From: Asanoa ferruginea
GTDB taxonomy: Bacteria > Actinomycetota > Actinomycetes > Mycobacteriales > Micromonosporaceae
Reading direction: 5' to 3'
Assembly: GCF_003387075.1 (NCBI RefSeq)
Contig: NZ_QUMQ01000001.1
Span: 7,564,001 to 7,628,000, forward strand
Length of the DNA: 64,000 bases
This document shows, one piece after another, positions 1 through 64,000 of the stretch (the first letter of the stretch is position 1; the number at the start of each line of letters is the position of its first letter). The notes below the pieces were generated by a model, which saw only the letters and a list, made by a program, of their open reading frames with translations, made no database searches and was not told where the DNA came from. The translations under genes were made by a program, and so were the position numbers.

Positions 1-2814
1 GACCAGCGCGAGCGCGAACGACCGGCCCAACGCCGCGCTGTGGTAGCTGGAGGTGACGTGACCGAGCATCGGGGCGCCGGCGTCGATGACCAGTTGCGCT
101 CCTTCGGCGAGGACCAGTGACGGGTCCACCGGGAGCAGGCCGACGAGCCGCTTGCGGTCGGCGCGGGCGGTGTCGGGCCGGGTCAGCGAGCGCTGCCCGA
201 CGAAGTGCTTGGCGGTGGACACGGCCCAGCCCAGCCCGGCGTCGTGCGGGGTGACCGTGCCGTCGGTGTCCTGGCCGACGACGATGAAGCCCTTCTCGGC
301 CCGCAGGACGTGCATGGTCTCGGTGCCATAGGGGGTGGCCCCGGCTGCGGCGACGGCGTCCCACAGCGCCTGCCCGTACCAGGCCGGGACGTTGATCTCG
401 TAGCTCAGCTCGCCGGTGAAGCTGATCCGGAACACCCGCGCCGGGATCCCGGCGACGGTCGCGTCGCGGATCGTCAGGAACGGAAACCCTTCGGCCGAGA
501 CGTCCAACGACGGCGCCAGTCGGCTCAGCACCTCGCGCGAGCCCGGGCCGACGACGGCGACGGCCGCCCACTGGTCGGTGACGGAGGTGGCGGTCACCCG
601 CAGGTCGGGCCACTCCGTTTGCAGCCACTCCTCCAGCCAGTCCAGCACGGCCGCGGCGTTCCCGGTGGTGGTGGTCAGGTGGTAGTGGTCGTCGGCGATG
701 CGCGCGGTGACGCCGTCGTCGAAGACCATCCCGTCGGCGTGGCACATCACCCCGTAGCGGCACTGCCCGACGCGCAGCGTCGAGAACCTGTTGGTGTAGA
801 TGCGATCGAGGAACTCGCCGACGTCGGGGCCGCGCAGCTCGATCTTGCCCAGGGTGGACACGTCCATCATCGCGACGCCCTCCCGCGCCGCGCGGCACTC
901 CCGCTCCACCGCCTGGTCCATGTTCTCGCCGGGTCGCGGGTAGTACCACGGCCGCTTCCACTGCCCGACGTCCTCGAAGGCCGCACCCGCGGCCTCGTGC
1001 CTCTCGTGCATCGGCGTCCGCCGCTCGGGGTCGAGCAGGCGCCCGCGGTCGCGACCGGCGAGCAAGGCGAACGAGATGGGTGCGTACGGGGGACGGTACG
1101 TGGTCGTGCCTACGGCTCCGACCGGGAGGCCGAGCAGCCCGGCCAGGACGCCGACTGTGGTCACGCCGGTGGTCCGGCCCTGGTCCGCCGCCGTGCCCGC
1201 CGTGGTGAAGCGCTTGACGTGTTCGCTGGCGCGCATCCCGGCGCCGACCGCTCGGCGCACGTCGCTCAGGGTCGCGTCGCGTTGGAGGTCGACGAAGATC
1301 GTGTCGGCCCGCTCGTCGGCGGGGCCTGTGACCCAGCACGCCGCCGGCGCGCCCGCCCCGGCGACCGAGTCCGTGGCCGGGGGCAGCGGCTCCTCACCGC
1401 TGCCGCCGTGGGTGGCGGCGGCCGCCTGCCAGCCTGCCTCCGCGCCCTCGGCGAGCGCGTCGGCCAGGTCGAAGGTCCCCGCGGCCGCGCCGACACACGC
1501 GATCGCCGGAAGGGGATCGCCGGGCACGAACGCGGCGTGGTCGGGCGACCATCGGGGCCGGCCGCCCGCCTGGCTGTAGAGGTGCACGGCCGGATTCCAG
1601 CCGCCCGACACCGCCAGCAGATCGCACGGAACCCGGCGGGCCTCGCCGGCTCCGTCGAGCGGAGCCACCCACACCGCCGTCAGCACGCCGTCAGCGTCGG
1701 CGTCAGTGCCCACCACGCCGTGGCATGCCGCGACGACGACAGCGCGATCCCGCAGCGCGCGGTGCGCCTGGCCTTCGACGTCACGGCCGGCGCCCCGGTC
1801 CCCCAGCGCGCCGTGCGCCCGGCCTCCACCGCCGTAGCCGGCGGCGTCGACGACGCCGCGCTCCCGCGGCGCGTGGGGCGCCGCGCCCGGGCGGACGTCG
1901 AGCACCGCGGCCAACTCCACGCCCGCGTCCGCCAGGTCGACCGCGGCCCACAGTGCGCCGTCGTGCGTGCCGACCACGACGGCGCGCCGCCCGGGCAGGA
2001 CGCCGTAGCGCCAGGCGTAGCCCGCCGCGGCGGCGGCCAGCATGACGCCGGGGCGGTCGTTGTCGGGGAACAGGATCGGGCGTTCGTGTGCGCCGGTGGC
2101 CAGCACCACCCGCCGGGCCCGGATGTGCCAGAGCCGCTGCCGGGCCACGTGTGTCGGTGCGGCCGGCCCGAGATGCTCGGTGCGGCGTTGCACCGCCACC
2201 AGGAAGGTGCCGTCGTAGGCGCCGGTCACCGCCGTGCGGGTGAGCACCCGCACGTCCGGCAGGCCGGTCAACCGGGCATGCACGTCGGCGACCCAGTCCA
2301 TGGCCGGGCGGCCATCGAGGCGGGCTCGGCCGGCCAGCAGCTCGCCGCCGAGTTCTGCCCTCTCGTCGGCGAGGATGACGCGCGCGCCGGTAGCGGCGGC
2401 GGCGTGCGCCGCGGCCAGCCCGGCCGGGCCCGCGCCGACGACGAGCACGTCGCAGTGCGCCCAGGTCTTGTCGTAGCGGCTGCCGTCCGGCTCGCCGCGC
2501 AGCTCGCCCTTGCCGGCCAGCGACCGCGCGACCAGACCGTCGTAGACCTCGAGCTGGGTGGCCCGCACCATCGGCTCGCCCGGGCCGGAGTCGACCTGGA
2601 CGAACGCGTTGGGCTCCTCGGCGCCGATGCCGTAGGTGCCGCGCGGGCGACCGGTGTAGGGGCCACGCGCGACGATCCGCACCCCGTTGGCGAGCAGCGC
2701 CGAGCTCAGCGTGTCGCCGGGATGCGCGGAATAGGCCCGGCCGTCGAAGTGGAACGTGAGGGTCCGGTTCCGGTCGATCCGGCCGCCGGTGGCGAGGCGG
2801 AACGGCTGGCTCAC
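1..2814 (-). CDS. soxA: Sarcosine oxidase alpha subunit (3' end beyond window)
   Basis: This is the large subunit of heterotetrameric sarcosine oxidase, which oxidises sarcosine to glycine with transfer of the methyl group to tetrahydrofolate. The visible 938 codons start at a GTG that overlaps the soxD stop by 4 bp (GTGA). The N-terminus has a ferredoxin-like segment followed by a Rossmann motif VVGAGPAGLAAA near residue 120. The far end is a GcvT-like aminomethyltransferase domain. Known SoxA proteins are about 960-1000 residues, so only a few tens of residues are missing at the left edge. It is the last visible gene of the minus-strand run soxB-soxD-soxA, the usual gene order; soxG would be expected next, outside the window. 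The long plus-strand frames over this gene are codon-position shadows. Confidence 0.93.
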   Translation of the reverse strand, partial: MSQPFRLATGGRIDRNRTLTFHFDGRAYSAHPGDTLSSALLANGVRIVARGPYTGRPRGTYGIGAEEPNAFVQVDSGPGEPMVRATQLEVYDGLVARSLAGKGELRGEPDGSRYDKTWAHCDVLVVGAGPAGLAAAHAAAATGARVILADERAELGGELLAGRARLDGRPAMDWVADVHARLTGLPDVRVLTRTAVTGAYDGTFLVAVQRRTEHLGPAAPTHVARQRLWHIRARRVVLATGAHERPILFPDNDRPGVMLAAAAAGYAWRYGVLPGRRAVVVGTHDGALWAAVDLADAGVELAAVLDVRPGAAPHAPRERGVVDAAGYGGGGRAHGALGDRGAGRDVEGQAHRALRDRAVVVAACHGVVGTDADADGVLTAVWVAPLDGAGEARRVPCDLLAVSGGWNPAVHLYSQAGGRPRWSPDHAAFVPGDPLPAIACVGAAAGTFDLADALAEGAEAGWQAAAATHGGSGEEPLPPATDSVAGAGAPAACWVTGPADERADTIFVDLQRDATLSDVRRAVGAGMRASEHVKRFTTAGTAADQGRTTGVTTVGVLAGLLGLPVGAVGTTTYRPPYAPISFALLAGRDRGRLLDPERRTPMHERHEAAGAAFEDVGQWKRPWYYPRPGENMDQAVERECRAAREGVAMMDVSTLGKIELRGPDVGEFLDRIYTNRFSTLRVGQCRYGVMCHADGMVFDDGVTARIADDHYHLTTTTGNAAAVLDWLEEWLQTEWPDLRVTATSVTDQWAAVAVVGPGSREVLSRLAPSLDVSAEGFPFLTIRDATVAGIPARVFRISFTGELSYEINVPAWYGQALWDAVAAAGATPYGTETMHVLRAEKGFIVVGQDTDGTVTPHDAGLGWAVSTAKHFVGQRSLTRPDTARADRKRLVGLLPVDPSLVLAEGAQLVIDAGAPMLGHVTSSYHSAALGRSFALALV

Positions 2815-3059
2815 GACGGCGCCCCGAACTCGTAGGTCACGGTGTGGCGGACGGTGTTGCACCACCGCCGGCAGCCCGCCGCATGGAACCAGCGCTCCGC
2901 GAACCAGCCCTTCGGGTTGTCGCGCAGGAACAGGTATCCGGCCCATTCGGCGTCGGACAAGGCCGCCGGGTCGGGCGGGTAGGCCACGTGGGCCTGCCCG
3001 CCGTAGCGGAACTCGGTCTCGTCGCGCGGGCCGCACCAGGGGCACGGAACACTCAGCAT
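2811..3059 (-). CDS. soxD: Sarcosine oxidase delta subunit
   Basis: This 82-residue small subunit of heterotetrameric sarcosine oxidase contains the N-terminal CPWCG motif (Cys6, Cys9) that binds zinc in this family, and the typical W-rich body (EWAGYLFLRDNPKGWF). It lies between soxB (9-bp gap) and soxA (4-bp overlap), which fixes the identity despite its small size. The start is the ATG giving MLSVPCPWCG, which puts the zinc motif at the usual distance from the N-terminus. Confidence 0.93.
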   Translation of the reverse strand: MLSVPCPWCGPRDETEFRYGGQAHVAYPPDPAALSDAEWAGYLFLRDNPKGWFAERWFHAAGCRRWCNTVRHTVTYEFGAPS

Positions 3060-3068
3060 CGCTCCCCC

Positions 3069-4274
3069 TCAGTGCGCGACCGCGGCCGCGCCGTGCTCGT
3101 CGACGAGTGCGCCGGTGGTGAAGCGGTCCAATGTAAACGGTGCGGCGAGCGGATGTGGTCGGGCGTGGGCGATGGTGTCGGCGTAGACCCAGCCCGCACC
3201 GGGGGTGGCCTTGAAGCCACCGGTCCCCCAGCCGCAGTTGACGAACACGTTCTCGACCGGCGTCAGGCCGAGGACCGGTGACGCGTCCGGGGAGACGTCG
3301 ACGATTCCGGCCCAGGTGCGCAGCACGTGTGCCCGGGCGAAGATGGGGAACAGCTCCACGGCGGCGGCCAGCTGGCTTTCGATGACGTGGAACGAGCCGC
3401 GTTGCCCGTAGCCGTTGTAGGCGTCGATGCCGGCGCCCATCACCAGTTCGCCCTTGTGTGCCTGGCTCACGTAGACGTGGATGGCGTTGGACATGACGAC
3501 GGTGTCGAGCACCTGCTCCAGCAACTCGGAGACCAGTGCCTGAAGTGGATGGCTGGCCAGCGGCAGCCGGAATCCGAGTTCCTGCGCCAGCACGGACGTG
3601 TGACCGGCCGCGCACAGCGCGACCCGGCCGGCCTCGATGGTGCCGCGGCTCGTCTCCACCCCGGTCACCCGTGAACCCTCGCGGCGGAAGCCGGTGACCT
3701 CGCAGTTCTGGATCAGGTGGACGCCGAGGCGGTTAGCGGCGCGGGCGTAGGCCCAGGCGACGTGGTCGTGCTTGGCGATGCCGGCGCGCGGCTGGAAGGT
3801 GGCGCCCAGCACGGGATAGCGCAGCTCGGGCGAGGTGTTGATGATCGGCACGAGCTTCTTCACCTCGGCCGGGGTGAGCCACTCGGCATCGATCCCGTTG
3901 AGGCGGTTGGCGTTCACCCGGCGGACGCTCTCCCGCACGTCGGGCAGGCTGTGCGCGAGGTTGAGCACGCCGCGCTGGCTGAACAGGATGTCGTAGTCGA
4001 GCTCGTCGGAGAGCCCCTCCCACAGCTTGAGCGAGTGCTCGTAGATGGCCGCGCTCGCGTCCCACAGATAGTTGGACCGGATGATGGTGGTGTTGCGGGC
4101 CATGTTGCCGCCGGCCAGCCAGCCGCGCTCGAGCACGGCCACGTCGCTGATCCCGTGGTTGCGGGCCAGGTAGTAGGCGGTGGCGAGGCCGTGCCCGCCG
4201 GCGCCGATGACGACGACTTCGTAGCCGCGCTTCGGCTCGGGGTCGGCCCAGAGGAAGTCGGGGTGGGCGGTCAC
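3069..4274 (-). CDS. soxB: Sarcosine oxidase beta subunit
   Basis: This 401-residue flavoprotein is the catalytic subunit of heterotetrameric sarcosine oxidase. It opens with an FAD-binding Rossmann fingerprint ([17 protein letters not shown], residues about 20-36). The motif [11 protein letters not shown] contains His169, at the position where the covalently bound FMN attaches in known SoxB proteins. The C-terminus has the DAO-family segment [19 protein letters not shown]. The gene starts inside the stop of the upstream dimethylglycine oxidase gene (ATGA overlap), so the two sequential demethylases are probably co-translated: dimethylglycine to sarcosine, then sarcosine to glycine. Confidence 0.94.
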
Positions 4275-6658
4275 CCGCGTAGCCGTTCCATGCGCGGGTC
4301 GAAGAGGGGCTCCGCGGTGACGGTGGCCGGTATCCGGCGGTCGAAGTAGCCGATGTCGACGCTCTGGCCGGGTGTCGCCAGCTCCGCCGGCAGCCAGGCG
4401 TACGCGATCCCGGTGCCGACGGTGTAGCCGTAGGCGGCGCTGGTGATGTGCCCGACGCAGTCGTCGCCGGCGTAGACCGGCTCCTTGCCCATGACGATGT
4501 CGGCGAGGGTCAGGCAGGTCAGCCGGCGCGCCGGGTCCTTGCGTGCCAGCAACGCTTCCCGGCCGAGGAAGTCACCCTTGTCGAGCTTGACGGCGAAGCC
4601 CAGGCCGGCCTCGTAGGGATCGTGCTCGTAGGTCATGTCGGTGCCGAACAACCGGTATCCCTTCTCCAACCGCAGGCTGGCGAACGCACCCCGCCCACCG
4701 GCGACGACGCCGAGCGACTGGCCGGCCGACCACAGCGTGTCCCAGAGCTTGAGCCCGAGATCGGCGGTGGTGTAGAGCTCGTAGCCGAGTTCCCCCACAT
4801 AGGACAGCCGCAGCGCGGTGACCGGCACCGTGCCCAGATAGGCGCGCCGCGCCCGGAAGTAGCGGAAGCCCTCGTTGGAGAAGTCGTCGGCGGTCAGCGA
4901 CTGCACGAGGTCGCGGGCCCGCGGCCCCCAGACGCCGACGCAGCAGGTGCCGGCCGTCGTGTCACGAACGGTCACCGATCCGTCGGCGGGCAGGTGCCGG
5001 GCGAACCAGTCGACGTCGAGCGGCCCGTTGATGCCGACCTGGAACTCGCGCGGGCCGAGCCGGGCCACCGTGATGTCGCTGCGGATCCCGCCGTCGACGT
5101 CGAGTAGCAGGCAGTAGGTGACAGTGCCGACGGCGCGGTCGACGTTCCCGGTCGTGAGCCATTGCAGGTAGGCCGCCGCGCCGGGGCCGGTCACCTCGAC
5201 CCGCTTGAGTGTCGTCATGTCGTAGAGGGCCACGGTCTCGCGGGTCGCCAGCGCCTCCGCGCCGACGATCGGCGACCAGTAATGCGCGGCCCAGTCGTTC
5301 GGCGTCGGGATGTCGCGACCGGCCAGCAGCCGGGCGTTGGCGCCGAACCACTGTGGCCGCTCCCAGCCCGCGTATTCCAGGAAGGACGCGTCCAGCTCCC
5401 GCTGCCGGGCGTAGAACGGCGTCGTGCGCAGCGGTCGAGGCTTCTCCATCGGCTGGAGCGGGTGGATGACGTCGTAGACCTCGATGTAGTTCTGGCAGTC
5501 GCGGGCGAGCACGTAGTCGGGCGCGAGTTGGTGTGGCTCGAAGCGGTTGACGTCGCACTCGTGCAGGTCGAACGAGGAGCAGTGCCCGTCGACGAGCCAT
5601 TCGGCGACGGCCCGCGCGACGCCCGCCGAGTGGGTGACCCAGACCGCCTCCGCCAGCCAGAACCCGTCGACCGCGGCCGACGGCCCGAGCAGCGGCATGT
5701 TGTCGGTGGTGAACGAGAACAGCCCGTTCATGCCCTCCTCGACCTTGGCCTCGCGCAGGGCCGGCAGCAGGTCCTGCGCGGCGGCCCAGCCGGGCTCGAA
5801 GTCGACGGCGGTGAACGGCAGCACCGACGGCGTCGGACCGCGGCCGATGTCGTCAGCCGCCACCGGCATCGGGCGGTGGCCGTAATAGCCGACCCCGATC
5901 CGGTCGAACCGCTCGCGCACGTAGAGGTCGGCGTCCTGATGCCGCAGGATCGGCCGGACCGCCTGCTGGTCGGCGAGTGCCCGCAGCGGCCCGGTCCAGC
6001 CGAACTGGTGGGCCAGCGGCGTCAGCGGCAGGTTGACGCCGACCATCCGGGCGATCCGCGGCCCCCAGATTCCGGCGCAGCACACGACGAGGTCGGCGGG
6101 CAGCTCGCCCCGAGACGTCACGACGCCACGGACCCGCTCGCCGGCCACCCGGATGTCGAGCACCTCGTGGTGATCGAGGACCCGGACGCCCCGCTCCCGT
6201 GCCCGGGCGAGCTGCGCCTCGACCGCGCCGACACTGTCGGCCAGCCCGTCGCCCGGCACATGGAGACCACCGAGGACCGGGCCCAGCAGGGAATGGCGGC
6301 GCAGGCACTCGGCGGGATCGAGCACCTGCCCGTCGCCACCCCACGCGGTCAACCAGCCGTGCCGCCGGTGCAGGTCGGCCAGCCGCGCCTCGCTGGTCGC
6401 GACCTCCAGGCTGCCGACGGTCGAGAAGCACCCCAGGCGGGTCAGCTTGTCGACGGTGTATCGGGCGAACCCCGTCATCACTTTCGCGGCGTTGGTCTGG
6501 AACACCAGGCCGGGCGCGTGCGAGCTCGATCCGCCCGGCCGTGGCAACCCACCCTGCTCGACCACCGTGACGTCGACCCAGCCCAGCGCCGACAGCTCGT
6601 CGGCGAGCGCGGCACCGACCACGCCGGCGCCGATGATGACGACCCGCGGCGCTGCCAT
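4271..6658 (-). CDS. Dimethylglycine oxidase-like FAD/GcvT protein
   Basis: This 795-residue protein is built like Arthrobacter dimethylglycine oxidase: an N-terminal FAD domain ([17 protein letters not shown], residues 6-22), then a C-terminal GcvT-type tetrahydrofolate domain from about residue 430. The motif [12 protein letters not shown] has His47 where this family carries the flavinylation histidine. The expected reaction is dimethylglycine to sarcosine, with the methylene group trapped as methylene-tetrahydrofolate. The ATG at 6658 is chosen because it is preceded by AGGGAGGG and gives the flavin motif at the N-terminus; an upstream extension would be low-complexity shadow sequence. It overlaps soxB by 4 bp. 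Dimethylglycine dehydrogenase or sarcosine dehydrogenase activity is the main alternative. Confidence 0.88.
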
Positions 6659-6669
6659 GGGTCCCTCCC

Positions 6670-7626
6670 TCAGTTCTTCAGCCAGGCCTGCCAGACGTCG
6701 CGATTGGCCTCCACCCACTTCTTGGCCGCGTCGTCGTCGGAGAGCTTGTTGACGGCGATGTCGAGGGCGACCGCGTTCTGGTGCTCGTTGGTCCACTGGA
6801 AGTTCTTCACCAGCGCGGCCGCCGGGCTGCCCGAGTCGGCGAACTTCTTGCTCACGATCTTGTCGAGGTCGTAGGGGGCGTAGTCGCAGGCGACCGTCTT
6901 CGGGTCGGCGTCACAACCCGCCGTGTAGGGCGGCAGGTTGACGTGGACCAGCTTCACCTCGTTGAGGAACCACTGCGGCTCGTAGAAGTAGCCGATCATC
7001 CACTGCTTCTGCTGTTCAGCCGTGCGGAACGCCTGGATCAGCGCGGTCTCGCTGCCGGCGTACACCACCTTGAAGTTGAGTTCGAGGTTTTTCACCAGGG
7101 CCTCGTCGTTGGTGACGAACGACGGGTCGCCGAGCAGCAACTGGCCCTTGCCGCCGGACTCGGAGGTCTTGAACTTGTCCGCGTATTTGTTGAGGTTGTT
7201 CCAGTCGGTGATGTCGGGGTATTGCTGCGCCAGCCACGGCGGCACATACCAGCCGATGATGCCCTTGTTGCCGGTCGACCCGTATTCGACGGCCACGCCC
7301 TGCTGCTCGATGTATGTCTTCTTGAGGTCGTCGTGACCCCAGTTTTCCAGGACCACGTCGACCGCGCCGGTGCCGAAGCCCTGCCAGGACACCTCTTCGG
7401 TGAGGTTCTTCTTCTCCACCTTGCAACCGAGCTCGTTGGTGGCGAGGTAGGCGATGACGGCCGCGTCGGCCTGGTAGCCGACCCACGGGTTGACCGCGAT
7501 GTTGACGGTGCCGCAGGCCGCGCGACTAGGCGTCGCCGACCCGGAGTCTTCGATCTTCGAACCGCAGCCGGTCAACGCGAGCGCGCCGACCGTCATCGCC
7601 GCGACGAACCTGCCTATATTTCTCAC
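6670..7626 (-). CDS. Glycine betaine-type ABC transporter substrate-binding lipoprotein
   Basis: This 318-residue lipoprotein has a signal peptide ending in the lipobox LTGC near residue 20. It belongs to the OpuAC/ProX family that binds quaternary amines in an aromatic cage; the mature protein is rich in Trp/Tyr (NPWVGYQ, VLENWGHDD, GWYVPPWL, EPQWFLNE). The GTG start at 7626 follows GGGGGAAGGA and overlaps the permease stop by 4 bp. It sits 11 bp upstream of the dimethylglycine oxidase gene, so uptake and degradation are probably cotranscribed. Glycine betaine is the most likely ligand; carnitine, proline betaine or choline are possible. Confidence 0.88.
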   Translation of the reverse strand: MRNIGRFVAAMTVGALALTGCGSKIEDSGSATPSRAACGTVNIAVNPWVGYQADAAVIAYLATNELGCKVEKKNLTEEVSWQGFGTGAVDVVLENWGHDDLKKTYIEQQGVAVEYGSTGNKGIIGWYVPPWLAQQYPDITDWNNLNKYADKFKTSESGGKGQLLLGDPSFVTNDEALVKNLELNFKVVYAGSETALIQAFRTAEQQKQWMIGYFYEPQWFLNEVKLVHVNLPPYTAGCDADPKTVACDYAPYDLDKIVSKKFADSGSPAAALVKNFQWTNEHQNAVALDIAVNKLSDDDAAKKWVEANRDVWQAWLKN

Positions 7627-9632
7627 GAATCCTTCCCCCTTCTCGTGCCGGCGTCGAACCGCCGGGCAGCAGCCTGGGTGGTGCGGTCGAGCAGGACTCC
7701 CAGCAGCACCACCGCTACGCCGGCCGCCAGGCCCTTGCCGTAGAGGTCGGACTGGGAGAACCCGGCGACGACGAGATAGCCGAGCGCGCCGGCGCCGACG
7801 AGACCGCCGACCACCACCATCGAGAGGACGTAGATGAGGCCCTGGTTGGCGGCGAGGGTCACCGACTGCCGGGCCAGCGGAAGCTGCACCTTGGTGATCA
7901 CCTGCCAGGCCGTCGAGCCGGAGGAGGTCGCCGCCTCCACGACCGTGGCCGGGACGCCGCGGACCCCGTCGGCGACGAGCTTGATCGCGACGGGCGCCGC
8001 GAAGACGACGGCCGCCACGATGGCGGTGAACCGGCTGGCGCCGAACAGGCCCAGGAACGGCACGAGATACACGAACGCGGGCATCACCTGGGCGGCGTCG
8101 AGGGTCGGGCGGACCAGCCCGTCGGCCCGGTCGCTGCGCCCCATCCAGACGCCGACCACGAGGCCGAGGGCCATCACGATGACGGTGGCGACCAGGGTGG
8201 CCGACAGCGTCACCATCGCTTCCTGCCACAGGCCGGTGCCGACCAGCAGGGCCAGGCAGACGGCGGCGGTCGGCACGATCCGCGGCCCGGCGACGATCCA
8301 CGCGACGGCCAGCACGACGGCGGAGACCAGATACCAGGGTGACTCTGCGATCAGGGATTGGAGCGGGTTGAGCAGCCCGTAGCTGATGGCGTTGCGGATG
8401 GCGTCGGTGACCGCGCCCAGGTGCAGTTGCACCCAGTCGGTGACGTCGGTGACCCCGGTGGCCAGCTGGGCACCGACGACGCCACCGCTTTCGGGGCCGG
8501 GAAAATAAGCCGCCCAGACATAGGTGTAGGAGAGGTAGAGCGCGACCGCGGTGCCGACGCCGAGCCCGGCCAGCAGCACGCGCCGACGGCCGCGGGCCCG
8601 CGGACCGAGCCGGTAACGCGTCTCCACCCGGTCGCGAGCGGCGGTGGTGACCCGATCGAGGACGATCGCCATGATGACGATGGCCAGCCCGGCGCTGAAG
8701 GCGGTGCCGACGTCGAGGGTCTGCAACGCGCGCAGGACGACCTGGCCGAGCCCGGGCGCGTCGATGAGCGCGGCGATGGTCACCATCGACAGCGCGCACA
8801 TCACCGTCTGGTTGACGCCCAGCACGATCGTGCGCTTGGCCAGCGGCACGCGGACCGTGCGCAGCAACTGCCACCTGGTCGCGCCCAACGAGGTGCCGGC
8901 CTCGACCGACGTGGGTGCCACGCTGCGGATGCCGTGTGCGGTGATCCGCACGACCGGCGGCAGCGAGTAGACGAGCGTCGCGATGACCGCGGAGGCCGGG
9001 CCGATCAGGAAGAACAGCGTCAGCGGTGCGAGGTAGACGAACGTCGGCATCGTCTGCATGAAGTCGAGGACCGGTGTGAGCAGGCGGTTCAACCGGTCCG
9101 ACAGCCCGGCCCAGATCCCGAGCGGGATCCCGATGGCCAGGCAGATGAGCACCGCGGCCAGCGTCAGCGCCAGCGTGTCCATGCTCTCCTGCCAGAAGCC
9201 GAGCAGGCCGAACGAGGTGAACCCGGCCGCCGTCAGCACCGCGACCCGCAGGTTGCCGGCGGCGTACGCGCCGAGCGTCGCCACCGCGACCACGCCGAGC
9301 CAGCCGATCAGCGGGACGGGCCGCCCGTACGCCGGCTGGCTGATCAGGGATTGCAGGAACACGGTCAGCGCGTCGACGGCCTCGCGGATCACGTCGAAGA
9401 AGGCGCTGAAGACCGGGCTGCTCCCCCGGGTGTTGTTGACGGCGTCGCGCAGGTCGTTGAGCCGCTCGTGCAGCGGGCTCAACTCCGATGTGGACAGCGC
9501 GAGGGTGGCCCGGCCGTGCAGCGGGATCCACAACAGCACCCAGACCGCGACCACGGCACCGACCAGCGCGCTGCGGGGCAGCTCACCGGCGCGGCGGCGG
9601 ACGGCTCCGGCAGTGCCGGTCAGCGTCGTCAT
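7623..9632 (-). CDS. Betaine ABC transporter permease, two fused permease domains
   Basis: This 669-residue inner-membrane permease contains two complete ProW-like domains in one chain. The EAA-type coupling motif occurs twice, near residues 244-255 ([12 protein letters not shown]) and 565-577 ([12 protein letters not shown]), each followed by PLA and four to five hydrophobic segments. Classical ProW has one such domain and acts as a homodimer, so this chain could form the whole pore alone. It has 4-bp overlaps with both the ATPase gene (upstream) and the binding-protein gene (downstream), which shows a tight transport operon. Confidence 0.9.
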
Positions 9633-10693
9633 GGCTCCTCCGCGACGATCACCCGCAGGATCGCCTCGTCGTCGACCATGCCGACCAACTCGCCGTCGTG
9701 GACCACCTTGACCGGCGCGCCCGACGAGAGCACCGCGCGGACGGCGTCGCGGACGATGACACCGGCGCCCAACTCCGGCCCGTCGAGCGGATCGTCGGCG
9801 CGGACCGGGCGCATCACCCAGCGGATGGTCAGCACGTGCGACTTGGGCACGTCGGCGACGAAGTCGCGCACGTAGTCGTCGGCGGGAGCACCGACCACCT
9901 CGTCGGGCCGGCCGATCTGCACCGCCGCGCCGTCGCGCATGATCAGGATGCGGTCACCCAGGCGCAGGGCCTCGTGCAGGTCGTGGGTAATGAAGATCAT
10001 CGTCTTGCCGACCTCGTGGTGCAGCCGGAGGACCTCGTTCTGCATGTCGCGCCGGATGAGCGGGTCGAGGGCGGAGAACGGCTCGTCGAAGAACAGGATC
10101 TGGGGGTCGACGGCGAGCGCCCGGCCCAGGCCCACCCGCTGCTGCATGCCGCCGGAGAGCTGGTCGGGAAACAGGTCGGCGCACCCGCCCAGGCCGACCA
10201 GGTCGAGCACCTCGCCGGCGCGCCGGTAGCGCTCGGTTCGGCCGACGCCGCGGATCTCCAGCCCGTAGGCGACGTTGTCGAGCACCCGCCGGTGCGGCAG
10301 CAACCCGAAGTGCTGGAACACCATCGCGAACCGGTGCCGGCGCAGGTCGCGCAACCGCCGCGGGTCGGCGGCGCGGAGGTCTTCGCCGTCGACGAGCACG
10401 GACCCGGACGTCGGCTCGACGAGCCGGGTCAGGCACCGCACCAGGGTCGACTTGCCCGAGCCGGACAGGCCCATCACCACGAACACCTCGGTGGGCGGCA
10501 CCGTGAACGAGATGTCGCGGACGGCTGCCACGCAACCGGTTCGCGCCATCAAGTCGCCGCGCGACAGGTCGGCGAGCGGAGTGCCGACGACCCGGTCGCT
10601 GCGGGGACCGAACACCTTCCACAGGTCCGTGACGGCCAGCGCCGGCCCGGTGGCAGCCTCCACCCGTTCGGCGCTGATCAAGGGCTCTGGCAT
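9629..10693 (-). CDS. Betaine ABC transporter ATP-binding protein
   Basis: This 354-residue ATPase has a Walker A (GLSGSGKST), the signature [14 protein letters not shown], Walker B with [11 protein letters not shown], and the switch histidine in FITHDLHEA. After the nucleotide-binding domain (about residues 30-270) is a short CBS-like region ([15 protein letters not shown]), as in ProV/OpuAA, where such domains sense ionic strength. It is the first gene of the visible minus-strand transporter-oxidase operon; the 100 bp between it and the methyltransferase gene allows either readthrough or a separate promoter. Confidence 0.9.
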
Positions 10694-10771
10694 GGCTGCC
10701 TCGATGTCTGCCGCAGTCTGGTGTGGTCTGTCCTACCCCGCTGAGTCGTGATATTTCGCGACAGTATCCGC

Positions 10772-10789
10772 ACGGGCGTCGATGCCCGT
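10772..10789 (-). terminator. Weak hairpin downstream of the MttB-type gene
   Basis: ACGGGC and GCCCGT form a 6-bp stem with a 6-nt loop just after the methyltransferase stop codon (minus strand). No U-run follows. It may be a weak terminator or pause site separating the methyltransferase message from the transporter operon. Confidence 0.3.
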
Positions 10790-10795
10790 CAAGGT

Positions 10796-12235
10796 TCAGT
10801 CGCCGAGTTCCTTGCGCCGGCGGACCACGTAGTCGTCGAGCTCCGCGCGGATCGCGTCGTCGAGCGGCGGCTGCTCGTATTCGTCGAGCTGCTTGCGGTA
10901 GATCTCGCCGGCCCGGGCCGCCGCGTCCTGGCCGCCGTTGCGCATCCATCGCTCGTAGTTGGCGGACGAGGACAGCAGCGGTCGGTAGAAGCACGTGCGG
11001 AACCGCTCCATCGTGTGTGCCGCGCCGAGGAAGTGGCCGCCGTGGCCCACCTCTTCGTGCGCGTCGAACGCCAGCGAGGCCTCGTCGATCTCCAGCGGCG
11101 TGAACTCGACCTGCAACATCCGCAGGATCTCGACGTCGACCACGAACTTCTCGTAGGAGGCGACCAGGCCGCCCTCGAGCCAGCCGGCGGCGTGCATGAC
11201 CCAGTTGGTGCCGGCGAGGAATGTCGGCAGCATGGTCATCATCGCCTCGTAGGCCGACTGCGCGTCAGCCGTCTGGCTGGAGGTCAGCCCGCCGCCGGTG
11301 CGGAACGGGAGGCCGTACCGGCGCGCTATCTGGCCCGTGCAGAGCAGACCCACTGCCGACTCGGGCGTGCCGAAGCACGGCGAGCCCGACTGCATGTCGA
11401 TGTTGGACAGGAACGAGCCGAAGATGACTGGCGACCCGGGCCGGACGAGCTGCGACAGCGCGATCCCGGTCAGCGCCTCGGCCATCTGCTGCACCAGCGT
11501 CGCCGGCACCGACACCGGCGACATCGCGCCCATCAGCAGGAACGGCGTGATCACGACGGCCTGGTTGGCGGCGCTGTATTCGAGCTGGGAATCGAGCATC
11601 CGATCGTCCCAGCGCAACGGTGAGTTGCAGTTGATGAGCGAGATCGTCGCGGGGGTACGCTCGATCGCCTCCCGCCCGCCGAACAGGATCTCGGTCATCG
11701 CGATGGTGTCGCGGGCGTTGACCTCGGACACGACGTTGCCCATGTAGATCTTGTCGGTGAGCGTCTGCAACGCGTAGACCATGTCGAGGTGGCGCGAGTC
11801 GAGCGGGGCGTCGTTGGGCTCGCAGATCACGCCGCCCGCGGAGTCGAGTTGCGGGAACCGCTGGGCAAGCTTGGTGAACCGCCGGAAGTCATCGAGCGTC
11901 GCCTCGCGGCGCACGTCGCCGTCGCGGACGAACGGCGGCCCGTAGACCGCGCCGAAGGCCATGTGGTCGCCGCCGATGTGCACGGTGTTGGTCGGATTGC
12001 GGGCCTGCACGTCGAACTCGCGGGGCGCCTTGGCCACCTGTTCGAGCACGAAGTCGGGATCGAAGCGGACCAGGTTGCCCTCGACCGTCTGCCCGGCCGC
12101 GCGGAACAGGTCAAGGGCCCGGTCGGACACGAACTCGACGCCGATCTCGCTGACCAGCCGTCGCCAGCCTCTGTCGAGGATGGCCATCGCGTCCTCGGAC
12201 AGGATCTCGTAGCGCGGCATCGTGTTGACGAACAT
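10796..12235 (-). CDS. MttB-superfamily corrinoid methyltransferase (non-pyrrolysine)
   Basis: This 479-residue protein matches the trimethylamine methyltransferase (MttB) superfamily along its length, with family landmarks such as GGVICEPNDAPLDSRHL, SLINCNSPLRWDDRML and the C-terminal segment EVGHGGHFLGAAHTMERF. The frame runs through without an in-frame amber codon, so it is a non-pyrrolysine member like MtgB, which moves a methyl group from glycine betaine to a corrinoid protein. The neighbouring betaine-type transporter and dimethylglycine oxidase make glycine betaine demethylation to dimethylglycine the best inferred reaction. It is divergent from the IclR gene that probably controls it. 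Other quaternary amines (proline betaine, carnitine) cannot be excluded. Confidence 0.9.
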   Translation of the reverse strand: MFVNTMPRYEILSEDAMAILDRGWRRLVSEIGVEFVSDRALDLFRAAGQTVEGNLVRFDPDFVLEQVAKAPREFDVQARNPTNTVHIGGDHMAFGAVYGPPFVRDGDVRREATLDDFRRFTKLAQRFPQLDSAGGVICEPNDAPLDSRHLDMVYALQTLTDKIYMGNVVSEVNARDTIAMTEILFGGREAIERTPATISLINCNSPLRWDDRMLDSQLEYSAANQAVVITPFLLMGAMSPVSVPATLVQQMAEALTGIALSQLVRPGSPVIFGSFLSNIDMQSGSPCFGTPESAVGLLCTGQIARRYGLPFRTGGGLTSSQTADAQSAYEAMMTMLPTFLAGTNWVMHAAGWLEGGLVASYEKFVVDVEILRMLQVEFTPLEIDEASLAFDAHEEVGHGGHFLGAAHTMERFRTCFYRPLLSSSANYERWMRNGGQDAAARAGEIYRKQLDEYEQPPLDDAIRAELDDYVVRRRKELGD

Positions 12236-12317
12236 CGAAGCCTCCCTTGACGCGATGGGGTCGAGGGGATTTTACTCTCATCAATTGAAACTGTAGTTCT
12301 ACGATGTGGAACTCATT
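12236..12317. promoter_or_regulatory. Divergent promoter/operator region, MttB-type gene and IclR gene
   Basis: The 70-bp divergent gap is clearly more AT-rich than its surroundings (for example TTTTACTCTCATCAATTGAA). An inverted repeat AGTTC (12295-12299) / GAACT (12309-12313) with a 9-nt spacer overlaps the annotated IclR start codon. Such short palindromes are typical IclR-family operators, so autoregulation plus control of the divergent gene is likely. The overlap also makes the alternative GTG start at 12318 plausible. Confidence 0.5.
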
Positions 12318-13088
12318 GTGGCTACCCAGCAGACCGGCACCCAGGCGGTCGACCGCGCCGCCGAGTTGCTGACGCATGTCGTCGAGGCGGCCGGACCGCG
12401 CACGTTCACCTCGCTCGTCGAGCAGACCGGGCTGGCCAAGTCGACCGTCTCCCGGCTGTTGCAGGCGCTCGAACGGCACCGCCTCGTCCAGCGCGACCGC
12501 AGCGGCGTGTTCCGCCCGGGTGCGGTCTTCGCCGTCTACGCGGCCCGGCAGGGCGTCGGCAGCGACCTGGTCGAGCTGACCACGCCGACGCTCGAACGCA
12601 TCGGCGCGCGCACCGGGGAGACGATCAACCTGGCGGTGCCCCGCGGCGACGCCGTCGTCCAGGTCGCGCAGGTCGACAGCGTCCACCTGCTCGGCACCAC
12701 CAACTGGGTCGGGCTGAGCGTGCCCGCGCACTGCTCGGCGCTCGGCAAGGTCTTCTACGCGTTCCGGACCCTCCCCCTGCCGACCGGCACCCTGGAGCGC
12801 CGCACCCCACGCACGATCACCGACCGCACGGACCTGGAGCGCGACCTCGCGACGGTGATCCGGCGCGGCTACGCCATCGCCCGCGAGGAGCTCGAGCCCG
12901 GTCTGGTGGCCGTGGCCAGCCCGGTCCGCGCGCGGGACGGCAGCGTCGTCGCGGCGATCTCCGTCTCCGGCCCCACCGCCCGGATCACCGACCGCCGGGC
13001 CGAGCAGATCGGCGCGCTGCTGGTGACCGAGTCGGCCGCGCTGTCATCGATCCTCGGCCACACCGTACGAACGGAGGGCGCCGCATGA
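12306..13088 (+). CDS. IclR-family transcriptional regulator
   Basis: This regulator of about 260 residues has an N-terminal winged helix (residues about 15-75, with the recognition part GLAKSTVSRLLQALERHRLV) and a C-terminal IclR effector-binding domain containing CSALGKVF and REELEPGLVAVASPV. It lies between the divergent methyltransferase gene and the corrinoid protein gene, so it most likely responds to the methylated amine or a product. The start is either GTG 12306 (no ribosome site, possibly leaderless) or GTG 12318 (GGAAC seven bases upstream). Its stop overlaps the start of a 24-codon reading frame (ATGA). Confidence 0.92.
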   Translation: MELIVATQQTGTQAVDRAAELLTHVVEAAGPRTFTSLVEQTGLAKSTVSRLLQALERHRLVQRDRSGVFRPGAVFAVYAARQGVGSDLVELTTPTLERIGARTGETINLAVPRGDAVVQVAQVDSVHLLGTTNWVGLSVPAHCSALGKVFYAFRTLPLPTGTLERRTPRTITDRTDLERDLATVIRRGYAIAREELEPGLVAVASPVRARDGSVVAAISVSGPTARITDRRAEQIGALLVTESAALSSILGHTVRTEGAA

Positions 13089-13159
13089 GGAAGCTTGCGA
13101 CCGAATCATTTGACTCAGTAGCCAGGGTCATGCCCGCGCGAAGCGCGGTGGGCGCATGA
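13085..13159 (+). CDS. Possible 24-residue linking mini-ORF
   Basis: An ATG overlapping the IclR stop (ATGA) opens a 24-codon frame (MRKLATESFDSVARV...) whose TGA overlaps the ATG of the corrinoid protein gene (again ATGA). The corrinoid protein gene itself has no good Shine-Dalgarno sequence, only GGTGGGCGC, so translational coupling through this frame is plausible. It contains a CCGCGC/GCGCGG hairpin. No homology is recognised and it may be fortuitous. Confidence 0.3.
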   Translation: MRKLATESFDSVARVMPARSAVGA

Positions 13160-13821
13160 CTCCCGATGAGATCCTCCAAGGCCTCTACGACCAGACCCTG
13201 GTCGGCAACGCGCCGGCGGTTCTCGACCTGACCAACGCCGGTCTCGACGCCGGGATGGCACCGGAGACGCTGCTCTTCGACGCGCTCATCCCGTCGCTGG
13301 AGGAGGTCGGCGCCCGGTTCGAGCGGGGCGACTTCTTCGTGCCCGAGATGCTCATCGCCGGCCGGGCGATGGCCGGCGCGCTGGCCCGGCTGCGGCCGCT
13401 GCTCGCGGAGACCGGGGTGCAGACGCTCGGCACCTTCGTCATGGGCACCGTGAAGGGCGACGTCCACGACATCGGCAAGAACCTGGTCAACATCATGCTG
13501 GAGGGCGCCGGCTTCCACGTGATCGACCTCGGCGTCCAGGTGTCGCCGGAGAAGTTCGTCGACGCCATCCGGACCCACAAGCCCGACATCGTGGGCTTCT
13601 CGGCGTTCCTCACCACCACGATGCCGATGTTCAAGGCCAACATCAACGCGCTGGTCAAGGCGGGCCTGCGCGACCAGGTGATCGTCATGGTCGGCGGCGC
13701 CCCGGTCACCCAGGAATACGCCGACGCGGTCGGCGCCGACGGCTACGCGGCCGACGCGTCCGCCGCGGTCAAGAAGGCCAAGGACCTGATGCAACGCCGG
13801 CGGGTCATGGCCGGGACGTAG
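13156..13821 (+). CDS. Corrinoid-binding methyltransferase protein (MttC/MtgC-like)
   Basis: This 221-residue protein has the two-part architecture of methylamine corrinoid proteins: an N-terminal helical cap (residues 1-85) and a C-terminal Rossmann-like B12 domain. The DxHxxG motif is present as GDVHDIGKN, with His104 as the lower axial cobalt ligand. It would accept the methyl group from the MttB-type enzyme and pass it to the pterin-binding partner. It is co-directional with the pterin methyltransferase and activator genes. Confidence 0.93.
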   Translation: MTPDEILQGLYDQTLVGNAPAVLDLTNAGLDAGMAPETLLFDALIPSLEEVGARFERGDFFVPEMLIAGRAMAGALARLRPLLAETGVQTLGTFVMGTVKGDVHDIGKNLVNIMLEGAGFHVIDLGVQVSPEKFVDAIRTHKPDIVGFSAFLTTTMPMFKANINALVKAGLRDQVIVMVGGAPVTQEYADAVGADGYAADASAAVKKAKDLMQRRRVMAGT

Positions 13822-13834
13822 GAGGTGTAGCGAC

Positions 13835-14689
13835 GTGCACACCGTTGTCCGGTCCGCGGGAAGGACCGTTGTCATCGGCCCGGACCAGCCGTTCTGCGTC
13901 ATCGGCGAACGGCTCAACCCCACGGGCCGCCGCATCTTCCAGGACCAGCTCCGCGCCGGCGACCTGTCCCGCATCGAGGTCGACGTCGCCGAGCAGGTGG
14001 CCGGCGGCGCGATGGTGCTCGACGTCAACATGGGCGTTCCGCTCCTCGACGAGGCCGAACTGCTCGCCAAGGTCGTCCGGATGGTGCAGGGCCTGACCGA
14101 TCTGCCGCTGTGCATCGACTCCTCGGTCGTCGAGGCGCTCGACGCCGGCCTGGCCGCCTATGAGGGCAAGGCCCTGGTCAACTCGGTGACCGCGGAAGAC
14201 GACCGGCTCGCGGCGATCCTGCCGCTGGTCAAGCGCTACGGCGCCGCGGTGATCGCGCTGCCCAACGACGAGGAGGAGATCCCGGAAGACCCGGCCCGCC
14301 GGCTGGAACTGGCCCGCAAGGTCGTCGACGTGGCGACCGGCCGCTACGGCATCCCGATCGAGGACATCGTGATCGACCCGCTGGCCATGCCGGTGGGCGC
14401 CGACACGTCGCTCGTGGCGAAGACGCTCGACACCATCGCGATGATCAAAGACGAGCTCGGGGTGAACATGACGCTGGGCGCGTCCAACGTCTCCTTCGGC
14501 ATGCCGCGCCGGCACGCGCTGGGTGCGGCCTTCCTGCCGATGGCGATGCGCGCCGGGCTGACCAGCGCCATCATGGACGCGCGTACCCCCGAGGTCGTCG
14601 ACGCCGTCAAGGCCGCCGACCTGCTGCTCGGCAACGACGCCTGGGGCGCCACCTGGATCTCCCTGTTCCGGGCCCGGCAGGGCGCATGA
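13835..14689 (+). CDS. Pterin-binding methyltransferase (corrinoid:THF, MtgA-like)
   Basis: This 284-residue TIM-barrel protein belongs to the dihydropteroate-synthase/pterin-binding family, as in AcsE, MtgA and the MetH folate domain. Landmarks are CVIGERLNPTGRR, MVLDVNMGVP, LPLCIDSS, ALVNSVTAED and GASNVSFGMP. The expected role is transfer of the methyl group from the methyl-corrinoid protein to tetrahydrofolate. The GTG start at 13835 is preceded by GGAGG. The 3' end overlaps the activator gene by 4 bp. Confidence 0.9.
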   Translation: MHTVVRSAGRTVVIGPDQPFCVIGERLNPTGRRIFQDQLRAGDLSRIEVDVAEQVAGGAMVLDVNMGVPLLDEAELLAKVVRMVQGLTDLPLCIDSSVVEALDAGLAAYEGKALVNSVTAEDDRLAAILPLVKRYGAAVIALPNDEEEIPEDPARRLELARKVVDVATGRYGIPIEDIVIDPLAMPVGADTSLVAKTLDTIAMIKDELGVNMTLGASNVSFGMPRRHALGAAFLPMAMRAGLTSAIMDARTPEVVDAVKAADLLLGNDAWGATWISLFRARQGA

Positions 14690-16518
14690 CGGACCTGGTC
14701 AGCCACGACGGCCACGGGCGGGTGCGGGTGCATTTCAGCCCCGCGGCCCGGGACATCCGCGTGCCGCCCGGCGTGACCGTCTTCGACGCCGCGAGCTGGA
14801 ACGGCATCGCCATCGACTCGACCTGTGGCGGCCACGGCACGTGCCGCAAATGCCTGGTCCGCATCGACGACGGCACCATTCCGGTGTCCTCACTGGACGT
14901 CCGGGCGTTCGGCGCCGACCAGCTCCGCGAGGGCTGGCGGCTCGCCTGCCGCGCGCACGTCACCGAGAACCTGCGGGTCGAGGTGCCGCCACTGGTCACC
15001 CGGCCGAAGGCGGCGACGGTCGGGGTGGGCCGGCAGGTCATCCTCCGGCCGGCCATCCAGAAGCGCTACCTGGAGCTGACCGAGCCGACTCTGAGCGACC
15101 AGACCCCCGACCTCCAGCGGGTGCTCGGCGCGATCGACGATCTCGAGCCGCGGGTCGACCTCGCGGTGCTCCGCGACCTGGGCCGGACCCTGCGGGTCAG
15201 CGACTACCGGGTGACGGCGGTGATCGTCGACGAGGTCCTGGTCGCGGTCGAAGCCGGCGACACCACCGGCCGCTGCTTCGGCATCGCCTTCGACCTGGGC
15301 ACCACGACCGTCGTCGCCAACCTGCTCGACGTCAGCACCGGCACCCCCGTGGCCGTGCGCTCGGCGCTCAACCGGCAGCAGCCGTTCGGCGGCGATGTGA
15401 TCACCCGGATCAGCGCCACGATGCTCGACCCGGCGGCCCTCGACCGGCTGCGCGCGCTGGCCCACGAGACGCTCGACGAGCTGACCCGCGAGGTGTGCGC
15501 CGCCGGCGAGGTCGCGCCGGACGAGATCTACGAGGTGGCGCTGGCCGGCAACGCCACCATGGTGCACATCGCGCTGGGCATCGACCCGGAGCCGCTGGGC
15601 GTGGCGCCGTTCATCATGTCGACCCGGGCGTTCCCCGAGCTGATGGCCGCCGATCTCGGCGTTCAGGTGCACCCGCGGGCCCGGGCGGTGGTGTTCCCGT
15701 CGCTCGGCGCCTACGTCGGTGGCGACATCGTCGCCGGCCTGCTTGCCTCCGGGATGGACCGCGACCGGCGGATGCGGTTGTTCATCGACATCGGCACCAA
15801 CTGCGAGATCGTGCTGGGCAACGCCGACCGGCTGGTGGCGACCGCCGCGCCGGCCGGACCCGCGTTCGAGGGCGCGTCGATCCGGTGCGGCATGCGCGCC
15901 GCCGACGGCGCGATCGAGGTGGTCCGGATCCGCGACGGCGAGCTGGAACTCGGCGTGATCGGCGACGCGAAGCCGGCCGGGCTGTGCGGTTCCGGCCTCG
16001 TCGACGCCGTCGCGGCGCTCGTCGGCGCCGGGCTCATCGACGCGACCGGCCGGTTCGTGCCCGTCGATGACGCCGCCCGGATCGCACCGACGCTCGCGGC
16101 ACGGTTCGCCACCTGGGACGGCGAGCGGGTCTTCGTCCTGCACGACGACATCGTGCTGTCCCAGCGCGACGTCCGCGCGCTCCAGTTCGCGAAGGCCGCG
16201 ATCGCCACCGGATGGCAGCTGCTGCTGGCCGAGTTGGGGGTCGACGTCGGCGATGTCCAGCAGGTGCTGCTGGCCGGCTCGTTCGGCAGCTACCTGTCAC
16301 CGGCGAGCGCGATCCGGATCGGGCTGGTGCCCAAGCTGCCCGTGCTGCGCGTCGTCAGCGCCGGGAACGTGGCCGGCGAGGGAGCCAAGATGGCGCTGCT
16401 CAGCGTGCGCGAGCGGGCCGGCGCCACGACGTTGCTGGAGGAGGTCGAATATGTGGAGCTCTCCGACCGGTCTGACTTCAACGACCGCTTCGTCGATCTG
16501 CTCGCCTTCCCGCCCTGA
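14686..16518 (+). CDS. RACE-type corrinoid activation protein (2Fe-2S, DUF4445)
   Basis: This 610-residue protein is an ATP-dependent reductive activator of corrinoid proteins. The N-terminus is a plant-type [2Fe-2S] domain with Cys47, Cys53, Cys56 and Cys88 (CGGHGTCRKC...C). The remainder is an ASKHA-like ATPase region of the DUF4445 family (FDLGTTTVVANLL, FIDIGTNCEIVLG, LLAGSFGSYLSPASAIRIG). It would reduce adventitiously formed Co(II) to Co(I). This is a component normally needed in corrinoid methyltransferase systems, and its presence here shows the set is complete. Confidence 0.92.
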   Translation: MTDLVSHDGHGRVRVHFSPAARDIRVPPGVTVFDAASWNGIAIDSTCGGHGTCRKCLVRIDDGTIPVSSLDVRAFGADQLREGWRLACRAHVTENLRVEVPPLVTRPKAATVGVGRQVILRPAIQKRYLELTEPTLSDQTPDLQRVLGAIDDLEPRVDLAVLRDLGRTLRVSDYRVTAVIVDEVLVAVEAGDTTGRCFGIAFDLGTTTVVANLLDVSTGTPVAVRSALNRQQPFGGDVITRISATMLDPAALDRLRALAHETLDELTREVCAAGEVAPDEIYEVALAGNATMVHIALGIDPEPLGVAPFIMSTRAFPELMAADLGVQVHPRARAVVFPSLGAYVGGDIVAGLLASGMDRDRRMRLFIDIGTNCEIVLGNADRLVATAAPAGPAFEGASIRCGMRAADGAIEVVRIRDGELELGVIGDAKPAGLCGSGLVDAVAALVGAGLIDATGRFVPVDDAARIAPTLAARFATWDGERVFVLHDDIVLSQRDVRALQFAKAAIATGWQLLLAELGVDVGDVQQVLLAGSFGSYLSPASAIRIGLVPKLPVLRVVSAGNVAGEGAKMALLSVRERAGATTLLEEVEYVELSDRSDFNDRFVDLLAFPP

Positions 16519-17113
16519 GCCCCGCACGGCGGTCATCGCCTGCGGTGCCCTCGCCGCCGACGTCGACCGGGTCGCCACCTCGCGCCGCTGGCCGGTGGAC
16601 GTGCATCCGCTGCCGCCCCTGTTGCACAACCGGCCGGAGCGGATCGCCCCGGCCGTGGCCGACCTCGCCACCACGGTGCGCGGCCGCTACCCCACCGTGG
16701 CCGTCGCCTACGCCGACTGCGGCACCTACGGCGCCCTCGACGAGGTCTGCGGCCGGCTCGGGCTGCGCCGGCTCGGCGGCGCGCACTGCTACGACGTGCT
16801 GGCCGGCGCGGACCGCCTGCGGGCGATGCTGCGTGACGAGCCCGGCACCTATGTGCTGACCGACTTTCTGGTCCGTTCGTTCGAGCGGACGGTCGTCGCG
16901 GAGCTGGGCCTCGATCGCTGGCCCGAGCTGCGCGACGACTATTTCAAGCACTACCGGCGCGCGGTCTGGCTGGCCCAACGGCCGACCGCGCGGCTGTCGG
17001 CGCTGGCGCAGGCCGCCGCCGACACGCTCGGCCTGCCACTCACGGTCCACCACGTCGGCGACGCCGGCCTGGAGCGCGAACTGGCAGCGCTGATCTGCAC
17101 GCGCAGCGAATGA
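16451..17113 (+). CDS. DUF1638 protein
   Basis: This protein of about 220 residues matches the DUF1638 pattern, with conserved cysteines in AVIACGALA, VAYADCGTYG and GAHCYDVLAG. Its biochemical role is unknown; members are commonly seen near corrinoid-dependent methyltransferases. The ATG at 16451 is chosen because GGAGGAGG lies six bases upstream, although this places the first 68 bp inside the activator gene in another frame. No other standard start lies close to the conserved core. It probably assists the methyl-transfer module. Confidence 0.8.
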   Translation: MWSSPTGLTSTTASSICSPSRPEPRTAVIACGALAADVDRVATSRRWPVDVHPLPPLLHNRPERIAPAVADLATTVRGRYPTVAVAYADCGTYGALDEVCGRLGLRRLGGAHCYDVLAGADRLRAMLRDEPGTYVLTDFLVRSFERTVVAELGLDRWPELRDDYFKHYRRAVWLAQRPTARLSALAQAAADTLGLPLTVHHVGDAGLERELAALICTRSE

Positions 17114-17131
17114 ATTCACAAGGAGGATTCC

Positions 17132-18262
17132 GTGCGAATCTCGATTAGCCGACGGACCGCCCTGGTGGCGGTTTCCGCCGTCCTGGTGGCCCTTTCCGCC
17201 TGTTCCCCACCATCGAGCAACAACGAGGCCGCCGCCAGCGACGCCGCCAAGGCCAAGACCGCCGCCGACATGGGCGGGCTGGACAAGCTCGTCGAGGCGG
17301 CCAAGAAAGAAGGAACGCTCAACGTCATCGCGTTGCCCCCGGACTGGGCCAACTACGGCGAGATCATCAAGGCCTTCACCGCGAAGTACGGCATCAAGGT
17401 GAACTCGGCCCAGCCCGACGCGTCCAGCCAGGACGAGATCAACGCCGCCAAGCAGCTCAAGGGCCAGGGTGGCGCGCCGGACGTGTTCGACCTCGGCACG
17501 GCGGTCGCGCTGGCCAACACGTCGATGTTCGCGCCCTACCAGGTCGCGACGTGGAACGACATCCCGGCGGCGCTCAAGGAAGCGAGCGGCACGTGGGTCA
17601 ACGACTACGGCGGCTACATGTCGATCGGCTACGACTCGTCGAAGGTCCCGGCGCCCGCCAGCGTCACGGATCTGCTCGGGCCGGCGTTCAAGGGAAAGGT
17701 GGCCCTCAACGGTGACCCGACCCAGGCCGGCGCGGCGTTCAACGGCGTTGTCGCGGCCGCCCTGGGCAACGGCGGTTCCGCCGACGACATCTCCAAGGGC
17801 GTCGAGTTCTTCGGCGCGCTGAAGAAGGCCGGCAATTTCCTGCCCGTCGACCCGACGTCGGCGACGGTCGAGTCGGGCCAGACCCCGGTCGTGTTCGACT
17901 GGGACTACCTCAACGTGGCGCAGGGCGCGAAGCTGAAGGGCAAGGTCGACTGGAAGACGGTCGTACCCGCTAACGCTGTTGTCGGTTCCTATTACGTGCA
18001 GGCGATCAGCGCCGACGCGCCGCATCCCGCCGCGGCCCGGTTGTGGCAGGAGTTCCTCTACAGCGACGAGGGCCAGAACCTGTGGCTCAAGGGCGGTGCC
18101 CGCCCGGTCCGCGCCGACGCCATGAAGACGGCCGGCACCCTCGACACCGCCGCCTTCGGCGCACTGCCGCAGGTCACCGGCACCCCCGTCTTCCTCACCG
18201 AGGCACAGACCAAGGCGGCCAACGACTACCTCGCCGCCAACTGGGCCAAAGTAGTCGGCTGA
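17132..18262 (+). CDS. ABC transporter substrate-binding lipoprotein (PotF/FbpA-like)
   Basis: This 376-residue lipoprotein has a signal peptide and lipobox LSAC near residue 24. The mature part is a periplasmic-binding fold of the putrescine/spermidine/iron group (GGLDKLVEAAKKEGTLNVIALPPDW at the start of the domain, TPVVFDWDY in the hinge). AAGGAGG precedes the GTG at 17132. It begins a four-gene transporter operon immediately downstream of the DUF1638 gene, so it probably imports a substrate or cofactor of the methyl-transfer pathway. The substrate cannot be read from sequence. Confidence 0.87.
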   Translation: MRISISRRTALVAVSAVLVALSACSPPSSNNEAAASDAAKAKTAADMGGLDKLVEAAKKEGTLNVIALPPDWANYGEIIKAFTAKYGIKVNSAQPDASSQDEINAAKQLKGQGGAPDVFDLGTAVALANTSMFAPYQVATWNDIPAALKEASGTWVNDYGGYMSIGYDSSKVPAPASVTDLLGPAFKGKVALNGDPTQAGAAFNGVVAAALGNGGSADDISKGVEFFGALKKAGNFLPVDPTSATVESGQTPVVFDWDYLNVAQGAKLKGKVDWKTVVPANAVVGSYYVQAISADAPHPAAARLWQEFLYSDEGQNLWLKGGARPVRADAMKTAGTLDTAAFGALPQVTGTPVFLTEAQTKAANDYLAANWAKVVG

Positions 18263-18268
18263 CCACCG

Positions 18269-19117
18269 ATGAGCAGGCGTCGTGACCTCCTCGGTGTGGT
18301 CCCGTTCTTCGTCTTCGTGGGTATCTTCCTGATCATCCCGACCCTGGTGGTCGCGATCGGTTCCTTCCTCGGCACCGACAATCGGGTGACCTTCGACAAC
18401 GTGACGGCGCTGGCCGACGGCTACATCGTCCAGGCGTTCATCCGCAGCATCCTGCTGTCCGCGGTGACCGCGATCCTGGGGGCAGTGATCGGCGCCCTGC
18501 TCGGCTACGCCGTGGTGACCGCCGGCCCGGACAGCACGGTCCGGCGGGTGGTCACCTCGGCGTGCGGCGTGCTGGCCCAGTTCGGCGGCGTCACGCTGGC
18601 GTTCGCGTTCATGGCCACGATCGGCCTGAGCGGCTTCGTCACGCTGTTCCTGCGCGACTCGCTCGGCGTCGACATCTTCGCTGGCGGCGTCTGGCTCTTC
18701 GACCTGCCGGGGCTGGTGCTCGTCTACACCTACTTCCAGATCCCGCTGATGGTCATCGTGTTCCTGCCCGCCCTCGACGGCATCCGTCCACAGTGGCGCG
18801 AAGCGACGGAGAGCCTCGGCGGGTCGACCTGGTACTACTGGCGACACGTCGCCGGCCCGCTGTTGGCACCGGCATTCCTCGGCTCCACCCTGTTGCTGTT
18901 CGCCAATGCTTTCTCGGCGTACGCCACCGCGGCCGCACTGGTCAGCCAGGGCAGCCCGATCGTGCCGCTGCAGATCCGCTCCGCACTGACCAGCGAGGTG
19001 CTCCTCGGCCGCGAGAACATCGGCAAGGCGATGGCGCTAGGCATGGTCGTGGTCGTCGCGGTCGTCATGTCGCTCTACGCCGCCCTCCAGCGAAGGACGT
19101 CGCGATGGTTGGACTAG
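18269..19117 (+). CDS. ABC transporter permease 1 (PotH/FbpB-like)
   Basis: This 282-residue permease has about six membrane segments and the coupling motif EATESLGGSTWYYWRHVAGPLL near residues 175-195. It starts 6 bp after the binding-protein gene and overlaps the second permease gene by 13 bp. With the second permease it would form the heterodimeric channel of the importer. Confidence 0.88.
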   Translation: MSRRRDLLGVVPFFVFVGIFLIIPTLVVAIGSFLGTDNRVTFDNVTALADGYIVQAFIRSILLSAVTAILGAVIGALLGYAVVTAGPDSTVRRVVTSACGVLAQFGGVTLAFAFMATIGLSGFVTLFLRDSLGVDIFAGGVWLFDLPGLVLVYTYFQIPLMVIVFLPALDGIRPQWREATESLGGSTWYYWRHVAGPLLAPAFLGSTLLLFANAFSAYATAAALVSQGSPIVPLQIRSALTSEVLLGRENIGKAMALGMVVVVAVVMSLYAALQRRTSRWLD

Positions 19118-19932
19118 TGCGTCGCCGGGCCCGCCGCCAGCGGATCATGCGGTGGGTCGTCGTCGGCGTCCTCGGAATCGTGTTCCTGCTCCCGCTCTTC
19201 GCGCTGCTGGAGTTCACGACCCGCGGCGCCGGCGGCAAGCTGTCGTGGGACACCTGGCGGGTGCTCTTCGACTGGCAGCAACTCAGCGAGACCTACCCGG
19301 TGCTGTGGACGGGCATGAAGGCGTCCTTCTGGCTCATGCTGCTCTCGGTGACGCTCACCCTGGCGCTGCTGGTGCCCACCGTCGTGTGGGTGCGCCTGCG
19401 GCTGCCGCGGCTGCGCCGGCTGGTGGAGTTCGTCTGCCTCCTGCCGCTGACGATCCCGGCCATCGTGCTGGTCGTCGGCCTGGCACCGGTATACGCGTGG
19501 GTCGTCTACTTCATCGGCGGCTCGTCGCTGACGCTCACGTTCGCGTACACCATCCTGGCCCTGCCCTTCGCCTATCGGGCCATCGACACCGGCCTGTCGG
19601 CGATCGACGTGCGCACCCTCGCCGAGGCCGCGCGCAGCCTCGGAGCCGGCTGGGCCACGGTGATGTGGCGGGTCGTGCTGCCCAACATCCGCTCCGCCGT
19701 GCTCTCCGCCGCCTTCCTCACGGTGGCCCTGGTGCTCGGCGAGTTCACCATCGCGTCGCTGCTCAACCGCGACAACCTCCAGGTCGCCATCAACCAGTTG
19801 GGCAAGAGCAGCGCCACGATCTCGTTCGCGGTGTCACTGGCCGCGCTGGTGCTCGCCTTCGTCCTGCTGTTCCTGCTCTCCTTCGCCGGCCGCGGGCGCC
19901 GTCGACACCGTCGGGAAAGGACCACCTCGTGA
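19105..19932 (+). CDS. ABC transporter permease 2 (PotI/FbpB-like)
   Basis: This 275-residue permease has six predicted membrane segments and the EAA motif EAARSLGAGWATVMWRVVLP near residues 175-195. The ATG at 19105 lies inside the preceding permease gene; a GTG at 19117 overlapping that gene's stop is an alternative. Its own stop overlaps the ATPase start by 4 bp (GTGA). Confidence 0.87.
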   Translation: MVGLVRRRARRQRIMRWVVVGVLGIVFLLPLFALLEFTTRGAGGKLSWDTWRVLFDWQQLSETYPVLWTGMKASFWLMLLSVTLTLALLVPTVVWVRLRLPRLRRLVEFVCLLPLTIPAIVLVVGLAPVYAWVVYFIGGSSLTLTFAYTILALPFAYRAIDTGLSAIDVRTLAEAARSLGAGWATVMWRVVLPNIRSAVLSAAFLTVALVLGEFTIASLLNRDNLQVAINQLGKSSATISFAVSLAALVLAFVLLFLLSFAGRGRRRHRRERTTS

Positions 19933-20975
19933 CCACAACGGCCGTGTCCACCGGTGTGGCGGTGCGCCTGGAAAAGGTCAGCCGCCGCTTCGGCACCATC
20001 CAGGCCCTCGACAACCTCGACCTCGACCTGGCTCCGGGCGAGTTGGTCGCGCTGCTCGGCCCGTCGGGCTGCGGCAAGACGACCGCGCTGCGCATCCTGG
20101 CCGGGCTCGAAGACGCCGACTCCGGCCGGATCCTGGTGGGCGGCAAGGACATCGCCAACGTGCCGGTCAACCGCCGCGACATGGGCATGGTGTTCCAGGC
20201 CTACAGCCTGTTCCCGCACCTGACCGCGGCGGAGAACGTCGAGTTCGGCCTGCGCCTGCGCCGGCAATCGGCGTCCGCGCGCCGCCGGCGTTCGCAGGAG
20301 ATGCTTTCACTCGTGGGCATCGGCACCCACGCCGACCGTTACCCGCAGCAACTCTCCGGCGGCCAGCAGCAGCGGGTGGCGCTGGCGCGGGCGCTCGCGA
20401 TCCAGCCGCAGGTGCTGCTGCTGGACGAGCCGCTGTCGGCGCTGGACGCGAAGGTGCGGCTCCAGTTGCGCGACGAGATCCGCCGCATTCAATTGGAGGT
20501 CGGCACCACGACCCTGTTCGTGACGCACGACCAGGAGGAGGCGTTGGCCCTGGCCGACCGCGTCGGCGTCATGTCCGCCGGGAAGCTCGAGCAGATCGGG
20601 TCGCCGGAAGACATCTACCGCAGCCCCGCGACGCCGTTCGTGGCGGAGTTCGTGGGCCTGAGCAACCGGTTCCCGGGCCACGTCCGGGACGGTGTTGTCG
20701 ACGTGCTGGACGCCCGGCTGCCGCTGATGAATGCCGGCCCGGTTGGTCCCGTCACCGCACTGGTGCGGCCCGAGTCGGTCGACGTGACCGCGGACCCTGC
20801 CGGCACCGGTCGGGTGGTCGCGGTGAGCTTCCTCGGACCGCTCTCGCGGGTGACCGTGGCGCTGCCCGACGACACGCTCGTCGTCGCGCAGGTCTCCAGC
20901 GCCCGGCTGGCCGACCTGGCGGTCGGCACGGCCGTGCGGGTCACCCTGCTTCCGGTTCCGGTCGTCGTTCGCTGA
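19929..20975 (+). CDS. ABC transporter ATP-binding protein (PotG/FbpC-like)
   Basis: This 348-residue ATPase has Walker A GPSGCGKTT, signature LSGGQQQRVALARAL, Walker B LLLDEPLSALDAK and switch histidine VTHDQEE. A C-terminal TOBE-like region (about residues 275-348) is typical of the spermidine/iron/molybdate group. The GTG at 19929 is set by the 4-bp overlap with the permease and gives a family-typical length. Its stop is one base from the stop of the convergent GYD-domain gene. Confidence 0.9.
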   Translation: MTTTAVSTGVAVRLEKVSRRFGTIQALDNLDLDLAPGELVALLGPSGCGKTTALRILAGLEDADSGRILVGGKDIANVPVNRRDMGMVFQAYSLFPHLTAAENVEFGLRLRRQSASARRRRSQEMLSLVGIGTHADRYPQQLSGGQQQRVALARALAIQPQVLLLDEPLSALDAKVRLQLRDEIRRIQLEVGTTTLFVTHDQEEALALADRVGVMSAGKLEQIGSPEDIYRSPATPFVAEFVGLSNRFPGHVRDGVVDVLDARLPLMNAGPVGPVTALVRPESVDVTADPAGTGRVVAVSFLGPLSRVTVALPDDTLVVAQVSSARLADLAVGTAVRVTLLPVPVVVR

Positions 20976-20976
20976 A

Positions 20977-21297
20977 TCACCCGCCCGGGGCGCGGAAGTC
21001 GACCGCCTGCCGCGCCGCCTGGTCGACCTCTTCGGGCGTCAGCAGGACCACGGTCTTGGTGTCGAGGCCGCCGCTCGCGCCGACGACGAGCGACAGGGCG
21101 GCGGCTGCCCGGTGGTCAGGCAGGTCGCAGATGATGTAGACGTCGTAGTCACCGAAGCTGTAATACATCGCGTCGACGCGCCCACCGACGCTTTCGGCAG
21201 CATGCCGCGCGGCCGCGACCCGCCCGCTCCCGCCGTCGGTGAGCAACCCTCGCAAACCCTCCGCGGTGTACGTCGCGGTAAACAGGTATTTCGCCAT
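20977..21297 (-). CDS. GYD-domain protein
   Basis: This 106-residue protein has the GYD-domain pattern: YLFTATYTAEGLRGLLTDGG at the N-terminus and FGDYDVYIICDLPD (the GYD-like strand) in the centre. It is a predicted small cytoplasmic ferredoxin-like-fold domain of unknown biochemical role. It converges on the transporter ATPase gene with a one-base gap and closes the methylamine locus, so a link to it is possible but unproven. Confidence 0.82.
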   Translation of the reverse strand: MAKYLFTATYTAEGLRGLLTDGGSGRVAAARHAAESVGGRVDAMYYSFGDYDVYIICDLPDHRAAAALSLVVGASGGLDTKTVVLLTPEEVDQAARQAVDFRAPGG

Positions 21298-21373
21298 GCC
21301 GCACCACTTTCCCCGCTAATTCCGTGCACTCAGCGTAGTGGCGCCAACACCGTCGCGTGCCCGGACCGGGGGC

Positions 21374-21532
21374 TCAGGGCAGTGTGTCGACAGGTTGCGA
21401 GTTGCCCATGATGTTGCCGGCGAGGTGCCGATCGGAGCTGGTCATCGCGGTCGTCGCAGATGCCGCGAGCGCTGCACCGAGCGCGACCACGGCCGTCGCC
21501 GCCAGAGCCACCGCTTTGTTCTTGAACGTCAT
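21374..21532 (-). CDS. Small exported peptide, 52 residues
   Basis: The ATG at 21532 follows GGGGGAGGG and encodes a 52-residue peptide. It has a clean signal sequence (residues 1-25, MTFKNKAVALAATAVVALGA) and a short polar tail ending AGNIMGNSQPVDTLP. Upstream in-frame sequence is not signal-like and is excluded by the ribosome site. Function is unknown; the size and export signal suggest a cell-surface or secreted peptide. Confidence 0.6.
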   Translation of the reverse strand: MTFKNKAVALAATAVVALGAALAASATTAMTSSDRHLAGNIMGNSQPVDTLP

Positions 21533-21687
21533 TTGCCCTCCCCCATCGAAGCGTCCTGTGCGGAGTCTGGTGTGCAGACTCCCTGAACGCCCCGCGAGAG
21601 TCACGTTTCCGATCCGGATCTCGAATCGCCACCGCAACAAGAGTTAGGTTGAGCCACCGAGTCAATCTTGAGCCCGAGAGATGAGCC

Positions 21688-22893
21688 TTGACCGACATCG
21701 AAACGATCACCCTTGAGGCCGAGCTGACCGGCGAGGCCGCAGACCGCGAGATCGAGACGGCGGTCAAAGGGCGTCACTCCGTCGCCCGGAAATATGTGCG
21801 ATGGGTGCGCCGCCGCAACCCCGATGCGACGCCCGCAGAGGTCACCAGGGTGCTCGAGCGCCACTACATCACGGCGATCAGTGTCGCCGGCGGGCTGGTG
21901 ACGGCCGGCGCCATCGCGCTGGATGTCGGCATCGCCCTGATCCCCATCGCCGGCGCGGCAGCCACGGGTGCCAAGAGCGCGGCGCGCGAGGCCGCGAAGA
22001 AGGCGACAAAGGAAGCGGCGAAGGCAGCCGCGAAAGAGGCCGCTCTCGGCGCGACCAGAATGGGTGCGCAGCGCGTGGCGAAAATGCTGCCCGCCGGCGA
22101 CGAGCAACTGCAGTTCGAGATCACCGCGCTCTACGCTCTCGCGCTGGCCGACATCCACGGCATGAACCTCGACCAGACCCAGGCGCGCGCCCTCGTCTAC
22201 GGCCTCTCGAACGGCCGCGTCGGCCAAGGCCAGATCGCGGCGATGGCCGCCGACCTCGCCCGGTCGTCGTCGAGCCCGGTGGATGTCGGCAAGCACATCG
22301 CGACCGGCCAGAAAGACTGGTCACACTGGGCCAACACGCTCGCTCACTCACTGCCCGCGGGCGCCGCCCAGGAACTCGTCCGCGGCGTGCAGACGGGCCG
22401 GCTCGAAGACGTGCGCGCGGGGCTGGGCGCCAAGCAGCAGACAGCCGTGGAATACGGCGTGGGCGCCCTTGTCGGCGGAGTCACCCGCTTCGTGTTCGGC
22501 CGCGCGGTCGTCGACGCCGCACAGGAGGCGTTCGCCGACCCGCCTGCCGAGTTTCCGTCGCACCTCACGGTCGAGGCCAAGAAGAAGCCCGAGAAGGACG
22601 ACGAGCCCAACCGGGCACTGAGCGCCCTCCAGGACGCCGCACGCTCAACCGGAAGCTGGGTCGGCGACTCCGCGCACGCCATCGGGTCCGGTGTGGAAAC
22701 CGCGGCTGGCACCGTAACCCGTCCATTCCGGAGCGTGGACCTCGACGGTGACGGCATCCCCGACGAACCACAGGCGCTGACCGCGGTGAAGGGCGTAGGC
22801 GGCGCCATCTCCGGCGCCGCGACCACCGTTGTCGGGAAGTTCGCAACACCGTTCAAGCGCAAGAAATCCGAACCGCCAGCGGATCCGGCGTAG
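21688..22893 (+). CDS. EcsC-like protein of unknown function
   Basis: This protein of about 401 residues starts at TTG 21688; the nearby ATG at 21681 is in another frame that stops within twelve codons. Residues 55-80 form a hydrophobic hairpin (GGLVTAGAIALDVGIALIPI), followed by a long Ala/Lys-rich amphipathic helix. Next is an EcsC-like segment (ITALYALALADIHGMNLDQ). The C-terminal 100 residues are charged and Gly/Ala rich. It may associate peripherally with the membrane. The family assignment is tentative. Confidence 0.65.
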   Translation: MTDIETITLEAELTGEAADREIETAVKGRHSVARKYVRWVRRRNPDATPAEVTRVLERHYITAISVAGGLVTAGAIALDVGIALIPIAGAAATGAKSAAREAAKKATKEAAKAAAKEAALGATRMGAQRVAKMLPAGDEQLQFEITALYALALADIHGMNLDQTQARALVYGLSNGRVGQGQIAAMAADLARSSSSPVDVGKHIATGQKDWSHWANTLAHSLPAGAAQELVRGVQTGRLEDVRAGLGAKQQTAVEYGVGALVGGVTRFVFGRAVVDAAQEAFADPPAEFPSHLTVEAKKKPEKDDEPNRALSALQDAARSTGSWVGDSAHAIGSGVETAAGTVTRPFRSVDLDGDGIPDEPQALTAVKGVGGAISGAATTVVGKFATPFKRKKSEPPADPA

Positions 22894-22994
22894 ACCTCTT
22901 TGCGAGCAGCGGGCCAACTGCGCGGCTCCCGCCAGGCGCGTCCGCCAAGTCGGCGCCAAGTGTCCGCCAGACGCGGTGCCGGAGAGTCGAGGCC

Positions 22995-23672
22995 ATGGCT
23001 ATCACGACTCACCACCCCGAACCGAATCTCATCGGCGTCCGGATCAATCACCGCACGATGCGGTCCGACACTCGCCGGCTGGCTGAGCTGCTGAGCGGCG
23101 TGGCTGCCGGACAGATCGCCTACGACCGCCGCCGGGCGACGGCCTTGCGGACGTATGTGCGGCTGCTCTGTGACGGCATCCATCACCACCACAGGATGGA
23201 GGACGAGGTCCTCTGGCCGGTGCTGCGACGTTCGGCGGGCGCGGAGATCGACCTGCGGGAGCTCAGTGACGACCACGCCGCGCTCGATCCGGTCCTGGAC
23301 GAGGTGCGGGTGGCGGCGGACGAGCTGGCCGCCGCGTTCACCTCGGACGCGGGGCGGGTCCACGCCGTCGCAGCGCACCTCGCCGCGGTCCTGGCCCAGC
23401 TCCGCGACGTCCTCGACGAGCACATCGAAGAGGAGGAGCTGCTGATCTTCCCGGTGATCCGGCGCCACGTCACCGTGGCCGACTGGAACACCGTGGAGCG
23501 GGCGGTCCGCAAGGGCGGCGCGCTGCGCTTCGAACTGCCCAGGATCGAGCGGTACGCCCGCCCGGAGGAACTGGCGGAGCTGAAGAAGATCGCCGGACCG
23601 GTGCTGCGGCTGATGCTCGCGGCGCTGCGACCGGGTTTCCGTCGGCGGGAGGCGACCGTCTTCGGCCGATGA
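22995..23672 (+). CDS. Hemerythrin-like HHE domain protein
   Basis: This 225-residue protein carries the helical iron-binding HHE pattern: NHRTMRSD near residue 18, IHHHHRMEDEVLWP near residue 62, DDHAALDPVLDE near residue 93 and EHIEEEELLIFPVI near residue 145. These supply the His/Glu/Asp ligands of a non-haem di-iron site, suggesting oxygen, NO or redox sensing, or iron storage. It is co-directional with the EcsC-like gene after a 100-bp gap and converges on the SARP gene with a 6-bp gap. Confidence 0.87.
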   Translation: MAITTHHPEPNLIGVRINHRTMRSDTRRLAELLSGVAAGQIAYDRRRATALRTYVRLLCDGIHHHHRMEDEVLWPVLRRSAGAEIDLRELSDDHAALDPVLDEVRVAADELAAAFTSDAGRVHAVAAHLAAVLAQLRDVLDEHIEEEELLIFPVIRRHVTVADWNTVERAVRKGGALRFELPRIERYARPEELAELKKIAGPVLRLMLAALRPGFRRREATVFGR

Positions 23673-23678
23673 CCCCGT

Positions 23679-26600
23679 TCACCGCACCGCCGGCACGTAC
23701 GCGGACTCGTCGCTCCACGGCACGGCGCCGACCCGGCGGGCCAGCCGGAGCCCGGCGTCGCGGTGGGCGGCGACGGTCGGGTCGCCCAACGCGGCGGCGA
23801 GTTCGGCGAGTGTCTGATCCACGGGGCCGAGTGAGATCGACCCGCACTCCAGGCCGGCGAACCGCCCGGCCCACGGCAGCAGCTCGCGGTAGCAGCGCTG
23901 GGCGGCCGGGCGGTCGCCCAGCCGCGCCGCGACCTGCCCGCGCAGCGTCATCCAGTACAGCCAGAAATAGTCGGGGCGGATCGGGGTCTGTGGCCGCCAG
24001 ACGGCTCGGGCTGCCTCCCGGTCGCCGGCGGAGAGCAACGCGTGGGCCAGCAGGTCGTGCGTGTCGTCCGGCACCCGTACGTGTAGCTGCCGGAGCTCCT
24101 CGACCAGCTCGTGCCCACGCCCGACGGCGCTCAGCACGGTGAACCGACCCAGCAGCCCCATCGCCGCCGCGTTGGGGCCACCGACGCGGCTCATTCGTTC
24201 ACTGATCTCCGCGTAGCGGTGCGACGCCGCATCGAGATCACCGGCGAAGAGGGCGCGCAGGCCGGTGAACCACCCCATCACGGCGAGGATCAGGCCGAGC
24301 TGACCGGTCGTGGCCTCCTCGATCGCCCGGTCGACGTGGTGGCGCGCCCGGTCGAAGTCGGCGTCGGCGAGTGCGGCCTGGTAAAGGATGTGGTGGGCCT
24401 CGCACGTGTAGGCGGTGAGCCCGGCCGCCTCGGCGACCGCCAGCAGCTCGCGCCCGACCACGGGCAGTTCGGCCCGATGCGCGGGGGCGACGGTGACGAA
24501 GTAGCGGGCGTTGAGCGCACGGCAGAGCACCGCCGCGTCGTCCTGCCTGCGGGCCAGCGCCAGCGATTCCCGGGTGACCTCGTCGGCGCGCCGCAGATCG
24601 GCCCCTTCGATCTCGAAGGCGAGGGTGCTCAACAGCCGTGACCGGAGTGCGGGGCTGTCGTCGCCCACTAGTGACAGCGTGTGCTCCAGCAGCCGGACCA
24701 GCGGTTCGTCGACGGCGCGGTCGGGTCGGATGGTCCAGGTCACCGGGGCGTCGAAGCAGAGCAGGGCGGAGTGGACGGCATGTGGGTCGCCGATCCCGGT
24801 GGCCAGCCGCACCGCTTCGGCGCGCGCGGCGCGGGCACTCAGCACGTCACCGGCGAGTGCGCTCGCGGTGGCCAGATCGCAGAGCAGCTCGAGCCGTGCG
24901 GGGGCGGGAACCGCTGGGGCGAGGTCGGCCGCCCGCAACGCGCCGGTCCAGTACGCGGCGGCTTCCCGAGGTGCGCCGAGGTCACCGGCCCGGCGGGCGG
25001 CGGCAGCCAGGTGCCCGATCGCGTCCTGCGCGGTGGCCGGCGTCAGGGCGGCGAGTGCGTGCCTCCCCAGCGCAGCGACGTCGTTGACGCGCTGCTCGCG
25101 CAGCACCGTGAGGACCCGGCTGTGCATTCGGGTACGTCGCAGCAGCGGGACGCTGAGGTAGAGCGCGTCCCGCATCAAGGCATGCGCGAACCGGATCAGC
25201 CCCGGCTCGGGCTCGACGAGCAGACCCGCGGTCACCCCGGCCTCCAAGCCGTCGAGGACCGCCTCTTCCGGGCCGCCGTCGACGGCGATCAGGATGTCGA
25301 CCTCGGCGTCCGAGCCCAGGACGGCGGCGTGGCGCAGCACCATCTGGGTGGTGGCCGGCAGCCGTGCCAGTCGCCTGGTCAGCACGTGACCCAGCGCGGC
25401 GGGGATGCCGTCGAGCGCTGACCCGGGGCCTTCGGCCGCTATCAGTTTGGCCAGCTCGATCGTGAACAGTGGATTGCCCGCCGAGCGTTCCCGTACGGTG
25501 CGCGGCAGTTCGCTGTCGGTTGTGTCGACGCCATGACGACGCAGCAGGTCGGTGACGGCCGCGTCGTCGAGGCCGCCGAGGTTCAGTTCCACCGCCGGCA
25601 CGCCGGTGAGCGCCGCCCGGGCCACCACGACGTCGTCGGTCACCTCGTCGGGGCGGAAGGTGGCCACCACCAGGACCGGCGCCTCTGCCAGGGCGGTCGC
25701 GAGGTGGCGCAGGACACGCAGGGTCTCACCGTCGGCCCGATGGACGTCCTCGATCACGACGAGCAACGGGCCATGACCGGCCAGCCGGGACAGGTAGGCG
25801 GCCAGCGCTTGGCGTAGGTGGAACTCGTCGTAGGGTCCGCGGGTGCCGGGAGACGTCGCGGTGCCCGTGCCGATCAGGAGCTCCAGGCCGCGGGTCTCCT
25901 GCTCGTCGAGCGGGAGGCGTCCGCGGGCGGCGGTGACCACCTCGTGCCACGCCCACGCCGGCGGCGCGCCATCCACCTGCGGACAGGTTCCGATCACCGT
26001 GGTCCAGCCATCGCCGGCGAGGGACCCGGCGAGGTGGCGGGCCAGCGTCGACTTCCCGCCACCCGCTTCGGCGCCGATCCAGCAGATGCCGAGACCGGCC
26101 GCGGTGGCGCGGTCGGCCGCCGCGCGCAGCTGGGACAGCTCGGCAGAACGGCCGAGCAATGGCTGCGCCACGGGCGGTCGATCGGGTACGCCGGCCGGCA
26201 ACTCCCCCGGCCCGACCACAGCAGAGGGTTGGGCGACCGCAGAGGCAGGTCGCTCCAGGCGAGGATTCTGTCGAAGCAGATCCGTCTCCAGGCTCCGCAG
26301 CTCGGAGCCGGGTTCGATGCCCAGCTGCTCGATCAGCGCGGCGCGCACCGATCGCAGCACGTCGAGGGCATCGGCCTGCCGTCCGAGGCGATAGAGCGCG
26401 ACCGCGAGCAGCATCGCGGCCTGCTCCCGCAGGGGATGGTCCCGGACGTGCGGATCGAGGTCGAGGATCACCTCATCCGCGCGGTCCAGGTCGAGCAGCA
26501 GTTTGGCGCGCTGTTCGACGGCGGTCAGCCGGAGCCGGCCCAGTCGTTCGCTCTCCCGGTCTGCCCAAGGCTCCCCCACGAACTCCGCGTAGGGGGTGGC

Positions 26601-27017
26601 GCCGCCCCAGCCGGCGAGGACGTCGTCGAGCCCGGCCAGCGCCGCCCGCGGCTGCGTCTCGGTGACCCGCGTCGCCGCCCGCAGTGCCGCTTCGAACCGC
26701 CAGGCGTCCACGTCCGGTGTCGACAGGCGCAGGGCGTATCCCGGGGCCGCGGTGACCAGGATCCCGGCGGGACGGCGGGGCGGGCGGTCCGGCTCCAACG
26801 CCCGGCGCAGGTTCGACACGTACACCTGTAGGGCGGCCTGGGCCCGGGGCGGCGGGTCGCCCGACCAGAGGTCTTCGATGAGCCGGTCGACCGACACCGC
26901 GTGACCGCCTCCGGCGACGAGCCGGGCCAGCACGGCGCGCTGTCGCGGTGCCCCGAGTTCGATCGGAGTGCCGCCGCGCATCGCCCGCACCGGGCCCAGC
27001 ACACCGACCGTCGTCAC
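23679..27017 (-). CDS. Large SARP regulator with BTAD, AAA ATPase and TPR-like regions
   Basis: This 1112-residue activator has an OmpR-type winged helix (residues 1-90, VGVLGPVRAMRGG to VSNLRRALEP). A BTAD domain follows (about 100-250), then an ATPase domain (Walker A GAEAGGGKST near residue 325, Walker B LLVVIEDVHRAD) and a long helical TPR-like C-terminus. The GTG at 27017 is chosen because it begins directly at the winged-helix domain; upstream codons look non-coding. SARPs bind short direct repeats with 11-bp spacing. Five such boxes lie just upstream, between this gene and the divergent secreted-protein gene, which is its likely target. Confidence 0.9.
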   Translation of the reverse strand: MTTVGVLGPVRAMRGGTPIELGAPRQRAVLARLVAGGGHAVSVDRLIEDLWSGDPPPRAQAALQVYVSNLRRALEPDRPPRRPAGILVTAAPGYALRLSTPDVDAWRFEAALRAATRVTETQPRAALAGLDDVLAGWGGATPYAEFVGEPWADRESERLGRLRLTAVEQRAKLLLDLDRADEVILDLDPHVRDHPLREQAAMLLAVALYRLGRQADALDVLRSVRAALIEQLGIEPGSELRSLETDLLRQNPRLERPASAVAQPSAVVGPGELPAGVPDRPPVAQPLLGRSAELSQLRAAADRATAAGLGICWIGAEAGGGKSTLARHLAGSLAGDGWTTVIGTCPQVDGAPPAWAWHEVVTAARGRLPLDEQETRGLELLIGTGTATSPGTRGPYDEFHLRQALAAYLSRLAGHGPLLVVIEDVHRADGETLRVLRHLATALAEAPVLVVATFRPDEVTDDVVVARAALTGVPAVELNLGGLDDAAVTDLLRRHGVDTTDSELPRTVRERSAGNPLFTIELAKLIAAEGPGSALDGIPAALGHVLTRRLARLPATTQMVLRHAAVLGSDAEVDILIAVDGGPEEAVLDGLEAGVTAGLLVEPEPGLIRFAHALMRDALYLSVPLLRRTRMHSRVLTVLREQRVNDVAALGRHALAALTPATAQDAIGHLAAAARRAGDLGAPREAAAYWTGALRAADLAPAVPAPARLELLCDLATASALAGDVLSARAARAEAVRLATGIGDPHAVHSALLCFDAPVTWTIRPDRAVDEPLVRLLEHTLSLVGDDSPALRSRLLSTLAFEIEGADLRRADEVTRESLALARRQDDAAVLCRALNARYFVTVAPAHRAELPVVGRELLAVAEAAGLTAYTCEAHHILYQAALADADFDRARHHVDRAIEEATTGQLGLILAVMGWFTGLRALFAGDLDAASHRYAEISERMSRVGGPNAAAMGLLGRFTVLSAVGRGHELVEELRQLHVRVPDDTHDLLAHALLSAGDREAARAVWRPQTPIRPDYFWLYWMTLRGQVAARLGDRPAAQRCYRELLPWAGRFAGLECGSISLGPVDQTLAELAAALGDPTVAAHRDAGLRLARRVGAVPWSDESAYVPAVR

Positions 27018-27038
27018 TCCGCAACCGTAGTGATCCGC

Positions 27039-27087
27039 CGCCAGGCCGCCGCCACCAGCCCGCCAAGACGCCGTTAAGGGCACGCCA
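27039..27087. promoter_or_regulatory. Five 11-bp-spaced direct repeats, candidate SARP operator
   Basis: CGCCA occurs at 27039, 27050, 27061 and 27083, with CGTTA at 27072. The spacing is exactly 11 bp, one helical turn. The array lies in the 138-bp gap between the SARP gene and the divergent gene for the 1041-residue secreted protein. This is the layout of AfsR/ActII-ORF4-type binding sites. It is a pattern observation; binding is not shown. Confidence 0.65.
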
Positions 27088-27155
27088 ACCCCGCTGCCGC
27101 CTCATGGAAGGCCGCACCTCGTCCCGCATCAGGGACGCGGAAGGAAAGGACATCC

Positions 27156-30100
27156 ATGAGAACCACGAAGGGAACGAGCCGCTGGCTCGCCGCCGTGGCC
27201 AGCGCGAGCATGGTGGTCGCGTTGGCTGGGCCGGCGGTCGCCGCCGACCCCGTCCCGTATGACGAGCAGGCTGTCCACCACTCCCTGTTCGCGGCGGTCG
27301 TCCAGGTCCGCGAGGGCGGCACCCGCGGCCTCATCGACGCCGTGCTCGCCGCTGAGCTGAGCGACTGGCGCGCCGCCCACCCGGCGGCCGACGTCGCCGC
27401 GCTCAACGCCCACCTGACCGCCGTCAGCACCCTCGTCGGGCAGGCCGTCAAGGCGTCCGACGAGTCACCCGGGAAGCTGCACCTGCTGGGCGCGGCGATG
27501 GAGAAGCTGGCCGGCAGCAGCGAAGCACGGCTCGGCGGCCCGGCGGTCAAGGGACTGCTGCGCAGCACCACCGGGGAAGAGTTGGCCGGCATCGTGCCGC
27601 CGATCGAGCAGGTCCGCAGCGCCACCCAGGAATACCTGTGGGAGATGCTGTCCCGGGGCGCCCTGGCCGACGTGTGGGGCACGCTGCACGCCCGGGCCGC
27701 GACCGATCCGGCCCTCGCCGAGGTGTGGAACACGGCGTTCGGCGCCCGGCTCGGCGTGCGCCTGGACACCCCGGCGGAGGATCTCGCGCAGCTACCCGAC
27801 CTGAGCGGAAGCCTCAACCTGTCGGCGATCACCGCGAAGCGCCACGACAAGGACGCCTACCGGGCGGAGATCCAGTCACAACTCGACGTGGCGCTGGCCG
27901 CGCTGCGCGACCGGACCGCGGCCGCGGTGACCGACGTGGTCGCCCAGTCCGACCGGTTCCCGGTCGACGGGCCGAACAAGCCGACCAGCGCGGACGAGGC
28001 GGCGGCCAAGGAGAAGGCGGAGGCCGACCGCAAGCTCAACGAGAAGCTCGGCCAGGCCGTCACCGTCCTCGGCAAGCTGGCCGGGATGGTCGACAAGCAG
28101 TTCGGCAAGCAGATCGAGACCATCGCCAAGGCCGTGGTCGGCGCCATCTCGGCGATCACCACCTACACCGCGGCGATCTCGGCGGCCGGCATCACGGCGG
28201 CGGCCATGGCGATGTCGACCCTCACCCTGGTCGGTGGCCTGGTCGGCGCGGCGATGATCCTGCTACCGCTGTTCAGCTCGGGCGGCGGCGCCGACGGGAC
28301 CACCGGCGCCGAGATCGCGGCGCTCCGCGATCAGATCAACCGCATGGCCGCGGGAATGGACAAGCGGTTCGACCGGATCGAGAAGATGCTCGGCACGATG
28401 TATGACGGGCTGAGCGCCCAACTGACCGCGCTGTCCCGGGATCTCGCCGAGGTGCGGGCCCAGCTCACGGTGATCGCCGGGCAGCTGATCGTCCTCGACC
28501 AGCGGGTCGACAGCCTCGCGCTGGCGAGCCAGGCGGCCTTCGAGCAGATCATCCAGCAGCCGCTGAAGACCTCGGTCGACCGTTACGTGCACCGGGAGGC
28601 ACGCACCGGCACGACGATCGACTCGTTCGCCACCTACTTCGACCAGGCCGACTCGCCGACGCGTACCTTCGCGGCCGACAGCGCCAAGCAGGCGCCCTAC
28701 GTCGTCCCGACCGGCACGTCGCTGGCCGATCCGGTGGCTACGGTCGGCCTCTACCTGCCGGCCGGGGCGATCGACTACCTCGCACAGTGGGCGGGCGCCC
28801 GGGGCATCGCGCTCACCCCCGCGCCCGGCGACCAGCCCGCGTCCGGAGTGGCCAACCCGTCGGCGTGGCTGCTGGGCGCTCGGGCGAACCTGATCCTGCA
28901 ACTACAGAACCCGCAGTACGCCGCCCAGGTCAACGAGGCCGAGACGCAGAGCACGATCGCCGCCGGCGACGCGGTCAACCGTCGGGTGCGGCAGTTCAGC
29001 GCGCCGGCCGCGGACGGTGCCACCAATGCCCTGTTCCAGCGGCTGACCGCCGACTACCGCGCGGCGATGGGCCAGTGGAAGGCCGGCCTCGACGAGGTCG
29101 GCCGGGCGGTGCGCTGGGTGGAGACCGACCGCGACTACAACATGTGGGGCAGCGTCGACCAGGACATCCCCGCCGCCGGCCGGATCGCGGACGTGCCCAA
29201 CATGGCGCGCTGCGGTTCGACGACCGGGGTCTACCTCAACACCCCGAGCAAGCTCAACCGCTCGGCCCTGCCGAACGTCTACCACCTCGCCAACTACGCG
29301 ATGGCGCTCGGCTACCGACCGGAACTGCGATCCTGCCTCGACGCGCAGTTCGTCGACGTCGAGGTGAACGACGGCCCCCGCTACCAGCAGACCAACGGAG
29401 ATCTGGAGCTGGTCGTCCGGCAGCAGGCCAAGTGGGTTGGGGGTGACTGGCAGGACGTGCGCACGGTGACCTGGAAGACCCACCTGGTCGACATCTGCCT
29501 GTGGAGCCAGCGGAGCAACCCGCCGACCGGGTACTGCCGGGACACCGACTACTACCTCAACGACAAATGGAATTCCACCTACCGGGCGAAGCTGGACAGC
29601 AACGGCGTGGTGGTCGACAACCCCGCCGCGCTCGCGCTGGCGCGCACCAAGGCCGCGGCCATGCTGACCGGCAAGCAGCGCTACTTCTACCGGGTCGCGG
29701 CGCTCGGCACCGGCGTGGACCGGCCGCCGGCGGGGAGCTGGTCGCCCTCGCAGCAGCTCTGGGACGCCGGCAAGAAGGTCTCGGACACCGTACGGATGCT
29801 GCAGATCTTCTCGGACCTGGGCTGGTCGTCGGCGCTGGAACGGGACGACGTGCTGCGCGGCCAGCTGTTCGGCGACCGGTCGCTGCCGGCGGACTATCGC
29901 CTGCCGCGCAGCCAGGACAGCTACAACACCGGGTCGCTGCACCTCTACAACGCCTACCAGCGGGCGTTGGCCAACTACGGCAGCTGCAAACAACAAGTGG
30001 ACTGGGACCCCTGCCAGGGTGACGTGTCCGGGCTGAGTCCGCTGGCGCAGCAGGAGCGGTTCGGCGCCGGCTGCGTCGCGGCTCCGGCAGGGCAGGCGCC

Positions 30101-30281
30101 GGACGATCCGCTCGGTTCGTGCGTCATCCAGGCCGGATCGGCCGCGAGCGGCATCCTCGCCGACCGCTACGGCTACTGGTCCGGGCAGATCAAAGCCGGC
30201 ACCCACCAGGAGGGCCTCGCGGCGGTGAAGGGCGTCGTCGGGCTGCTACGGGCGACGAACATCGCAGTGCACGCCGGCTGA
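27156..30281 (+). CDS. Large secreted helical protein with membrane-hairpin-like core
   Basis: This 1041-residue protein has a Sec signal peptide (residues 1-30, cleavage after AVAA). Residues 280-325 are charged helix. Residues about 324-374 form a long hydrophobic double segment (AKAVVGAISAITTYTAAISA then LVGGLVGAAMILLPLF) ending in a Gly-rich turn. Residues 385-465 look like coiled coil (MAAGMDKRFDRIEKMLG). The C-terminal 500 residues are globular, with about eight cysteines in pairs. The helix, hydrophobic hairpin, coiled-coil order resembles alpha-pore-forming toxins, but no family is recognised. GGAAGGAAAGG precedes the ATG. A perfect terminator follows, so it is monocistronic and probably SARP-controlled. 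Confidence 0.8.
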   Translation: MRTTKGTSRWLAAVASASMVVALAGPAVAADPVPYDEQAVHHSLFAAVVQVREGGTRGLIDAVLAAELSDWRAAHPAADVAALNAHLTAVSTLVGQAVKASDESPGKLHLLGAAMEKLAGSSEARLGGPAVKGLLRSTTGEELAGIVPPIEQVRSATQEYLWEMLSRGALADVWGTLHARAATDPALAEVWNTAFGARLGVRLDTPAEDLAQLPDLSGSLNLSAITAKRHDKDAYRAEIQSQLDVALAALRDRTAAAVTDVVAQSDRFPVDGPNKPTSADEAAAKEKAEADRKLNEKLGQAVTVLGKLAGMVDKQFGKQIETIAKAVVGAISAITTYTAAISAAGITAAAMAMSTLTLVGGLVGAAMILLPLFSSGGGADGTTGAEIAALRDQINRMAAGMDKRFDRIEKMLGTMYDGLSAQLTALSRDLAEVRAQLTVIAGQLIVLDQRVDSLALASQAAFEQIIQQPLKTSVDRYVHREARTGTTIDSFATYFDQADSPTRTFAADSAKQAPYVVPTGTSLADPVATVGLYLPAGAIDYLAQWAGARGIALTPAPGDQPASGVANPSAWLLGARANLILQLQNPQYAAQVNEAETQSTIAAGDAVNRRVRQFSAPAADGATNALFQRLTADYRAAMGQWKAGLDEVGRAVRWVETDRDYNMWGSVDQDIPAAGRIADVPNMARCGSTTGVYLNTPSKLNRSALPNVYHLANYAMALGYRPELRSCLDAQFVDVEVNDGPRYQQTNGDLELVVRQQAKWVGGDWQDVRTVTWKTHLVDICLWSQRSNPPTGYCRDTDYYLNDKWNSTYRAKLDSNGVVVDNPAALALARTKAAAMLTGKQRYFYRVAALGTGVDRPPAGSWSPSQQLWDAGKKVSDTVRMLQIFSDLGWSSALERDDVLRGQLFGDRSLPADYRLPRSQDSYNTGSLHLYNAYQRALANYGSCKQQVDWDPCQGDVSGLSPLAQQERFGAGCVAAPAGQAPDDPLGSCVIQAGSAASGILADRYGYWSGQIKAGTHQEGLAAVKGVVGLLRATNIAVHAG

Positions 30282-30290
30282 TCGCCATCA

Positions 30291-30325
30291 GATCGGGGGC
30301 TCACCGCTCTGGTGAGCCCCCGATC
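30291..30325 (+). terminator. Strong intrinsic-type terminator
   Basis: GATCGGGGGCTCACC (30291-30305) and its exact complement (30311-30325) form a perfect 15-bp stem with a 5-nt loop, 10 bp after the stop of the 1041-residue protein gene. No U-run follows, as is common in actinobacteria. Confidence 0.85.
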
Positions 30326-30466
30326 CGTCCACTCAGGGCTGCCCTCGACATGTCCGGGTGGCTGGCGCGCGCCGGGCCACCACCGTCAACCTACGGATAC
30401 CGAACGGCGACACCTTCCCCGAGCGTGGTGGGCATACGGCTCACCGCTGAAGGGACAACACGAAGC

Positions 30467-31273
30467 ATGCGCACCAACCGCCGTACCTTGATCGCCGGTT
30501 CTGCCGCGGTCGCCACCGGGGCTCTGCTCGGGTCGCGACCAGCCGCCGCGCAGACCCACCGACCCGGCCCCAAGCCGACCATCGTGCTGGTGCACGGTGC
30601 GTTCGCCGACGCGTCCGGGTGGGCTGACGTCGCCCGTGGCCTGCAACGCGACGGCTATCCGGTGCTCGCACCGGCCAACCCGCTGCGCGGTGTCTCCGCC
30701 GACGCCGCCTACCTCGCCAGCATCCTGGCCACGATCGACGGCCCTACCGTGCTGGTCGCCCACTCCTATGGCGGGATGGTGGTCACCAACGCCGCCGGCC
30801 GAAATCAGGACGTCAAAGCTCTGGTGTACGTCGCGGCGTTCGCCCCCGACGAAGGCGAGACGCTACAGGGACTCCAGCTCAAATACCCCGGCAGCAAACT
30901 CGGCCAGGACGCGCTCGACCTGCGCCCCTACCCGACCGCGGACGGCGCCGGAAGCTACGACGGCTATGTGAAGAGCGCCGTCTTCCGTGACGTGTTCGCG
31001 GGCGACCTGCCGAAGGCGACGACCGACGTGATGGCGGCGACGCAGCGCCCCGGCGACGTACACACCCTGCTGGAACCGTCCGGGCCGCCGGCATGGCGCA
31101 GCATCCCGACGTGGTACCTCGTCGCCCGCAACGACAATCTGATTCCCCCGGCCGCGCAGCGGTTCATGGCGCACCGGGCCGGGGCGCGCACCACCGAGGT
31201 CAACGCCTCGCACGTCGCGATGATCTCGCAGCCGCACACCACTCTCGGCGTCATCAAGTCCGCCGCGCGCTGA
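30467..31273 (+). CDS. Exported alpha/beta hydrolase
   Basis: This 268-residue protein has a twin-arginine signal ([19 protein letters not shown], then AAAQ) and an alpha/beta hydrolase body beginning [15 protein letters not shown]. The nucleophile elbow is VAHSYGGMV (Ser of HSYGG), the acid lies in [11 protein letters not shown] and the histidine in NASHVAMI. It resembles the salicylate-esterase-like/EstC group; the substrate is unknown. The ATG at 30467 begins the Tat signal. It heads an operon of three different hydrolases. A CAACC-N16-CGAC sequence at 30387-30411 resembles the SigE-type promoters seen near 59.8 kb, but weakly. Confidence 0.85.
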
Positions 31274-31287
31274 ACGGAGCCACCCCG

Positions 31288-32118
31288 ATGTTTGTCACCA
31301 CCACCGACGGCGCCCAGATCTTCTACAAGGACTGGGGCGCCGGCCGTCCGGTCGTCCTGTCGCACGGCTGGCCGCTGAACTCCGACAGCTGGGAGGCGCA
31401 GGCGCTCTTCCTCTCCTCCAACGGCTACCGGGTCATCGCACACGACCGCCGCGGACACGGCCGGTCCACGCAGACCTGGCACGGCAACGAGATGGACACC
31501 TACGCCGACGACCTCGCGACGCTCGTCGACGCTCTCAACCTGCGCGAGGCCACCCTGGTCGGCTTCTCCACCGGAGGCGGCGAGGTGGCGCGCTACATCG
31601 GTCGGCACGGCACCGGCCGGGTGGCGCAGGCGGTGCTCGTCTCCGCCGTGCCGCCGTTCATGCTGCGCACCGCCGACAACCCGAACGGAGTCCCGATCGG
31701 GGTCTTCGACGCGATCCGGGCCGGGTCGGTCGCCGACCGGTCGCAGACCTACCGAGACCTCGCCGACGGCCCGTTCTTCGGCCACAACCGGCCCGGCGCC
31801 AACATCTCGCAAGGCATCCGCGACGCGTTCTGGCTCCAGTCGATGGCCGCCGGGCACCGCAACGCCTACGAGAGCATCGCCGCCTTCTCCGCCACCGACT
31901 TCCGTGCCGACCTCGCGGCATTCGACATGCCCACCCTGGTCATCCACGGCGACGATGACCAGGTCGTGCCGTTCGAAGTCGGTGGCATGGCTTCGGCGGC
32001 GCTGGTCAAGAACGCCAATCTGATCGTCTATCCGGGCGCGCCGCACGGGATCACCGACACCCACAAGGAACAACTCGGCGCCGACCTGCTCGCCTTCCTG
32101 AAGGAGTACGACGCATGA
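31288..32118 (+). CDS. Alpha/beta hydrolase, non-haem chloroperoxidase-like
   Basis: This 276-residue cytoplasmic protein belongs to the cofactor-free haloperoxidase/esterase branch of alpha/beta hydrolases. It shows [17 protein letters not shown] (oxyanion loop), HDRRGHGRS, nucleophile elbow GFSTGGGE (Ser at the elbow), acid in [11 protein letters not shown] and His in [10 protein letters not shown]. It starts 15 bp after the exported hydrolase gene and its stop overlaps the next gene by 4 bp. The true activity is more likely esterase or perhydrolase than halogenation. Confidence 0.88.
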
Positions 32119-32912
32119 GCACCATCGTCCTGGTCCACGGGCTGTGGGTGACACCGCGCAGCTGGGAGCACTGGGTGCGCTACTACGAGGCAAAGGGCCA
32201 CCAGGTGCTGACCCCGGCCTACCCGGGCTTCGAGGTCGAGGTCGAGGCACTGCGCGCCGACCCCACGCCGATCGCGAACGTGACCGTGCCGGAGACCATC
32301 GCGCACCTGGAGAAGATCATCACGGCGCTGCCGGAGAAGCCGATCATCATGGGCCATTCCTTCGGCGGCGCGCTGACCCAGTTGCTCCTCGACCGCGGCC
32401 ACGGCGCCGCCGGGGTGGTGATCGACTCCGCGCCGCCGGAGGGCATCCGGGTCAACCCGCCATCGCAGATCAAGTCGCTGTTCCCGATCCTCAACAACCC
32501 GGCCAAGCGACACCAGGCCGCCGGATTCACTCCCGAGCAGTTCCACTACGCGTTCACCAACACACTGTCCGAAGAGGACTCCCGCGCGGCCTACGAACGC
32601 TATGCGATCCCCGCGCCGGGCAGCTGGGTCTGGTCCTACGGACTGCTCGCCAACTTCACGCCGGGCAAACAGGAAACCTGGGTCGACTTCCGCAACGCCG
32701 ACCGCGCTCCCCTGCTCTTCATCGCCGGCGGCGCCGACCACATCATGCCGCCGTCGGTCAACAAATCAAACGCCCACCACTACAAGGCCGAGGGTACGGT
32801 CACCGACTACCACGAGTTCCCCGGCCGCTCCCACTGGACCTGCGCCGAACCTGGCTGGGAACAGGTCGCCGACCACGCCCTCGACTGGGCCCTGCGGCAC
32901 GCCGCAAACTGA
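32115..32912 (+). CDS. Alpha/beta hydrolase
   Basis: This 265-residue hydrolase lacks a signal peptide. It has [17 protein letters not shown] at the N-terminus, the nucleophile elbow GHSFGGAL, an acid in [12 protein letters not shown] and a histidine in GRSHWTC. It is the third gene of the hydrolase operon, translationally coupled by an ATGA overlap. Substrate unknown. Confidence 0.86.
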
Positions 32913-32917
32913 AGCGT

Positions 32918-32956
32918 CGCCGAGCCGGTCCTTCCCCTGGGGTGGCCGGCTCGGCG
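32918..32956. terminator. Bidirectional terminator between convergent genes
   Basis: CGCCGAGCCGG (32918-32928) pairs with CCGGCTCGGCG (32946-32956), an 11-bp stem with a 17-nt loop. It sits between the hydrolase operon and the convergent gene ending at 32960, and can serve both. Confidence 0.7.
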
Positions 32957-32959
32957 CCG

Positions 32960-33481
32960 CTAGTCGAGGTCGTGTTCCTCCAACCCGCGCATGATCAGCG
33001 TCCGCATCGACCCGAATCCGTAGCGGTCCGCATCGGATGACAGCTCCGCCACCTCGCGGAGCACGGGTTCGACGTCGATGCCGAGCTCGCGGGCCCGGTT
33101 GCACAGCGACCAGATCGTCACCAGCTCGTCGCGCGGATCGGAGCCCTGATCCACCGCCGAGACGTGAACGAGCCGGCGGCGGAAATCCCGCGCCGACTCC
33201 CATTCGTTCGGCAGGCCGGCAGCCCACCGAAAAGAACCGTAATCCCGGAAGATGTCCCGGACCTCCGCACGAGTCGGTGAACCGCCCGTCTCGTACGCGT
33301 CCAACAGCGACTCCAACGCGGCGGCCGCCTCGGCCGTCACCCCGGCCTCTTCCACCGGCGCCGGCGCCTGCCGCAACGTGGCCATCCAGTTCGGGTCACT
33401 CAGGTCGACCGGACGCTCTGCGATCTCCCGCAGCAGTTCGTCGATGGTGGCGACGTCCGCACGGACCGCGGCAAGATTCAT
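32960..33481 (-). CDS. Uncharacterised 173-residue protein
   Basis: A soluble, acidic, mostly helical protein starting MNLAAVRADVATIDELLREI. It has no signal peptide and no motif I can assign. A segment near residues 60-100 (EVRDIFRDYGSFRWAAGLP) is aromatic-rich. It is co-directional with the LAL regulator pair 42 bp upstream, so it may be cotranscribed with them. The ATG at 33481 is preferred; upstream in-frame sequence belongs to the regulator shadow. Confidence 0.65.
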   Translation of the reverse strand: MNLAAVRADVATIDELLREIAERPVDLSDPNWMATLRQAPAPVEEAGVTAEAAAALESLLDAYETGGSPTRAEVRDIFRDYGSFRWAAGLPNEWESARDFRRRLVHVSAVDQGSDPRDELVTIWSLCNRARELGIDVEPVLREVAELSSDADRYGFGSMRTLIMRGLEEHDLD

Positions 33482-33522
33482 GCCGCCATTGTGAACCCGT
33501 ACACCAACTTCTGATCGACGTG

Positions 33523-36297
33523 CTAATCGTCCAGCACCGCGGCCAGCTGGCCGCGAGAGGTGATCCCCAACTTCGGGAAGATCCGGTAGAGGTGGGACGA
33601 GACGGTGCGCGGCGACATGAACAGTTGCTCGCCGATCTCCCGGTTGGAGAGCCCGGCAGCGGCGAGGCTCGCGATCTGCAACTGCTCGCCGGTGAGCACC
33701 TCGCGTGCCACGACGCGGGGTAGGGCGGTGTGCTCCCCCGCCGCGCGGAGCTGATGCCGGGCCTGCTCGACCCACGGCATCGCGCCCAGCCGTGACAGCC
33801 CGGCCAGGGCCAGCTGAAGCTGCGGCACGGCATCGAGGTCGCGGCGTTGGCGGCGCAACCACCCGCCGTACGCGAGCCCGAGCCGGGCCCGCACCCACGG
33901 CCACTGCGTGGCGTCACCGTCGAGCGCGCGCACATAGCGCTCCTCGGCCCGGTCGTCGTCGGCGAGCACCGCGTCGGCGTACCCGTCCACGACGCTGAAG
34001 TCGACCGGAGCAACCGGGCCGAGCACTTCACGGACGCCGCCGATGAGCTGGCGTGCCAGCGCGCGACGGTCGGTGTGCACAGCGGCATCAGCCAGGAACA
34101 TCACCGCGGGAAACGTGCTGCGCGGGTCATACAGCGGATCCTGCGGATCGAAAACCGGGCGAAGGGCGTCGAATCCTTCCTGGTACGCGCCGCGGGCCAC
34201 CAGTGCCGTGCCGAGCACGACCTGCACCCGGGGCAGGAAGCTGGTGGTTCCCTGTCTGACCGCCTCGGCATTGATCTCCGCCAGCGTCCGCTCGAGCTGG
34301 CGCGACTCGCCGGTCAACGCGGCCAGCCGGGCCTCGTTGAGCCGCGCCGAGTTGCGCCAGGTCGGCTGGCCGGTCTCGTCGGCGAGGCGGCGGCCCTCGT
34401 CCAGCGCCGTGCGGGCGCGGTCCCAGTGGCCGATGAACCAGTCGGCCTGGATCCGGGTGAGCAGGACGTGCGGCAGAAGTCCGAGCCGGCCCTGGGCCCG
34501 CAGCAGCCGCTCGGCCTCGTCGGCGAACGCTCGTGCCAGCAGGGCGTCACCGACGACGACGGCACCCATCGCATACATGCGCAGCGCGTTGGCGTCCGAG
34601 ATGTCGCGGGTGAGCGCCCGCCGGCACTCGGCCAGGATCCGGGGCGTGTGGCCCACCTGGTCGATGCCGGACAACGCGAAGACCAGACGATGCTCCGATC
34701 CGGCGACCGGCAGGGCGAGCGCGGTGGTGGCGAGCAGCTGCCGGGTCGGCGCGTCGGGGCGCGTCCAGTAGCAGCGGGACGCGATGGACATGAGCACGTT
34801 CCAGGCGAGTTCGAGGTCACCCGCACGCCACGCGACCCGCACATCATCATGCAGGTCCAGGATGCGCCCGACGTCGTCGCTGCCGTGCCCGGTGAAGAGC
34901 TCGGCGAGCCATGCCGCGCGGATCTGATCGAGCGTGTCCAGCGGATCGGCGCACGCCGCGGCGCGTAGCCGGTTGACCGTCCGGCGGTCGCCGAGCTCGT
35001 ATGCCCAGGTGGCGGCCATCAGCAGCCGGTGACCGCGCACACCCGGTTGGCCGGTGACCCGGGCCGCTCGTTCCATCAGCCAGATTGCCGGGGTCGTCTC
35101 GGCCCGCTGGTGAGCCGCCCTCGCGGCCTCGGCAAGGTCGTCAGCGAGGCCGTCATCGGTGCCGTGTGCCGCCTGGGCCCGGTGGGCCAGGGCGCCCCGC
35201 CGGTCCGACCGCGCGAGCACAACCGCCAGGGCGCGGTGTGCGGCACGCACGCGTTCGGCGTCGTCCGATCCGACGACGGCGGCCCGCACCAGAGGATGCC
35301 GGAACAGCACCTCCGCGGGTGTGACGGTGATCAGGCCCGCTGCGGCACACGGGCCCAACGCTTCGGCGGGCACGTGTCCCCCATGGAACACCTCCGCGGC
35401 CTCGAGGATCTCCGCGACCGGCGCATGCTCGTCAAGTGCCGCCACCAGCAGGACGTCGCGGCTGAGAGCGGGTAGGCCGCGGTAGCTACCGGCGAAGCTC
35501 GACCGGATGTGGTCGCCGACGGGGACGTTCGCGGTGGCGGCCCTGTGCGCGGGCGCCGTGTGCGCCCAGGTGCGCGGCAGCTCCGTCAGCGCGAGCGGAT
35601 TGCCGCGCGCGGCGTGCAGAATCTGGCCGCGGATGAAGGGATCCAGGTCCGGCGCCACGGCATCGAGCAACGCGTTCGCGGCGCCGTCGTGAAGCGCGGG
35701 GACCGTGATGGTCGTTGTCGCTTCCACCGCGTCGTCGGGATCGTCGACCGGTCTGGTAGCCACGATCAACAGCACGGGGTCGGCGGCCAGCCGGCGGCCG
35801 AGAAAGGCGATCACGGAGCGGGACTCGGCGTCCAGCCAGTGCGCATCGTCGATGGCGAGCGTGATCGGGCGACTCTCGGCCGCCTCCGTGACAGCGGTCA
35901 GCGCGGCCATGCCGACCAGGTAGGGCGCCGGCACCACGGCAGGGTCGTCCGGGCGGGTGGCCGCGAACAGTGCCGCCCGTTGGCCGGGTGGCAGCTCGAC
36001 CGACTCGATCATCCACGGGGGCAGCAGCCGCCGCAGGCTCGCGTAGGGCATGACGTCACCGTCGGTGCCGCCGGCCGTCAACACCAGGTGCCCGCGGCGG
36101 CGGGCGAGCTCGGCGGCCCGTCGCAGCAGAGCCGACTTACCGACGCCGGCCTCGCCGCGCAGCAGCAGCGAACCGCCGCCCTGGTCCAGCCGGGCCAGCA
36201 TGCCGTCGATGACCTCGAGCTCACGAGCGCGGCCGACCAATCCGGAAGCGCCACCTGCCGGCTCGATCGGCTCGTCCGCCACGGTCGACCCGGTCAC
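33523..36297 (-). CDS. LAL-type LuxR regulator, intact P-loop
   Basis: This 924-residue regulator has an N-terminal ATPase domain (Walker A GEAGVGKSALLRR near residue 48, Walker B ITLAIDDAHWLD), a long TPR-like middle, and a C-terminal LuxR helix-turn-helix (residues about 860-915, GLSNREIGEQLFMSPRTVSSHL). LALs act as inducer-responsive activators of catabolic or secondary-metabolite genes. It overlaps the upstream LAL gene by 4 bp (ATGA), so the two large regulators are made together. Confidence 0.9.
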   Translation of the reverse strand: MTGSTVADEPIEPAGGASGLVGRARELEVIDGMLARLDQGGGSLLLRGEAGVGKSALLRRAAELARRRGHLVLTAGGTDGDVMPYASLRRLLPPWMIESVELPPGQRAALFAATRPDDPAVVPAPYLVGMAALTAVTEAAESRPITLAIDDAHWLDAESRSVIAFLGRRLAADPVLLIVATRPVDDPDDAVEATTTITVPALHDGAANALLDAVAPDLDPFIRGQILHAARGNPLALTELPRTWAHTAPAHRAATANVPVGDHIRSSFAGSYRGLPALSRDVLLVAALDEHAPVAEILEAAEVFHGGHVPAEALGPCAAAGLITVTPAEVLFRHPLVRAAVVGSDDAERVRAAHRALAVVLARSDRRGALAHRAQAAHGTDDGLADDLAEAARAAHQRAETTPAIWLMERAARVTGQPGVRGHRLLMAATWAYELGDRRTVNRLRAAACADPLDTLDQIRAAWLAELFTGHGSDDVGRILDLHDDVRVAWRAGDLELAWNVLMSIASRCYWTRPDAPTRQLLATTALALPVAGSEHRLVFALSGIDQVGHTPRILAECRRALTRDISDANALRMYAMGAVVVGDALLARAFADEAERLLRAQGRLGLLPHVLLTRIQADWFIGHWDRARTALDEGRRLADETGQPTWRNSARLNEARLAALTGESRQLERTLAEINAEAVRQGTTSFLPRVQVVLGTALVARGAYQEGFDALRPVFDPQDPLYDPRSTFPAVMFLADAAVHTDRRALARQLIGGVREVLGPVAPVDFSVVDGYADAVLADDDRAEERYVRALDGDATQWPWVRARLGLAYGGWLRRQRRDLDAVPQLQLALAGLSRLGAMPWVEQARHQLRAAGEHTALPRVVAREVLTGEQLQIASLAAAGLSNREIGEQLFMSPRTVSSHLYRIFPKLGITSRGQLAAVLDD

Positions 36298-38903
36298 GTC
36301 AGTTCGCGCAATCGGGCCGGCAGCTGGTGGCGGGAGCCGACCGACAGCTTCGGGTACGCACGCGCGAGATGCGACTCGACGGTGCGCCGCGACAATGCCA
36401 GGCGCACCGCGATCTCCCGGTTGGACAGACCGGTCGCGGCCAGTTGGACCACCGCGAACTCCTGGGGCGAGAGCAGGCCGCCCAATGGTGGTGCGTCCGG
36501 CTCGACCGCGCCGGCGGCGCGTAGCTCCTGCTCGGTGTGGTCAAGCCAGGCGCGCGCCGGCAGCGTCGCGAAGACGGTCCGGGCGCTGTCCAGGTGCTCC
36601 CGCGCGTCAGCGATGCGCCGTTCCCGTCGCAGCCACGATCCGTAGCTCAACTGCACCCGGGCCCGGAGCCAGGGCAGCCGCCGGGCCCGGTCGAGCAGTT
36701 CGGTGAAGGTCGCCTCCAGGTCCGTTGGCGGTTGCAGCAACGTGCGCAGGTAGCGCAGGTGCGCCTCGCCATCGGCCGACGCGCTGCGGCGCAGCGCCGC
36801 CCCGATTGCCGGGGGCACCGCCATGCCTGCGCGGCGTGGCCGGCCGCGGCTGACGGCTTCGGCGTAGAGGCTGCCGACGATCGCGCGGTCGATCGCGTAC
36901 CCGCTGACGCTCGGTCCGCCGAGCACCGCCTCGAATTCCAGACCCGCCTCGGCGAAGCGTCCCTCGGCCATGAACGCCGTTCCACGTGCGGCGGCCACCC
37001 GTAGTCGCACGGGCCAGACCGGCCGATCGCCGAGCCCTTGCTCCGCCGCTCCGGCGACGCTTCGGGCGGCCTCGACATCCCCGCTTGCGGCGCGAAGCAT
37101 CCCCGTAGTCGCCTGTGCGTAGGCCCGCCAAACGACCTGGCCGGTGCGCTCGGCCGCCTCGGTCGCGCAACGCAGATGCTCGTCGGCGAGCTCCCACCGG
37201 CCAAGGAACAGCTCGACATCGGCCAGGGCGGCCACCACCGGCACCAGCGCCCCGAATCGGCGGTCTCGGGTCAGCGACGGAACCACCGGGCCGAGCAACT
37301 CGGCAGCACGTTCGAGGCGGCCCAGCCGCCGCATCGCCAACCCCAGATGCACCAGGTCGTCGTCGGAAAGTCGGCCCAGGGCACCGGGAGTGAGTCGGGC
37401 CGACGCGTCAGCCCGTGCGGGGTCGGCGGTCGCGCACACCAACAACCAGCGCGGGTCGTGTTGGTGGTCCTCGAGTGCGTTCAGGGACGTCAGTAACCGT
37501 TGGCCCGCTGACTCGTCGACGTCTTCCCAGGTGACCGTCTCGGCGAAGGCGGCCAGCAGGTCCAGAGCCAGGGCCGAGTCGCCGGCGGCGCGGCAGGTGT
37601 CGGCGACCGCGCACACGGCCTCCGCCGACGACGAACGCCGCCACGTCGCGTCGTCGATCCGCCGCGACAAGATGTCCCGCCGGACCGCGTCGACCGGGTT
37701 GAGCCCCGCGGGCAAGGCGTCGAGCAAGGCAGCGACAACGTCGAAGCGACCGAGATCCATGGCGACGAGCGCGCTCGCGACGAGTTCCCGGCCGGCCCGC
37801 TCACCGCGTCTGCCAGCACGCGCCGACGCCAAGGCGCGGCGTACCCCATCGCGGTGGTCGTGGGTCGGAGGTCCGCCAAGCTGCTCCTGGGTGACGCGCA
37901 GATCGCCGGGCGCCGCGGCCTGCACCAGCGCTGCGGCCAGTAATGGATCCGCCAGCCGGACGCCGTCGGTGTCGTTCGCCAGCCGGCCGGCCGCGACCAG
38001 CGAGTCGATGTGCTCGGTCGCCGACGGACCCTCCAGGCGGCGCAGGTGCTCAGGCCGGCACATTTCGCCGGCCGCGACCAGCAGCAGGATCCTGCGGGCC
38101 GCCGCGGGCAGTTCGGCGATGTCTTCCAGCAGGGACTGCGCCAGCCGCGTGGTCAGCGGTGAGTGCGGCTCAAGGAGATCGGCTCCGGGCGTGTGCCGGT
38201 CGCGCCAGGCGATCGGCAGCTCGATCAGGGCGAGCGGCCGACCGGCCGCGTCGTCGAGGATCCTGTCGGCCAGCCACGGGTTCAACCCGGGCGCCCGCGC
38301 CCGCAGCAGCCGCGCGGCTGCGGACGACCCCAGACCAGGGAGCGTCCGGATCCGCAGCGCCGGCCAGGCGACCGCGCCCGCCTGGCGGCCGCCCAGGATC
38401 ACGGCCAAGCCCGGTATGGGCACGCCGGCGAGGGTACGGGCCATTGTTTCGGTCGTCTGGGCATCCAGGCGGTGTGCGTTGTCGACGACGATCAGCGCGG
38501 GCCCATCAGCCGCGATCGCGCCGAACAGGGATCCGGTGGCCGCCACAACAGCCGAGTCGACGGTCCCGCCGACGACCGCGGTGGTCAGCACCTCGATCGC
38601 CGAGCGCGCGGCCGTCAGCCGCCGGCACGCGTGCAGCACCTGGTGCAGTCCGGCGAAGGCGACGTCACGCTCCGCGTAGGACGCACTGATCACAATCGGC
38701 CGCTGCCCACGCCGACGGGCCCGACGCACGACGCTCGACAGCACCGTGGACATCCCGACGCCCGACCGCCCCTGGAGGTAGATACCCGGTGCGGCCGACG
38801 GGTCGCCCAGGTAACCGACGACCGCCCGCAGCGCCGCGACTCGCCCGGCATCAGGCGGATCGAGGTGCGCCCGCTGTGCCGTCGCCATCGTTTCCGATCT
38901 CAT
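36294..38903 (-). CDS. LAL-type LuxR regulator with degenerate Walker A
   Basis: This 869-residue regulator has the same layout as its downstream neighbour: N-terminal ATPase-like domain, TPR-like centre, C-terminal LuxR helix-turn-helix (GLSNREIAVRLALSRRTVESHL). The P-loop reads GRSGVGMST, with Met in place of the invariant lysine, while the Walker B aspartates (ALIVVDNAH) remain. ATP hydrolysis is therefore doubtful. The two proteins could work as a hetero-pair in which one member binds but does not hydrolyse nucleotide. An internal ATG at codon 6 is an alternative start. Confidence 0.88.
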   Translation of the reverse strand: MRSETMATAQRAHLDPPDAGRVAALRAVVGYLGDPSAAPGIYLQGRSGVGMSTVLSSVVRRARRRGQRPIVISASYAERDVAFAGLHQVLHACRRLTAARSAIEVLTTAVVGGTVDSAVVAATGSLFGAIAADGPALIVVDNAHRLDAQTTETMARTLAGVPIPGLAVILGGRQAGAVAWPALRIRTLPGLGSSAAARLLRARAPGLNPWLADRILDDAAGRPLALIELPIAWRDRHTPGADLLEPHSPLTTRLAQSLLEDIAELPAAARRILLLVAAGEMCRPEHLRRLEGPSATEHIDSLVAAGRLANDTDGVRLADPLLAAALVQAAAPGDLRVTQEQLGGPPTHDHRDGVRRALASARAGRRGERAGRELVASALVAMDLGRFDVVAALLDALPAGLNPVDAVRRDILSRRIDDATWRRSSSAEAVCAVADTCRAAGDSALALDLLAAFAETVTWEDVDESAGQRLLTSLNALEDHQHDPRWLLVCATADPARADASARLTPGALGRLSDDDLVHLGLAMRRLGRLERAAELLGPVVPSLTRDRRFGALVPVVAALADVELFLGRWELADEHLRCATEAAERTGQVVWRAYAQATTGMLRAASGDVEAARSVAGAAEQGLGDRPVWPVRLRVAAARGTAFMAEGRFAEAGLEFEAVLGGPSVSGYAIDRAIVGSLYAEAVSRGRPRRAGMAVPPAIGAALRRSASADGEAHLRYLRTLLQPPTDLEATFTELLDRARRLPWLRARVQLSYGSWLRRERRIADAREHLDSARTVFATLPARAWLDHTEQELRAAGAVEPDAPPLGGLLSPQEFAVVQLAATGLSNREIAVRLALSRRTVESHLARAYPKLSVGSRHQLPARLRELT

Positions 38904-38958
38904 CGTGCTCGCGCGTACATCTACCCACCGACGTCAGCGGCCGTCCACGTCGGCTCGG

Positions 38959-39624
38959 TCACCCGAACTTCTTCCATTGGCCTTCGGAGATCACCTCGAC
39001 GGAGCCATCGACGACCTTGATCGCCGTCTGTTCGTCGATGGCGTAGGCCGGGATGCCGATGTCGGCGGCCCACCGCTCCGCGTCGGCCGGGGTGTTCGTG
39101 GGGAAGGCGTTCAAGTGCGGGAAAATCGAGAAATCGACGACACCGAGGGTACGGTCGTCCGGCGCCGACGCCCACTCGACGAAGGAGCCGCCGATCCGGG
39201 GTGTCATCACCATGCTTCCGGCGCTGACGCCCACCCAGACCTTGTCGGGCAGCGAAGGCAGCAGGTCGGCCAGCCCGGACTCGCGCATCCAATGGCACAG
39301 GTAGGTGGCGTCGCCGCCGTCGACCAGGAGCACGTCGGCTTCGCGGACCCAGGGGACCCACCGCTCCGCGCCGATCGTGGGCAGTGCGGTGAGCTCGAGG
39401 ACACCGAGGGACGCCCAGCCCAGGCCGGACAGATACTGCCAGTCGGGCGCGGGATCGGCGGCGACGAAGCCACGTACGGATGTCGGACCGCACATCGGGT
39501 GCCCCCACTGCGCGGTCGGGACACAGAGGGCGTGGCAGTCGGCGATCGGCTTGCCGAGCAGCTGCACGAGAGCCGAGTGGATGCTCGGGTTCGTCACTCC
39601 GCCTGAGGTGAGCAGGAGTTTCAC
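38959..39624 (-). CDS. Peptidase S51-family (dipeptidase E-like) protein
   Basis: This 221-residue protein has the class-I-glutamine-amidotransferase-like fold of peptidase E and cyanophycinase. The nucleophile motif is VGVSAGSM (Ser in SAGS). The GGDATYLCHWM strand-loop and the motif IFPHLNAF complete the family pattern. Members cleave N-terminal Asp-X dipeptides, but many actinobacterial homologues are untested. It is divergent from the cold-shock gene. Confidence 0.85.
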   Translation of the reverse strand: MKLLLTSGGVTNPSIHSALVQLLGKPIADCHALCVPTAQWGHPMCGPTSVRGFVAADPAPDWQYLSGLGWASLGVLELTALPTIGAERWVPWVREADVLLVDGGDATYLCHWMRESGLADLLPSLPDKVWVGVSAGSMVMTPRIGGSFVEWASAPDDRTLGVVDFSIFPHLNAFPTNTPADAERWAADIGIPAYAIDEQTAIKVVDGSVEVISEGQWKKFG

Positions 39625-39723
39625 GGTGCCTCCGGTTCCGCGCGGAAGGATGTGTGCGCTTGATCGTAGTTCCGGCGTCCCCTTCCGGAGGTCCCTCGGC
39701 AGCGCCGACGGCGGAGGATGTGC

Positions 39724-39896
39724 TAGGTTTATGGCGTTGCAGTTTTGATTTCCGTAGACGTTTTCTGGCGCCTGATGGGGTATTTGAAACCATCCAGGCG
39801 CCTTTCGTTTTTCGTGTCGTTTCGACGCGGGCGATCAACGCGGCGGCGTAAGGGGTCCGCACAGTGCGGCCTCCAACAGCCTGCGAAGGAGCAGAC
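39724..39896 (+). promoter_or_regulatory. Cold-shock gene promoter and attenuator-like leader
   Basis: An extended -10-like element TGCTAGGTT ends at 39729. The untranslated leader, roughly 160 nt if transcription starts near 39736, contains a hairpin. GGCGCCTGATGG (39767-39778) pairs with CCATCCAGGCGCC (39790-39802) with one bulged base, followed by TTTCGTTTTT (39803-39812). That is a textbook intrinsic terminator placed before the coding region, with no upstream gene on this strand to terminate. A temperature-responsive attenuator or leader switch is inferred. Confidence 0.6.
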
Positions 39897-40100
39897 ATGA
39901 CTACAGGCACCGTGAAGTGGTTCAACGCCGACAAGGGCTTCGGCTTCATCAGCCCCGACGACGGCGGCGCAGACGTCTTCGCCCACTTCTCCGCGATCTC
40001 GGCGAGCGGCTTCCGCAGCCTCGACGAGAACCAGAAGGTGGAGTTCGACATCACTCAGGGCCAGAAGGGCCCGCAGGCGGAGAACATCCGGCCGCTCTGA
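39897..40100 (+). CDS. cspA: Cold-shock protein (CspA family)
   Basis: This 67-residue single cold-shock domain carries both nucleic-acid-binding motifs, KGFGFI (RNP1) and VFAHF (RNP2), plus the conserved start [14 protein letters not shown]. It is an RNA chaperone acting on cold-induced or general mRNA structure. GAAGGAG precedes the ATG. The long leader with a terminator-like hairpin suggests post-initiation regulation; a perfect terminator follows. Paralogue naming (cspA, B or C) is arbitrary here. Confidence 0.95.
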
Positions 40101-40111
40101 CCCACGCTCTG

Positions 40112-40149
40112 CGAACGGCGGCCCGCCCGGTTGAGCGGGCCGCCGTTCG
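40112..40149 (+). terminator. Strong terminator after the cold-shock gene
   Basis: CGAACGGCGGCCCGC (40112-40126) and its exact complement (40135-40149) form a perfect 15-bp stem with an 8-nt loop, 11 bp after the cold-shock stop codon. Confidence 0.85.
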
Positions 40150-40191
40150 GCGTTTCACGAGCCCGGCTCGACACCCCTGAAGGACATGACT

Positions 40192-40473
40192 ATGACGACG
40201 ACCTACTCGGGCCCTGCGAGGCTGATCCTGGTCGACGGCGCATGCATATCTGGCATGGCCTCCCTCACCACCAACCAGCGCGGCGGACTCAACGGCTGGG
40301 GCGGCACCTTCCGTCCGGACGAGATCACGACGGACCTCCGCAACGCCGTCGAGGGGCTCCAACTGGAACTCCCCTACGATCGGGTGGGGACAGTCGCCGT
40401 CACCGGCATGCGCAAACTACTCGCCACGCAGGTGTTGATGTCGTTGGCAGGCCGCGGGCCCGTCCCGTTCTAA
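40192..40473 (+). CDS. Small uncharacterised protein
   Basis: A 93-residue soluble protein (MTTTYSGPARLILVDG...) with beta-rich character and WGGTFRPDEI near the middle. AAGGA is one base from the ATG at 40186 but seven bases from the ATG at 40192, so the latter is preferred. No family is recognised. It converges on the cytidylyltransferase gene, and the stop codons overlap. Confidence 0.6.
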   Translation: MTTTYSGPARLILVDGACISGMASLTTNQRGGLNGWGGTFRPDEITTDLRNAVEGLQLELPYDRVGTVAVTGMRKLLATQVLMSLAGRGPVPF

Positions 40474-40919
40474 TCGCCTGCGCCAGCTCTCGCGAGCACC
40501 CGCTGGATCAACTGGGTGGTTGAGATTCCTCCCGTGCGCCGAACATACCTGAGCTTGCCGGCTGCCATAGCGGGCCCATATACGAACTCGGCCCCCTCGG
40601 GCGACAAGTCGTCGCCGTGCACCACGGTGGTGATCCCGTGCTGGGCAAGAAACTCTTCGGTCACTTGGAGCGGGGCGTCCTCGATCACCTCGTCGACATA
40701 CCTGCACGACTCGATCACGGCGACACGCTCCGCGAGGGTCATGATGGGACGACGCTTGTAGGAGGCTGCGGCGTCGTCGGCCAGCACGCCGACGACCAAC
40801 CAGTCACCATGGCGGCGCGCCTCCCGCAGGAGCGACACGTGGCCCGCGTGGAACAGGTCTCCAACCATGTCGACGTAAACCCGCGATGTAGCAGTCGTAC
40901 CCACGTCTGGGTTCTCCAT
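40470..40919 (-). CDS. Cytidylyltransferase-family nucleotidyltransferase
   Basis: This 149-residue enzyme has the HIGH-type signature GDLFHAGHVSLL, the lysine-bearing loop YKRRPIMTLAERVAVI and the second motif RRTGGISTTQLI. These define CTP:phosphoalcohol cytidylyltransferases (ethanolamine-phosphate, glycerol-3-phosphate and similar). The substrate is probably a phospho-alcohol or sugar phosphate. The ATG at 40919 gives the family-typical length; the longer frame upstream crosses the terminator hairpin at 40941-40979. Confidence 0.85.
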   Translation of the reverse strand: MENPDVGTTATSRVYVDMVGDLFHAGHVSLLREARRHGDWLVVGVLADDAAASYKRRPIMTLAERVAVIESCRYVDEVIEDAPLQVTEEFLAQHGITTVVHGDDLSPEGAEFVYGPAMAAGKLRYVRRTGGISTTQLIQRVLARAGAGD

Positions 40920-40940
40920 CCTGGCCAAGGTACGCCTGGC

Positions 40941-40979
40941 CAACACCGCGAGGACCACCGGCGGGTCCTCGCGGTGTTG
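40941..40979 (-). terminator. Terminator downstream of the exported repeat-protein gene
   Basis: CAACACCGCGAGGACC (40941-40956) and its exact complement (40964-40979) form a perfect 16-bp stem with a 7-nt loop. It is 27 bp past the stop of the gene ending at 41006 and upstream of the cytidylyltransferase start, so it ends the former transcript. Confidence 0.85.
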
Positions 40980-41005
40980 ACGTATCTCGGTGCCGCGTGA
41001 CGGTC

Positions 41006-41848
41006 CTAGGTGACGTCGAGGGTCACGATCCGCATGCCCCCAGCGCGGCAGGCCTTCTCCCAGTCCCGCATGGCGTCGGTGGTCATGAAGTTCGCGGTGG
41101 ACTGGTTGAAGGTGCCACCCCGGTAGCGCCACACGGCCACCCGGTAGGCGTCGTTGTTGAACGCCTTGAGGATCCGCAGCTCGTAGCCCGCCTCCTTGCG
41201 CTCCCGGTTGAGCTTCTGGAAGGCACTCTCGTTGTTGGCGTCAGCGCCGCCGGCCAGGATGCCGTAGTTCCACCGCTGGCCCGAGCTGCCCTGGTCGGAG
41301 CGCCACAGCCCGCCGATCTTGCCATCCTCACGGATGACGATGTCGACGAGGCGGAAACCCTGGTCCCACAACACGTCGTCCTGGTTCTTGAAGTCGGTCC
41401 ACGTCGGGATGGCGGTCCGCCAGAACCGCTCGCCGCTGCCCGTACGCCACACCGCGAAGAACTCGTCGCCGTCCCGATCGAATTCGGCCAACCGCAGGCC
41501 CTGGGCGTAGTAGGTGTCGTCCCAGTCCTCGAATTCGCCGATCGACATGTGGCCGTGGACCCACTGAGCGCCGGAACCGGGCCGGAAGACCGCGGTGACG
41601 TCATGGCCGACCACGTCCAGCTCGGTGACCCGGTATCCGTTGTCGAAATAGAAGTCGCTGAGGTCGACGAACTCCGACCAGCTCTTGTCGTGGAACCAGT
41701 ACTCGTTGCCCGGGTTGACCACGGTGCTACAGCTCGCGTGGTAGCCGCCGTATGGCGCGGCCGCCGCCGGCGCCGAGGCGACGTGTAGAACGCCGGCCAC
41801 CGCCACGACACTGACCGCCGCGATACGCGCGATCCTCTTGAACATCAT
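41006..41848 (-). CDS. Exported repeat protein, polyglycine-hydrolase-like repeats
   Basis: This 280-residue protein has a Sec signal peptide (residues 1-31, ending APAAAA). The mature part has at least three repeats of about 45 residues, each with a pattern like FYFDNGYRVTELDVVG followed by AVFRPGSGAQW: residues about 60-105, 105-152 and 155-200. This matches the bacterial tandem repeat that forms the structural domain of polyglycine hydrolases and related secreted proteins. No catalytic serine domain is attached, so it may be a binding protein or stand-alone repeat. A strong terminator follows. Confidence 0.75.
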   Translation of the reverse strand: MMFKRIARIAAVSVVAVAGVLHVASAPAAAAPYGGYHASCSTVVNPGNEYWFHDKSWSEFVDLSDFYFDNGYRVTELDVVGHDVTAVFRPGSGAQWVHGHMSIGEFEDWDDTYYAQGLRLAEFDRDGDEFFAVWRTGSGERFWRTAIPTWTDFKNQDDVLWDQGFRLVDIVIREDGKIGGLWRSDQGSSGQRWNYGILAGGADANNESAFQKLNRERKEAGYELRILKAFNNDAYRVAVWRYRGGTFNQSTANFMTTDAMRDWEKACRAGGMRIVTLDVT

Positions 41849-42137
41849 GCCCTCACCTTCGATGCGGGATCGTTGTTGCCCCGCATCGAAGAATCCGGCA
41901 GTTGCGCACCCGTTGTGACAATGTTGCGCCGCAGCTCAGGACGGAGGCCGACGTCATGGAGCGGGCCGTCCGGGAGCATGGCAAGCGCCGGTGCGTCAAG
42001 GCCCTCTGCAAAGACGTGGCCACCCGGGGAGCACCTTCGTCATCTCGGCGAAGTCGACGCCAGCTTCATACACCGCGGTGACGAGTGCCAGCTCCTGGCG
42101 ACGCAACACACGTGATAGATCGAACTCGGCGCCTGCC
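41849..42137. other. Gene-poor stretch, possible debris
   Basis: No gene is recognised. The short plus-strand frames here lack ribosome sites and family resemblance. The right part runs directly into the following coding frame without a signal peptide, so it may be foreign sequence fused to a truncated gene. Confidence 0.4.
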
Positions 42138-42680
42138 GGCACCCCTGCCTCACCGAGCTACAGAATCCTCGATAAGGCCGCCCTCACCAACGCGCTCCTC
42201 CCGCTCAAGGAGATGCCGACCGGCTACAGCGAGGACCAGTCCAAAGACCAAGACCGCCCCGACAAGACGTTCTGCAATTACCGGCAGCCGTACACAGCGA
42301 AGATTGAAGTATCTGCTTCGTACCAGAAGGGCGGCGGCCTGAATGCGGAGGTCGCCGTGATCTCCTTGCGGCAGTACGCCAACGCCGACCAGGCGAAAGC
42401 TTCGTTCGAGAAGATGGCCGCGATCCTCCAGACATGCAAGAAGGACACCTCGGAGGGGCAGAAGGTCACCTATGCGCTGATGAACCTGCCGAACGCGGGC
42501 GATGCCAGCCTCGGGGTACGCATCGAGACGCAGGGTGCGACAGTCCTACAGGGATTCGCCATCGTGGGGCCGACACTCATCTCGTCCGGCACGGGCGGGC
42601 TCATGAGCGCTGACGCTGATTTCGTAGCCGATCTGCTGACCAGACAGGTGGATCGATATTCTGCGGCCGCCGGCACATAG
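41991..42680 (+). CDS. Sensor-domain-like protein, probably 5'-truncated
   Basis: The last 175 residues form a plausible extracytoplasmic domain (ILDKAALTNALLPLKEMPTG, then FCNYRQPY, ending DLLTRQVDRYSAA) like the ligand-binding parts of small actinobacterial lipoproteins. Such proteins normally start with a lipoprotein signal and a Pro/Thr-rich linker. Here a linker-like APAGTPASPS is present near 42130, but the 45 residues before it are low-complexity, with no signal sequence and no ribosome site. I infer that the original 5' end is lost and the gene may be non-functional. The true start is unknown. Confidence 0.5.
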   Translation: MRQGPLQRRGHPGSTFVISAKSTPASYTAVTSASSWRRNTRDRSNSAPAGTPASPSYRILDKAALTNALLPLKEMPTGYSEDQSKDQDRPDKTFCNYRQPYTAKIEVSASYQKGGGLNAEVAVISLRQYANADQAKASFEKMAAILQTCKKDTSEGQKVTYALMNLPNAGDASLGVRIETQGATVLQGFAIVGPTLISSGTGGLMSADADFVADLLTRQVDRYSAAAGT

Positions 42681-42758
42681 CCCGTTCCTCTCGAGGGCGA
42701 GGATCGCCTCCCGGCGCAGGTCAAGCCAGCCAAGCGGACCGTTCCCGTTCGGCGCATT

Positions 42759-43040
42759 TCAGCCGCGCGCGACGTCAGGTTCGGCGGGTCCGAGCTCATC
42801 GAGAATGGCCAACAGGGGTTGGATTGTCTCGGTGGTCGCGTCGGCCTCGCTGGCGCTGGCGAGGATGGTGCCGATGTCGCGCAGGGGTGGGAGCTGGTCC
42901 CAGTGGGTGTCGTCGACCAGCCAGTGCACCGCCTCGGTCAGACCGGGCCAGGGCATCAGACTGTGCGCGCGCAGTGTCACGAGGACCGCGAGGCCGGCGA
43001 TGATGTCGGCCCTGCGATCGGGCCAGGCAATCGTGGCCAT
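42759..43040 (-). CDS. Small SCO4402-like protein
   Basis: A 93-residue protein with the pattern DRRADIIAGLAVL... VHWLVDDTHWD, resembling the small SCO4402-type family of actinobacteria. Function unknown. The ATG at 43040 has a weak ribosome site (GGCGG), so the true start is uncertain and the N-terminus may have been lost. The 290 bp between it and the kinase gene at 43334 show no convincing gene. Confidence 0.5.
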   Translation of the reverse strand: MATIAWPDRRADIIAGLAVLVTLRAHSLMPWPGLTEAVHWLVDDTHWDQLPPLRDIGTILASASEADATTETIQPLLAILDELGPAEPDVARG

Positions 43041-43333
43041 GCTGCCGCCGATCTGGTGGTCGCGACGCTCTTTGGGCGAAACTCGAAAGCCTCAGGACGC
43101 GCGTGCCCGATCGGTCCCGGGACTTCGAGCGCAAACCGCAGCAGCGCTCGGATCGGGGGTTCGTCGGGTCCTGCGGCGCGACGGTTGCGGTCACCTCGTC
43201 TGGTGGCCTTACCAGCAAGGGCAGCAGCCCGAGCGTCAGCCCGTATTCGTTGATCGCGATGGACCGGTTGCCTGTCGCCGTTGGCCGGGCTCGGTCCGGG
43301 TGTCACCGGATCATCGTGTCGCATGGCTGGACC

Positions 43334-44338
43334 TCAGCGTTCGAGGATCTGAGCGAGTAACTCAAGCTCGTAGGCCCGGGCCGCCTCGGTGGCCGACTCG
43401 TCGAGGACCGTCGCTGCGAATAGGGCCACGTCGTCGAGCCGTCGCTCCAGTCGGTAGTAGCGAAGCATGTTGTCATCCAGGTCGAGCGGGCCGTATCCGC
43501 TGCGGAACTGTGCCTCCCTGCGAGCGTTGATCGGATGCTCGCCGAACTCGGTTCCGAAGACGAACATCAAATCGCGTTCCCTCGGGGCCCGGACTGGCGC
43601 GTCCCAGTCGACGACGCGCAAATCGTCGCTGCCGTCGGCCAGGAGGTTGCCTGGATGAATGTCGGCGTGGCATACCACGATCGGCCGGGGAGCAGCTGCC
43701 GCTTCACACTCCAGCCGTTCGGCCTCGTCTGCCCAGGCTGACAACTGCCCGCTATGCCGGCGCCACAGCGGTCCCAGCGCCGGATCGGCGGCCGCCTGGT
43801 CGGCCAACGCTCGGACACGGTGCGGTGCTGTGCTCGCATACGCCTCGATCGGCAGGAGCGCCGCGACCTCGTCCGGCAGTTCCACGGCGTGCAACGCGCC
43901 GAGGAACCGGCCGTATGCCGTCCACTGCGCATCGGTCAGACCCCGGCTCCATAAATTTTCGCCGTCGATGAACGGATACAACGCCAACCGCAGCCCACTC
44001 GCCGCGTGGACGCCGCCGATCGGTGCGACAACCTGTGTCAGCCCGTGAGCGAAAAGGTACGACGGCACAGGTAGGGCTGGCCGGGTGAACTCTCCCGTCC
44101 GCACTTTCAAGAACCGGCGCCCGCCACCCAGAATGCGCACTTCGTAGGCCCATGCCGCCCCATCCAAACCCACCGGCAGGAAGACGACCTCATCGACGAA
44201 CAGGCCCCAACCGTCGTGCACACCCTCGACCAGCACCGAGTCAGGGATATCCGGCTTTTCGATCACCGTCGTACCCTGACACAGAATCCGGTCGCCGCTC
44301 GACCAAGTTTCGTCGCGGAGGGCAGAAGCGGTCGGCAC
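43334..44338 (-). CDS. Aminoglycoside phosphotransferase-like kinase
   Basis: This protein of about 334 residues has the APH/choline-kinase catalytic pattern: the loop CHADIHPGNLL with catalytic Asp, and VVDWDAP for metal binding. The N-lobe VDEVVFLPVGLDG with FLKV supplies the ATP lysine. It is closest in style to the spectinomycin/homoserine-kinase-like group of APH proteins. It could inactivate an antibiotic or phosphorylate a small metabolite. The first 30 codons are poorly conserved-looking, so a later start near 44250 is possible. Confidence 0.82.
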   Translation of the reverse strand: MPTASALRDETWSSGDRILCQGTTVIEKPDIPDSVLVEGVHDGWGLFVDEVVFLPVGLDGAAWAYEVRILGGGRRFLKVRTGEFTRPALPVPSYLFAHGLTQVVAPIGGVHAASGLRLALYPFIDGENLWSRGLTDAQWTAYGRFLGALHAVELPDEVAALLPIEAYASTAPHRVRALADQAAADPALGPLWRRHSGQLSAWADEAERLECEAAAAPRPIVVCHADIHPGNLLADGSDDLRVVDWDAPVRAPRERDLMFVFGTEFGEHPINARREAQFRSGYGPLDLDDNMLRYYRLERRLDDVALFAATVLDESATEAARAYELELLAQILER

Positions 44339-44408
44339 GACCGCTCATCGGCATGAGCGGGCGTGCTGGGTCCGAAGTTCGGACGCGAACAGCGACTTGA
44401 ACAGTTCG

Positions 44409-45392
44409 TCAGCATGTTCCGTAACGCGATTCTGCCCTCGATGCGCGGGCGAGCACCTGCATGGTGCGGTCGCGAAGTCCTTCGATCTCGGTTGAACTGC
44501 CTCTAACCTCGATGATCAGCTCGGCCGCGGCCAGCAGGTGTTCAAGGGCGATGACGTACTCGTCGAATGGGGCGTCGTCCTGGAACTGATCGAGGAGGGG
44601 TTCGAAATCATCCAGTACCGGCTCGACGAAGGTGGCGGCCCGGTCTGGGTCGCCGTTTCGCTGGATGCACCGTGCCGACTCGATCATCGCTCGTCCCACG
44701 AAGGCGTGACTTTGGCCCAACAGGCGCGTGACGATGCGTCCGACCAGCCCGAGGCCACGCTCCTCGAGCTGCGCATCGGGCCCGGCAGCGAAACTGGCGG
44801 TGACTTGACGCGCGGCCTCGGCGAGCGCGACGCCGTCGACCCATTCCTGGGAGCCCTCCGGGGCACAAGGCCGCCGCCCCAACCGTTTGATGCACGCTTC
44901 GGCTGCGACCGATAGTGACGTCGCCGCTTCGAGGAGGAGTTGGAAGCGCGTCCGTCCGGTCTCCTGCGACGCGACCGCCAAGCGTGCTACCTCGAGCGCA
45001 ACGGCGACATCTTTCGTGCCACGCGTGGGCTTGCCCCGCCTCGCTCGCTCAAGGAGCGCCTCCGCGGACGCTCGTTCCTTGGCCGATGGTCCAACAACAT
45101 CATCATCAACGGGCAACCCGAGCTCGATCCGGTACGAGGTCCACGCCAATGGGTCCTTCACCGGGTCCGGCTCGTTGGCGGGGTTGCCGGACGCGGCGCG
45201 AACGACTCCGCCGGCGACACGATCCATGGCGAGCCGCGCATCGTCGAAGGGCAGGGCGAACCGCTCGGTCAACACGGCAAGGACGTCGGGCCGGCGCGTC
45301 CCCGCCTCGTCCGCCGCTCGCAGGTAGGAGACCAGAGCCCGCGTCGACGTTCCACGAGCGAGACGCACAGTCATGTCGTCTGTCCATTGCAC
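44409..45392 (-). CDS. Uncharacterised helical protein
   Basis: A soluble, Ala-rich helical protein of about 327 residues with no signal peptide or membrane segment and no family I can name. The N-terminal 70 residues look like a small helical domain (STRALVSYLRAADEAG). The region from 130 on has TPR-like amphipathic helices. An alternative ATG lies six codons downstream. It is 70 bp upstream of, and co-directional with, the APH-like kinase gene. Confidence 0.65.
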   Translation of the reverse strand: MQWTDDMTVRLARGTSTRALVSYLRAADEAGTRRPDVLAVLTERFALPFDDARLAMDRVAGGVVRAASGNPANEPDPVKDPLAWTSYRIELGLPVDDDVVGPSAKERASAEALLERARRGKPTRGTKDVAVALEVARLAVASQETGRTRFQLLLEAATSLSVAAEACIKRLGRRPCAPEGSQEWVDGVALAEAARQVTASFAAGPDAQLEERGLGLVGRIVTRLLGQSHAFVGRAMIESARCIQRNGDPDRAATFVEPVLDDFEPLLDQFQDDAPFDEYVIALEHLLAAAELIIEVRGSSTEIEGLRDRTMQVLARASRAESRYGTC

Positions 45393-45561
45393 GACTCGAG
45401 GATGCCCGTCGCGACCTTGAACGACAAACCCGTATCACGGTGCGCGGTTGTGGGTTGTATCCCGCCGTCGAGACGCACCTGCGCAGTCGCCCTGCCTCTG
45501 TCGCCAGGTCGCGCCGAGCGGCGCTGTCGTTCGCTGGGGGCCAACACGCTAGGTTGCTCGG

Positions 45562-46002
45562 ATGAGTCTCCTCGATGACGTCGCGAAGCGTGACAGCTGG
45601 CGATGCTGGGTGTGCGACGAGCCAGTCGACGGCGACGTGTCGGTGAACGACCCGCGTGGTCCCAGCGTCGACAGCCGCACCGCCGACAAGAAGGCCAAGG
45701 TCGCCGAGCGGCTCGCGCACCGTGCCTGCAACACCCGCAAGGGCGCGGTGAAGGTGGTCATCGCCTGGCCGGAGCGGCTGCACGTCGTGGAGCCCGCGCC
45801 GCTGATCACTGTCGCCGAACGGCTCGAACGCAAGGGTGGCCGCGAGTTGGTCGCCCGCTGTCCCAGCAAGAAGGACGCCCAGGAGGCGGCGGACTGGCTG
45901 GTCGACCGGTTCTCACGGCTGGTGCCCGGACTGCCGGTGACCGCGAGCGTCGACGCGGGCGGCGGACAGTTTCTGGTCGCCCTGGCCGCCGGCAGACGCT
46001 GA
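45562..46002 (+). CDS. HNH-like zinc-finger protein
   Basis: This 146-residue protein has CWVCDEP near residue 16 and HRACNTRKG near residue 53. They form a CxxC...HxxCN arrangement typical of HNH-nuclease-like treble-clef domains. A basic central region and a C-terminal alpha/beta segment follow. Nuclease activity is not certain, since the central catalytic HH of classical HNH is not obvious. The 3' end overlaps the convergent Fic gene by 90 bp. Confidence 0.72.
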   Translation: MSLLDDVAKRDSWRCWVCDEPVDGDVSVNDPRGPSVDSRTADKKAKVAERLAHRACNTRKGAVKVVIAWPERLHVVEPAPLITVAERLERKGGRELVARCPSKKDAQEAADWLVDRFSRLVPGLPVTASVDAGGGQFLVALAAGRR

Positions 46003-46644
46003 CCGTTGGCCCTGGTCAGAGAATGCCGCGCGGAACCAGCGGCGGTGAGTGGCGGTGGCGATGCCGTGCACCAGGCGGGCGAAGTCGGCTGCGCCGTCGG
46101 CGTCGTCAGCTCGGCGAACGGTGGTGAGGATGGGGCGCACCTCGTCGAGTTCGACGCCGGCACGCAGCAGCACGAAGTGCAGGACCAAGCCGCCCAGGCG
46201 GGCGTTGCCGTCGTCGTAAGGGTGGAAGAACGCGACATCGAGATAGGCCCGGGCGGCGCGAGCTGTCGCCGGGATCGTCGGGTCAGCGGCTTCCAACAGG
46301 CACGACTCGTACCGTTGCTGGGTGTCGGGGTGTAGCCCGTATCGATCCCGGCCGTTCTTGGCGAAAGCTGGGCCCCGGCGGAAACCGGCGGCGGGGATGC
46401 CGCGCAGCATCGCGTTCCAGCGGGCCGTCAGGTCCGGGATGAGATCGGCGCCGGTCGCCGCCGCAGACCGGACATCGTCGTACGCGGCCAGCAGCAGTCG
46501 CCGCCGTGGTTGGTCCTCGCCGATCGCCGCATGGGCGATGAACCCGTCCCGGACAGCGCGAAGCGGGGTTCGCGGGTGCGGGACGACGTCGCGCCACCGC
46601 ACCTGCTCGCGGACGCGCTGCCAGGTTGTGAGCTGGTCAGGCAC
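45913..46644 (-). CDS. Fic-family protein with altered active-site motif
   Basis: This 243-residue protein has the Fic helical core. The active-site motif reads HPYDDGNARLGG (His141 to Gly152), against HPFx(D/E)GNGRxxR in active AMP transferases. The catalytic His, the acidic residue and GN are kept, but the second Gly is Ala and the last Arg is missing. The GTG at 46644 is chosen because it overlaps the upstream gene by 8 bp and excludes a low-complexity extension. Fic proteins modify targets with AMP or other phosphate groups, often as toxins. The duplicated-domain partner upstream is probably cotranscribed. Confidence 0.8.
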   Translation of the reverse strand: MPDQLTTWQRVREQVRWRDVVPHPRTPLRAVRDGFIAHAAIGEDQPRRRLLLAAYDDVRSAAATGADLIPDLTARWNAMLRGIPAAGFRRGPAFAKNGRDRYGLHPDTQQRYESCLLEAADPTIPATARAARAYLDVAFFHPYDDGNARLGGLVLHFVLLRAGVELDEVRPILTTVRRADDADGAADFARLVHGIATATHRRWFRAAFSDQGQRSASAGGQGDQKLSAARVDARGHRQSGHQP

Positions 46645-47794
46645 CGGCCACCCGCCTGGCAATGCGTTCGGCGACCGAAGCCACGAGTTCCCTGTCCGGC
46701 TCGACCCAGCTGGCGAAACTGCCGCCGACCGCGTGGTCGAGCAACTTCCCGTGCTCGTCGGCGCCGATGCCAGCCGCTTCGAGGAACCAGCGGAGGACGG
46801 CGGTGCAGCAGCTGTACCAGGCGGAGTCGTACTGGGTGCGGTCACCGACCGCGGTCACCAGGTGGGCGACGGCGCGTTCCCAGCCGTCGAGGTCGTCGGC
46901 GGCCAGCGGGAGGAAACGGTCGAACCGTTCGGCGAGCTCGTTCAACCAGTCGCGCCACTCGATCAGCGAGGCGGAGATAACGGCTGCGGTCTCCTGCGGG
47001 GTCGTGACCGAGTGACGGAAACAGCACCAGTTGCCGACCGGCCCGCCATCGAGGTCACCCTCACCGACCGACCAGCGCCAGCCGACCGCCCACAGACCAT
47101 ACCGTTCGGTGAAGCCGATCGATACGCTCTCCAGCCAGAGGTCTCGCAAACGCCAGTCCGCCTCCTGCGCCGGGAGATTCGTGGCGGTGACCAGCTCGGC
47201 GACCATTGCCGCAACCGTCGCCCGGTCGAAGTCCCGCCCTCGCGGATCGACGTCGGCCCAGCTCAGGCTCTCCGGGTGGGGAACACTGCGGGCGAAGCGC
47301 GCGGGGTTGAAGCGGCTGATGCCGGGCGCCTTCACCGCCCGCCAGGCCACCGGCTCGTCGGTGTTGTCAGTCATGGCCGGCGCTGCCGCGGCGAACCGGC
47401 CGCGGGCGTCGGTGGCGAGCTCGACGGTCAGTTCATGCCAGGCCACCAGGGCTCGGGCGAGGCGGTTCAGGGTCTCGGCCGGTGTCGTGATCGTCAGCTC
47501 CACGTCACACCAGATCGGGATGACGCCGCGGCCCGGATAGTCCTCCATCACCACCGTGTGCTGCCAACCGACCGCCCACGCGCCGAAGCGCTCGACCATG
47601 GCCGCCGTCATCCGATCCCACCAGAAATCGGCGAGCCGCCAGTCGGTGCCGGCTTGCGGAACCTCGGCGGCCGGCGGCAGCGACCGCACCAGCTCAGCGA
47701 CGGCTGCCGGGTCGAAGTCAGGGCGGCTGGCGGGGTCGGCGTCACGCCAGGCAAGCAGCCGAAAATCGGGCAGGTGGACCCGGTCCGTGGTCAA
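46637..47794 (-). CDS. Duplicated-domain protein paired with Fic
   Basis: A protein of about 385 residues with two homologous halves (about 5-135 and 170-300). Each contains a DWRL-W stretch followed by ERFGAWAVGW or ERYGLWAVGW and then TTPAET or TTPQET. A helical C-terminus follows. No known family is recognised. The TTG at 47794 follows GGAAGG and is preferred over longer frames that are low-complexity. It overlaps the Fic gene by 8 bp, so the two products probably act together, for example as target, regulator or antitoxin of Fic. Confidence 0.65.
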   Translation of the reverse strand: MTTDRVHLPDFRLLAWRDADPASRPDFDPAAVAELVRSLPPAAEVPQAGTDWRLADFWWDRMTAAMVERFGAWAVGWQHTVVMEDYPGRGVIPIWCDVELTITTPAETLNRLARALVAWHELTVELATDARGRFAAAAPAMTDNTDEPVAWRAVKAPGISRFNPARFARSVPHPESLSWADVDPRGRDFDRATVAAMVAELVTATNLPAQEADWRLRDLWLESVSIGFTERYGLWAVGWRWSVGEGDLDGGPVGNWCCFRHSVTTPQETAAVISASLIEWRDWLNELAERFDRFLPLAADDLDGWERAVAHLVTAVGDRTQYDSAWYSCCTAVLRWFLEAAGIGADEHGKLLDHAVGGSFASWVEPDRELVASVAERIARRVAGA

Positions 47795-47948
47795 TGTGGT
47801 CAGCCTTCCGTTGGACAGCCCACCAGGATATTGGCCGCCGCCTCCATTCGCCGCACCTTTTTGACCACCGGACCAGAGCGGCCATCGGTGCCTCGTCCAA
47901 AAGATGCTGTCATCCACATTGGACAGGTCATGACGGCCGAGCCAAGAT

Positions 47949-48240
47949 GTGCATATGGATACGGAAAGTACGGCCGAGCAGGCCATTGGCGCAGCGGCTG
48001 CCCGCGTTGCCTCGATCGTCGAACACAGGTCTGAGTCAGCGTTTGTCCTGCTCCTTCAGCTAGCCGACCGCCACTTCGCGGACCCGGGGTTCGAGGAAGC
48101 GGGGGACCGAAGTGGGATGGTTCAGCGGCGTGAGGAGCAACGTGCGAGTTCACCCGGACCGCGGGACGGCAATTGCCGACTTCATTTCGCGGCTGGCTGC
48201 CTGGCTGTCGAGACACGAGGTGATCAAGGTCGATGCATAG
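47949..48240 (+). pseudogene. Small gene split by one extra G
   Basis: From GTG 47949 (or ATG 47955) the frame encodes MDTESTAEQAIGAAAARVAS... to FADPGFEEAG. A run of five G at 48101-48105 then throws it out of frame. Removing one G restores a continuous protein: TEVGWFSGVRSNVRV...IADFISRL...EVIKVDA, stop at 48238-48240. The fused product would be about 96 residues, globular and unrecognised. Either a recent frameshift mutation or a sequencing error in the homopolymer would explain it. Confidence 0.55.
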
Positions 48241-48274
48241 CCCGAGTGCCCCAGGCGAGGCGAGGAGGCTACCG

Positions 48275-48760
48275 GTGCTGGACCTCCGCACATTGCGACT
48301 GCTGGCAGCCGCCGTCGCCGCGTCGCTCCTGCTGGCTGGTTGCTACATGGGCGATCCAACGGCGGACCCGGCGGGCGTTGTATCGGTCGACGGGCAGGTC
48401 GCGGCAGTCGTTCCGCAATGCGGCGACGAATACGTCGCGGGGCTGACCATCGAGGAATACCCCTACGAAGAAGACGTCTCCGTGCAGCCGACAAGCCGCG
48501 TGCTGTGGAGCGTGAGCGGAGCCAGGAAGCAGAGGTCGACGGGTCCGTTCGTGATCGGGGATGCGGGACCGTGGAAATCTGAAGCCGTACCGCTCACGGG
48601 ACCCCTACCGGCAATGTTCATGCTGTCGATCACCACCTCGCGAAGGACGGCCGTCAGCGGCATCGAGCAGTCGATGGCCCAGGGGCTCAAGCACGACCAG
48701 GTCCTCGTCGACGGCGCCACGCTCCCGTCCTCGGCCCTCGCCGAGAAATGGGGATGTTAG
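48275..48760 (+). CDS. Small lipoprotein
   Basis: The GTG at 48275 lies six bases after GAGGAGG and encodes 161 residues with a lipoprotein signal (LRLLAAAVAASLLLAGC, lipobox LAGC). The mature domain is about 140 residues, beta-rich, with a second Cys in PQCGDE and a C-terminal Cys. No family is recognised. An upstream ATG at 48233 is in frame but has no ribosome site and would spoil the signal. Confidence 0.7.
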   Translation: MLDLRTLRLLAAAVAASLLLAGCYMGDPTADPAGVVSVDGQVAAVVPQCGDEYVAGLTIEEYPYEEDVSVQPTSRVLWSVSGARKQRSTGPFVIGDAGPWKSEAVPLTGPLPAMFMLSITTSRRTAVSGIEQSMAQGLKHDQVLVDGATLPSSALAEKWGC

Positions 48761-49066
48761 AAGACGCACAGCCTCGGACTGCCCACAACCTGGCCGGCGG
48801 CATCTTGTCCGCGACCACCCAGCGTGAGCACAGGTAACGGCGAGATAACTCCGGGATACAGAATCGCCAATGATCATTAGCATCGAGGCCAACCACGCGG
48901 GCTCGTCTGGGGTTGGGTGGAGGTGTCCATTCTGTAGCGCGACAGGCTGACGTTGTCGTCCACGATGGACAGACCGGCCCCGGTGACGCACCGAACCCGG
49001 CAGCGCCGCGTACGACGAAGATCATCCGATGTTTTTGGGTTTGACCATTTCAGGGAGATCGCGGAG
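48761..49066. other. Non-coding gap before the exported M20 peptidase
   Basis: About 300 bp without a convincing gene on either strand. It is expected to hold the promoter of the M20 peptidase gene; I cannot point to a clear -35/-10 pair. Confidence 0.4.
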
Positions 49067-51997
49067 ATGCGGAAGAAGCCTCTTGCTCTGACACTTGCCA
49101 TGTCATTGCTCCTGTCCATGGGTGTGCCGGCTAACGCGTCCGCGACCAGCTCCGGCAAGGAGCGCTTCCAGCCGAGTGTCACCTACGACCTGTCGGTGAC
49201 CGACGCCGAGCGCGACGCGATCCACGCGGAAGTCGAGGCGTTGGCTGGACGCGTCAACAGCGCGCGGGCGGGGGACGGCAGCTACGACCCGCTCACTCTG
49301 ATCGGGGCGATGCTGGACGGGTCGAGCTATGACTCCATCTCCCGAGGCGGCACGGCCGCGACCGCTTACCCCTTCCCGGTCAGCAACACCGAAGCCAACC
49401 AGAACGAGTACGACCGCAAGGTCGCCAAGCTCGCCTGGGTGGTCAAGCTGGCCACCGACCTGGGGTTCCCGGTGGTCGTGCAACGCCAACCCGACAAGTA
49501 CGTCTACGCGGAGATCGGTGACCCGGACGCCCCGGAGATGGTCATGGCGTTGAGCCACCTCGACTCGCCGACGGCCTCCGTGTCGCCGGCGCAGCTCGCA
49601 CGCTGGCGGGACGCCGATGGCAACCTCGGCACTCCTGGTGCCTACCACTCCCCCTACATCCAGGACGGCTGGGTCTACGGAGCGGGCATGCAGGACGACA
49701 GCGGCCCGACGCTGGCGACGCTGCTCGCGGCCAAGGCGCTGCTCGAGGCGGGGTTGCCCCTCGACCGACGCATCCGCATCGTCATGGGGATCTACGAAGA
49801 CGGCGGTCCCGGCACGCCTTCGACGACGAACACGGCCACCTTCCAGTCCATCCCCTACAACTCGAACCCGACCTTCTATGACAACTGGGCCTACAAGAAC
49901 CTCAACCGCGAAGAGATCCCGATCGCGGCCTACACCTCGGACTCGCGGTTCCCGGTCATCGTCGGCAACTCCGGAGCGGTGACCCCGTCAGTGGCGATGA
50001 GTTTGTCCGCGGACAGTTCCAAGGCCTTCCGGCTGACGGGTGCCACCGCCGGCGTCACCCTGCGCGAATGCGACCCGACCCTCAAGGACATCGCGTACGG
50101 CAGCACCACGCAGGTCGCCTCGCGGGCCATCTTCACCCTCGATGTGGCGGGGGCCAGCTCCGCCCAGCGTAAGCGGTTCGTGTCGGCGATCACCGGTGCC
50201 GCGAAGACGAAGGGCTGGCTCCCCGCCGCCCGCCACACCACGCCCAAGGTGCAGACCACGATCACTGGCGACTCGCTCACGCTGGAGGTCAACACCGATG
50301 TGGCGATGGAGATGCCGACACCGCAATACGGCAGGAACGCCGTCGTGTGGGGAATGTTCCTGCTCTCCCAGGGCCTCGGCACCGTGGGGATCACGGCCGC
50401 CGACATGCAGTTGAAGAAGGCCGCTGACGGCATCGCCGACCTGTTCTTCCGCGACGGTGTCGAAGGCGAAGCGTATATCGGCAAGTACATGGGCATCCCG
50501 GCGAACCTGTTGCGCAACCCGAGCAACGGCACGCCGAACCTGACCTTCGCCCTCATGGGCGGGATCAACTCAGAGACCCCGACGAGCTTCTACACCGACG
50601 CCACCGGCAGCCTCAGCATGCCGATGTTCGTGCGCAGCATGCACGTCACCGCGGCTGACTCCGGCCAGGCGACGGCGGCGGTCACGGCCGCCTTCCAGGC
50701 GAAGGGGTTCACCATCGGTGACCTCGGCTCGCCGATCGGCGCCGGCTTGTACGTCGATCACGACAACCCGCTGACGGCGCTTCAGTTCGGGAGTTACCGA
50801 GCCTCGGTCGAGGGCAACCCGAAGGAGTTCGCGGATCCGAACTCCCTCAAGGACGTGGTCTATCCGCAGGGCACGACCGGCGGCACCCTGGCCAGTAGCT
50901 ACCGCAACAAGATGACCGCCTTCGGCGCCGTGATCCCGGGTAACGAGCGCTGGTGGCACACGGCCAACGAGCGCATGAAGGTCGACTCGGCGGTGCAGAT
51001 GACCAAGATCATGGCCGACGGCATGCTGGAGATGGCCCGCTACTCCGGGCCCGCCGGTGCCAAGTTCATGTCGGCCAACATCCCGGGGCTGAACGCCGAC
51101 CGGTCGGACCTCGACCTGCTCGACGTCACGATCGGCACCTTCAAGGACGCGTCGGCCGCGGTCGGCACGAGCCAGTTGGGCAGCCAGGCCCTGCTCGGCG
51201 CCACGAAATTCAACGTTCCGATGTGGAACGCACGCGGAAACTCGGCCCCGACGGCGTCGGCCTTCGCGCTGGGGCACGCCCCGGGCGGGGTCTACCTGCC
51301 ACTGACCGACACCGAGTATCTGAACAGCACGTACGTGGCGCCGATGCGGCTCGAGTTCAAGGTGGAGCGCCCCGGCTATATGTCGGACCCGGCTTGGGCG
51401 AAGTTCGTCGCCGGCGGCTACGGCGACTTCCAGTTCAACATTCTCGTCGGCGACACGGTTGTGCCGCTGGCAGTTCCCGCGGGGCAGAGTGCCGACAAGT
51501 ATTTCTCCTCGCGCACCTCGGCCAACAACCCCGACGCCATCTACTTGTCGGTGAACCTCGCGATCACCGATGCGCCCTACACCGGGGTGCAGCCCATCCT
51601 CGCGGATTCCAAGACGGACCTCTACACGGTCAATCCGACCTACCTGGCCTCGAACCCGGATCCGTTCCCCGGCCGCGGTGCCATCCAACAGCGGGGCTTC
51701 TTCCAGTTCGGTGACGGGCAGAAGAACGCGGAGTTCTCCTCTCCCGACGCCGTCTACGTGACAGTCGCCAACGCGGTCGTCGGTGCGAAGCCGTCGGCGG
51801 TGGTGAAGAAGCTGACGGGCAACACGAACGCGTTGACCATCACGGTGAAGCAGACCCATGTCGATGGCAGCGAGACACCCGTGACGGCCTCGTTCACCAT
51901 CAAAAACAACGCTGCTGGCACCTACACAGTCGGCGATTACCAGGTGTACGTCGAAACCAAGGGCAACACCCAGGTGCGGTCGATCCACCTCGTGTGA
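49067..51997 (+). CDS. Secreted M20-family (PepV-like) metallopeptidase
   Basis: This 976-residue protein has a Sec signal peptide (residues 1-26) and an M20/PepV-like catalytic region. Metal-ligand motifs are ALSHLDSP (His164, Asp166), GAGMQDDSGP (Asp210) and GIYEDGG (Glu244, taking the place of the usual EE). The last 400 residues extend well beyond a normal M20 peptidase (450-550 residues) and end in an Ig-like beta domain. It probably acts outside the cell on short peptides. GGGAG precedes the ATG at 49067; longer in-frame sequence lacks a signal. A secreted subtilisin gene lies 52 bp downstream, so the two could form a protein-digesting pair. Confidence 0.82.
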   Translation: MRKKPLALTLAMSLLLSMGVPANASATSSGKERFQPSVTYDLSVTDAERDAIHAEVEALAGRVNSARAGDGSYDPLTLIGAMLDGSSYDSISRGGTAATAYPFPVSNTEANQNEYDRKVAKLAWVVKLATDLGFPVVVQRQPDKYVYAEIGDPDAPEMVMALSHLDSPTASVSPAQLARWRDADGNLGTPGAYHSPYIQDGWVYGAGMQDDSGPTLATLLAAKALLEAGLPLDRRIRIVMGIYEDGGPGTPSTTNTATFQSIPYNSNPTFYDNWAYKNLNREEIPIAAYTSDSRFPVIVGNSGAVTPSVAMSLSADSSKAFRLTGATAGVTLRECDPTLKDIAYGSTTQVASRAIFTLDVAGASSAQRKRFVSAITGAAKTKGWLPAARHTTPKVQTTITGDSLTLEVNTDVAMEMPTPQYGRNAVVWGMFLLSQGLGTVGITAADMQLKKAADGIADLFFRDGVEGEAYIGKYMGIPANLLRNPSNGTPNLTFALMGGINSETPTSFYTDATGSLSMPMFVRSMHVTAADSGQATAAVTAAFQAKGFTIGDLGSPIGAGLYVDHDNPLTALQFGSYRASVEGNPKEFADPNSLKDVVYPQGTTGGTLASSYRNKMTAFGAVIPGNERWWHTANERMKVDSAVQMTKIMADGMLEMARYSGPAGAKFMSANIPGLNADRSDLDLLDVTIGTFKDASAAVGTSQLGSQALLGATKFNVPMWNARGNSAPTASAFALGHAPGGVYLPLTDTEYLNSTYVAPMRLEFKVERPGYMSDPAWAKFVAGGYGDFQFNILVGDTVVPLAVPAGQSADKYFSSRTSANNPDAIYLSVNLAITDAPYTGVQPILADSKTDLYTVNPTYLASNPDPFPGRGAIQQRGFFQFGDGQKNAEFSSPDAVYVTVANAVVGAKPSAVVKKLTGNTNALTITVKQTHVDGSETPVTASFTIKNNAAGTYTVGDYQVYVETKGNTQVRSIHLV

Positions 51998-52048
51998 CGT
52001 GCAGGCCGCCCAGTCCGCTATAGCTCGACCCCTCAGGAAGGAGCCGGA

Positions 52049-54571
52049 ATGAGCATGAGGTTCACGAGTCGGCGACAGTTTCTGCGACGAGTGGGAGGCG
52101 CTCTTGCTGCCGGAGCAGGCATCGCGTTCCTTCCGGCCGGGTTCGCCTCGGCATCGCCCAAGACCGGTCCGACACTGACGCCTGATCATCCTGGTGGCCG
52201 GCCGACGACCTACCCGGGAGACCCCGGCTTTGTCGCCACGCGTCCGGAGGAATTTGCTGCCGCCAAAGCCAGTTGGGAAACGCCGGAATATGGTTACTAC
52301 ACCGGGCACAACCCTGCTAACCCCGGCACCGCGATCGATTCACCATGGCAGCTCGTCGCGGTAAACGCGTCCACCGCCTACGCCCTGGGCTACTTCGGGC
52401 AGGGCGTCGAACTGGGCATGATGGACTCGGGCTACCGGCCCACCCACGAAGCGTTTCAGACCGGGCTGATCGTTCCGGTGCGAGCGGAGGGGGTCTACGG
52501 CACGTCCGGCTTCGGGTATCGAAACGCGGCAACTCCGGGGAACCCGTTTACCGCGGGCGAGCCGTTCACGGTGGCCGCCGATCAGGCGCGAACAACTGAC
52601 TACAGCCACGGGACCGGCATGCTCGGGGTCACCTCCGGCATCCGCGACGGCAAAGAACAACACGGCATCGCCTTTGGATCGAAGATCTATGTTGCCAAGA
52701 CCGGTGGCTCCGATACCCAGTCGCACGGCCCCTTCCACGACTACGTCTACTGGCATACAGCCAACAAGGCCCTGGTCGACGCCGGCGCCCAGGTCATCAA
52801 CAGCAGTTGGGGCTCTTTTGTCCAGACCATCGACAGAGCCCGCTTCGACGGTCGCGGAAACGATCTTGGAGTCAACGGCAACCTCGCCAACGCTTACGAG
52901 GTGGCCGGCAAGGACAGCGTCAGTCCCACGGCAATGGCGACCATTCTCCCCAACGAGTATCTGAAGGACCTGGAGTACCAGTACTTCTTCTTCAAGATCT
53001 GCTACTCGGAAGGCGGCGAACAATACAATCCGAGGTACCCTGGACGTTCCTTTATGGACGCCATCTGGGATGCCATCAAGGACAGCGGCACCGTCAACGT
53101 AAGGTCGTCCGGCAACAACGACTGGAGCAACCCGTTCTTCCGCCCGTCGTATCCCCTCTTCAATCCCTGGGCGGAAAATCAGTTCGTAGCCGTCGGCGGG
53201 GTGCAACCGCCCAGCGCGACCAACTCCGAATACACAAAGCAGTTCGGGTTCAACGAGGCCGGGCTCGCCAGATGGTGGACCGTGTCGACCCCGTCAAACA
53301 GCGTTCGGACCACGAGCAGCGCCGGCGACACCAACTATTCGAACTCGAGCGGCACATCACCGGCAACGCCCGTTGGCACCGCGGTGATGGGGGTCCTGCT
53401 CTCCCGCTATCCCAACATGGACGCCAAGCAGGTGCGTGAACTGATGTTCACCACGGCTAACAACAAGATGTCCGACGGCGTGAGATTCCTCGGCACCGGG
53501 CAGACCTCCCCCACCGGGGCATCCATCGCCTGGACCGCTCCCGACGGTCTTCCGGACGAACGCTGGGGCTGGGGCATTCCCGACCTGGCCAAGGGCATGT
53601 ATGGTCCCGGCCAGTTCCTGAGCCCCATGACCTACACCATGAACAAAGCGCCTCTTGACGTCTGGTCTAACGACATCAGCCAGACCGCGATCAAGGCGAG
53701 AGAAAAGGAAGATCGGGAGTGGCTGGCCGGCTACAAGCGGCATGGCATCGCCTACGCCGGTGAGTTCAGCCCCAACGTGCTGCACCCGGACGGCACGCTT
53801 GACGAACAGGCCTTCGTGCTTCAGGGCATTTTGGCCGATCCTTACATCCAGGCTCTCACTGACGGCCATCCCGAGTTGTACGACAAGGTCCGCTACAAGG
53901 ACGCCGTCAAGTGGCGCAAGGAATGGATGGACGCCCGCGCGGCGTACATCAAACACAAGATCGACAAGCACCTCTACACGGCTTCGCTGACCAAGCGGGG
54001 CCGCGGGACGCTGGTCATGACCGGCGACAACACCTACGAGGGCGGCACGAGGGTTGAAGGCGGGAAGCTTTCGATCACCGGCTCGCACGCGAGCTCGATC
54101 GAGGTCAAGGGCGGCACGCTCGGCGGCACCGGTTTCGTGGCACGCAGCATCGACGTCGACAGCGGTGTGCTGGAGCCCGGGCTGTCGTCCGGTGAAGCGG
54201 CGTCCGCGGCGTCCCTCACCTTCACCGACATCGGGCCAGGCAACGTCCTGAAGGTCGGCGGCGACGTGACCGTCAGCCGAGCGGGTCGGCTGGCCATCAC
54301 CATCTCCGGTGACCACGACTACACGAGCGTGCGGGCCGAGGGTGACCTGGTGCTGGGCGGGGAACTCGACCTGGACGTTCGCGCGCGCCTCACGCCGGGC
54401 ACGGTTCTGACGATCATGAGCGGCGACTCGGTCAAGGGCCACTTCCACTCCCTGCCGGAACGGCGGGTCCTGAACGCGGGCCGCCACCTGTTCAGGGTGT
54501 CCTATCGGCACGGCGATGTGACGCTGACCGTCGTGCGGACACTGCCCGGGGCAGGGTCCGGCCGCGACTAG
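52049..54571 (+). CDS. Tat-exported subtilisin-like protease with PATR repeat
   Basis: This 840-residue protein starts with a twin-arginine signal (TSRRQFLRRVGGALAAGAG). The S8 catalytic triad is visible: Asp126 (GMMDSGYRPTHEAF), His187 (YSHGTGMLGV) and Ser437 (GTSPATPVGTAVMG), with oxyanion Asn near 356 (SSGNND). After a helical linker (about 540-645), residues 651-690 match the autotransporter-associated beta-strand repeat (GTLVMTGDNTYEGGT...VEGGKLSITG), followed by beta-rich sequence to the end. A membrane-inserting beta-barrel is absent, as expected in a Gram-positive. AGGAAGGAG precedes the ATG. A strong terminator follows. Base use is somewhat less GC-rich than in neighbouring genes, hinting at transfer. 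Confidence 0.87.
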   Translation: MSMRFTSRRQFLRRVGGALAAGAGIAFLPAGFASASPKTGPTLTPDHPGGRPTTYPGDPGFVATRPEEFAAAKASWETPEYGYYTGHNPANPGTAIDSPWQLVAVNASTAYALGYFGQGVELGMMDSGYRPTHEAFQTGLIVPVRAEGVYGTSGFGYRNAATPGNPFTAGEPFTVAADQARTTDYSHGTGMLGVTSGIRDGKEQHGIAFGSKIYVAKTGGSDTQSHGPFHDYVYWHTANKALVDAGAQVINSSWGSFVQTIDRARFDGRGNDLGVNGNLANAYEVAGKDSVSPTAMATILPNEYLKDLEYQYFFFKICYSEGGEQYNPRYPGRSFMDAIWDAIKDSGTVNVRSSGNNDWSNPFFRPSYPLFNPWAENQFVAVGGVQPPSATNSEYTKQFGFNEAGLARWWTVSTPSNSVRTTSSAGDTNYSNSSGTSPATPVGTAVMGVLLSRYPNMDAKQVRELMFTTANNKMSDGVRFLGTGQTSPTGASIAWTAPDGLPDERWGWGIPDLAKGMYGPGQFLSPMTYTMNKAPLDVWSNDISQTAIKAREKEDREWLAGYKRHGIAYAGEFSPNVLHPDGTLDEQAFVLQGILADPYIQALTDGHPELYDKVRYKDAVKWRKEWMDARAAYIKHKIDKHLYTASLTKRGRGTLVMTGDNTYEGGTRVEGGKLSITGSHASSIEVKGGTLGGTGFVARSIDVDSGVLEPGLSSGEAASAASLTFTDIGPGNVLKVGGDVTVSRAGRLAITISGDHDYTSVRAEGDLVLGGELDLDVRARLTPGTVLTIMSGDSVKGHFHSLPERRVLNAGRHLFRVSYRHGDVTLTVVRTLPGAGSGRD

Positions 54572-54578
54572 CCCACGT

Positions 54579-54626
54579 GGCCTGGCCAGCCAGGCTCAGG
54601 TTCGCCTGAGCCCGGCTGGCCAGGCC
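54579..54626 (+). terminator. Long terminator hairpin with TTCG loop
   Basis: GGCCTGGCCAGCC (54579-54591) pairs with 54614-54626, and inside it GGCTCAGG (54593-54600) pairs with CCTGAGCC (54605-54612) around a TTCG tetraloop. One A/C mismatch separates the two stems. It begins 8 bp after the subtilisin stop codon. Confidence 0.88.
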
Positions 54627-54644
54627 TTCGCCTTGTCGGGCCGA

Positions 54645-54684
54645 GATACATAAACGGTTCATATAAAAGTGCTATGCTTCGACC
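54645..54684 (+). promoter_or_regulatory. AT-rich promoter/operator region of marR-MFS operon
   Basis: GATACATAAACGGTTCATATAAAAGTGCTATGC is strikingly AT-rich against its surroundings and includes TATAAA at 54662-54667. It directly precedes the MarR gene and is the likely site of promoter and autoregulatory MarR binding. No clean palindrome or -35 could be fixed. Confidence 0.5.
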
Positions 54685-55128
54685 ATGAGCCGTCAAGACG
54701 CCGCTCGTGGCGCGTCCGCTGAGATCGGGTCAGCCCTCTACAGCTTGGCCACCAGGGCCGTGAGACGTCTTCCACGTGACATGAGCATCACCTCCGCGGC
54801 CACCCTGGCCACCCTGGATCGGACCGGCCCGCGACGGATCACCGACCTGGCCGTGAACGAAGGTGTCACCCAACCCGCGATGACCGTCCTGGTTCGGGTG
54901 ATGGAGGAATCCGGGCTGGTCGAGCGCAGAGGCGACCCGTCCGACAAGCGGGTGACGCTGGTGTGGCTGACCGAGGCGGGCGCGTCCTATGTTCGGACGC
55001 GGCGCCAGGCCGGCGTCGAGGCGTTCGCGCGATTGATCGACGAACTCACCAGCGAAGAAGTCAACGCCTTGCAGGGCGCCCTTCCGGCGCTGCTGCATCT
55101 GGCCGAGCTCGAAGACCAGAATCAGTGA
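54685..55128 (+). CDS. MarR-family transcriptional regulator
   Basis: This 147-residue winged-helix protein has the MarR core: TLDRTGPRRITDLAVNEGVT (helices 2-3), QPAMTVLVRVMEESGLVERR (recognition helix and wing) and DPSDKRVTLVWLTEAG. It overlaps the MFS gene by 4 bp (GTGA), so it is almost certainly the local repressor of the exporter, released by an exported or aromatic ligand. Confidence 0.93.
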   Translation: MSRQDAARGASAEIGSALYSLATRAVRRLPRDMSITSAATLATLDRTGPRRITDLAVNEGVTQPAMTVLVRVMEESGLVERRGDPSDKRVTLVWLTEAGASYVRTRRQAGVEAFARLIDELTSEEVNALQGALPALLHLAELEDQNQ

Positions 55129-56852
55129 CCGTCTTGCCGAGTTCCAAAGCACGGCCGCTGGTCCCCGCCCTGATGTTCATAGCCCTGGTCGTCGCGGCGG
55201 TCGGCAGTCTGGGGACGCCGCTCGTCACCAGCGTGGCCACCACGTTGCACGTCTCGCTCGACAGTGCGCAGTGGACGTTGACCATCGCGCTGCTGAGCGG
55301 CGCCGTCGCGACGCCCGTCCTCGGCCGGCTCGGCGCCGGCCCACACCGGCGGACCACGATTCTCGCCACGTTGGCGCTCGTTGTCGCTGGCAGCGCGCTC
55401 ACCGTGCTGCCGCTGCCATTCGCCTGGCTGCTAGCCGGCAGGGCGGCCCAGGGCGCCGGACTCGGGTTGACGGCGCTGATGATGGGCGTAGCCCGTGACC
55501 ATCTTCCCGAGGGGCGCAGCGCGGCTGCGATCGCCCTGATCTCGGTGGTCTCGATCATCGGGGCTGGCGTCGGTTACCCGCTCGCCGGGCTGCTCGCCGA
55601 ACTCGGCGGTGTGCGAGCGGCCTACAGCCTGGGCCTGTTCGTCACCGCCGCCGCACTCCTGGTCGCGTGGCGCTCCATCCCCAAGGCTCCCGAAGGCCGC
55701 TCCGCTCGCGTGGACGTGGCGGGTGCGCTCGTACTCGCGGCGGGTCTGTTCCTGGTCCTGTTCCTGGCAAGCCAGCGGAGCCTGTGGAGCCATCACCTCC
55801 GGGTGGCGGTGGTCCTCGCCATCGGCGCTGTGCTCCTGCTGTGCGTCTGGGTCGCCTCCGAGTTGCGCAGCAGGACACCGCTGGTCGACGTCCGGGCCTT
55901 GCGGCACCCGGCAGTCGCCGGGGCGAACATCGCCATGTTCGTCGGCGGGAGCGGCATGTATCTGCTGCTCACCCTCATCACCCGGTATGCGCAGACACCG
56001 AACAGCGCCGGCTACGGATTCGGGCTGACCACCTTTGAAGCCGGGCTGGTCCTCGTGCCGTTCTCCGTGCTGGGCTCCGTCGCCGGCAAGCTCACGCCGC
56101 GAGTCCGCGAACGGATCGACGCGCCCCTGCTGTTGGCCGGCAGCGCCGTCGTGGTCGGCAGCGGGTTCGTGCTGTTCGCCGCCGAACGGTCGAACCTAGC
56201 CGAACTGCTCACGGCCATGGGCGTGCTGGGCTTCGGCGTCGGCAGCTTCTCGGCCGCCATGCCCGGCGTCATCCTGGCCGTCACCCCCAAGAGCGAAACA
56301 TCAAGCGCCATGAGCTTCAACTACGTGGTACGCAGCGTCGGGTACGCCCTGGGCAGCGCTCTAGGCGGCCTGATCCTGGGCGCCGGCACCGGCCGGCTCT
56401 TCCCGAACGACGGCGCCTACACGACGGCAGCACTGGTCGGCATCGCCGCGATGGCGATCACGGCACTGACCAGCCTGACGCTCGCCCGCCATCGCCAGCC
56501 CGAACTGGATAGCACGCACCCGCGAGCAAAGGAACCGAACATGCACAAGTTGGTGGTCCTGTATCCCGAGCCCGCCGATCCCGACCATTTCCGCGACTAC
56601 TACGTGACCCACCACCTCCCGCTGGTCGCACTCATGCCCGGCCTGCTCGCGTGGCGCTACAGCTTCGACGTGGCCGCGACGCAGGGACAGCCGCCCTACT
56701 TCGCGGTCTTCGAAGCGGAGTTCGCCGACGCTGCGGCAATGACCGCGTCGAGGTCGTCTCCGCAAGGCCGGCAGGTCGCCGCAGATGTCGCCAACTACGC
56801 CACCGGCGGTGCGATCGTCATCCACTATCCGGTGCGCGACGGCACCAGCTGA
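55125..56852 (+). CDS. MFS exporter fused to C-terminal EthD domain
   Basis: This 575-residue protein has about 14 membrane segments (residues 12-460) typical of the DHA2-like drug-exporter branch of the major facilitator superfamily. In the same frame, residues 473-575 form an EthD-type ferredoxin-like domain (HKLVVLYPEPADPDHFRDYY, then HHLPLVALMPGLLAWRY). The GTG at 55125 is fixed by overlap with the MarR gene. AAAGGAACC lies before an internal ATG at 56541, so a free 103-residue EthD protein may also be made. EthD domains occur in redox and ring-modifying pathways; fusion to an exporter is unusual. Confidence 0.85.
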   Translation: MTVLPSSKARPLVPALMFIALVVAAVGSLGTPLVTSVATTLHVSLDSAQWTLTIALLSGAVATPVLGRLGAGPHRRTTILATLALVVAGSALTVLPLPFAWLLAGRAAQGAGLGLTALMMGVARDHLPEGRSAAAIALISVVSIIGAGVGYPLAGLLAELGGVRAAYSLGLFVTAAALLVAWRSIPKAPEGRSARVDVAGALVLAAGLFLVLFLASQRSLWSHHLRVAVVLAIGAVLLLCVWVASELRSRTPLVDVRALRHPAVAGANIAMFVGGSGMYLLLTLITRYAQTPNSAGYGFGLTTFEAGLVLVPFSVLGSVAGKLTPRVRERIDAPLLLAGSAVVVGSGFVLFAAERSNLAELLTAMGVLGFGVGSFSAAMPGVILAVTPKSETSSAMSFNYVVRSVGYALGSALGGLILGAGTGRLFPNDGAYTTAALVGIAAMAITALTSLTLARHRQPELDSTHPRAKEPNMHKLVVLYPEPADPDHFRDYYVTHHLPLVALMPGLLAWRYSFDVAATQGQPPYFAVFEAEFADAAAMTASRSSPQGRQVAADVANYATGGAIVIHYPVRDGTS

Positions 56853-57004
56853 GCCATCAATCCAGCGCTGCCCCACACAGCGCTGCTCGCTTCGCGAATG
56901 GCGAAGGCCGCCAACGGAATGCCTTGATACTTCGATATCCATCGACTAACTTCCGCTCCGGAATGCGCGATCTAGCGCTCTGTTTCGGGGAACGGAGTAG
57001 CCAC

Positions 57005-57430
57005 GTGTCAATCAAGTCACGAACTCTCGGCATCATCGCCGCGGCCGCGCTCGGCGTTGCCGGGGTGGTGGTGCCCGCGTCGCCCAGCTTCGCGGCGCTG
57101 CCGACCTGCAACACAGCCAGCCCCACTCCTTATGCGAGCGCCGTGCCGCTGTGGGCCATTTCCGGGCCCACGTGGGAGGACAGCTGGGATTGTCAGCTCC
57201 GGCAGGGCAACACGGGCGATGGCGTCCGCTGGCTGCAGGAGAACCTCAACCGTTGCTACACCGCCGGCCTCACGGTGGACAGCCAGTTCGGACCCCGCAC
57301 CCGGTCGGCGCTCGTCTCGGCGCAGCGCCGCGCGGGCACCGCTGCCGATGGCATCTACGGCCCCAACACCCGCCGGGCAATGGTCTGGTTCGCCTACTTT
57401 CACCCAGGTTGCCAACACGCCGGCGTCTGA
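57005..57430 (+). CDS. Secreted peptidoglycan-binding domain protein
   Basis: This 141-residue protein has a Sec signal peptide (residues 1-30, ending PSFAA) and one PG_binding_1 domain (residues about 65-135: GDGVRWLQENLNRCY, then DSQFGPRTRSALVSAQRR and DGIYGPNTRRAM). It would bind cell-wall peptidoglycan. There is no catalytic domain. The GTG at 57005 begins the signal peptide and follows CGGAG. Confidence 0.85.
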   Translation: MSIKSRTLGIIAAAALGVAGVVVPASPSFAALPTCNTASPTPYASAVPLWAISGPTWEDSWDCQLRQGNTGDGVRWLQENLNRCYTAGLTVDSQFGPRTRSALVSAQRRAGTAADGIYGPNTRRAMVWFAYFHPGCQHAGV

Positions 57431-57463
57431 GCTGGCGAGGGCGGAGGAGCGGCCGGCATTCCT

Positions 57464-57509
57464 CGACAAGGGCATCGCGGAAGCGCTCGCGTTCACGATG
57501 CCCTTGTCG
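57464..57509. terminator. Bidirectional terminator between convergent genes
   Basis: CGACAAGGGCATCG (57464-57477) and its exact complement (57496-57509) form a perfect 14-bp stem with an 18-nt loop, between the peptidoglycan-binding gene and the convergent membrane-protein gene. Confidence 0.8.
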
Positions 57510-57553
57510 CGCACGCGACGTGTGGCGGTATCTACGCCCGTACGAGACGGAAT

Positions 57554-57847
57554 CTAGCTGGCAACCAACGTCTTGAGTGCGATGGCGACGAACGACCACA
57601 CGACGTAGGTGGCTACCACCACGGCGATCATGGCCAACGCCTTGACCGCCGGGTGCAGCGACCTGCGCGCCACCTTCAGGTTCAACCACGCGCCCGCGCC
57701 GCCAACGGCACCGCCGACGAGGCCACCGAGCCCAATGAGGACCAGCGGCAGCAGCGACAGGATGAGCTGCCACCAACTGAGCCCGCGGAATGCAGCCCAG
57801 CGATCACCCTTCTGAAGCGCATTGTTGGACAGATTCGGTGTAGCCAT
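57554..57847 (-). CDS. Small membrane protein
   Basis: A 97-residue protein with two hydrophobic segments (residues about 28-52 with a GxxxG-rich LVLIGLGGLVGGAVGG, and 70-92) flanking a basic loop (NLKVARRSLHP). AGGGAGACTCG precedes the ATG at 57847. Function unknown. Confidence 0.65.
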   Translation of the reverse strand: MATPNLSNNALQKGDRWAAFRGLSWWQLILSLLPLVLIGLGGLVGGAVGGAGAWLNLKVARRSLHPAVKALAMIAVVVATYVVWSFVAIALKTLVAS

Positions 57848-58332
57848 CGAGTCTCCCTGCCGGTGGGTGTGGGTCTGCGATCTTGCCACACCACCGATGT
57901 CTGCTGGCACGACCAGCCCGCCCCAGAAATTGCGCGGCAGCGTGGCTGATCAGACCGCACCAACGTCCTCGCGCCTGCTTGTCGACGTCAGCGTCTCCGC
58001 GCTGCCGACGCCGGTTCGTGACGATCTCCGCCAACGAGATCCCCTCGGGTTCGGACATCGGCCTCGACCTGGACCTGGATCGGCCCACCCGCCGGCGACC
58101 CCACCAGGCCCTCGATGTCCTGAGCGCCTCCGGGTGCATCTCTCGGCGCCGTTTCGCTACCTCTGGATGCAATTGACGGATGGCAGTCGTGACCTCGCCC
58201 AGACCATGCGGGATCTTCTCGCTGCGCCACGCGGTCGGCGCATGAAGAGCGTGCAGAGTTAGTCGTCGGCGGTCATCGGGGTGCACCCTCGCCTCGGACT
58301 GCTCCGGCGCTCGGTAGTGCTCGTCCTGGGAG
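57848..58332. other. Degraded region without a recognisable gene
   Basis: Several overlapping frames exist on both strands, but none has a ribosome site and recognisable content. Together with the adjoining DHFR-family remnant this looks like decayed coding DNA. Confidence 0.4.
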
Positions 58333-58458
58333 AGAGCGCCGGCCGAGCAGGAACGCGTCGGCGCGCTCGTAGGGCTGGCTGATGAACGCGGTGGTCTCGT
58401 CGTCGCCGCGCCCGAGTGCCTAACCGCCGCGCTCGAATCCGTTCCGGCGGTCCTTGCT
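58333..58458 (-). pseudogene. Remnant of a DHFR/RibD-like reductase gene
   Basis: The minus strand reads NGFERGG-stop-ALGRGDDETTAF, then ISQPYERADAFLLGRRS. This is the signature of YyaP/RibD-like reductases (FERGGW...YERADAFLLGRR). The stop is a TAG in place of the usual TGG tryptophan, and homology ends abruptly after LLGRR. Only about 40 codons remain. The intact family member at 62117-62749 belongs to a different subgroup. Confidence 0.65.
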
Positions 58459-58549
58459 TGCGCCGCCCCTGGTGGCCGGCCCCATCCCTGCAACGAACAC
58501 CACCACCCCGATCCGGCACTCGCACGGCACGCTCGCCGCCGGGCCGGCG

Positions 58550-59260
58550 TCACAACCGGCGGTTGTGGATGTCGCGGGCGACGATCCCGTCCAGCGGCAC
58601 GCCGGGCGCCAGGTCGGCTGGATCGAACCAGAAGATCACCACTTGCGGGTCCTCGCTCCACCGCGCCAGTTGGGCGGTTACCTGCCGGCCGTCGACCGTG
58701 CCGACGATTCGCTGGGCCGGGCCGACGAAGTAGCCAAAGGTCGGAACGGGGGGGAATGTCCGCGGTGCGCCCGACTCGTCGCAGCCAATCGCGTGGAAGC
58801 CGGCGCTGCGGTCGGTGCCCTCGACGTCGTTGACCAGGTAGTCCGTGGTCAGCGCGCCACCCGCCAGCCGGCGACCGCCAACCAGCCCGATCGTCACTCC
58901 GGGGTGACCGGGCACCTCGACTGGGACGAAGTAGTAGACCCGCTGGTCGGCGCCGTAGCGGATGCCGGTGTCGACCACCGCGCCGACCGGCACGCGCGAC
59001 TCGGAGGTGGCCGTGGGTGTTGGTGTGGGCGCGACGGCGGCTGGCCTTTGGCGGTGCTCGTGCGGTGGCAGACCGTCCCTGCCGACGGCAACCAGCGCGA
59101 CGGCGACGACCAACGCGACGGCCACCGTCGCCCCTCCGGTGCGGGCGAGTCGGCGGCGCCGGCGCAGCCGCCGCCCGTCGCGCATGATTGTGGCCAGGTC
59201 GAGGGCGGTGGGCTGCTCGGTCGCGCGCATGGCGTCGCGCAGCCGCTGTAGCTCGCTCAT
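58550..59260 (-). CDS. Membrane-anchored candidate anti-sigma factor
   Basis: This 236-residue protein has a short cytoplasmic N-terminus (residues 1-38, MSELQRLRDAMRATEQPTA), one membrane helix (about 42-60, GATVAVALVVAVALVAVG) and an extracytoplasmic Pro/Thr linker plus beta-rich domain. The layout and the 4-bp overlap with the sigma-factor gene indicate a partner that holds the sigma factor at the membrane. The usual zinc anti-sigma motif is absent, so the assignment rests on context and topology. Confidence 0.72.
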   Translation of the reverse strand: MSELQRLRDAMRATEQPTALDLATIMRDGRRLRRRRRLARTGGATVAVALVVAVALVAVGRDGLPPHEHRQRPAAVAPTPTPTATSESRVPVGAVVDTGIRYGADQRVYYFVPVEVPGHPGVTIGLVGGRRLAGGALTTDYLVNDVEGTDRSAGFHAIGCDESGAPRTFPPVPTFGYFVGPAQRIVGTVDGRQVTAQLARWSEDPQVVIFWFDPADLAPGVPLDGIVARDIHNRRL

Positions 59261-59781
59261 GGGCACGTTTCCTGGGTCTGCGGCTCTCGGATGCTGGCGG
59301 CCCGCAGCTTCTCCAGGGCACGGGAGCTGGTGCTCTTGACCGTGCCGAGCGAAACTCCGAGTTCCTCGGCCACCTTCGCCTCCGCGAGGTCGAAGTAGTA
59401 GCGCAGCACGACGATGGCCCGTTCTCGCGGGCTGAGCGCGCCGAGCACCGCCACCAGCCAGAGGCGGGTGGTGACCTCGTCGGCGACGTCCCCGCGCCGC
59501 TGCTCCGGGACCTCGTCGGTCGGGTACTCCCGAATCGGCCGCCGCCACCCGTCGACCAGGTGGTTGACCAGGACGCTGCGGGCGTACCCGTAGGCGTCAC
59601 CGTCGCGGATGCGCGACCAGGACGCGTAGGTGCGGACCAGTGCCGTCTGCGCCGCGTCCTCGGCCCGGTGGTGGTCGCCGGTCATGAGGAACGCGGCGTG
59701 CACCAGACGCGCGGACGCCGCCCGCGCGAACTCGATGAACTCCGTGTCACCCCGGTCACCGCGGCCCCTTTCCCGTTCCAC
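59257..59781 (-). CDS. ECF sigma factor, SigE family
   Basis: This 174-residue sigma factor has region 2 (FARAASARLVHAAFLMTGDH, AEDAAQTALVRTYASW, GYARSVLVNHLVDGWRR) and region 4 (LSPRERAIVVLRYYFDLAEA, GVSLGTVKSTSSRALEKL) in the style of the SigE family common in Micromonosporaceae. The GTG at 59781 is preferred over the TTG at 59832. It gives the family length, and a CAACC-N16-CGTC promoter-like motif (59815-59791) would start transcription almost at this codon, implying a leaderless message. The next gene encodes its probable anti-sigma factor. Confidence 0.85.
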   Translation of the reverse strand: MERERGRGDRGDTEFIEFARAASARLVHAAFLMTGDHHRAEDAAQTALVRTYASWSRIRDGDAYGYARSVLVNHLVDGWRRPIREYPTDEVPEQRRGDVADEVTTRLWLVAVLGALSPRERAIVVLRYYFDLAEAKVAEELGVSLGTVKSTSSRALEKLRAASIREPQTQETCP

Positions 59782-59790
59782 GCGGGAAGA

Positions 59791-59854
59791 GACGGGTGGG
59801 GACGGTGAAAGGTTGAGTCTCCGCGAGATCAACTTTCCGACCTGGTCACCCGTC
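59791..59854. promoter_or_regulatory. Matching divergent CAACY-N16-CGTC promoter motifs
   Basis: On the minus strand CAACC (59815-59811) is followed after 16 nt by CGTC (59794-59791), toward the sigma-factor gene. On the plus strand CAACT (59830-59834) is followed after 16 nt by CGTC (59851-59854), toward the DUF3152 gene. Both continue into a shared TCTC...TTCCCGCG stretch. This fits ECF-type -35/-10 elements read by the same sigma factor, probably the encoded one. Confidence 0.65.
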
Positions 59855-59898
59855 TCCCTTCCCGCGCAGCCGTAGGACGGCGCCGCGAAGGGAGAGAC

Positions 59899-60690
59899 AT
59901 GCTGAGCAAGGGTACGCGTCGGCGCCGGGCGACCGAGGCGGTGCTGCTAGCGATGCTGCTCGGCGGCTGTGGGGCGCCGGCAGGCGCGCACCCCACGACG
60001 CCGGCGGCCGGGCAGCCCCGGAAAGAGGCCGCCCGCGCGCCAGCCGCGAGGCTGTCCAGGTCACCGGTCGCCGCCATCAGCTACCCCGCCACCGGACGCA
60101 ACCGCTGGTCGACCGCTGCCGCCGAGGCACCGACCCGGCCCGGCCGCGGCCAGCTGCTGCGCTACCGCGTGGCGGTGGAGCGCGACATAACCGGACTGCC
60201 GGTGGCCGACGTGGCCGCAGCGGTCACCGCGACGCTGAATGACCCGCGAGGGTGGACCGCCGGCGGAAGCTGGCAACTTCGCCGGGTTGGCCTCGACCAA
60301 CCAGCCGACTTCACCATCTATTTGGCCACCCCCGGCACCCGCGACAAGCTGTGCCAGGACATTCCGGACGGCTACACCTCGTGTCGCAACGCCAACCGGG
60401 TGGTGCTCAACGTCGCGCGCTGGGTCAAGGGAGTGCCTGGCTACGGGGCCAGCGTGAACACCTACCGGCAATACATGGTCAACCACGAGGTCGGGCACCG
60501 GCTCGGTCTGGGCCACGAGAGGTGCCCAGGACCCGGCCAGCCGGCGCCGGTCATGCAGCAGCAGACGCTCGGCCTGCACGGGTGCACCGCCAACGCGTGG
60601 CCGTACCGCGATGGCCGGCGCTACCGGGGTCCGCTCGGCGAATACGACGACGAGTTGCCGCCACGCGAAGGCGCGCGCCGGGCCGCCTGA
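59899..60690 (+). CDS. DUF3152 metalloprotease-like lipoprotein
   Basis: This 263-residue lipoprotein has lipobox LGGC near residue 24. Its C-terminal domain contains the zincin-type motif NHEVGHRLGLGHERCPG (HExxHxxxxxH: two His and Glu plus a third His), preceded by FTIYLATPGT and two Cys pairs. This is the DUF3152 family, predicted extracytoplasmic zinc proteases. GAAGGGAG precedes the ATG. The upstream promoter-like motif matches that of the divergent sigma-factor gene, so it is probably part of the sigma regulon. Confidence 0.85.
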   Translation: MLSKGTRRRRATEAVLLAMLLGGCGAPAGAHPTTPAAGQPRKEAARAPAARLSRSPVAAISYPATGRNRWSTAAAEAPTRPGRGQLLRYRVAVERDITGLPVADVAAAVTATLNDPRGWTAGGSWQLRRVGLDQPADFTIYLATPGTRDKLCQDIPDGYTSCRNANRVVLNVARWVKGVPGYGASVNTYRQYMVNHEVGHRLGLGHERCPGPGQPAPVMQQQTLGLHGCTANAWPYRDGRRYRGPLGEYDDELPPREGARRAA

Positions 60691-60769
60691 GGACCTTGCT
60701 TCTACGCCCTCTCGCCCGTCCGTGCCTGCTCGCCGCTCCCCCAGGCCTGGACCCGAGGTGGGTCCAGGC

Positions 60770-61870
60770 CATGGATGCGTAGTATCGATCGCCGAGGTCG
60801 TGAAATAGGTCGATAGCCCGACGAAGCTGGTGACCGCCGATGCGTATTCGCCGAGGTGGTGTTGGGCGTACCCGAGAGTGTCCCAGGCGTTGGCCTGGCC
60901 GGCCCGGTCGTTGAGGTTCCGGGTGACCTCGATCGCCTCTCGGCAGTGGGTCAGGGCCTCGTGGTAGCCGCCAAGCTGCGCATGATGCCAACCGACCGCG
61001 TTCAGGGCGTGCCCGAGCCCGTGCCGAAGATCGCTCGTGCGGCAGATGGCGACAGCTGGTGGGCCCAGGCCGTTTTGCCCACGCCCGCCGCGCCCGACAC
61101 GGCCGCGACGGTCACTGCGGTGGGGTGCGCACCGGACGTGGCGTGTGCCGCATCAAGCAAGGCGAGTTCGCGTCGGCGACCGATGAAGCTTCGGATACTC
61201 ATGGGCAGCAGCGCCGGGACGGCCACCGGCGCGGACCCGAAGGCGGGCGGGTCCGCGTCCCCGCGCAGGATCGCGTGGTGCAGGGCCTGTAGTTCTGGAC
61301 CAGGGTCGGCGCCCAATTCGTCAACGAGGTGGGTGCGCGTACTTGCGTAACGCTCGAGTGCCTCGGCCCTTCTGCCGGTCGCGTGAAGCGCTCGCATCAA
61401 CACGACGATGAGGGGCTCGGCGAAGGGGAAATCGGCCAGCAGCGCGACGGCCGCGTCCAGTCGTTCCATGCTCCACCGGCTGCGGGTGAGTGTCGGCCAC
61501 TGTCCTGCGACGCCGCACAGGGCCTGGCCGCTCCACAGATCGAGCGCCTCACGCAGAATCGTCGCACGTTCGGAATCCGGACAACTGCGATGCCGGGCGC
61601 GCGAGGCCAGTGTCCGAAACCGATGCAGGTCTATCTGGTGTTGATCGACGTGAAGTGTGTAGCCCCCGGATTGACGCACCAACACCGGTCGGGCCTGCTC
61701 GTGCAGCTCCGCCCCGGTCACCACGAGCAGCCGGCGCAGATGCGTGACGTTGGCGTGCACGGCCGACCGAACCCGAGGCGGAGGCTGCTCCCCCCACACC
61801 CGGTCGATCAGCGTTTCCGTTGGCACCGGACGGCCCGCGTCGACGGCTAGTGCGGGCCGCTGACCGTGGT
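60770..61870 (-). pseudogene. Doubly truncated SARP/AfsR-type regulator gene
   Basis: The 274 codons ending at 61002 encode the back of a winged helix (RPVPTETLIDRVWG), a BTAD domain and an ATPase start (SGAAGVGKTAWAHQL), then stop. The expected first 35 residues of the winged helix are replaced by unrelated codons. Just past the stop, another frame continues with TPR sequence (GHALNAVGWHHAQLGGYHEA, then NDRAGQANAWDTLGYAQHHL), and a third frame with DLGDRYYASMAWTHLG. Thus the NB-ARC core is deleted and the TPR part is frameshifted twice. It is a remnant, unlikely to be active. Confidence 0.7.
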
Positions 61871-61919
61871 CGCGATCTATCGGGACAGACCACAGCGGCT
61901 CACAACGACAAGATCGGGG

Positions 61920-62186
61920 ATGCCAGTGAAAAAGGTTGTGGTCCGAGGCCTGGTGGCTGTGCTACTGGCCGGCATGGCTCTAGTGCTGGGTGGCGATCCT
62001 GCCCATGCCCAAATGCCCGCGGGGTGCCGGGTCGACATCGGCCTTGTCTACGAGGAGAACGAGTACATCAACGGTGAACTGTCCCTAGTCTTGGTCTACC
62101 CGGCACACACAGCGGTTCAGGCGCCGTTGCGGGTGAACGTCACGTGGGTGACTCCGCTGGACGAGGAGGTGGCCTCGACCCGGTAG
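61920..62186 (+). pseudogene. Secreted protein truncated at its 3' end
   Basis: ATG 61920 (or GTG 61926) encodes a clean Sec signal (KKVVVRGLVAVLLAGMALVL...AHA) and about 25 further residues (CRVDIGLVYEENEYINGELS). From about 62096 the frame simply runs antisense through the end of the DHFR-family gene before stopping. The original C-terminus appears to have been lost at this junction. Confidence 0.5.
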
Positions 62187-62749
62187 TCCTTCTCGATGCC
62201 CTCCAGCCCGTCCCAGAGGCGTACGCCCCGGCCGAGCAGGATCGGGACCACCACGACGTGCATATGGTCGACCAGCCCGGCAACGACGAACTCGCGAATC
62301 ATGGTGGCCCCTCCCCCGAGGCGGATGTCCCGGTCGCCGGCGGCCTCGCGGGCCGTCTTGAGCGCCTCGGCCGGCGACGCGTCGAGGAAGTGGAACGTCG
62401 TGCCGCCCTCCATCTCGATCGACGGGCGGGTGTGGTGGGTCAGGACGAAGACCGGCGTGTGGAACGGCGGGTTGGGGCCCCACGCCCCCTTCCAATCCGG
62501 GTCCTCGTGCCATCCGGGGTGGCCGAACTTTCCGGCACCCATGATCTCGGCGCCGATCCCGGACTCGAACTGTTGCACGAAGAGGTCGTCGACGCCGCTG
62601 CTACCGCCCTGGTCCCACGACCTGGTGGCGAACATCCACTCGTGCAGCCTGTCTCCGGCGTGACCGAAATGTGCGTCGCGGCTCTGACCCTCGCCGGTGC
62701 CGAAGCCGTCGAGTGAGATGGAGAAGTTCTGGACGCGTACGCGGGACAT
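62117..62749 (-). CDS. DHFR/RibD-family reductase
   Basis: This 210-residue protein has the RibD C-terminal (dihydrofolate-reductase-like) fold: FSISLDGFGTGEGQ at the start, AEIMGAGKFGHPG in the NADPH-binding region, FVLTHHTRPS, DIRLGGGATMIREFV and HVVVVPILLGRGVRLWDGL. It is probably a cytoplasmic NADPH-dependent reductase of unknown substrate. It is divergent from the LysR regulator gene, its likely controller. Confidence 0.88.
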   Translation of the reverse strand: MSRVRVQNFSISLDGFGTGEGQSRDAHFGHAGDRLHEWMFATRSWDQGGSSGVDDLFVQQFESGIGAEIMGAGKFGHPGWHEDPDWKGAWGPNPPFHTPVFVLTHHTRPSIEMEGGTTFHFLDASPAEALKTAREAAGDRDIRLGGGATMIREFVVAGLVDHMHVVVVPILLGRGVRLWDGLEGIEKDYRVEATSSSSGVTHVTFTRNGA

Positions 62750-62842
62750 GGTTGGTGCTCCTTCGGTCGCCGGGGGTCATTTCGCGGTCATCAGCGATGT
62801 TTGCAGCCTCATTGTCATGACGTCCAATGCCAAGTTCGCTCA

Positions 62843-62855
62843 TATCTCATAGATA
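62843..62855. promoter_or_regulatory. Candidate LysR-type operator
   Basis: TATCT-CAT-AGATA is a perfect dyad of 5-bp arms with T-N11-A geometry, in the AT-rich gap between the DHFR-family gene and the LysR gene. It lies ten bases upstream of the LysR start codon. Confidence 0.55.
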
Positions 62856-62865
62856 AACTTGATGC

Positions 62866-63729
62866 ATGTTGAACCTGACTCAGCTCAAGGTGCTGGAGTC
62901 GGTCTCCCGCCACGGCTCGGTGACCGAGGCCGCGAAGGAACTGCGTTACTCGCAACCGTCGGTCAGTCACCACCTAGCGCGGCTGGAAGCCGCCACCGGA
63001 GCCAAGCTGATCCAACGCGTGGGCCGCGGCATCCGGCTGACCCCCGAAGGAGAGCTGCTGGCACGACGGGCGGCGGAGATCCTGGGGCGACTCGACGCCG
63101 CGTCTTTCGAGCTCGCCGCCCGCGTGGGGCTTCGTGCCGGACGGGTACGGCTCGCCGGTTTCCAGACGGTCCTCAGCACCCTCGTGCCGAAGGCGGCCGC
63201 CGCGCTCTCCCGGTCGTACCCGGGCATCGAGTTGAACTTGATCGACGCCCATCCGGCCGACGGCCTGCGGATGCTGCGGTCGGGAACCGTCGACATCGCC
63301 TTGATCTTCCGCAACGCCGACACTCCTCCGGACGAGGAGGAGGGGTTCCGGCTCACCCACCTGCTGGACGACCCCCTCTACCTGGTCAGCGACCACTCCG
63401 ATCAGCGCCTCGAGGACCACCGCGAGTCCGCGTGGGTCGGCGGCTGCGAACGCTGTCGGGCCGCCACCATCACCGCATGCGAACGCGCCGGCTTCGCTCC
63501 ACGGTTCGCTTACTTCTGCGACGACACCGTCATCACCCAGGCGCTGGTGGCCGCCGGAATGGGTGTCGCGATCGTCAACGGACTCGCGTTGCGGGCGCAC
63601 CGGGCGCCGGGCGTCCATGCCACACCGCTCACGGACAGCCCTCGCCGGATCTACGCCGCGACGTACGGAGACCCGCCGGACCCGCCCGCCACTACCGCGC
63701 TGCTCGAGATCCTGACCTCATTGCCGTGA
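62866..63729 (+). CDS. LysR-family transcriptional regulator
   Basis: This 287-residue regulator has the N-terminal LysR helix-turn-helix (residues 1-60, LKVLESVSRHGSVTEAAKEL, YSQPSVSHHLARLE) and a periplasmic-binding-like effector domain (from about residue 88, GRVRLAGFQTVLSTLVPKAA). It is divergent from the DHFR-family reductase gene with a dyad operator in between, which suggests control of that gene and of itself. Confidence 0.93.
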   Translation: MLNLTQLKVLESVSRHGSVTEAAKELRYSQPSVSHHLARLEAATGAKLIQRVGRGIRLTPEGELLARRAAEILGRLDAASFELAARVGLRAGRVRLAGFQTVLSTLVPKAAAALSRSYPGIELNLIDAHPADGLRMLRSGTVDIALIFRNADTPPDEEEGFRLTHLLDDPLYLVSDHSDQRLEDHRESAWVGGCERCRAATITACERAGFAPRFAYFCDDTVITQALVAAGMGVAIVNGLALRAHRAPGVHATPLTDSPRRIYAATYGDPPDPPATTALLEILTSLP

Positions 63730-63885
63730 CGCACCCCTGGCGCCGACGCAGCCGGGCGACCACCCGCGACGGCCAGCCCCTCACGAAGCGCCGGAAGAGT
63801 GTTACCTCTCCTGCGTCGTCGGATGGTGCGACCCTGCGTCGCGCGGTGCCTAAGCGCCGCTGAACGCCTGCGGGCGGAGAACGAC

Positions 63886-64000
63886 GTGTGCCCCACCCTG
63901 CTACAGACCCTCGTCGGGCTGCTCGCCCTCGGTGGCGTCGCGCTCGGCGCGGCGATGACTCTCCGCCAGGTGCGGGCCAGCCGCGACGGCCAGCTCATCG
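63886..64000 (+). CDS. Start of a membrane protein (runs off the window)
   Basis: From GTG 63886, preceded by GGCGGAGAAC, the frame encodes a membrane helix (LLQTLVGLLALGGVALGAAM) followed by a basic stretch (TLRQVRASRDGQLI). It is open at the window edge. The start is uncertain, since the frame is also open upstream. Function cannot be judged. Between the LysR stop at 63729 and here I see no other gene. Confidence 0.35.
   Translation, partial: MCPTLLQTLVGLLALGGVALGAAMTLRQVRASRDGQLI

What the first reader, a model, noticed from the sequence alone, without database searches (positions are those of the whole stretch)
1..17113. Complete corrinoid/folate route for betaine demethylation next to oxidative demethylases
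The locus joins an MttB-type methyltransferase, corrinoid protein, pterin methyltransferase and RACE activator, a set best known from anaerobes, with two oxygen-dependent demethylases (dimethylglycine oxidase and sarcosine oxidase) and a betaine-type importer. In aerobes the first betaine methyl is usually removed by BHMT or by a Rieske monooxygenase. Here a corrinoid system appears to take that step, with all three methyls going to the folate pool. Gene content is seen; the pathway and substrate are inferred.
Basis: partly seen in the sequence, partly recalled or inferred. Interest (0 to 1): 0.8.

Follow-up and report, generated by a model that had tools for sequence, protein, structure and literature searches.

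The report
Vitamin B12 route for betaine breakdown
This actinobacterium carries a linked set of genes that would take the first methyl group off glycine betaine with a vitamin B12 protein and the other two with oxygen-using enzymes; a B12 route of this kind has so far been worked out mainly in anaerobes and marine bacteria.

Summary
The gene set is real and correctly placed. In a single-contig 9.07 Mb Asanoa-like genome, two divergent operons hold MttB, a betaine/choline-type importer, dimethylglycine oxidase and SoxBDA on one strand, and IclR, corrinoid protein, pterin methyltransferase, RACE and DUF1638 on the other. Beyond the window edge the first operon continues with SoxG, choline dehydrogenase and a divergent methylene-THF reductase. 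No stand-alone PF02574 methyltransferase (BHMT type) and no convincing GbcA were found. The cassette is conserved across Actinomycetota (MtgC 74 of 74, RACE 64 of 64 testable loci), often with BetA/BetB, PurU and an importer, and shares a palindromic operator. Glycine betaine as substrate is well supported by context and four conserved predicted pocket residues; no activity was tested. Corrinoid betaine demethylation in an aerobe is already published (Ruegeria pomeroyi, PNAS 2025), where MtgC/MtgD also serve methionine synthesis. Here two complete MetH genes exist, so the cassette looks dedicated to catabolism: a new variant of a known kind. A lead: small planktonic-type actinobacterial genomes (perhaps acI) carry the same cassette, 5 of 6 checked without MetH but with a stand-alone MtgE-like protein; there it may double as methionine synthase.

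The parts
1..2814 (-). SoxA, sarcosine oxidase alpha subunit (cut; gene ends 120 bases beyond the window start)
   Evidence: TIGR01372 1114 bits, GCV_T, SO_alpha_A3, Fer2_4; full frame, start read from it
2811..3059 (-). SoxD, sarcosine oxidase delta subunit
   Evidence: PF04267 E 4.9e-35; start read
3069..4274 (-). SoxB, sarcosine oxidase beta subunit
   Evidence: TIGR01373 622 bits, cut-off 529
4271..6658 (-). dimethylglycine oxidase (FAD domain plus folate-binding GCV_T domain)
   Evidence: 1PJ5 950 bits over full length; DAO, FAO_M, GCV_T, GCV_T_C
6670..7626 (-). OpuAC-type substrate-binding lipoprotein (betaine or choline)
   Evidence: PF04069 E 6.4e-39; TIGR03414 choline binder 61 bits, cut-off 379; weak to PDB betaine binders 4XZ6, 7YLE
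7623..9632 (-). tandem permease (two BPD_transp_1 stretches)
   Evidence: PF00528 two stretches; TIGR03416 choline permease 385 bits, cut-off 363, summed over two stretches; ProW model 385 bits, cut-off 439
9629..10693 (-). ProV-type ATPase
   Evidence: TIGR01186 334 bits, cut-off 327
10796..12235 (-). MttB-superfamily methyltransferase without pyrrolysine (MtgB role), first gene of the leftward operon
   Evidence: PF06253 637 bits; 41% identity to DhMtgB 9YCE and 46% to 4YYC
12296..12312 (.). palindromic operator GTTCTACGATGTGGAAC in the divergent promoter (binding by IclR inferred)
   Evidence: a 19-base form is matched with at most 6 mismatches in 74 of 77 related loci against 0.4% of shuffles
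12318..13088 (+). IclR-family regulator (start moved to GTG 12318, since the palindrome covers the upstream start at 12306)
   Evidence: PF01614, PF09339
13156..13821 (+). corrinoid protein MtgC
   Evidence: PF02310, PF02607; NF047996 204 bits under a cut-off of 370; DVHDIG motif
13835..14689 (+). methylcorrinoid:tetrahydrofolate methyltransferase (MtgA/MtgD role)
   Evidence: NF005719 303 bits, cut-off 259; 2YCK 144 bits; PF00809
14686..16518 (+). RACE/RACo-type reductive activator, cysteines 47, 53, 56 and 88 of the [2Fe-2S] domain
   Evidence: Fer2 and RACo domains; 3ZYY 345 bits; cysteines
16451..17113 (+). DUF1638 protein (ATG 16451 behind GGAGGAGG; overlaps the end of RACE)
   Evidence: PF07796 69 bits, cut-off 27; start

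Best explanation
The locus encodes choline and glycine betaine catabolism in an actinobacterium that, by its oxidases and its genus (recalled), is an aerobe. Betaine or choline is imported, and choline is oxidised by BetA. MttB (MtgB role) moves one methyl from betaine to Co(I)-MtgC; the pterin methyltransferase passes it to THF; the MTHFR-like enzyme oxidises 5-methyl-THF to methylene-THF; RACE (perhaps with DUF1638) rescues inactive Co(II)-MtgC, which should matter in an oxygen-exposed cell. Dimethylglycine oxidase and sarcosine oxidase remove the other two methyls with O2, each as methylene-THF, leaving glycine. An IclR regulator acting on one operator between the two operons switches both. 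Shown here: gene content, order, conservation, motifs, no stand-alone PF02574 BHMT and no good GbcA in the genome. Inferred: substrate, direction, regulation, dedication to catabolism.
For: Families. Operon extension with SoxG, BetA (TIGR01810 823 bits, cut-off 732) and MTHFR-like gene. No stand-alone PF02574, no good GbcA, one MttB in the genome. Conservation in the best 80 of 234 relatives, n being loci with enough flank and a gene counted anywhere in the locus: IclR 75 of 76, MtgC 74 of 74, pterin methyltransferase 71 of 72, RACE 64 of 64, DUF1638 64 of 64, MTHFR-like 48 of 58, BetA 41 of 62, BetB 40 of 62, PurU 40 of 62, ProV-type ATPase 40 of 62, at least one of BetA, BetB, DMGO, DMGDH-like, SoxB or that ATPase 49 of 62. 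MTHFR-like gene: profile of 5 homologues hits SYK-6 MTHFR 7XG9, E 1.3e-36; fold hit to 7XLF, its CH3-THF complex, E 1.2e-10. Predicted betaine-pocket residues Y94, N199, R309, H345 of DhMtgB (PMC6855144, passages) are kept as Y98, N202, R312, H348 in 98 of 99 ORFs of at least 65% identity, window included. Shared palindrome. Cobalamin synthesis marker CobN present. Precedent in an aerobe: PMC12478193.
Against: No activity or expression data. F353 of DhMtgB is a glycine here; identity to DhMtgB is 41%. The importer may be for choline rather than betaine: the permease passes the choline model's cut-off (summed over two stretches) and not ProW's, and the binding protein matches all known binders weakly. 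13 of 62 testable loci show none of the choline/betaine markers. The sample is uneven: 38 of the 80 loci are titled Nocardioides. DMGO and SoxB were found in only 4 of 62 loci, three of them Asanoa. The Asanoa MTHFR-like protein alone has no Pfam or NCBIfam hit and its model is of moderate quality (pLDDT 71). BetB was not looked for in the window's own genome. MtgC is below the curated MtgC cut-offs. Paralogues that lack Y98 and H348 can lie near the cassette (L018, L071), so the MtgC of a locus may serve more than one substrate.
Confidence: 0.83

Rival explanations
1. MttB here acts on another quaternary amine (for example a different betaine), and DMGO, Sox and the importer serve dimethylglycine or betaine made by some other step.
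For: MttB homologues have several known substrates; E. limosum encodes 42 non-pyrrolysine ones (PMC12155760, passages). F353 of DhMtgB is not kept. 13 of 62 loci have no choline/betaine marker. Second MttB types with a changed pocket occur one gene away from the cassette MttB in L018 and 7.5 kb away in L071. The importer is not assignable to one substrate.
Against: BetA and BetB in about two thirds of testable loci, and BetB in 17 of 17 further cassette regions, in families with different downstream enzymes; the window's own operon holds BetA. The cassette MttB itself keeps the four residues in 98 of 99 ORFs. No other enzyme for the betaine step found in this genome.
Confidence: 0.11
2. The cassette is mainly a biosynthetic methyl donor or methionine-synthase module, as MtgC/MtgD partly are in Ruegeria, and betaine use is secondary.
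For: [quoted passage not shown] pomeroyi (PMC12478193). Of six f40 genomes with the cassette, five have no MetH-length PF02574 frame, only stand-alone ones of about 300 aa (three stand-alone ones scanned).
Against: The window's own genome has two complete MetH proteins, no stand-alone PF02574 and three PF01717 (MetE-type) matches. Co-location with MTHFR, PurU, formate-THF ligase and DMGO points to C1 dissimilation.
Confidence: 0.05
3. The lone Rieske protein at G000:C1 1.717 Mb removes the first methyl, and the corrinoid set is redundant.
For: Its best NCBIfam match is GbcA; its best PDB matches are 3VCA and 4QUP, the latter deposited as a monooxygenase/demethylase. N. limicola carries GbcA/GbcB-like genes in the same locus as its corrinoid cassette, so both routes may coexist.
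Against: 160 bits against a cut-off of 670, and only residues 20-216 match; the N. limicola protein scores 442 over its length. I recognised no reductase among the called neighbours, which were read but not scanned.
Confidence: 0.04

Closest known systems
MtgBCD/MtgE of Ruegeria pomeroyi DSS-3 and other aerobic marine bacteria (Mausz et al. 2025, PMC12478193; read: outline, introduction, Results part 1, section 7, Discussion, passages)
   Same: MttB-type MtgB, cobalamin protein MtgC, pterin methyltransferase, RACE (RamA), DUF1638, extra MetF, removal of the next two methyls, aerobic host
   Different: In Ruegeria the genes are scattered, MtgC/MtgD also serve methionine synthesis with MtgE, and the importer is OpuD; in other Proteobacteria that paper reports clustering. 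In Asanoa the set is one divergent locus with an ABC importer, DMGO and Sox, and two complete MetH proteins. The passages I searched name Actinomycetota once, as 5% of mtgC reads.
MtgB/MtgC/MtgA of Desulfitobacterium hafniense (Ticak et al. 2014, not opened; as described in PMC6855144 and PMC12478193)
   Same: Same roles and chemistry; predicted pocket residues Y94, N199, R309, H345 conserved
   Different: 41% identity to DhMtgB; separate from the actinobacterial clade in a 24-row tree; an anaerobe
Corrinoid cassette on Paracoccus methylovorus plasmid p1 (NZ_CP070369.1)
   Same: MttB, B12-binding protein, DUF1638, MTHFR, methyl-THF:cobalamin methyltransferase and ASKHA (RACE) protein in one divergent locus
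   Different: MTHFR with a separate C-terminal-domain gene (MetV type); no IclR, DMGO or Sox annotated in the 9 kb flanks; MttB of the 4YYC type (81% to 4YYC, 48% to the window protein)
Arthrobacter globiformis dimethylglycine oxidase (1PJ5; organism recalled) and heterotetrameric sarcosine oxidase
   Same: DMGO match over full length; SoxA, B, G, D all present
   Different: Here in one operon with a corrinoid methyltransferase
Sphingobium SYK-6 methylene-THF reductase (7XG9/7XLF)
   Same: Best sequence-profile and fold match of the MTHFR-like gene; recalled, from no call, to oxidise methyl-THF from O-demethylation of lignin aromatics
   Different: About 25% identity; here tied to betaine genes

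Membership tests
MtgB-type glycine betaine:corrinoid methyltransferase | MttB superfamily protein without a pyrrolysine (UAG) codon | tested here: met
   One open frame of 479 aa, PF06253 637 bits, no internal stop
MtgB-type glycine betaine:corrinoid methyltransferase | Predicted betaine pocket of DhMtgB (Y94, N199, R309, H345; F/Y353) | tested here: inconclusive
   Four of five kept; F353 is Gly356. The residues come from docking, not mutants (PMC6855144, passages)
MtgB-type glycine betaine:corrinoid methyltransferase | Belongs to the betaine clade of DhMtgB and MV8460 | tested here: inconclusive
   41% identity to DhMtgB, against 65% between DhMtgB and MV8460 (PMC6855144); actinobacterial rows form their own clade (100/99), but DhMtgB was the only clade member among the 24 rows
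MtgB-type glycine betaine:corrinoid methyltransferase | Demethylates betaine in vitro | not testable with these tools
   Needs purified proteins
Corrinoid methyltransferase system (MT1, corrinoid protein, MT2, activator) | All four parts in one locus | tested here: met
Corrinoid methyltransferase system (MT1, corrinoid protein, MT2, activator) | DxHxxG cobalamin motif and CX5CX2C...C [2Fe-2S] motif of RACE (motifs recalled) | tested here: met
   DVHDIG at residue 102; C47, C53, C56, C88
Dual-function MtgBCDE (betaine plus methionine) | Stand-alone MtgE, usually with MetH absent | tested here: not met
   Window's genome: PF02574 only in two complete MetH proteins
Dimethylglycine oxidase | DAO + FAO_M + GCV_T domains, full-length match to 1PJ5 | tested here: met
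Heterotetrameric sarcosine oxidase | Alpha, beta, gamma, delta subunits | tested here: met
   SoxA, SoxB, SoxD in the window; SoxG in L095 with PF04268 50 bits over a cut-off of 21, though TIGR01375 84 bits is under its 144 cut-off
GbcA/GbcB betaine monooxygenase | Full-length GbcA match over the curated cut-off | tested here: not met
   Only PF00848 protein of the genome: 160 bits, cut-off 670
Methylene-THF reductase | MTHFR fold and sequence kinship | tested here: met
   Profile of 5 homologues hits 7XG9 E 1.3e-36; Foldseek 7XLF E 1.2e-10 on a pLDDT 71 model; the Asanoa protein alone has no Pfam hit, a homologue (L021) hits PF02219 at 5.4e-8

The most novel reading that the evidence does not exclude
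The actinobacterial cassette is the terrestrial and freshwater counterpart of the marine MtgBCD route. In streamlined planktonic actinobacteria (probably acI/Nanopelagicales, among the commonest freshwater bacteria) it serves both betaine demethylation and methionine synthesis, because MetH is replaced by a stand-alone MtgE-like protein fed by the cassette's MtgC and pterin methyltransferase, and it ties these cells, which lack cobalamin synthesis, to outside B12. In large-genome relatives such as Asanoa, which keep MetH, the same cassette is freed for catabolism alone.
Probability: 0.35. Interest if true: 0.72.

Novelty: new variant of a known kind. Interest (0 to 1): 0.52.

Why it matters
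It indicates that corrinoid betaine demethylation, known from anaerobes and in 2025 shown in marine Proteobacteria, is a conserved, single-locus pathway in Actinomycetota, here with choline oxidation, import, all three demethylations and methyl-THF oxidation side by side. It supplies testable genes for betaine turnover outside the sea, possibly in lakes, and a natural pair (with and without MetH) for asking how betaine catabolism and methionine synthesis came to share a cobalamin protein.

Tried and rejected
Rejected: pyrrolysine-type trimethylamine methyltransferase (no in-frame stop in the 479-aa frame; TIGR02369 281 bits under 525). Rejected: a PF02574-type BHMT as the first step. Rejected: GbcA as the first step. 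Rejected: control by a known riboswitch; no Rfam family reaches its gathering score in the 64 kb window. Left open: horizontal transfer of the cassette; MttB matches 4 of 298 genomes sampled from the order and 41 of 394 from the class, own included in both, and the 41 hold some distant matches only, but no gene-versus-species tree was made. PF02219 finds one MetF in the genome, far from the locus, and misses the MTHFR-like gene of the operon, which is therefore a second, divergent one. Papers that searches listed but that I did not open are not used as evidence. Literature searches that gave no description of this system in Actinomycetota: (listings only; only open-licence PMC papers are held; one search listed 15 of 827).

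Limits of counts: the 80 loci are the best 80 of 234; 38 of them are titled Nocardioides. In one search each n holds only loci with enough flank on one side, a gene was counted anywhere in the locus, and identity thresholds were set by me; the 10 of 58 loci without an MTHFR-like gene include the three Asanoa, where, to judge from the window's own genome, it lies past the fetched flank at the other end. In one search three of 80 loci were dropped for short flank, the controls were single-base shuffles, and the motif was read from five aligned sequences: the window, not itself scored, and four of the 77 loci. The 17 regions were chosen by me from the matches, and some are cut by contig ends.


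Full report
What is there. The window lies in one contig of 9,071,909 bases. By MttB the nearest named relatives are Asanoa iriomotensis, A. hainanensis and A. ishikariensis, 93 to 96% identical; the other proteins of the locus are 83 to 97% identical there, in the same order. The taxonomy tool places Asanoa in Micromonosporaceae. Two divergent gene sets start from a gap of 82 bases. Leftward: MttB, ProV-type ATPase, tandem permease, binding protein, dimethylglycine oxidase, SoxB, SoxD, SoxA. Rightward: IclR, corrinoid protein, pterin methyltransferase, RACE, DUF1638. Neighbours overlap or lie within 15 bases, except for 102 bases behind MttB and 67 behind IclR.

Outside the window. Reading on into the genome the same strand continues with SoxG, a choline dehydrogenase (TIGR01810, 823 bits over a cut-off of 732) and a 284-aa protein without Pfam or NCBIfam match. 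A profile of five homologues of the last one hits Sphingobium SYK-6 methylene-THF reductase 7XG9 at E 1.3e-36, and its AlphaFold model, of moderate confidence (pLDDT 71), finds 7XLF, the methyl-THF complex of the same enzyme, first (E 1.2e-10). I take it as a divergent MTHFR that oxidises methyl-THF; this direction is inferred.

Does anything else do the first step? PF06253 finds one protein in the genome. PF02574 finds two places, both in complete MetH proteins (TIGR02082 1547 and 1408 bits, cut-off 1011), so no stand-alone betaine:homocysteine methyltransferase of that family. PF00848 finds one Rieske protein whose GbcA score is 160 against a cut-off of 670, over its N-terminal half only. 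CobN of cobalamin synthesis is present. So the corrinoid set is the only good candidate that I found, which is an argument by absence.

Conservation. A scan of named bacterial genomes gave 234 relatives, of which the best 80 were kept. With n limited to loci whose flank reaches far enough, the cassette is nearly invariant: IclR 75 of 76, MtgC 74 of 74, pterin methyltransferase 71 of 72, RACE 64 of 64, DUF1638 64 of 64. Counted anywhere in the locus, an MTHFR-like gene is in 48 of 58 loci with at least 8 kb on the cassette side. Of 62 loci with at least 9 kb on the MttB side, BetA is in 41, BetB in 40, PurU in 40, a ProV-type ATPase in 40, formate-THF ligase in 21, a dimethylglycine-dehydrogenase-like protein in 13, EtfB in 4, DMGO in 4 and SoxB in 4; 49 have at least one of the choline, betaine or dimethylglycine markers and 13 have none. 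Hosts include Nocardioides (38 of the 80 titles), Kineosporia, Planobispora, Planomonospora, Pseudonocardia, Mumia, Jatrophihabitans and MAGs labelled Thermoleophilia and Acidimicrobiaceae. The corrinoid part is thus the fixed one, and the second demethylation varies between an oxidase and a protein that in L010, L013 and L031 is followed by EtfB and EtfA genes. In Nocardioides limicola GbcA- and GbcB-like genes (442 and 349 bits, below their cut-offs of 670 and 500) lie in the same locus (1 of 58 testable loci).

Substrate. Besides context, the four residues predicted by docking to bind betaine in DhMtgB and its archaeal homologue (Y94, N199, R309, H345; PMC6855144, passages) align with Y98, N202, R312 and H348; F353 aligns with a glycine. 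Of 103 MttB-type ORFs aligned from the loci, 99 are at least 65% identical to the window protein (itself included) and 98 of these keep all four; the exception, Q98 and Q348, is a second MttB one gene away from the cassette MttB in the Thermoleophilia locus L018. Of four more distant paralogues (40 to 58%), all lack Y98 and one, 7.5 kb from the cassette MttB in L071, also lacks H348. So changed pockets do occur near the cassette, which speaks for added substrates there. In a 24-row tree the actinobacterial proteins form their own clade (100/99); identity is 41% to DhMtgB and 46% to 4YYC of the rhizobial and Paracoccus type. I call it MtgB-like in role; membership of the DhMtgB clade is not shown. 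The importer could carry choline as well as betaine: its permease passes the choline model (385 bits, cut-off 363, two stretches summed) and not ProW's, and the binding protein is a weak match to all.

Regulation. The gap between MttB and IclR holds a palindrome. A 19-base motif read from the Asanoa group is found with at most 6 mismatches in 74 of 77 loci against 0.4% of 1540 shuffles; in the window the core is GTTCTACGATGTGGAAC at 12296-12312, the only site with no mismatch. That it is the IclR operator is inferred. The ORF start of IclR at 12306 lies inside it; GTG 12318 is the better start.

How it most likely works. Choline is oxidised by BetA, or betaine is imported. MttB methylates Co(I)-MtgC, the pterin enzyme makes 5-methyl-THF, the MTHFR-like enzyme makes methylene-THF. 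Dimethylglycine oxidase and sarcosine oxidase then each give methylene-THF and use O2. RACE restores Co(I). The three methyls do reach folate, but the first arrives more reduced than the other two. The steps are assigned from the families; none was assayed.

Comparison with the known. Mausz et al. 2025 (PMC12478193; I read the outline, introduction, Results part 1, section 7, the Discussion and passages) showed by proteomics and mutants that R. pomeroyi, an aerobe, needs MtgC and MtgD for betaine and for methionine, that MtgB-type proteins, RamA, DUF1638 and MetF2 rise on betaine, and that in several Proteobacteria these genes are clustered with later demethylation steps; about 70% (108 of 156) of genomes with MtgBCD lacked MetH. 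Actinomycetota appear there as 5% of mtgC reads. Paracoccus methylovorus carries a comparable cassette on a plasmid. The kind is therefore known; what differs here is the phylum, the single locus from choline to glycine, the pairing with O2-dependent DMGO, and two complete MetH proteins, which should make the cassette dispensable for methionine. My paper searches found no description in Actinomycetota, within a library that lacks most subscription journals.

A wider lead. In 394 genomes drawn from the class, 41 have a match, own included. Thirteen of the 41 belong to one family (f40) of small genomes, 1.0 to 2.2 Mb among those listed; in a sample of 121 of that family 22 match, two of them by fragments. 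In all six f40 regions that I read, the cassette is complete and lies with BetA, BetB and the importer, with MetV+MetF in place of the single MTHFR-like gene; over the 17 cassette regions read, BetB and the ProV-type ATPase are in 17 of 17, BetA in 14 of 17 and MetV in 15 of 17, some regions being cut by contig ends. Of six f40 genomes five have no MetH-length PF02574 frame, only stand-alone ones of about 300 aa; the sixth, G536, has both. Stand-alone proteins of G394, G521 and G536 match NCBI's betaine-homocysteine methyltransferase model best (277 to 282 bits, cut-off 338); Mausz et al. argue that such proteins of S. meliloti and Ruegeria are MtgE. PF01717 is absent from ten f40 genomes tested, four of which lack the cassette. 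Rhodopsin is found in 5 of 6 and CobN in none of the 6. Published work predicts betaine use and B12 auxotrophy for clade acI-B and finds no cobalamin pathway in four acI strains (PMC5574706 and PMC5301498, passages). Against a tight link: the stand-alone gene is 20 to 25 kb from MttB in G394, G475 and G571 but about 130 kb away in G521, and f40 genomes without the cassette were not checked for MetH, which the novel case needs.

Verdict. The most interesting open point is whether planktonic relatives use the same cassette for methionine too.

Noticed in passing
window 17132-20975: An ABC importer (binding protein, permeases, ATPase) starts 18 bases after the DUF1638 gene on the same strand; its first two genes were found in only three of the 80 loci, the Asanoa. 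Binding protein and ATPase lean to 2-aminoethylphosphonate models, below cut-off (45 of 310 and 387 of 458 bits).
   Followed up: partly
window about 1770-1895: SoxA carries an in-frame, low-complexity stretch of about 35 to 40 residues that the three other Asanoa lack; real insertion or local assembly artefact not decided.
   Followed up: partly
L012 (G134:C6:44000-60346), same contig as L071: A second MttB type (58% identity, Y98N and H348Q) followed by a carbon-nitrogen hydrolase, SoxB-, SoxD- and SoxA-like genes, formate-THF ligase, cyclodeaminase and a histidine-ammonia-lyase-like gene; the substrate may be a trimethylated amino acid such as histidine betaine (guess).
   Followed up: partly
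L018 11678-13531 (-): A second MttB-type protein (66% identity, Q98 and Q348) one gene away from the cassette MttB in a Thermoleophilia MAG.
   Followed up: partly
L031 (Nocardioides limicola) 2162-4740: GbcA- and GbcB-like genes lie in the same locus as the corrinoid cassette, so Rieske and corrinoid routes for the same step may share one locus.
   Followed up: partly
L132, L133, L134: MttB paralogues of 40 to 43% identity in genomes that also have the cassette; two of the three lie next to a DMGO-like gene of 30 to 31% identity.
   Followed up: no
L018, L064, L069, L115-L125, L128-L131: A MetV+MetF gene pair inside the cassette instead of the single divergent MTHFR-like gene: two different MTHFR types for methyl-THF oxidation in one cassette.
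   Followed up: partly
window 43879-43895: A second palindromic near-match to the operator (one mismatch on each strand), far from the cassette.
   Followed up: no
G394, G475, G521, G571, G619 (L142-L146): Stand-alone MtgE-like homocysteine methyltransferase frames in small genomes that carry the cassette and have no MetH-length PF02574 frame.
   Followed up: partly
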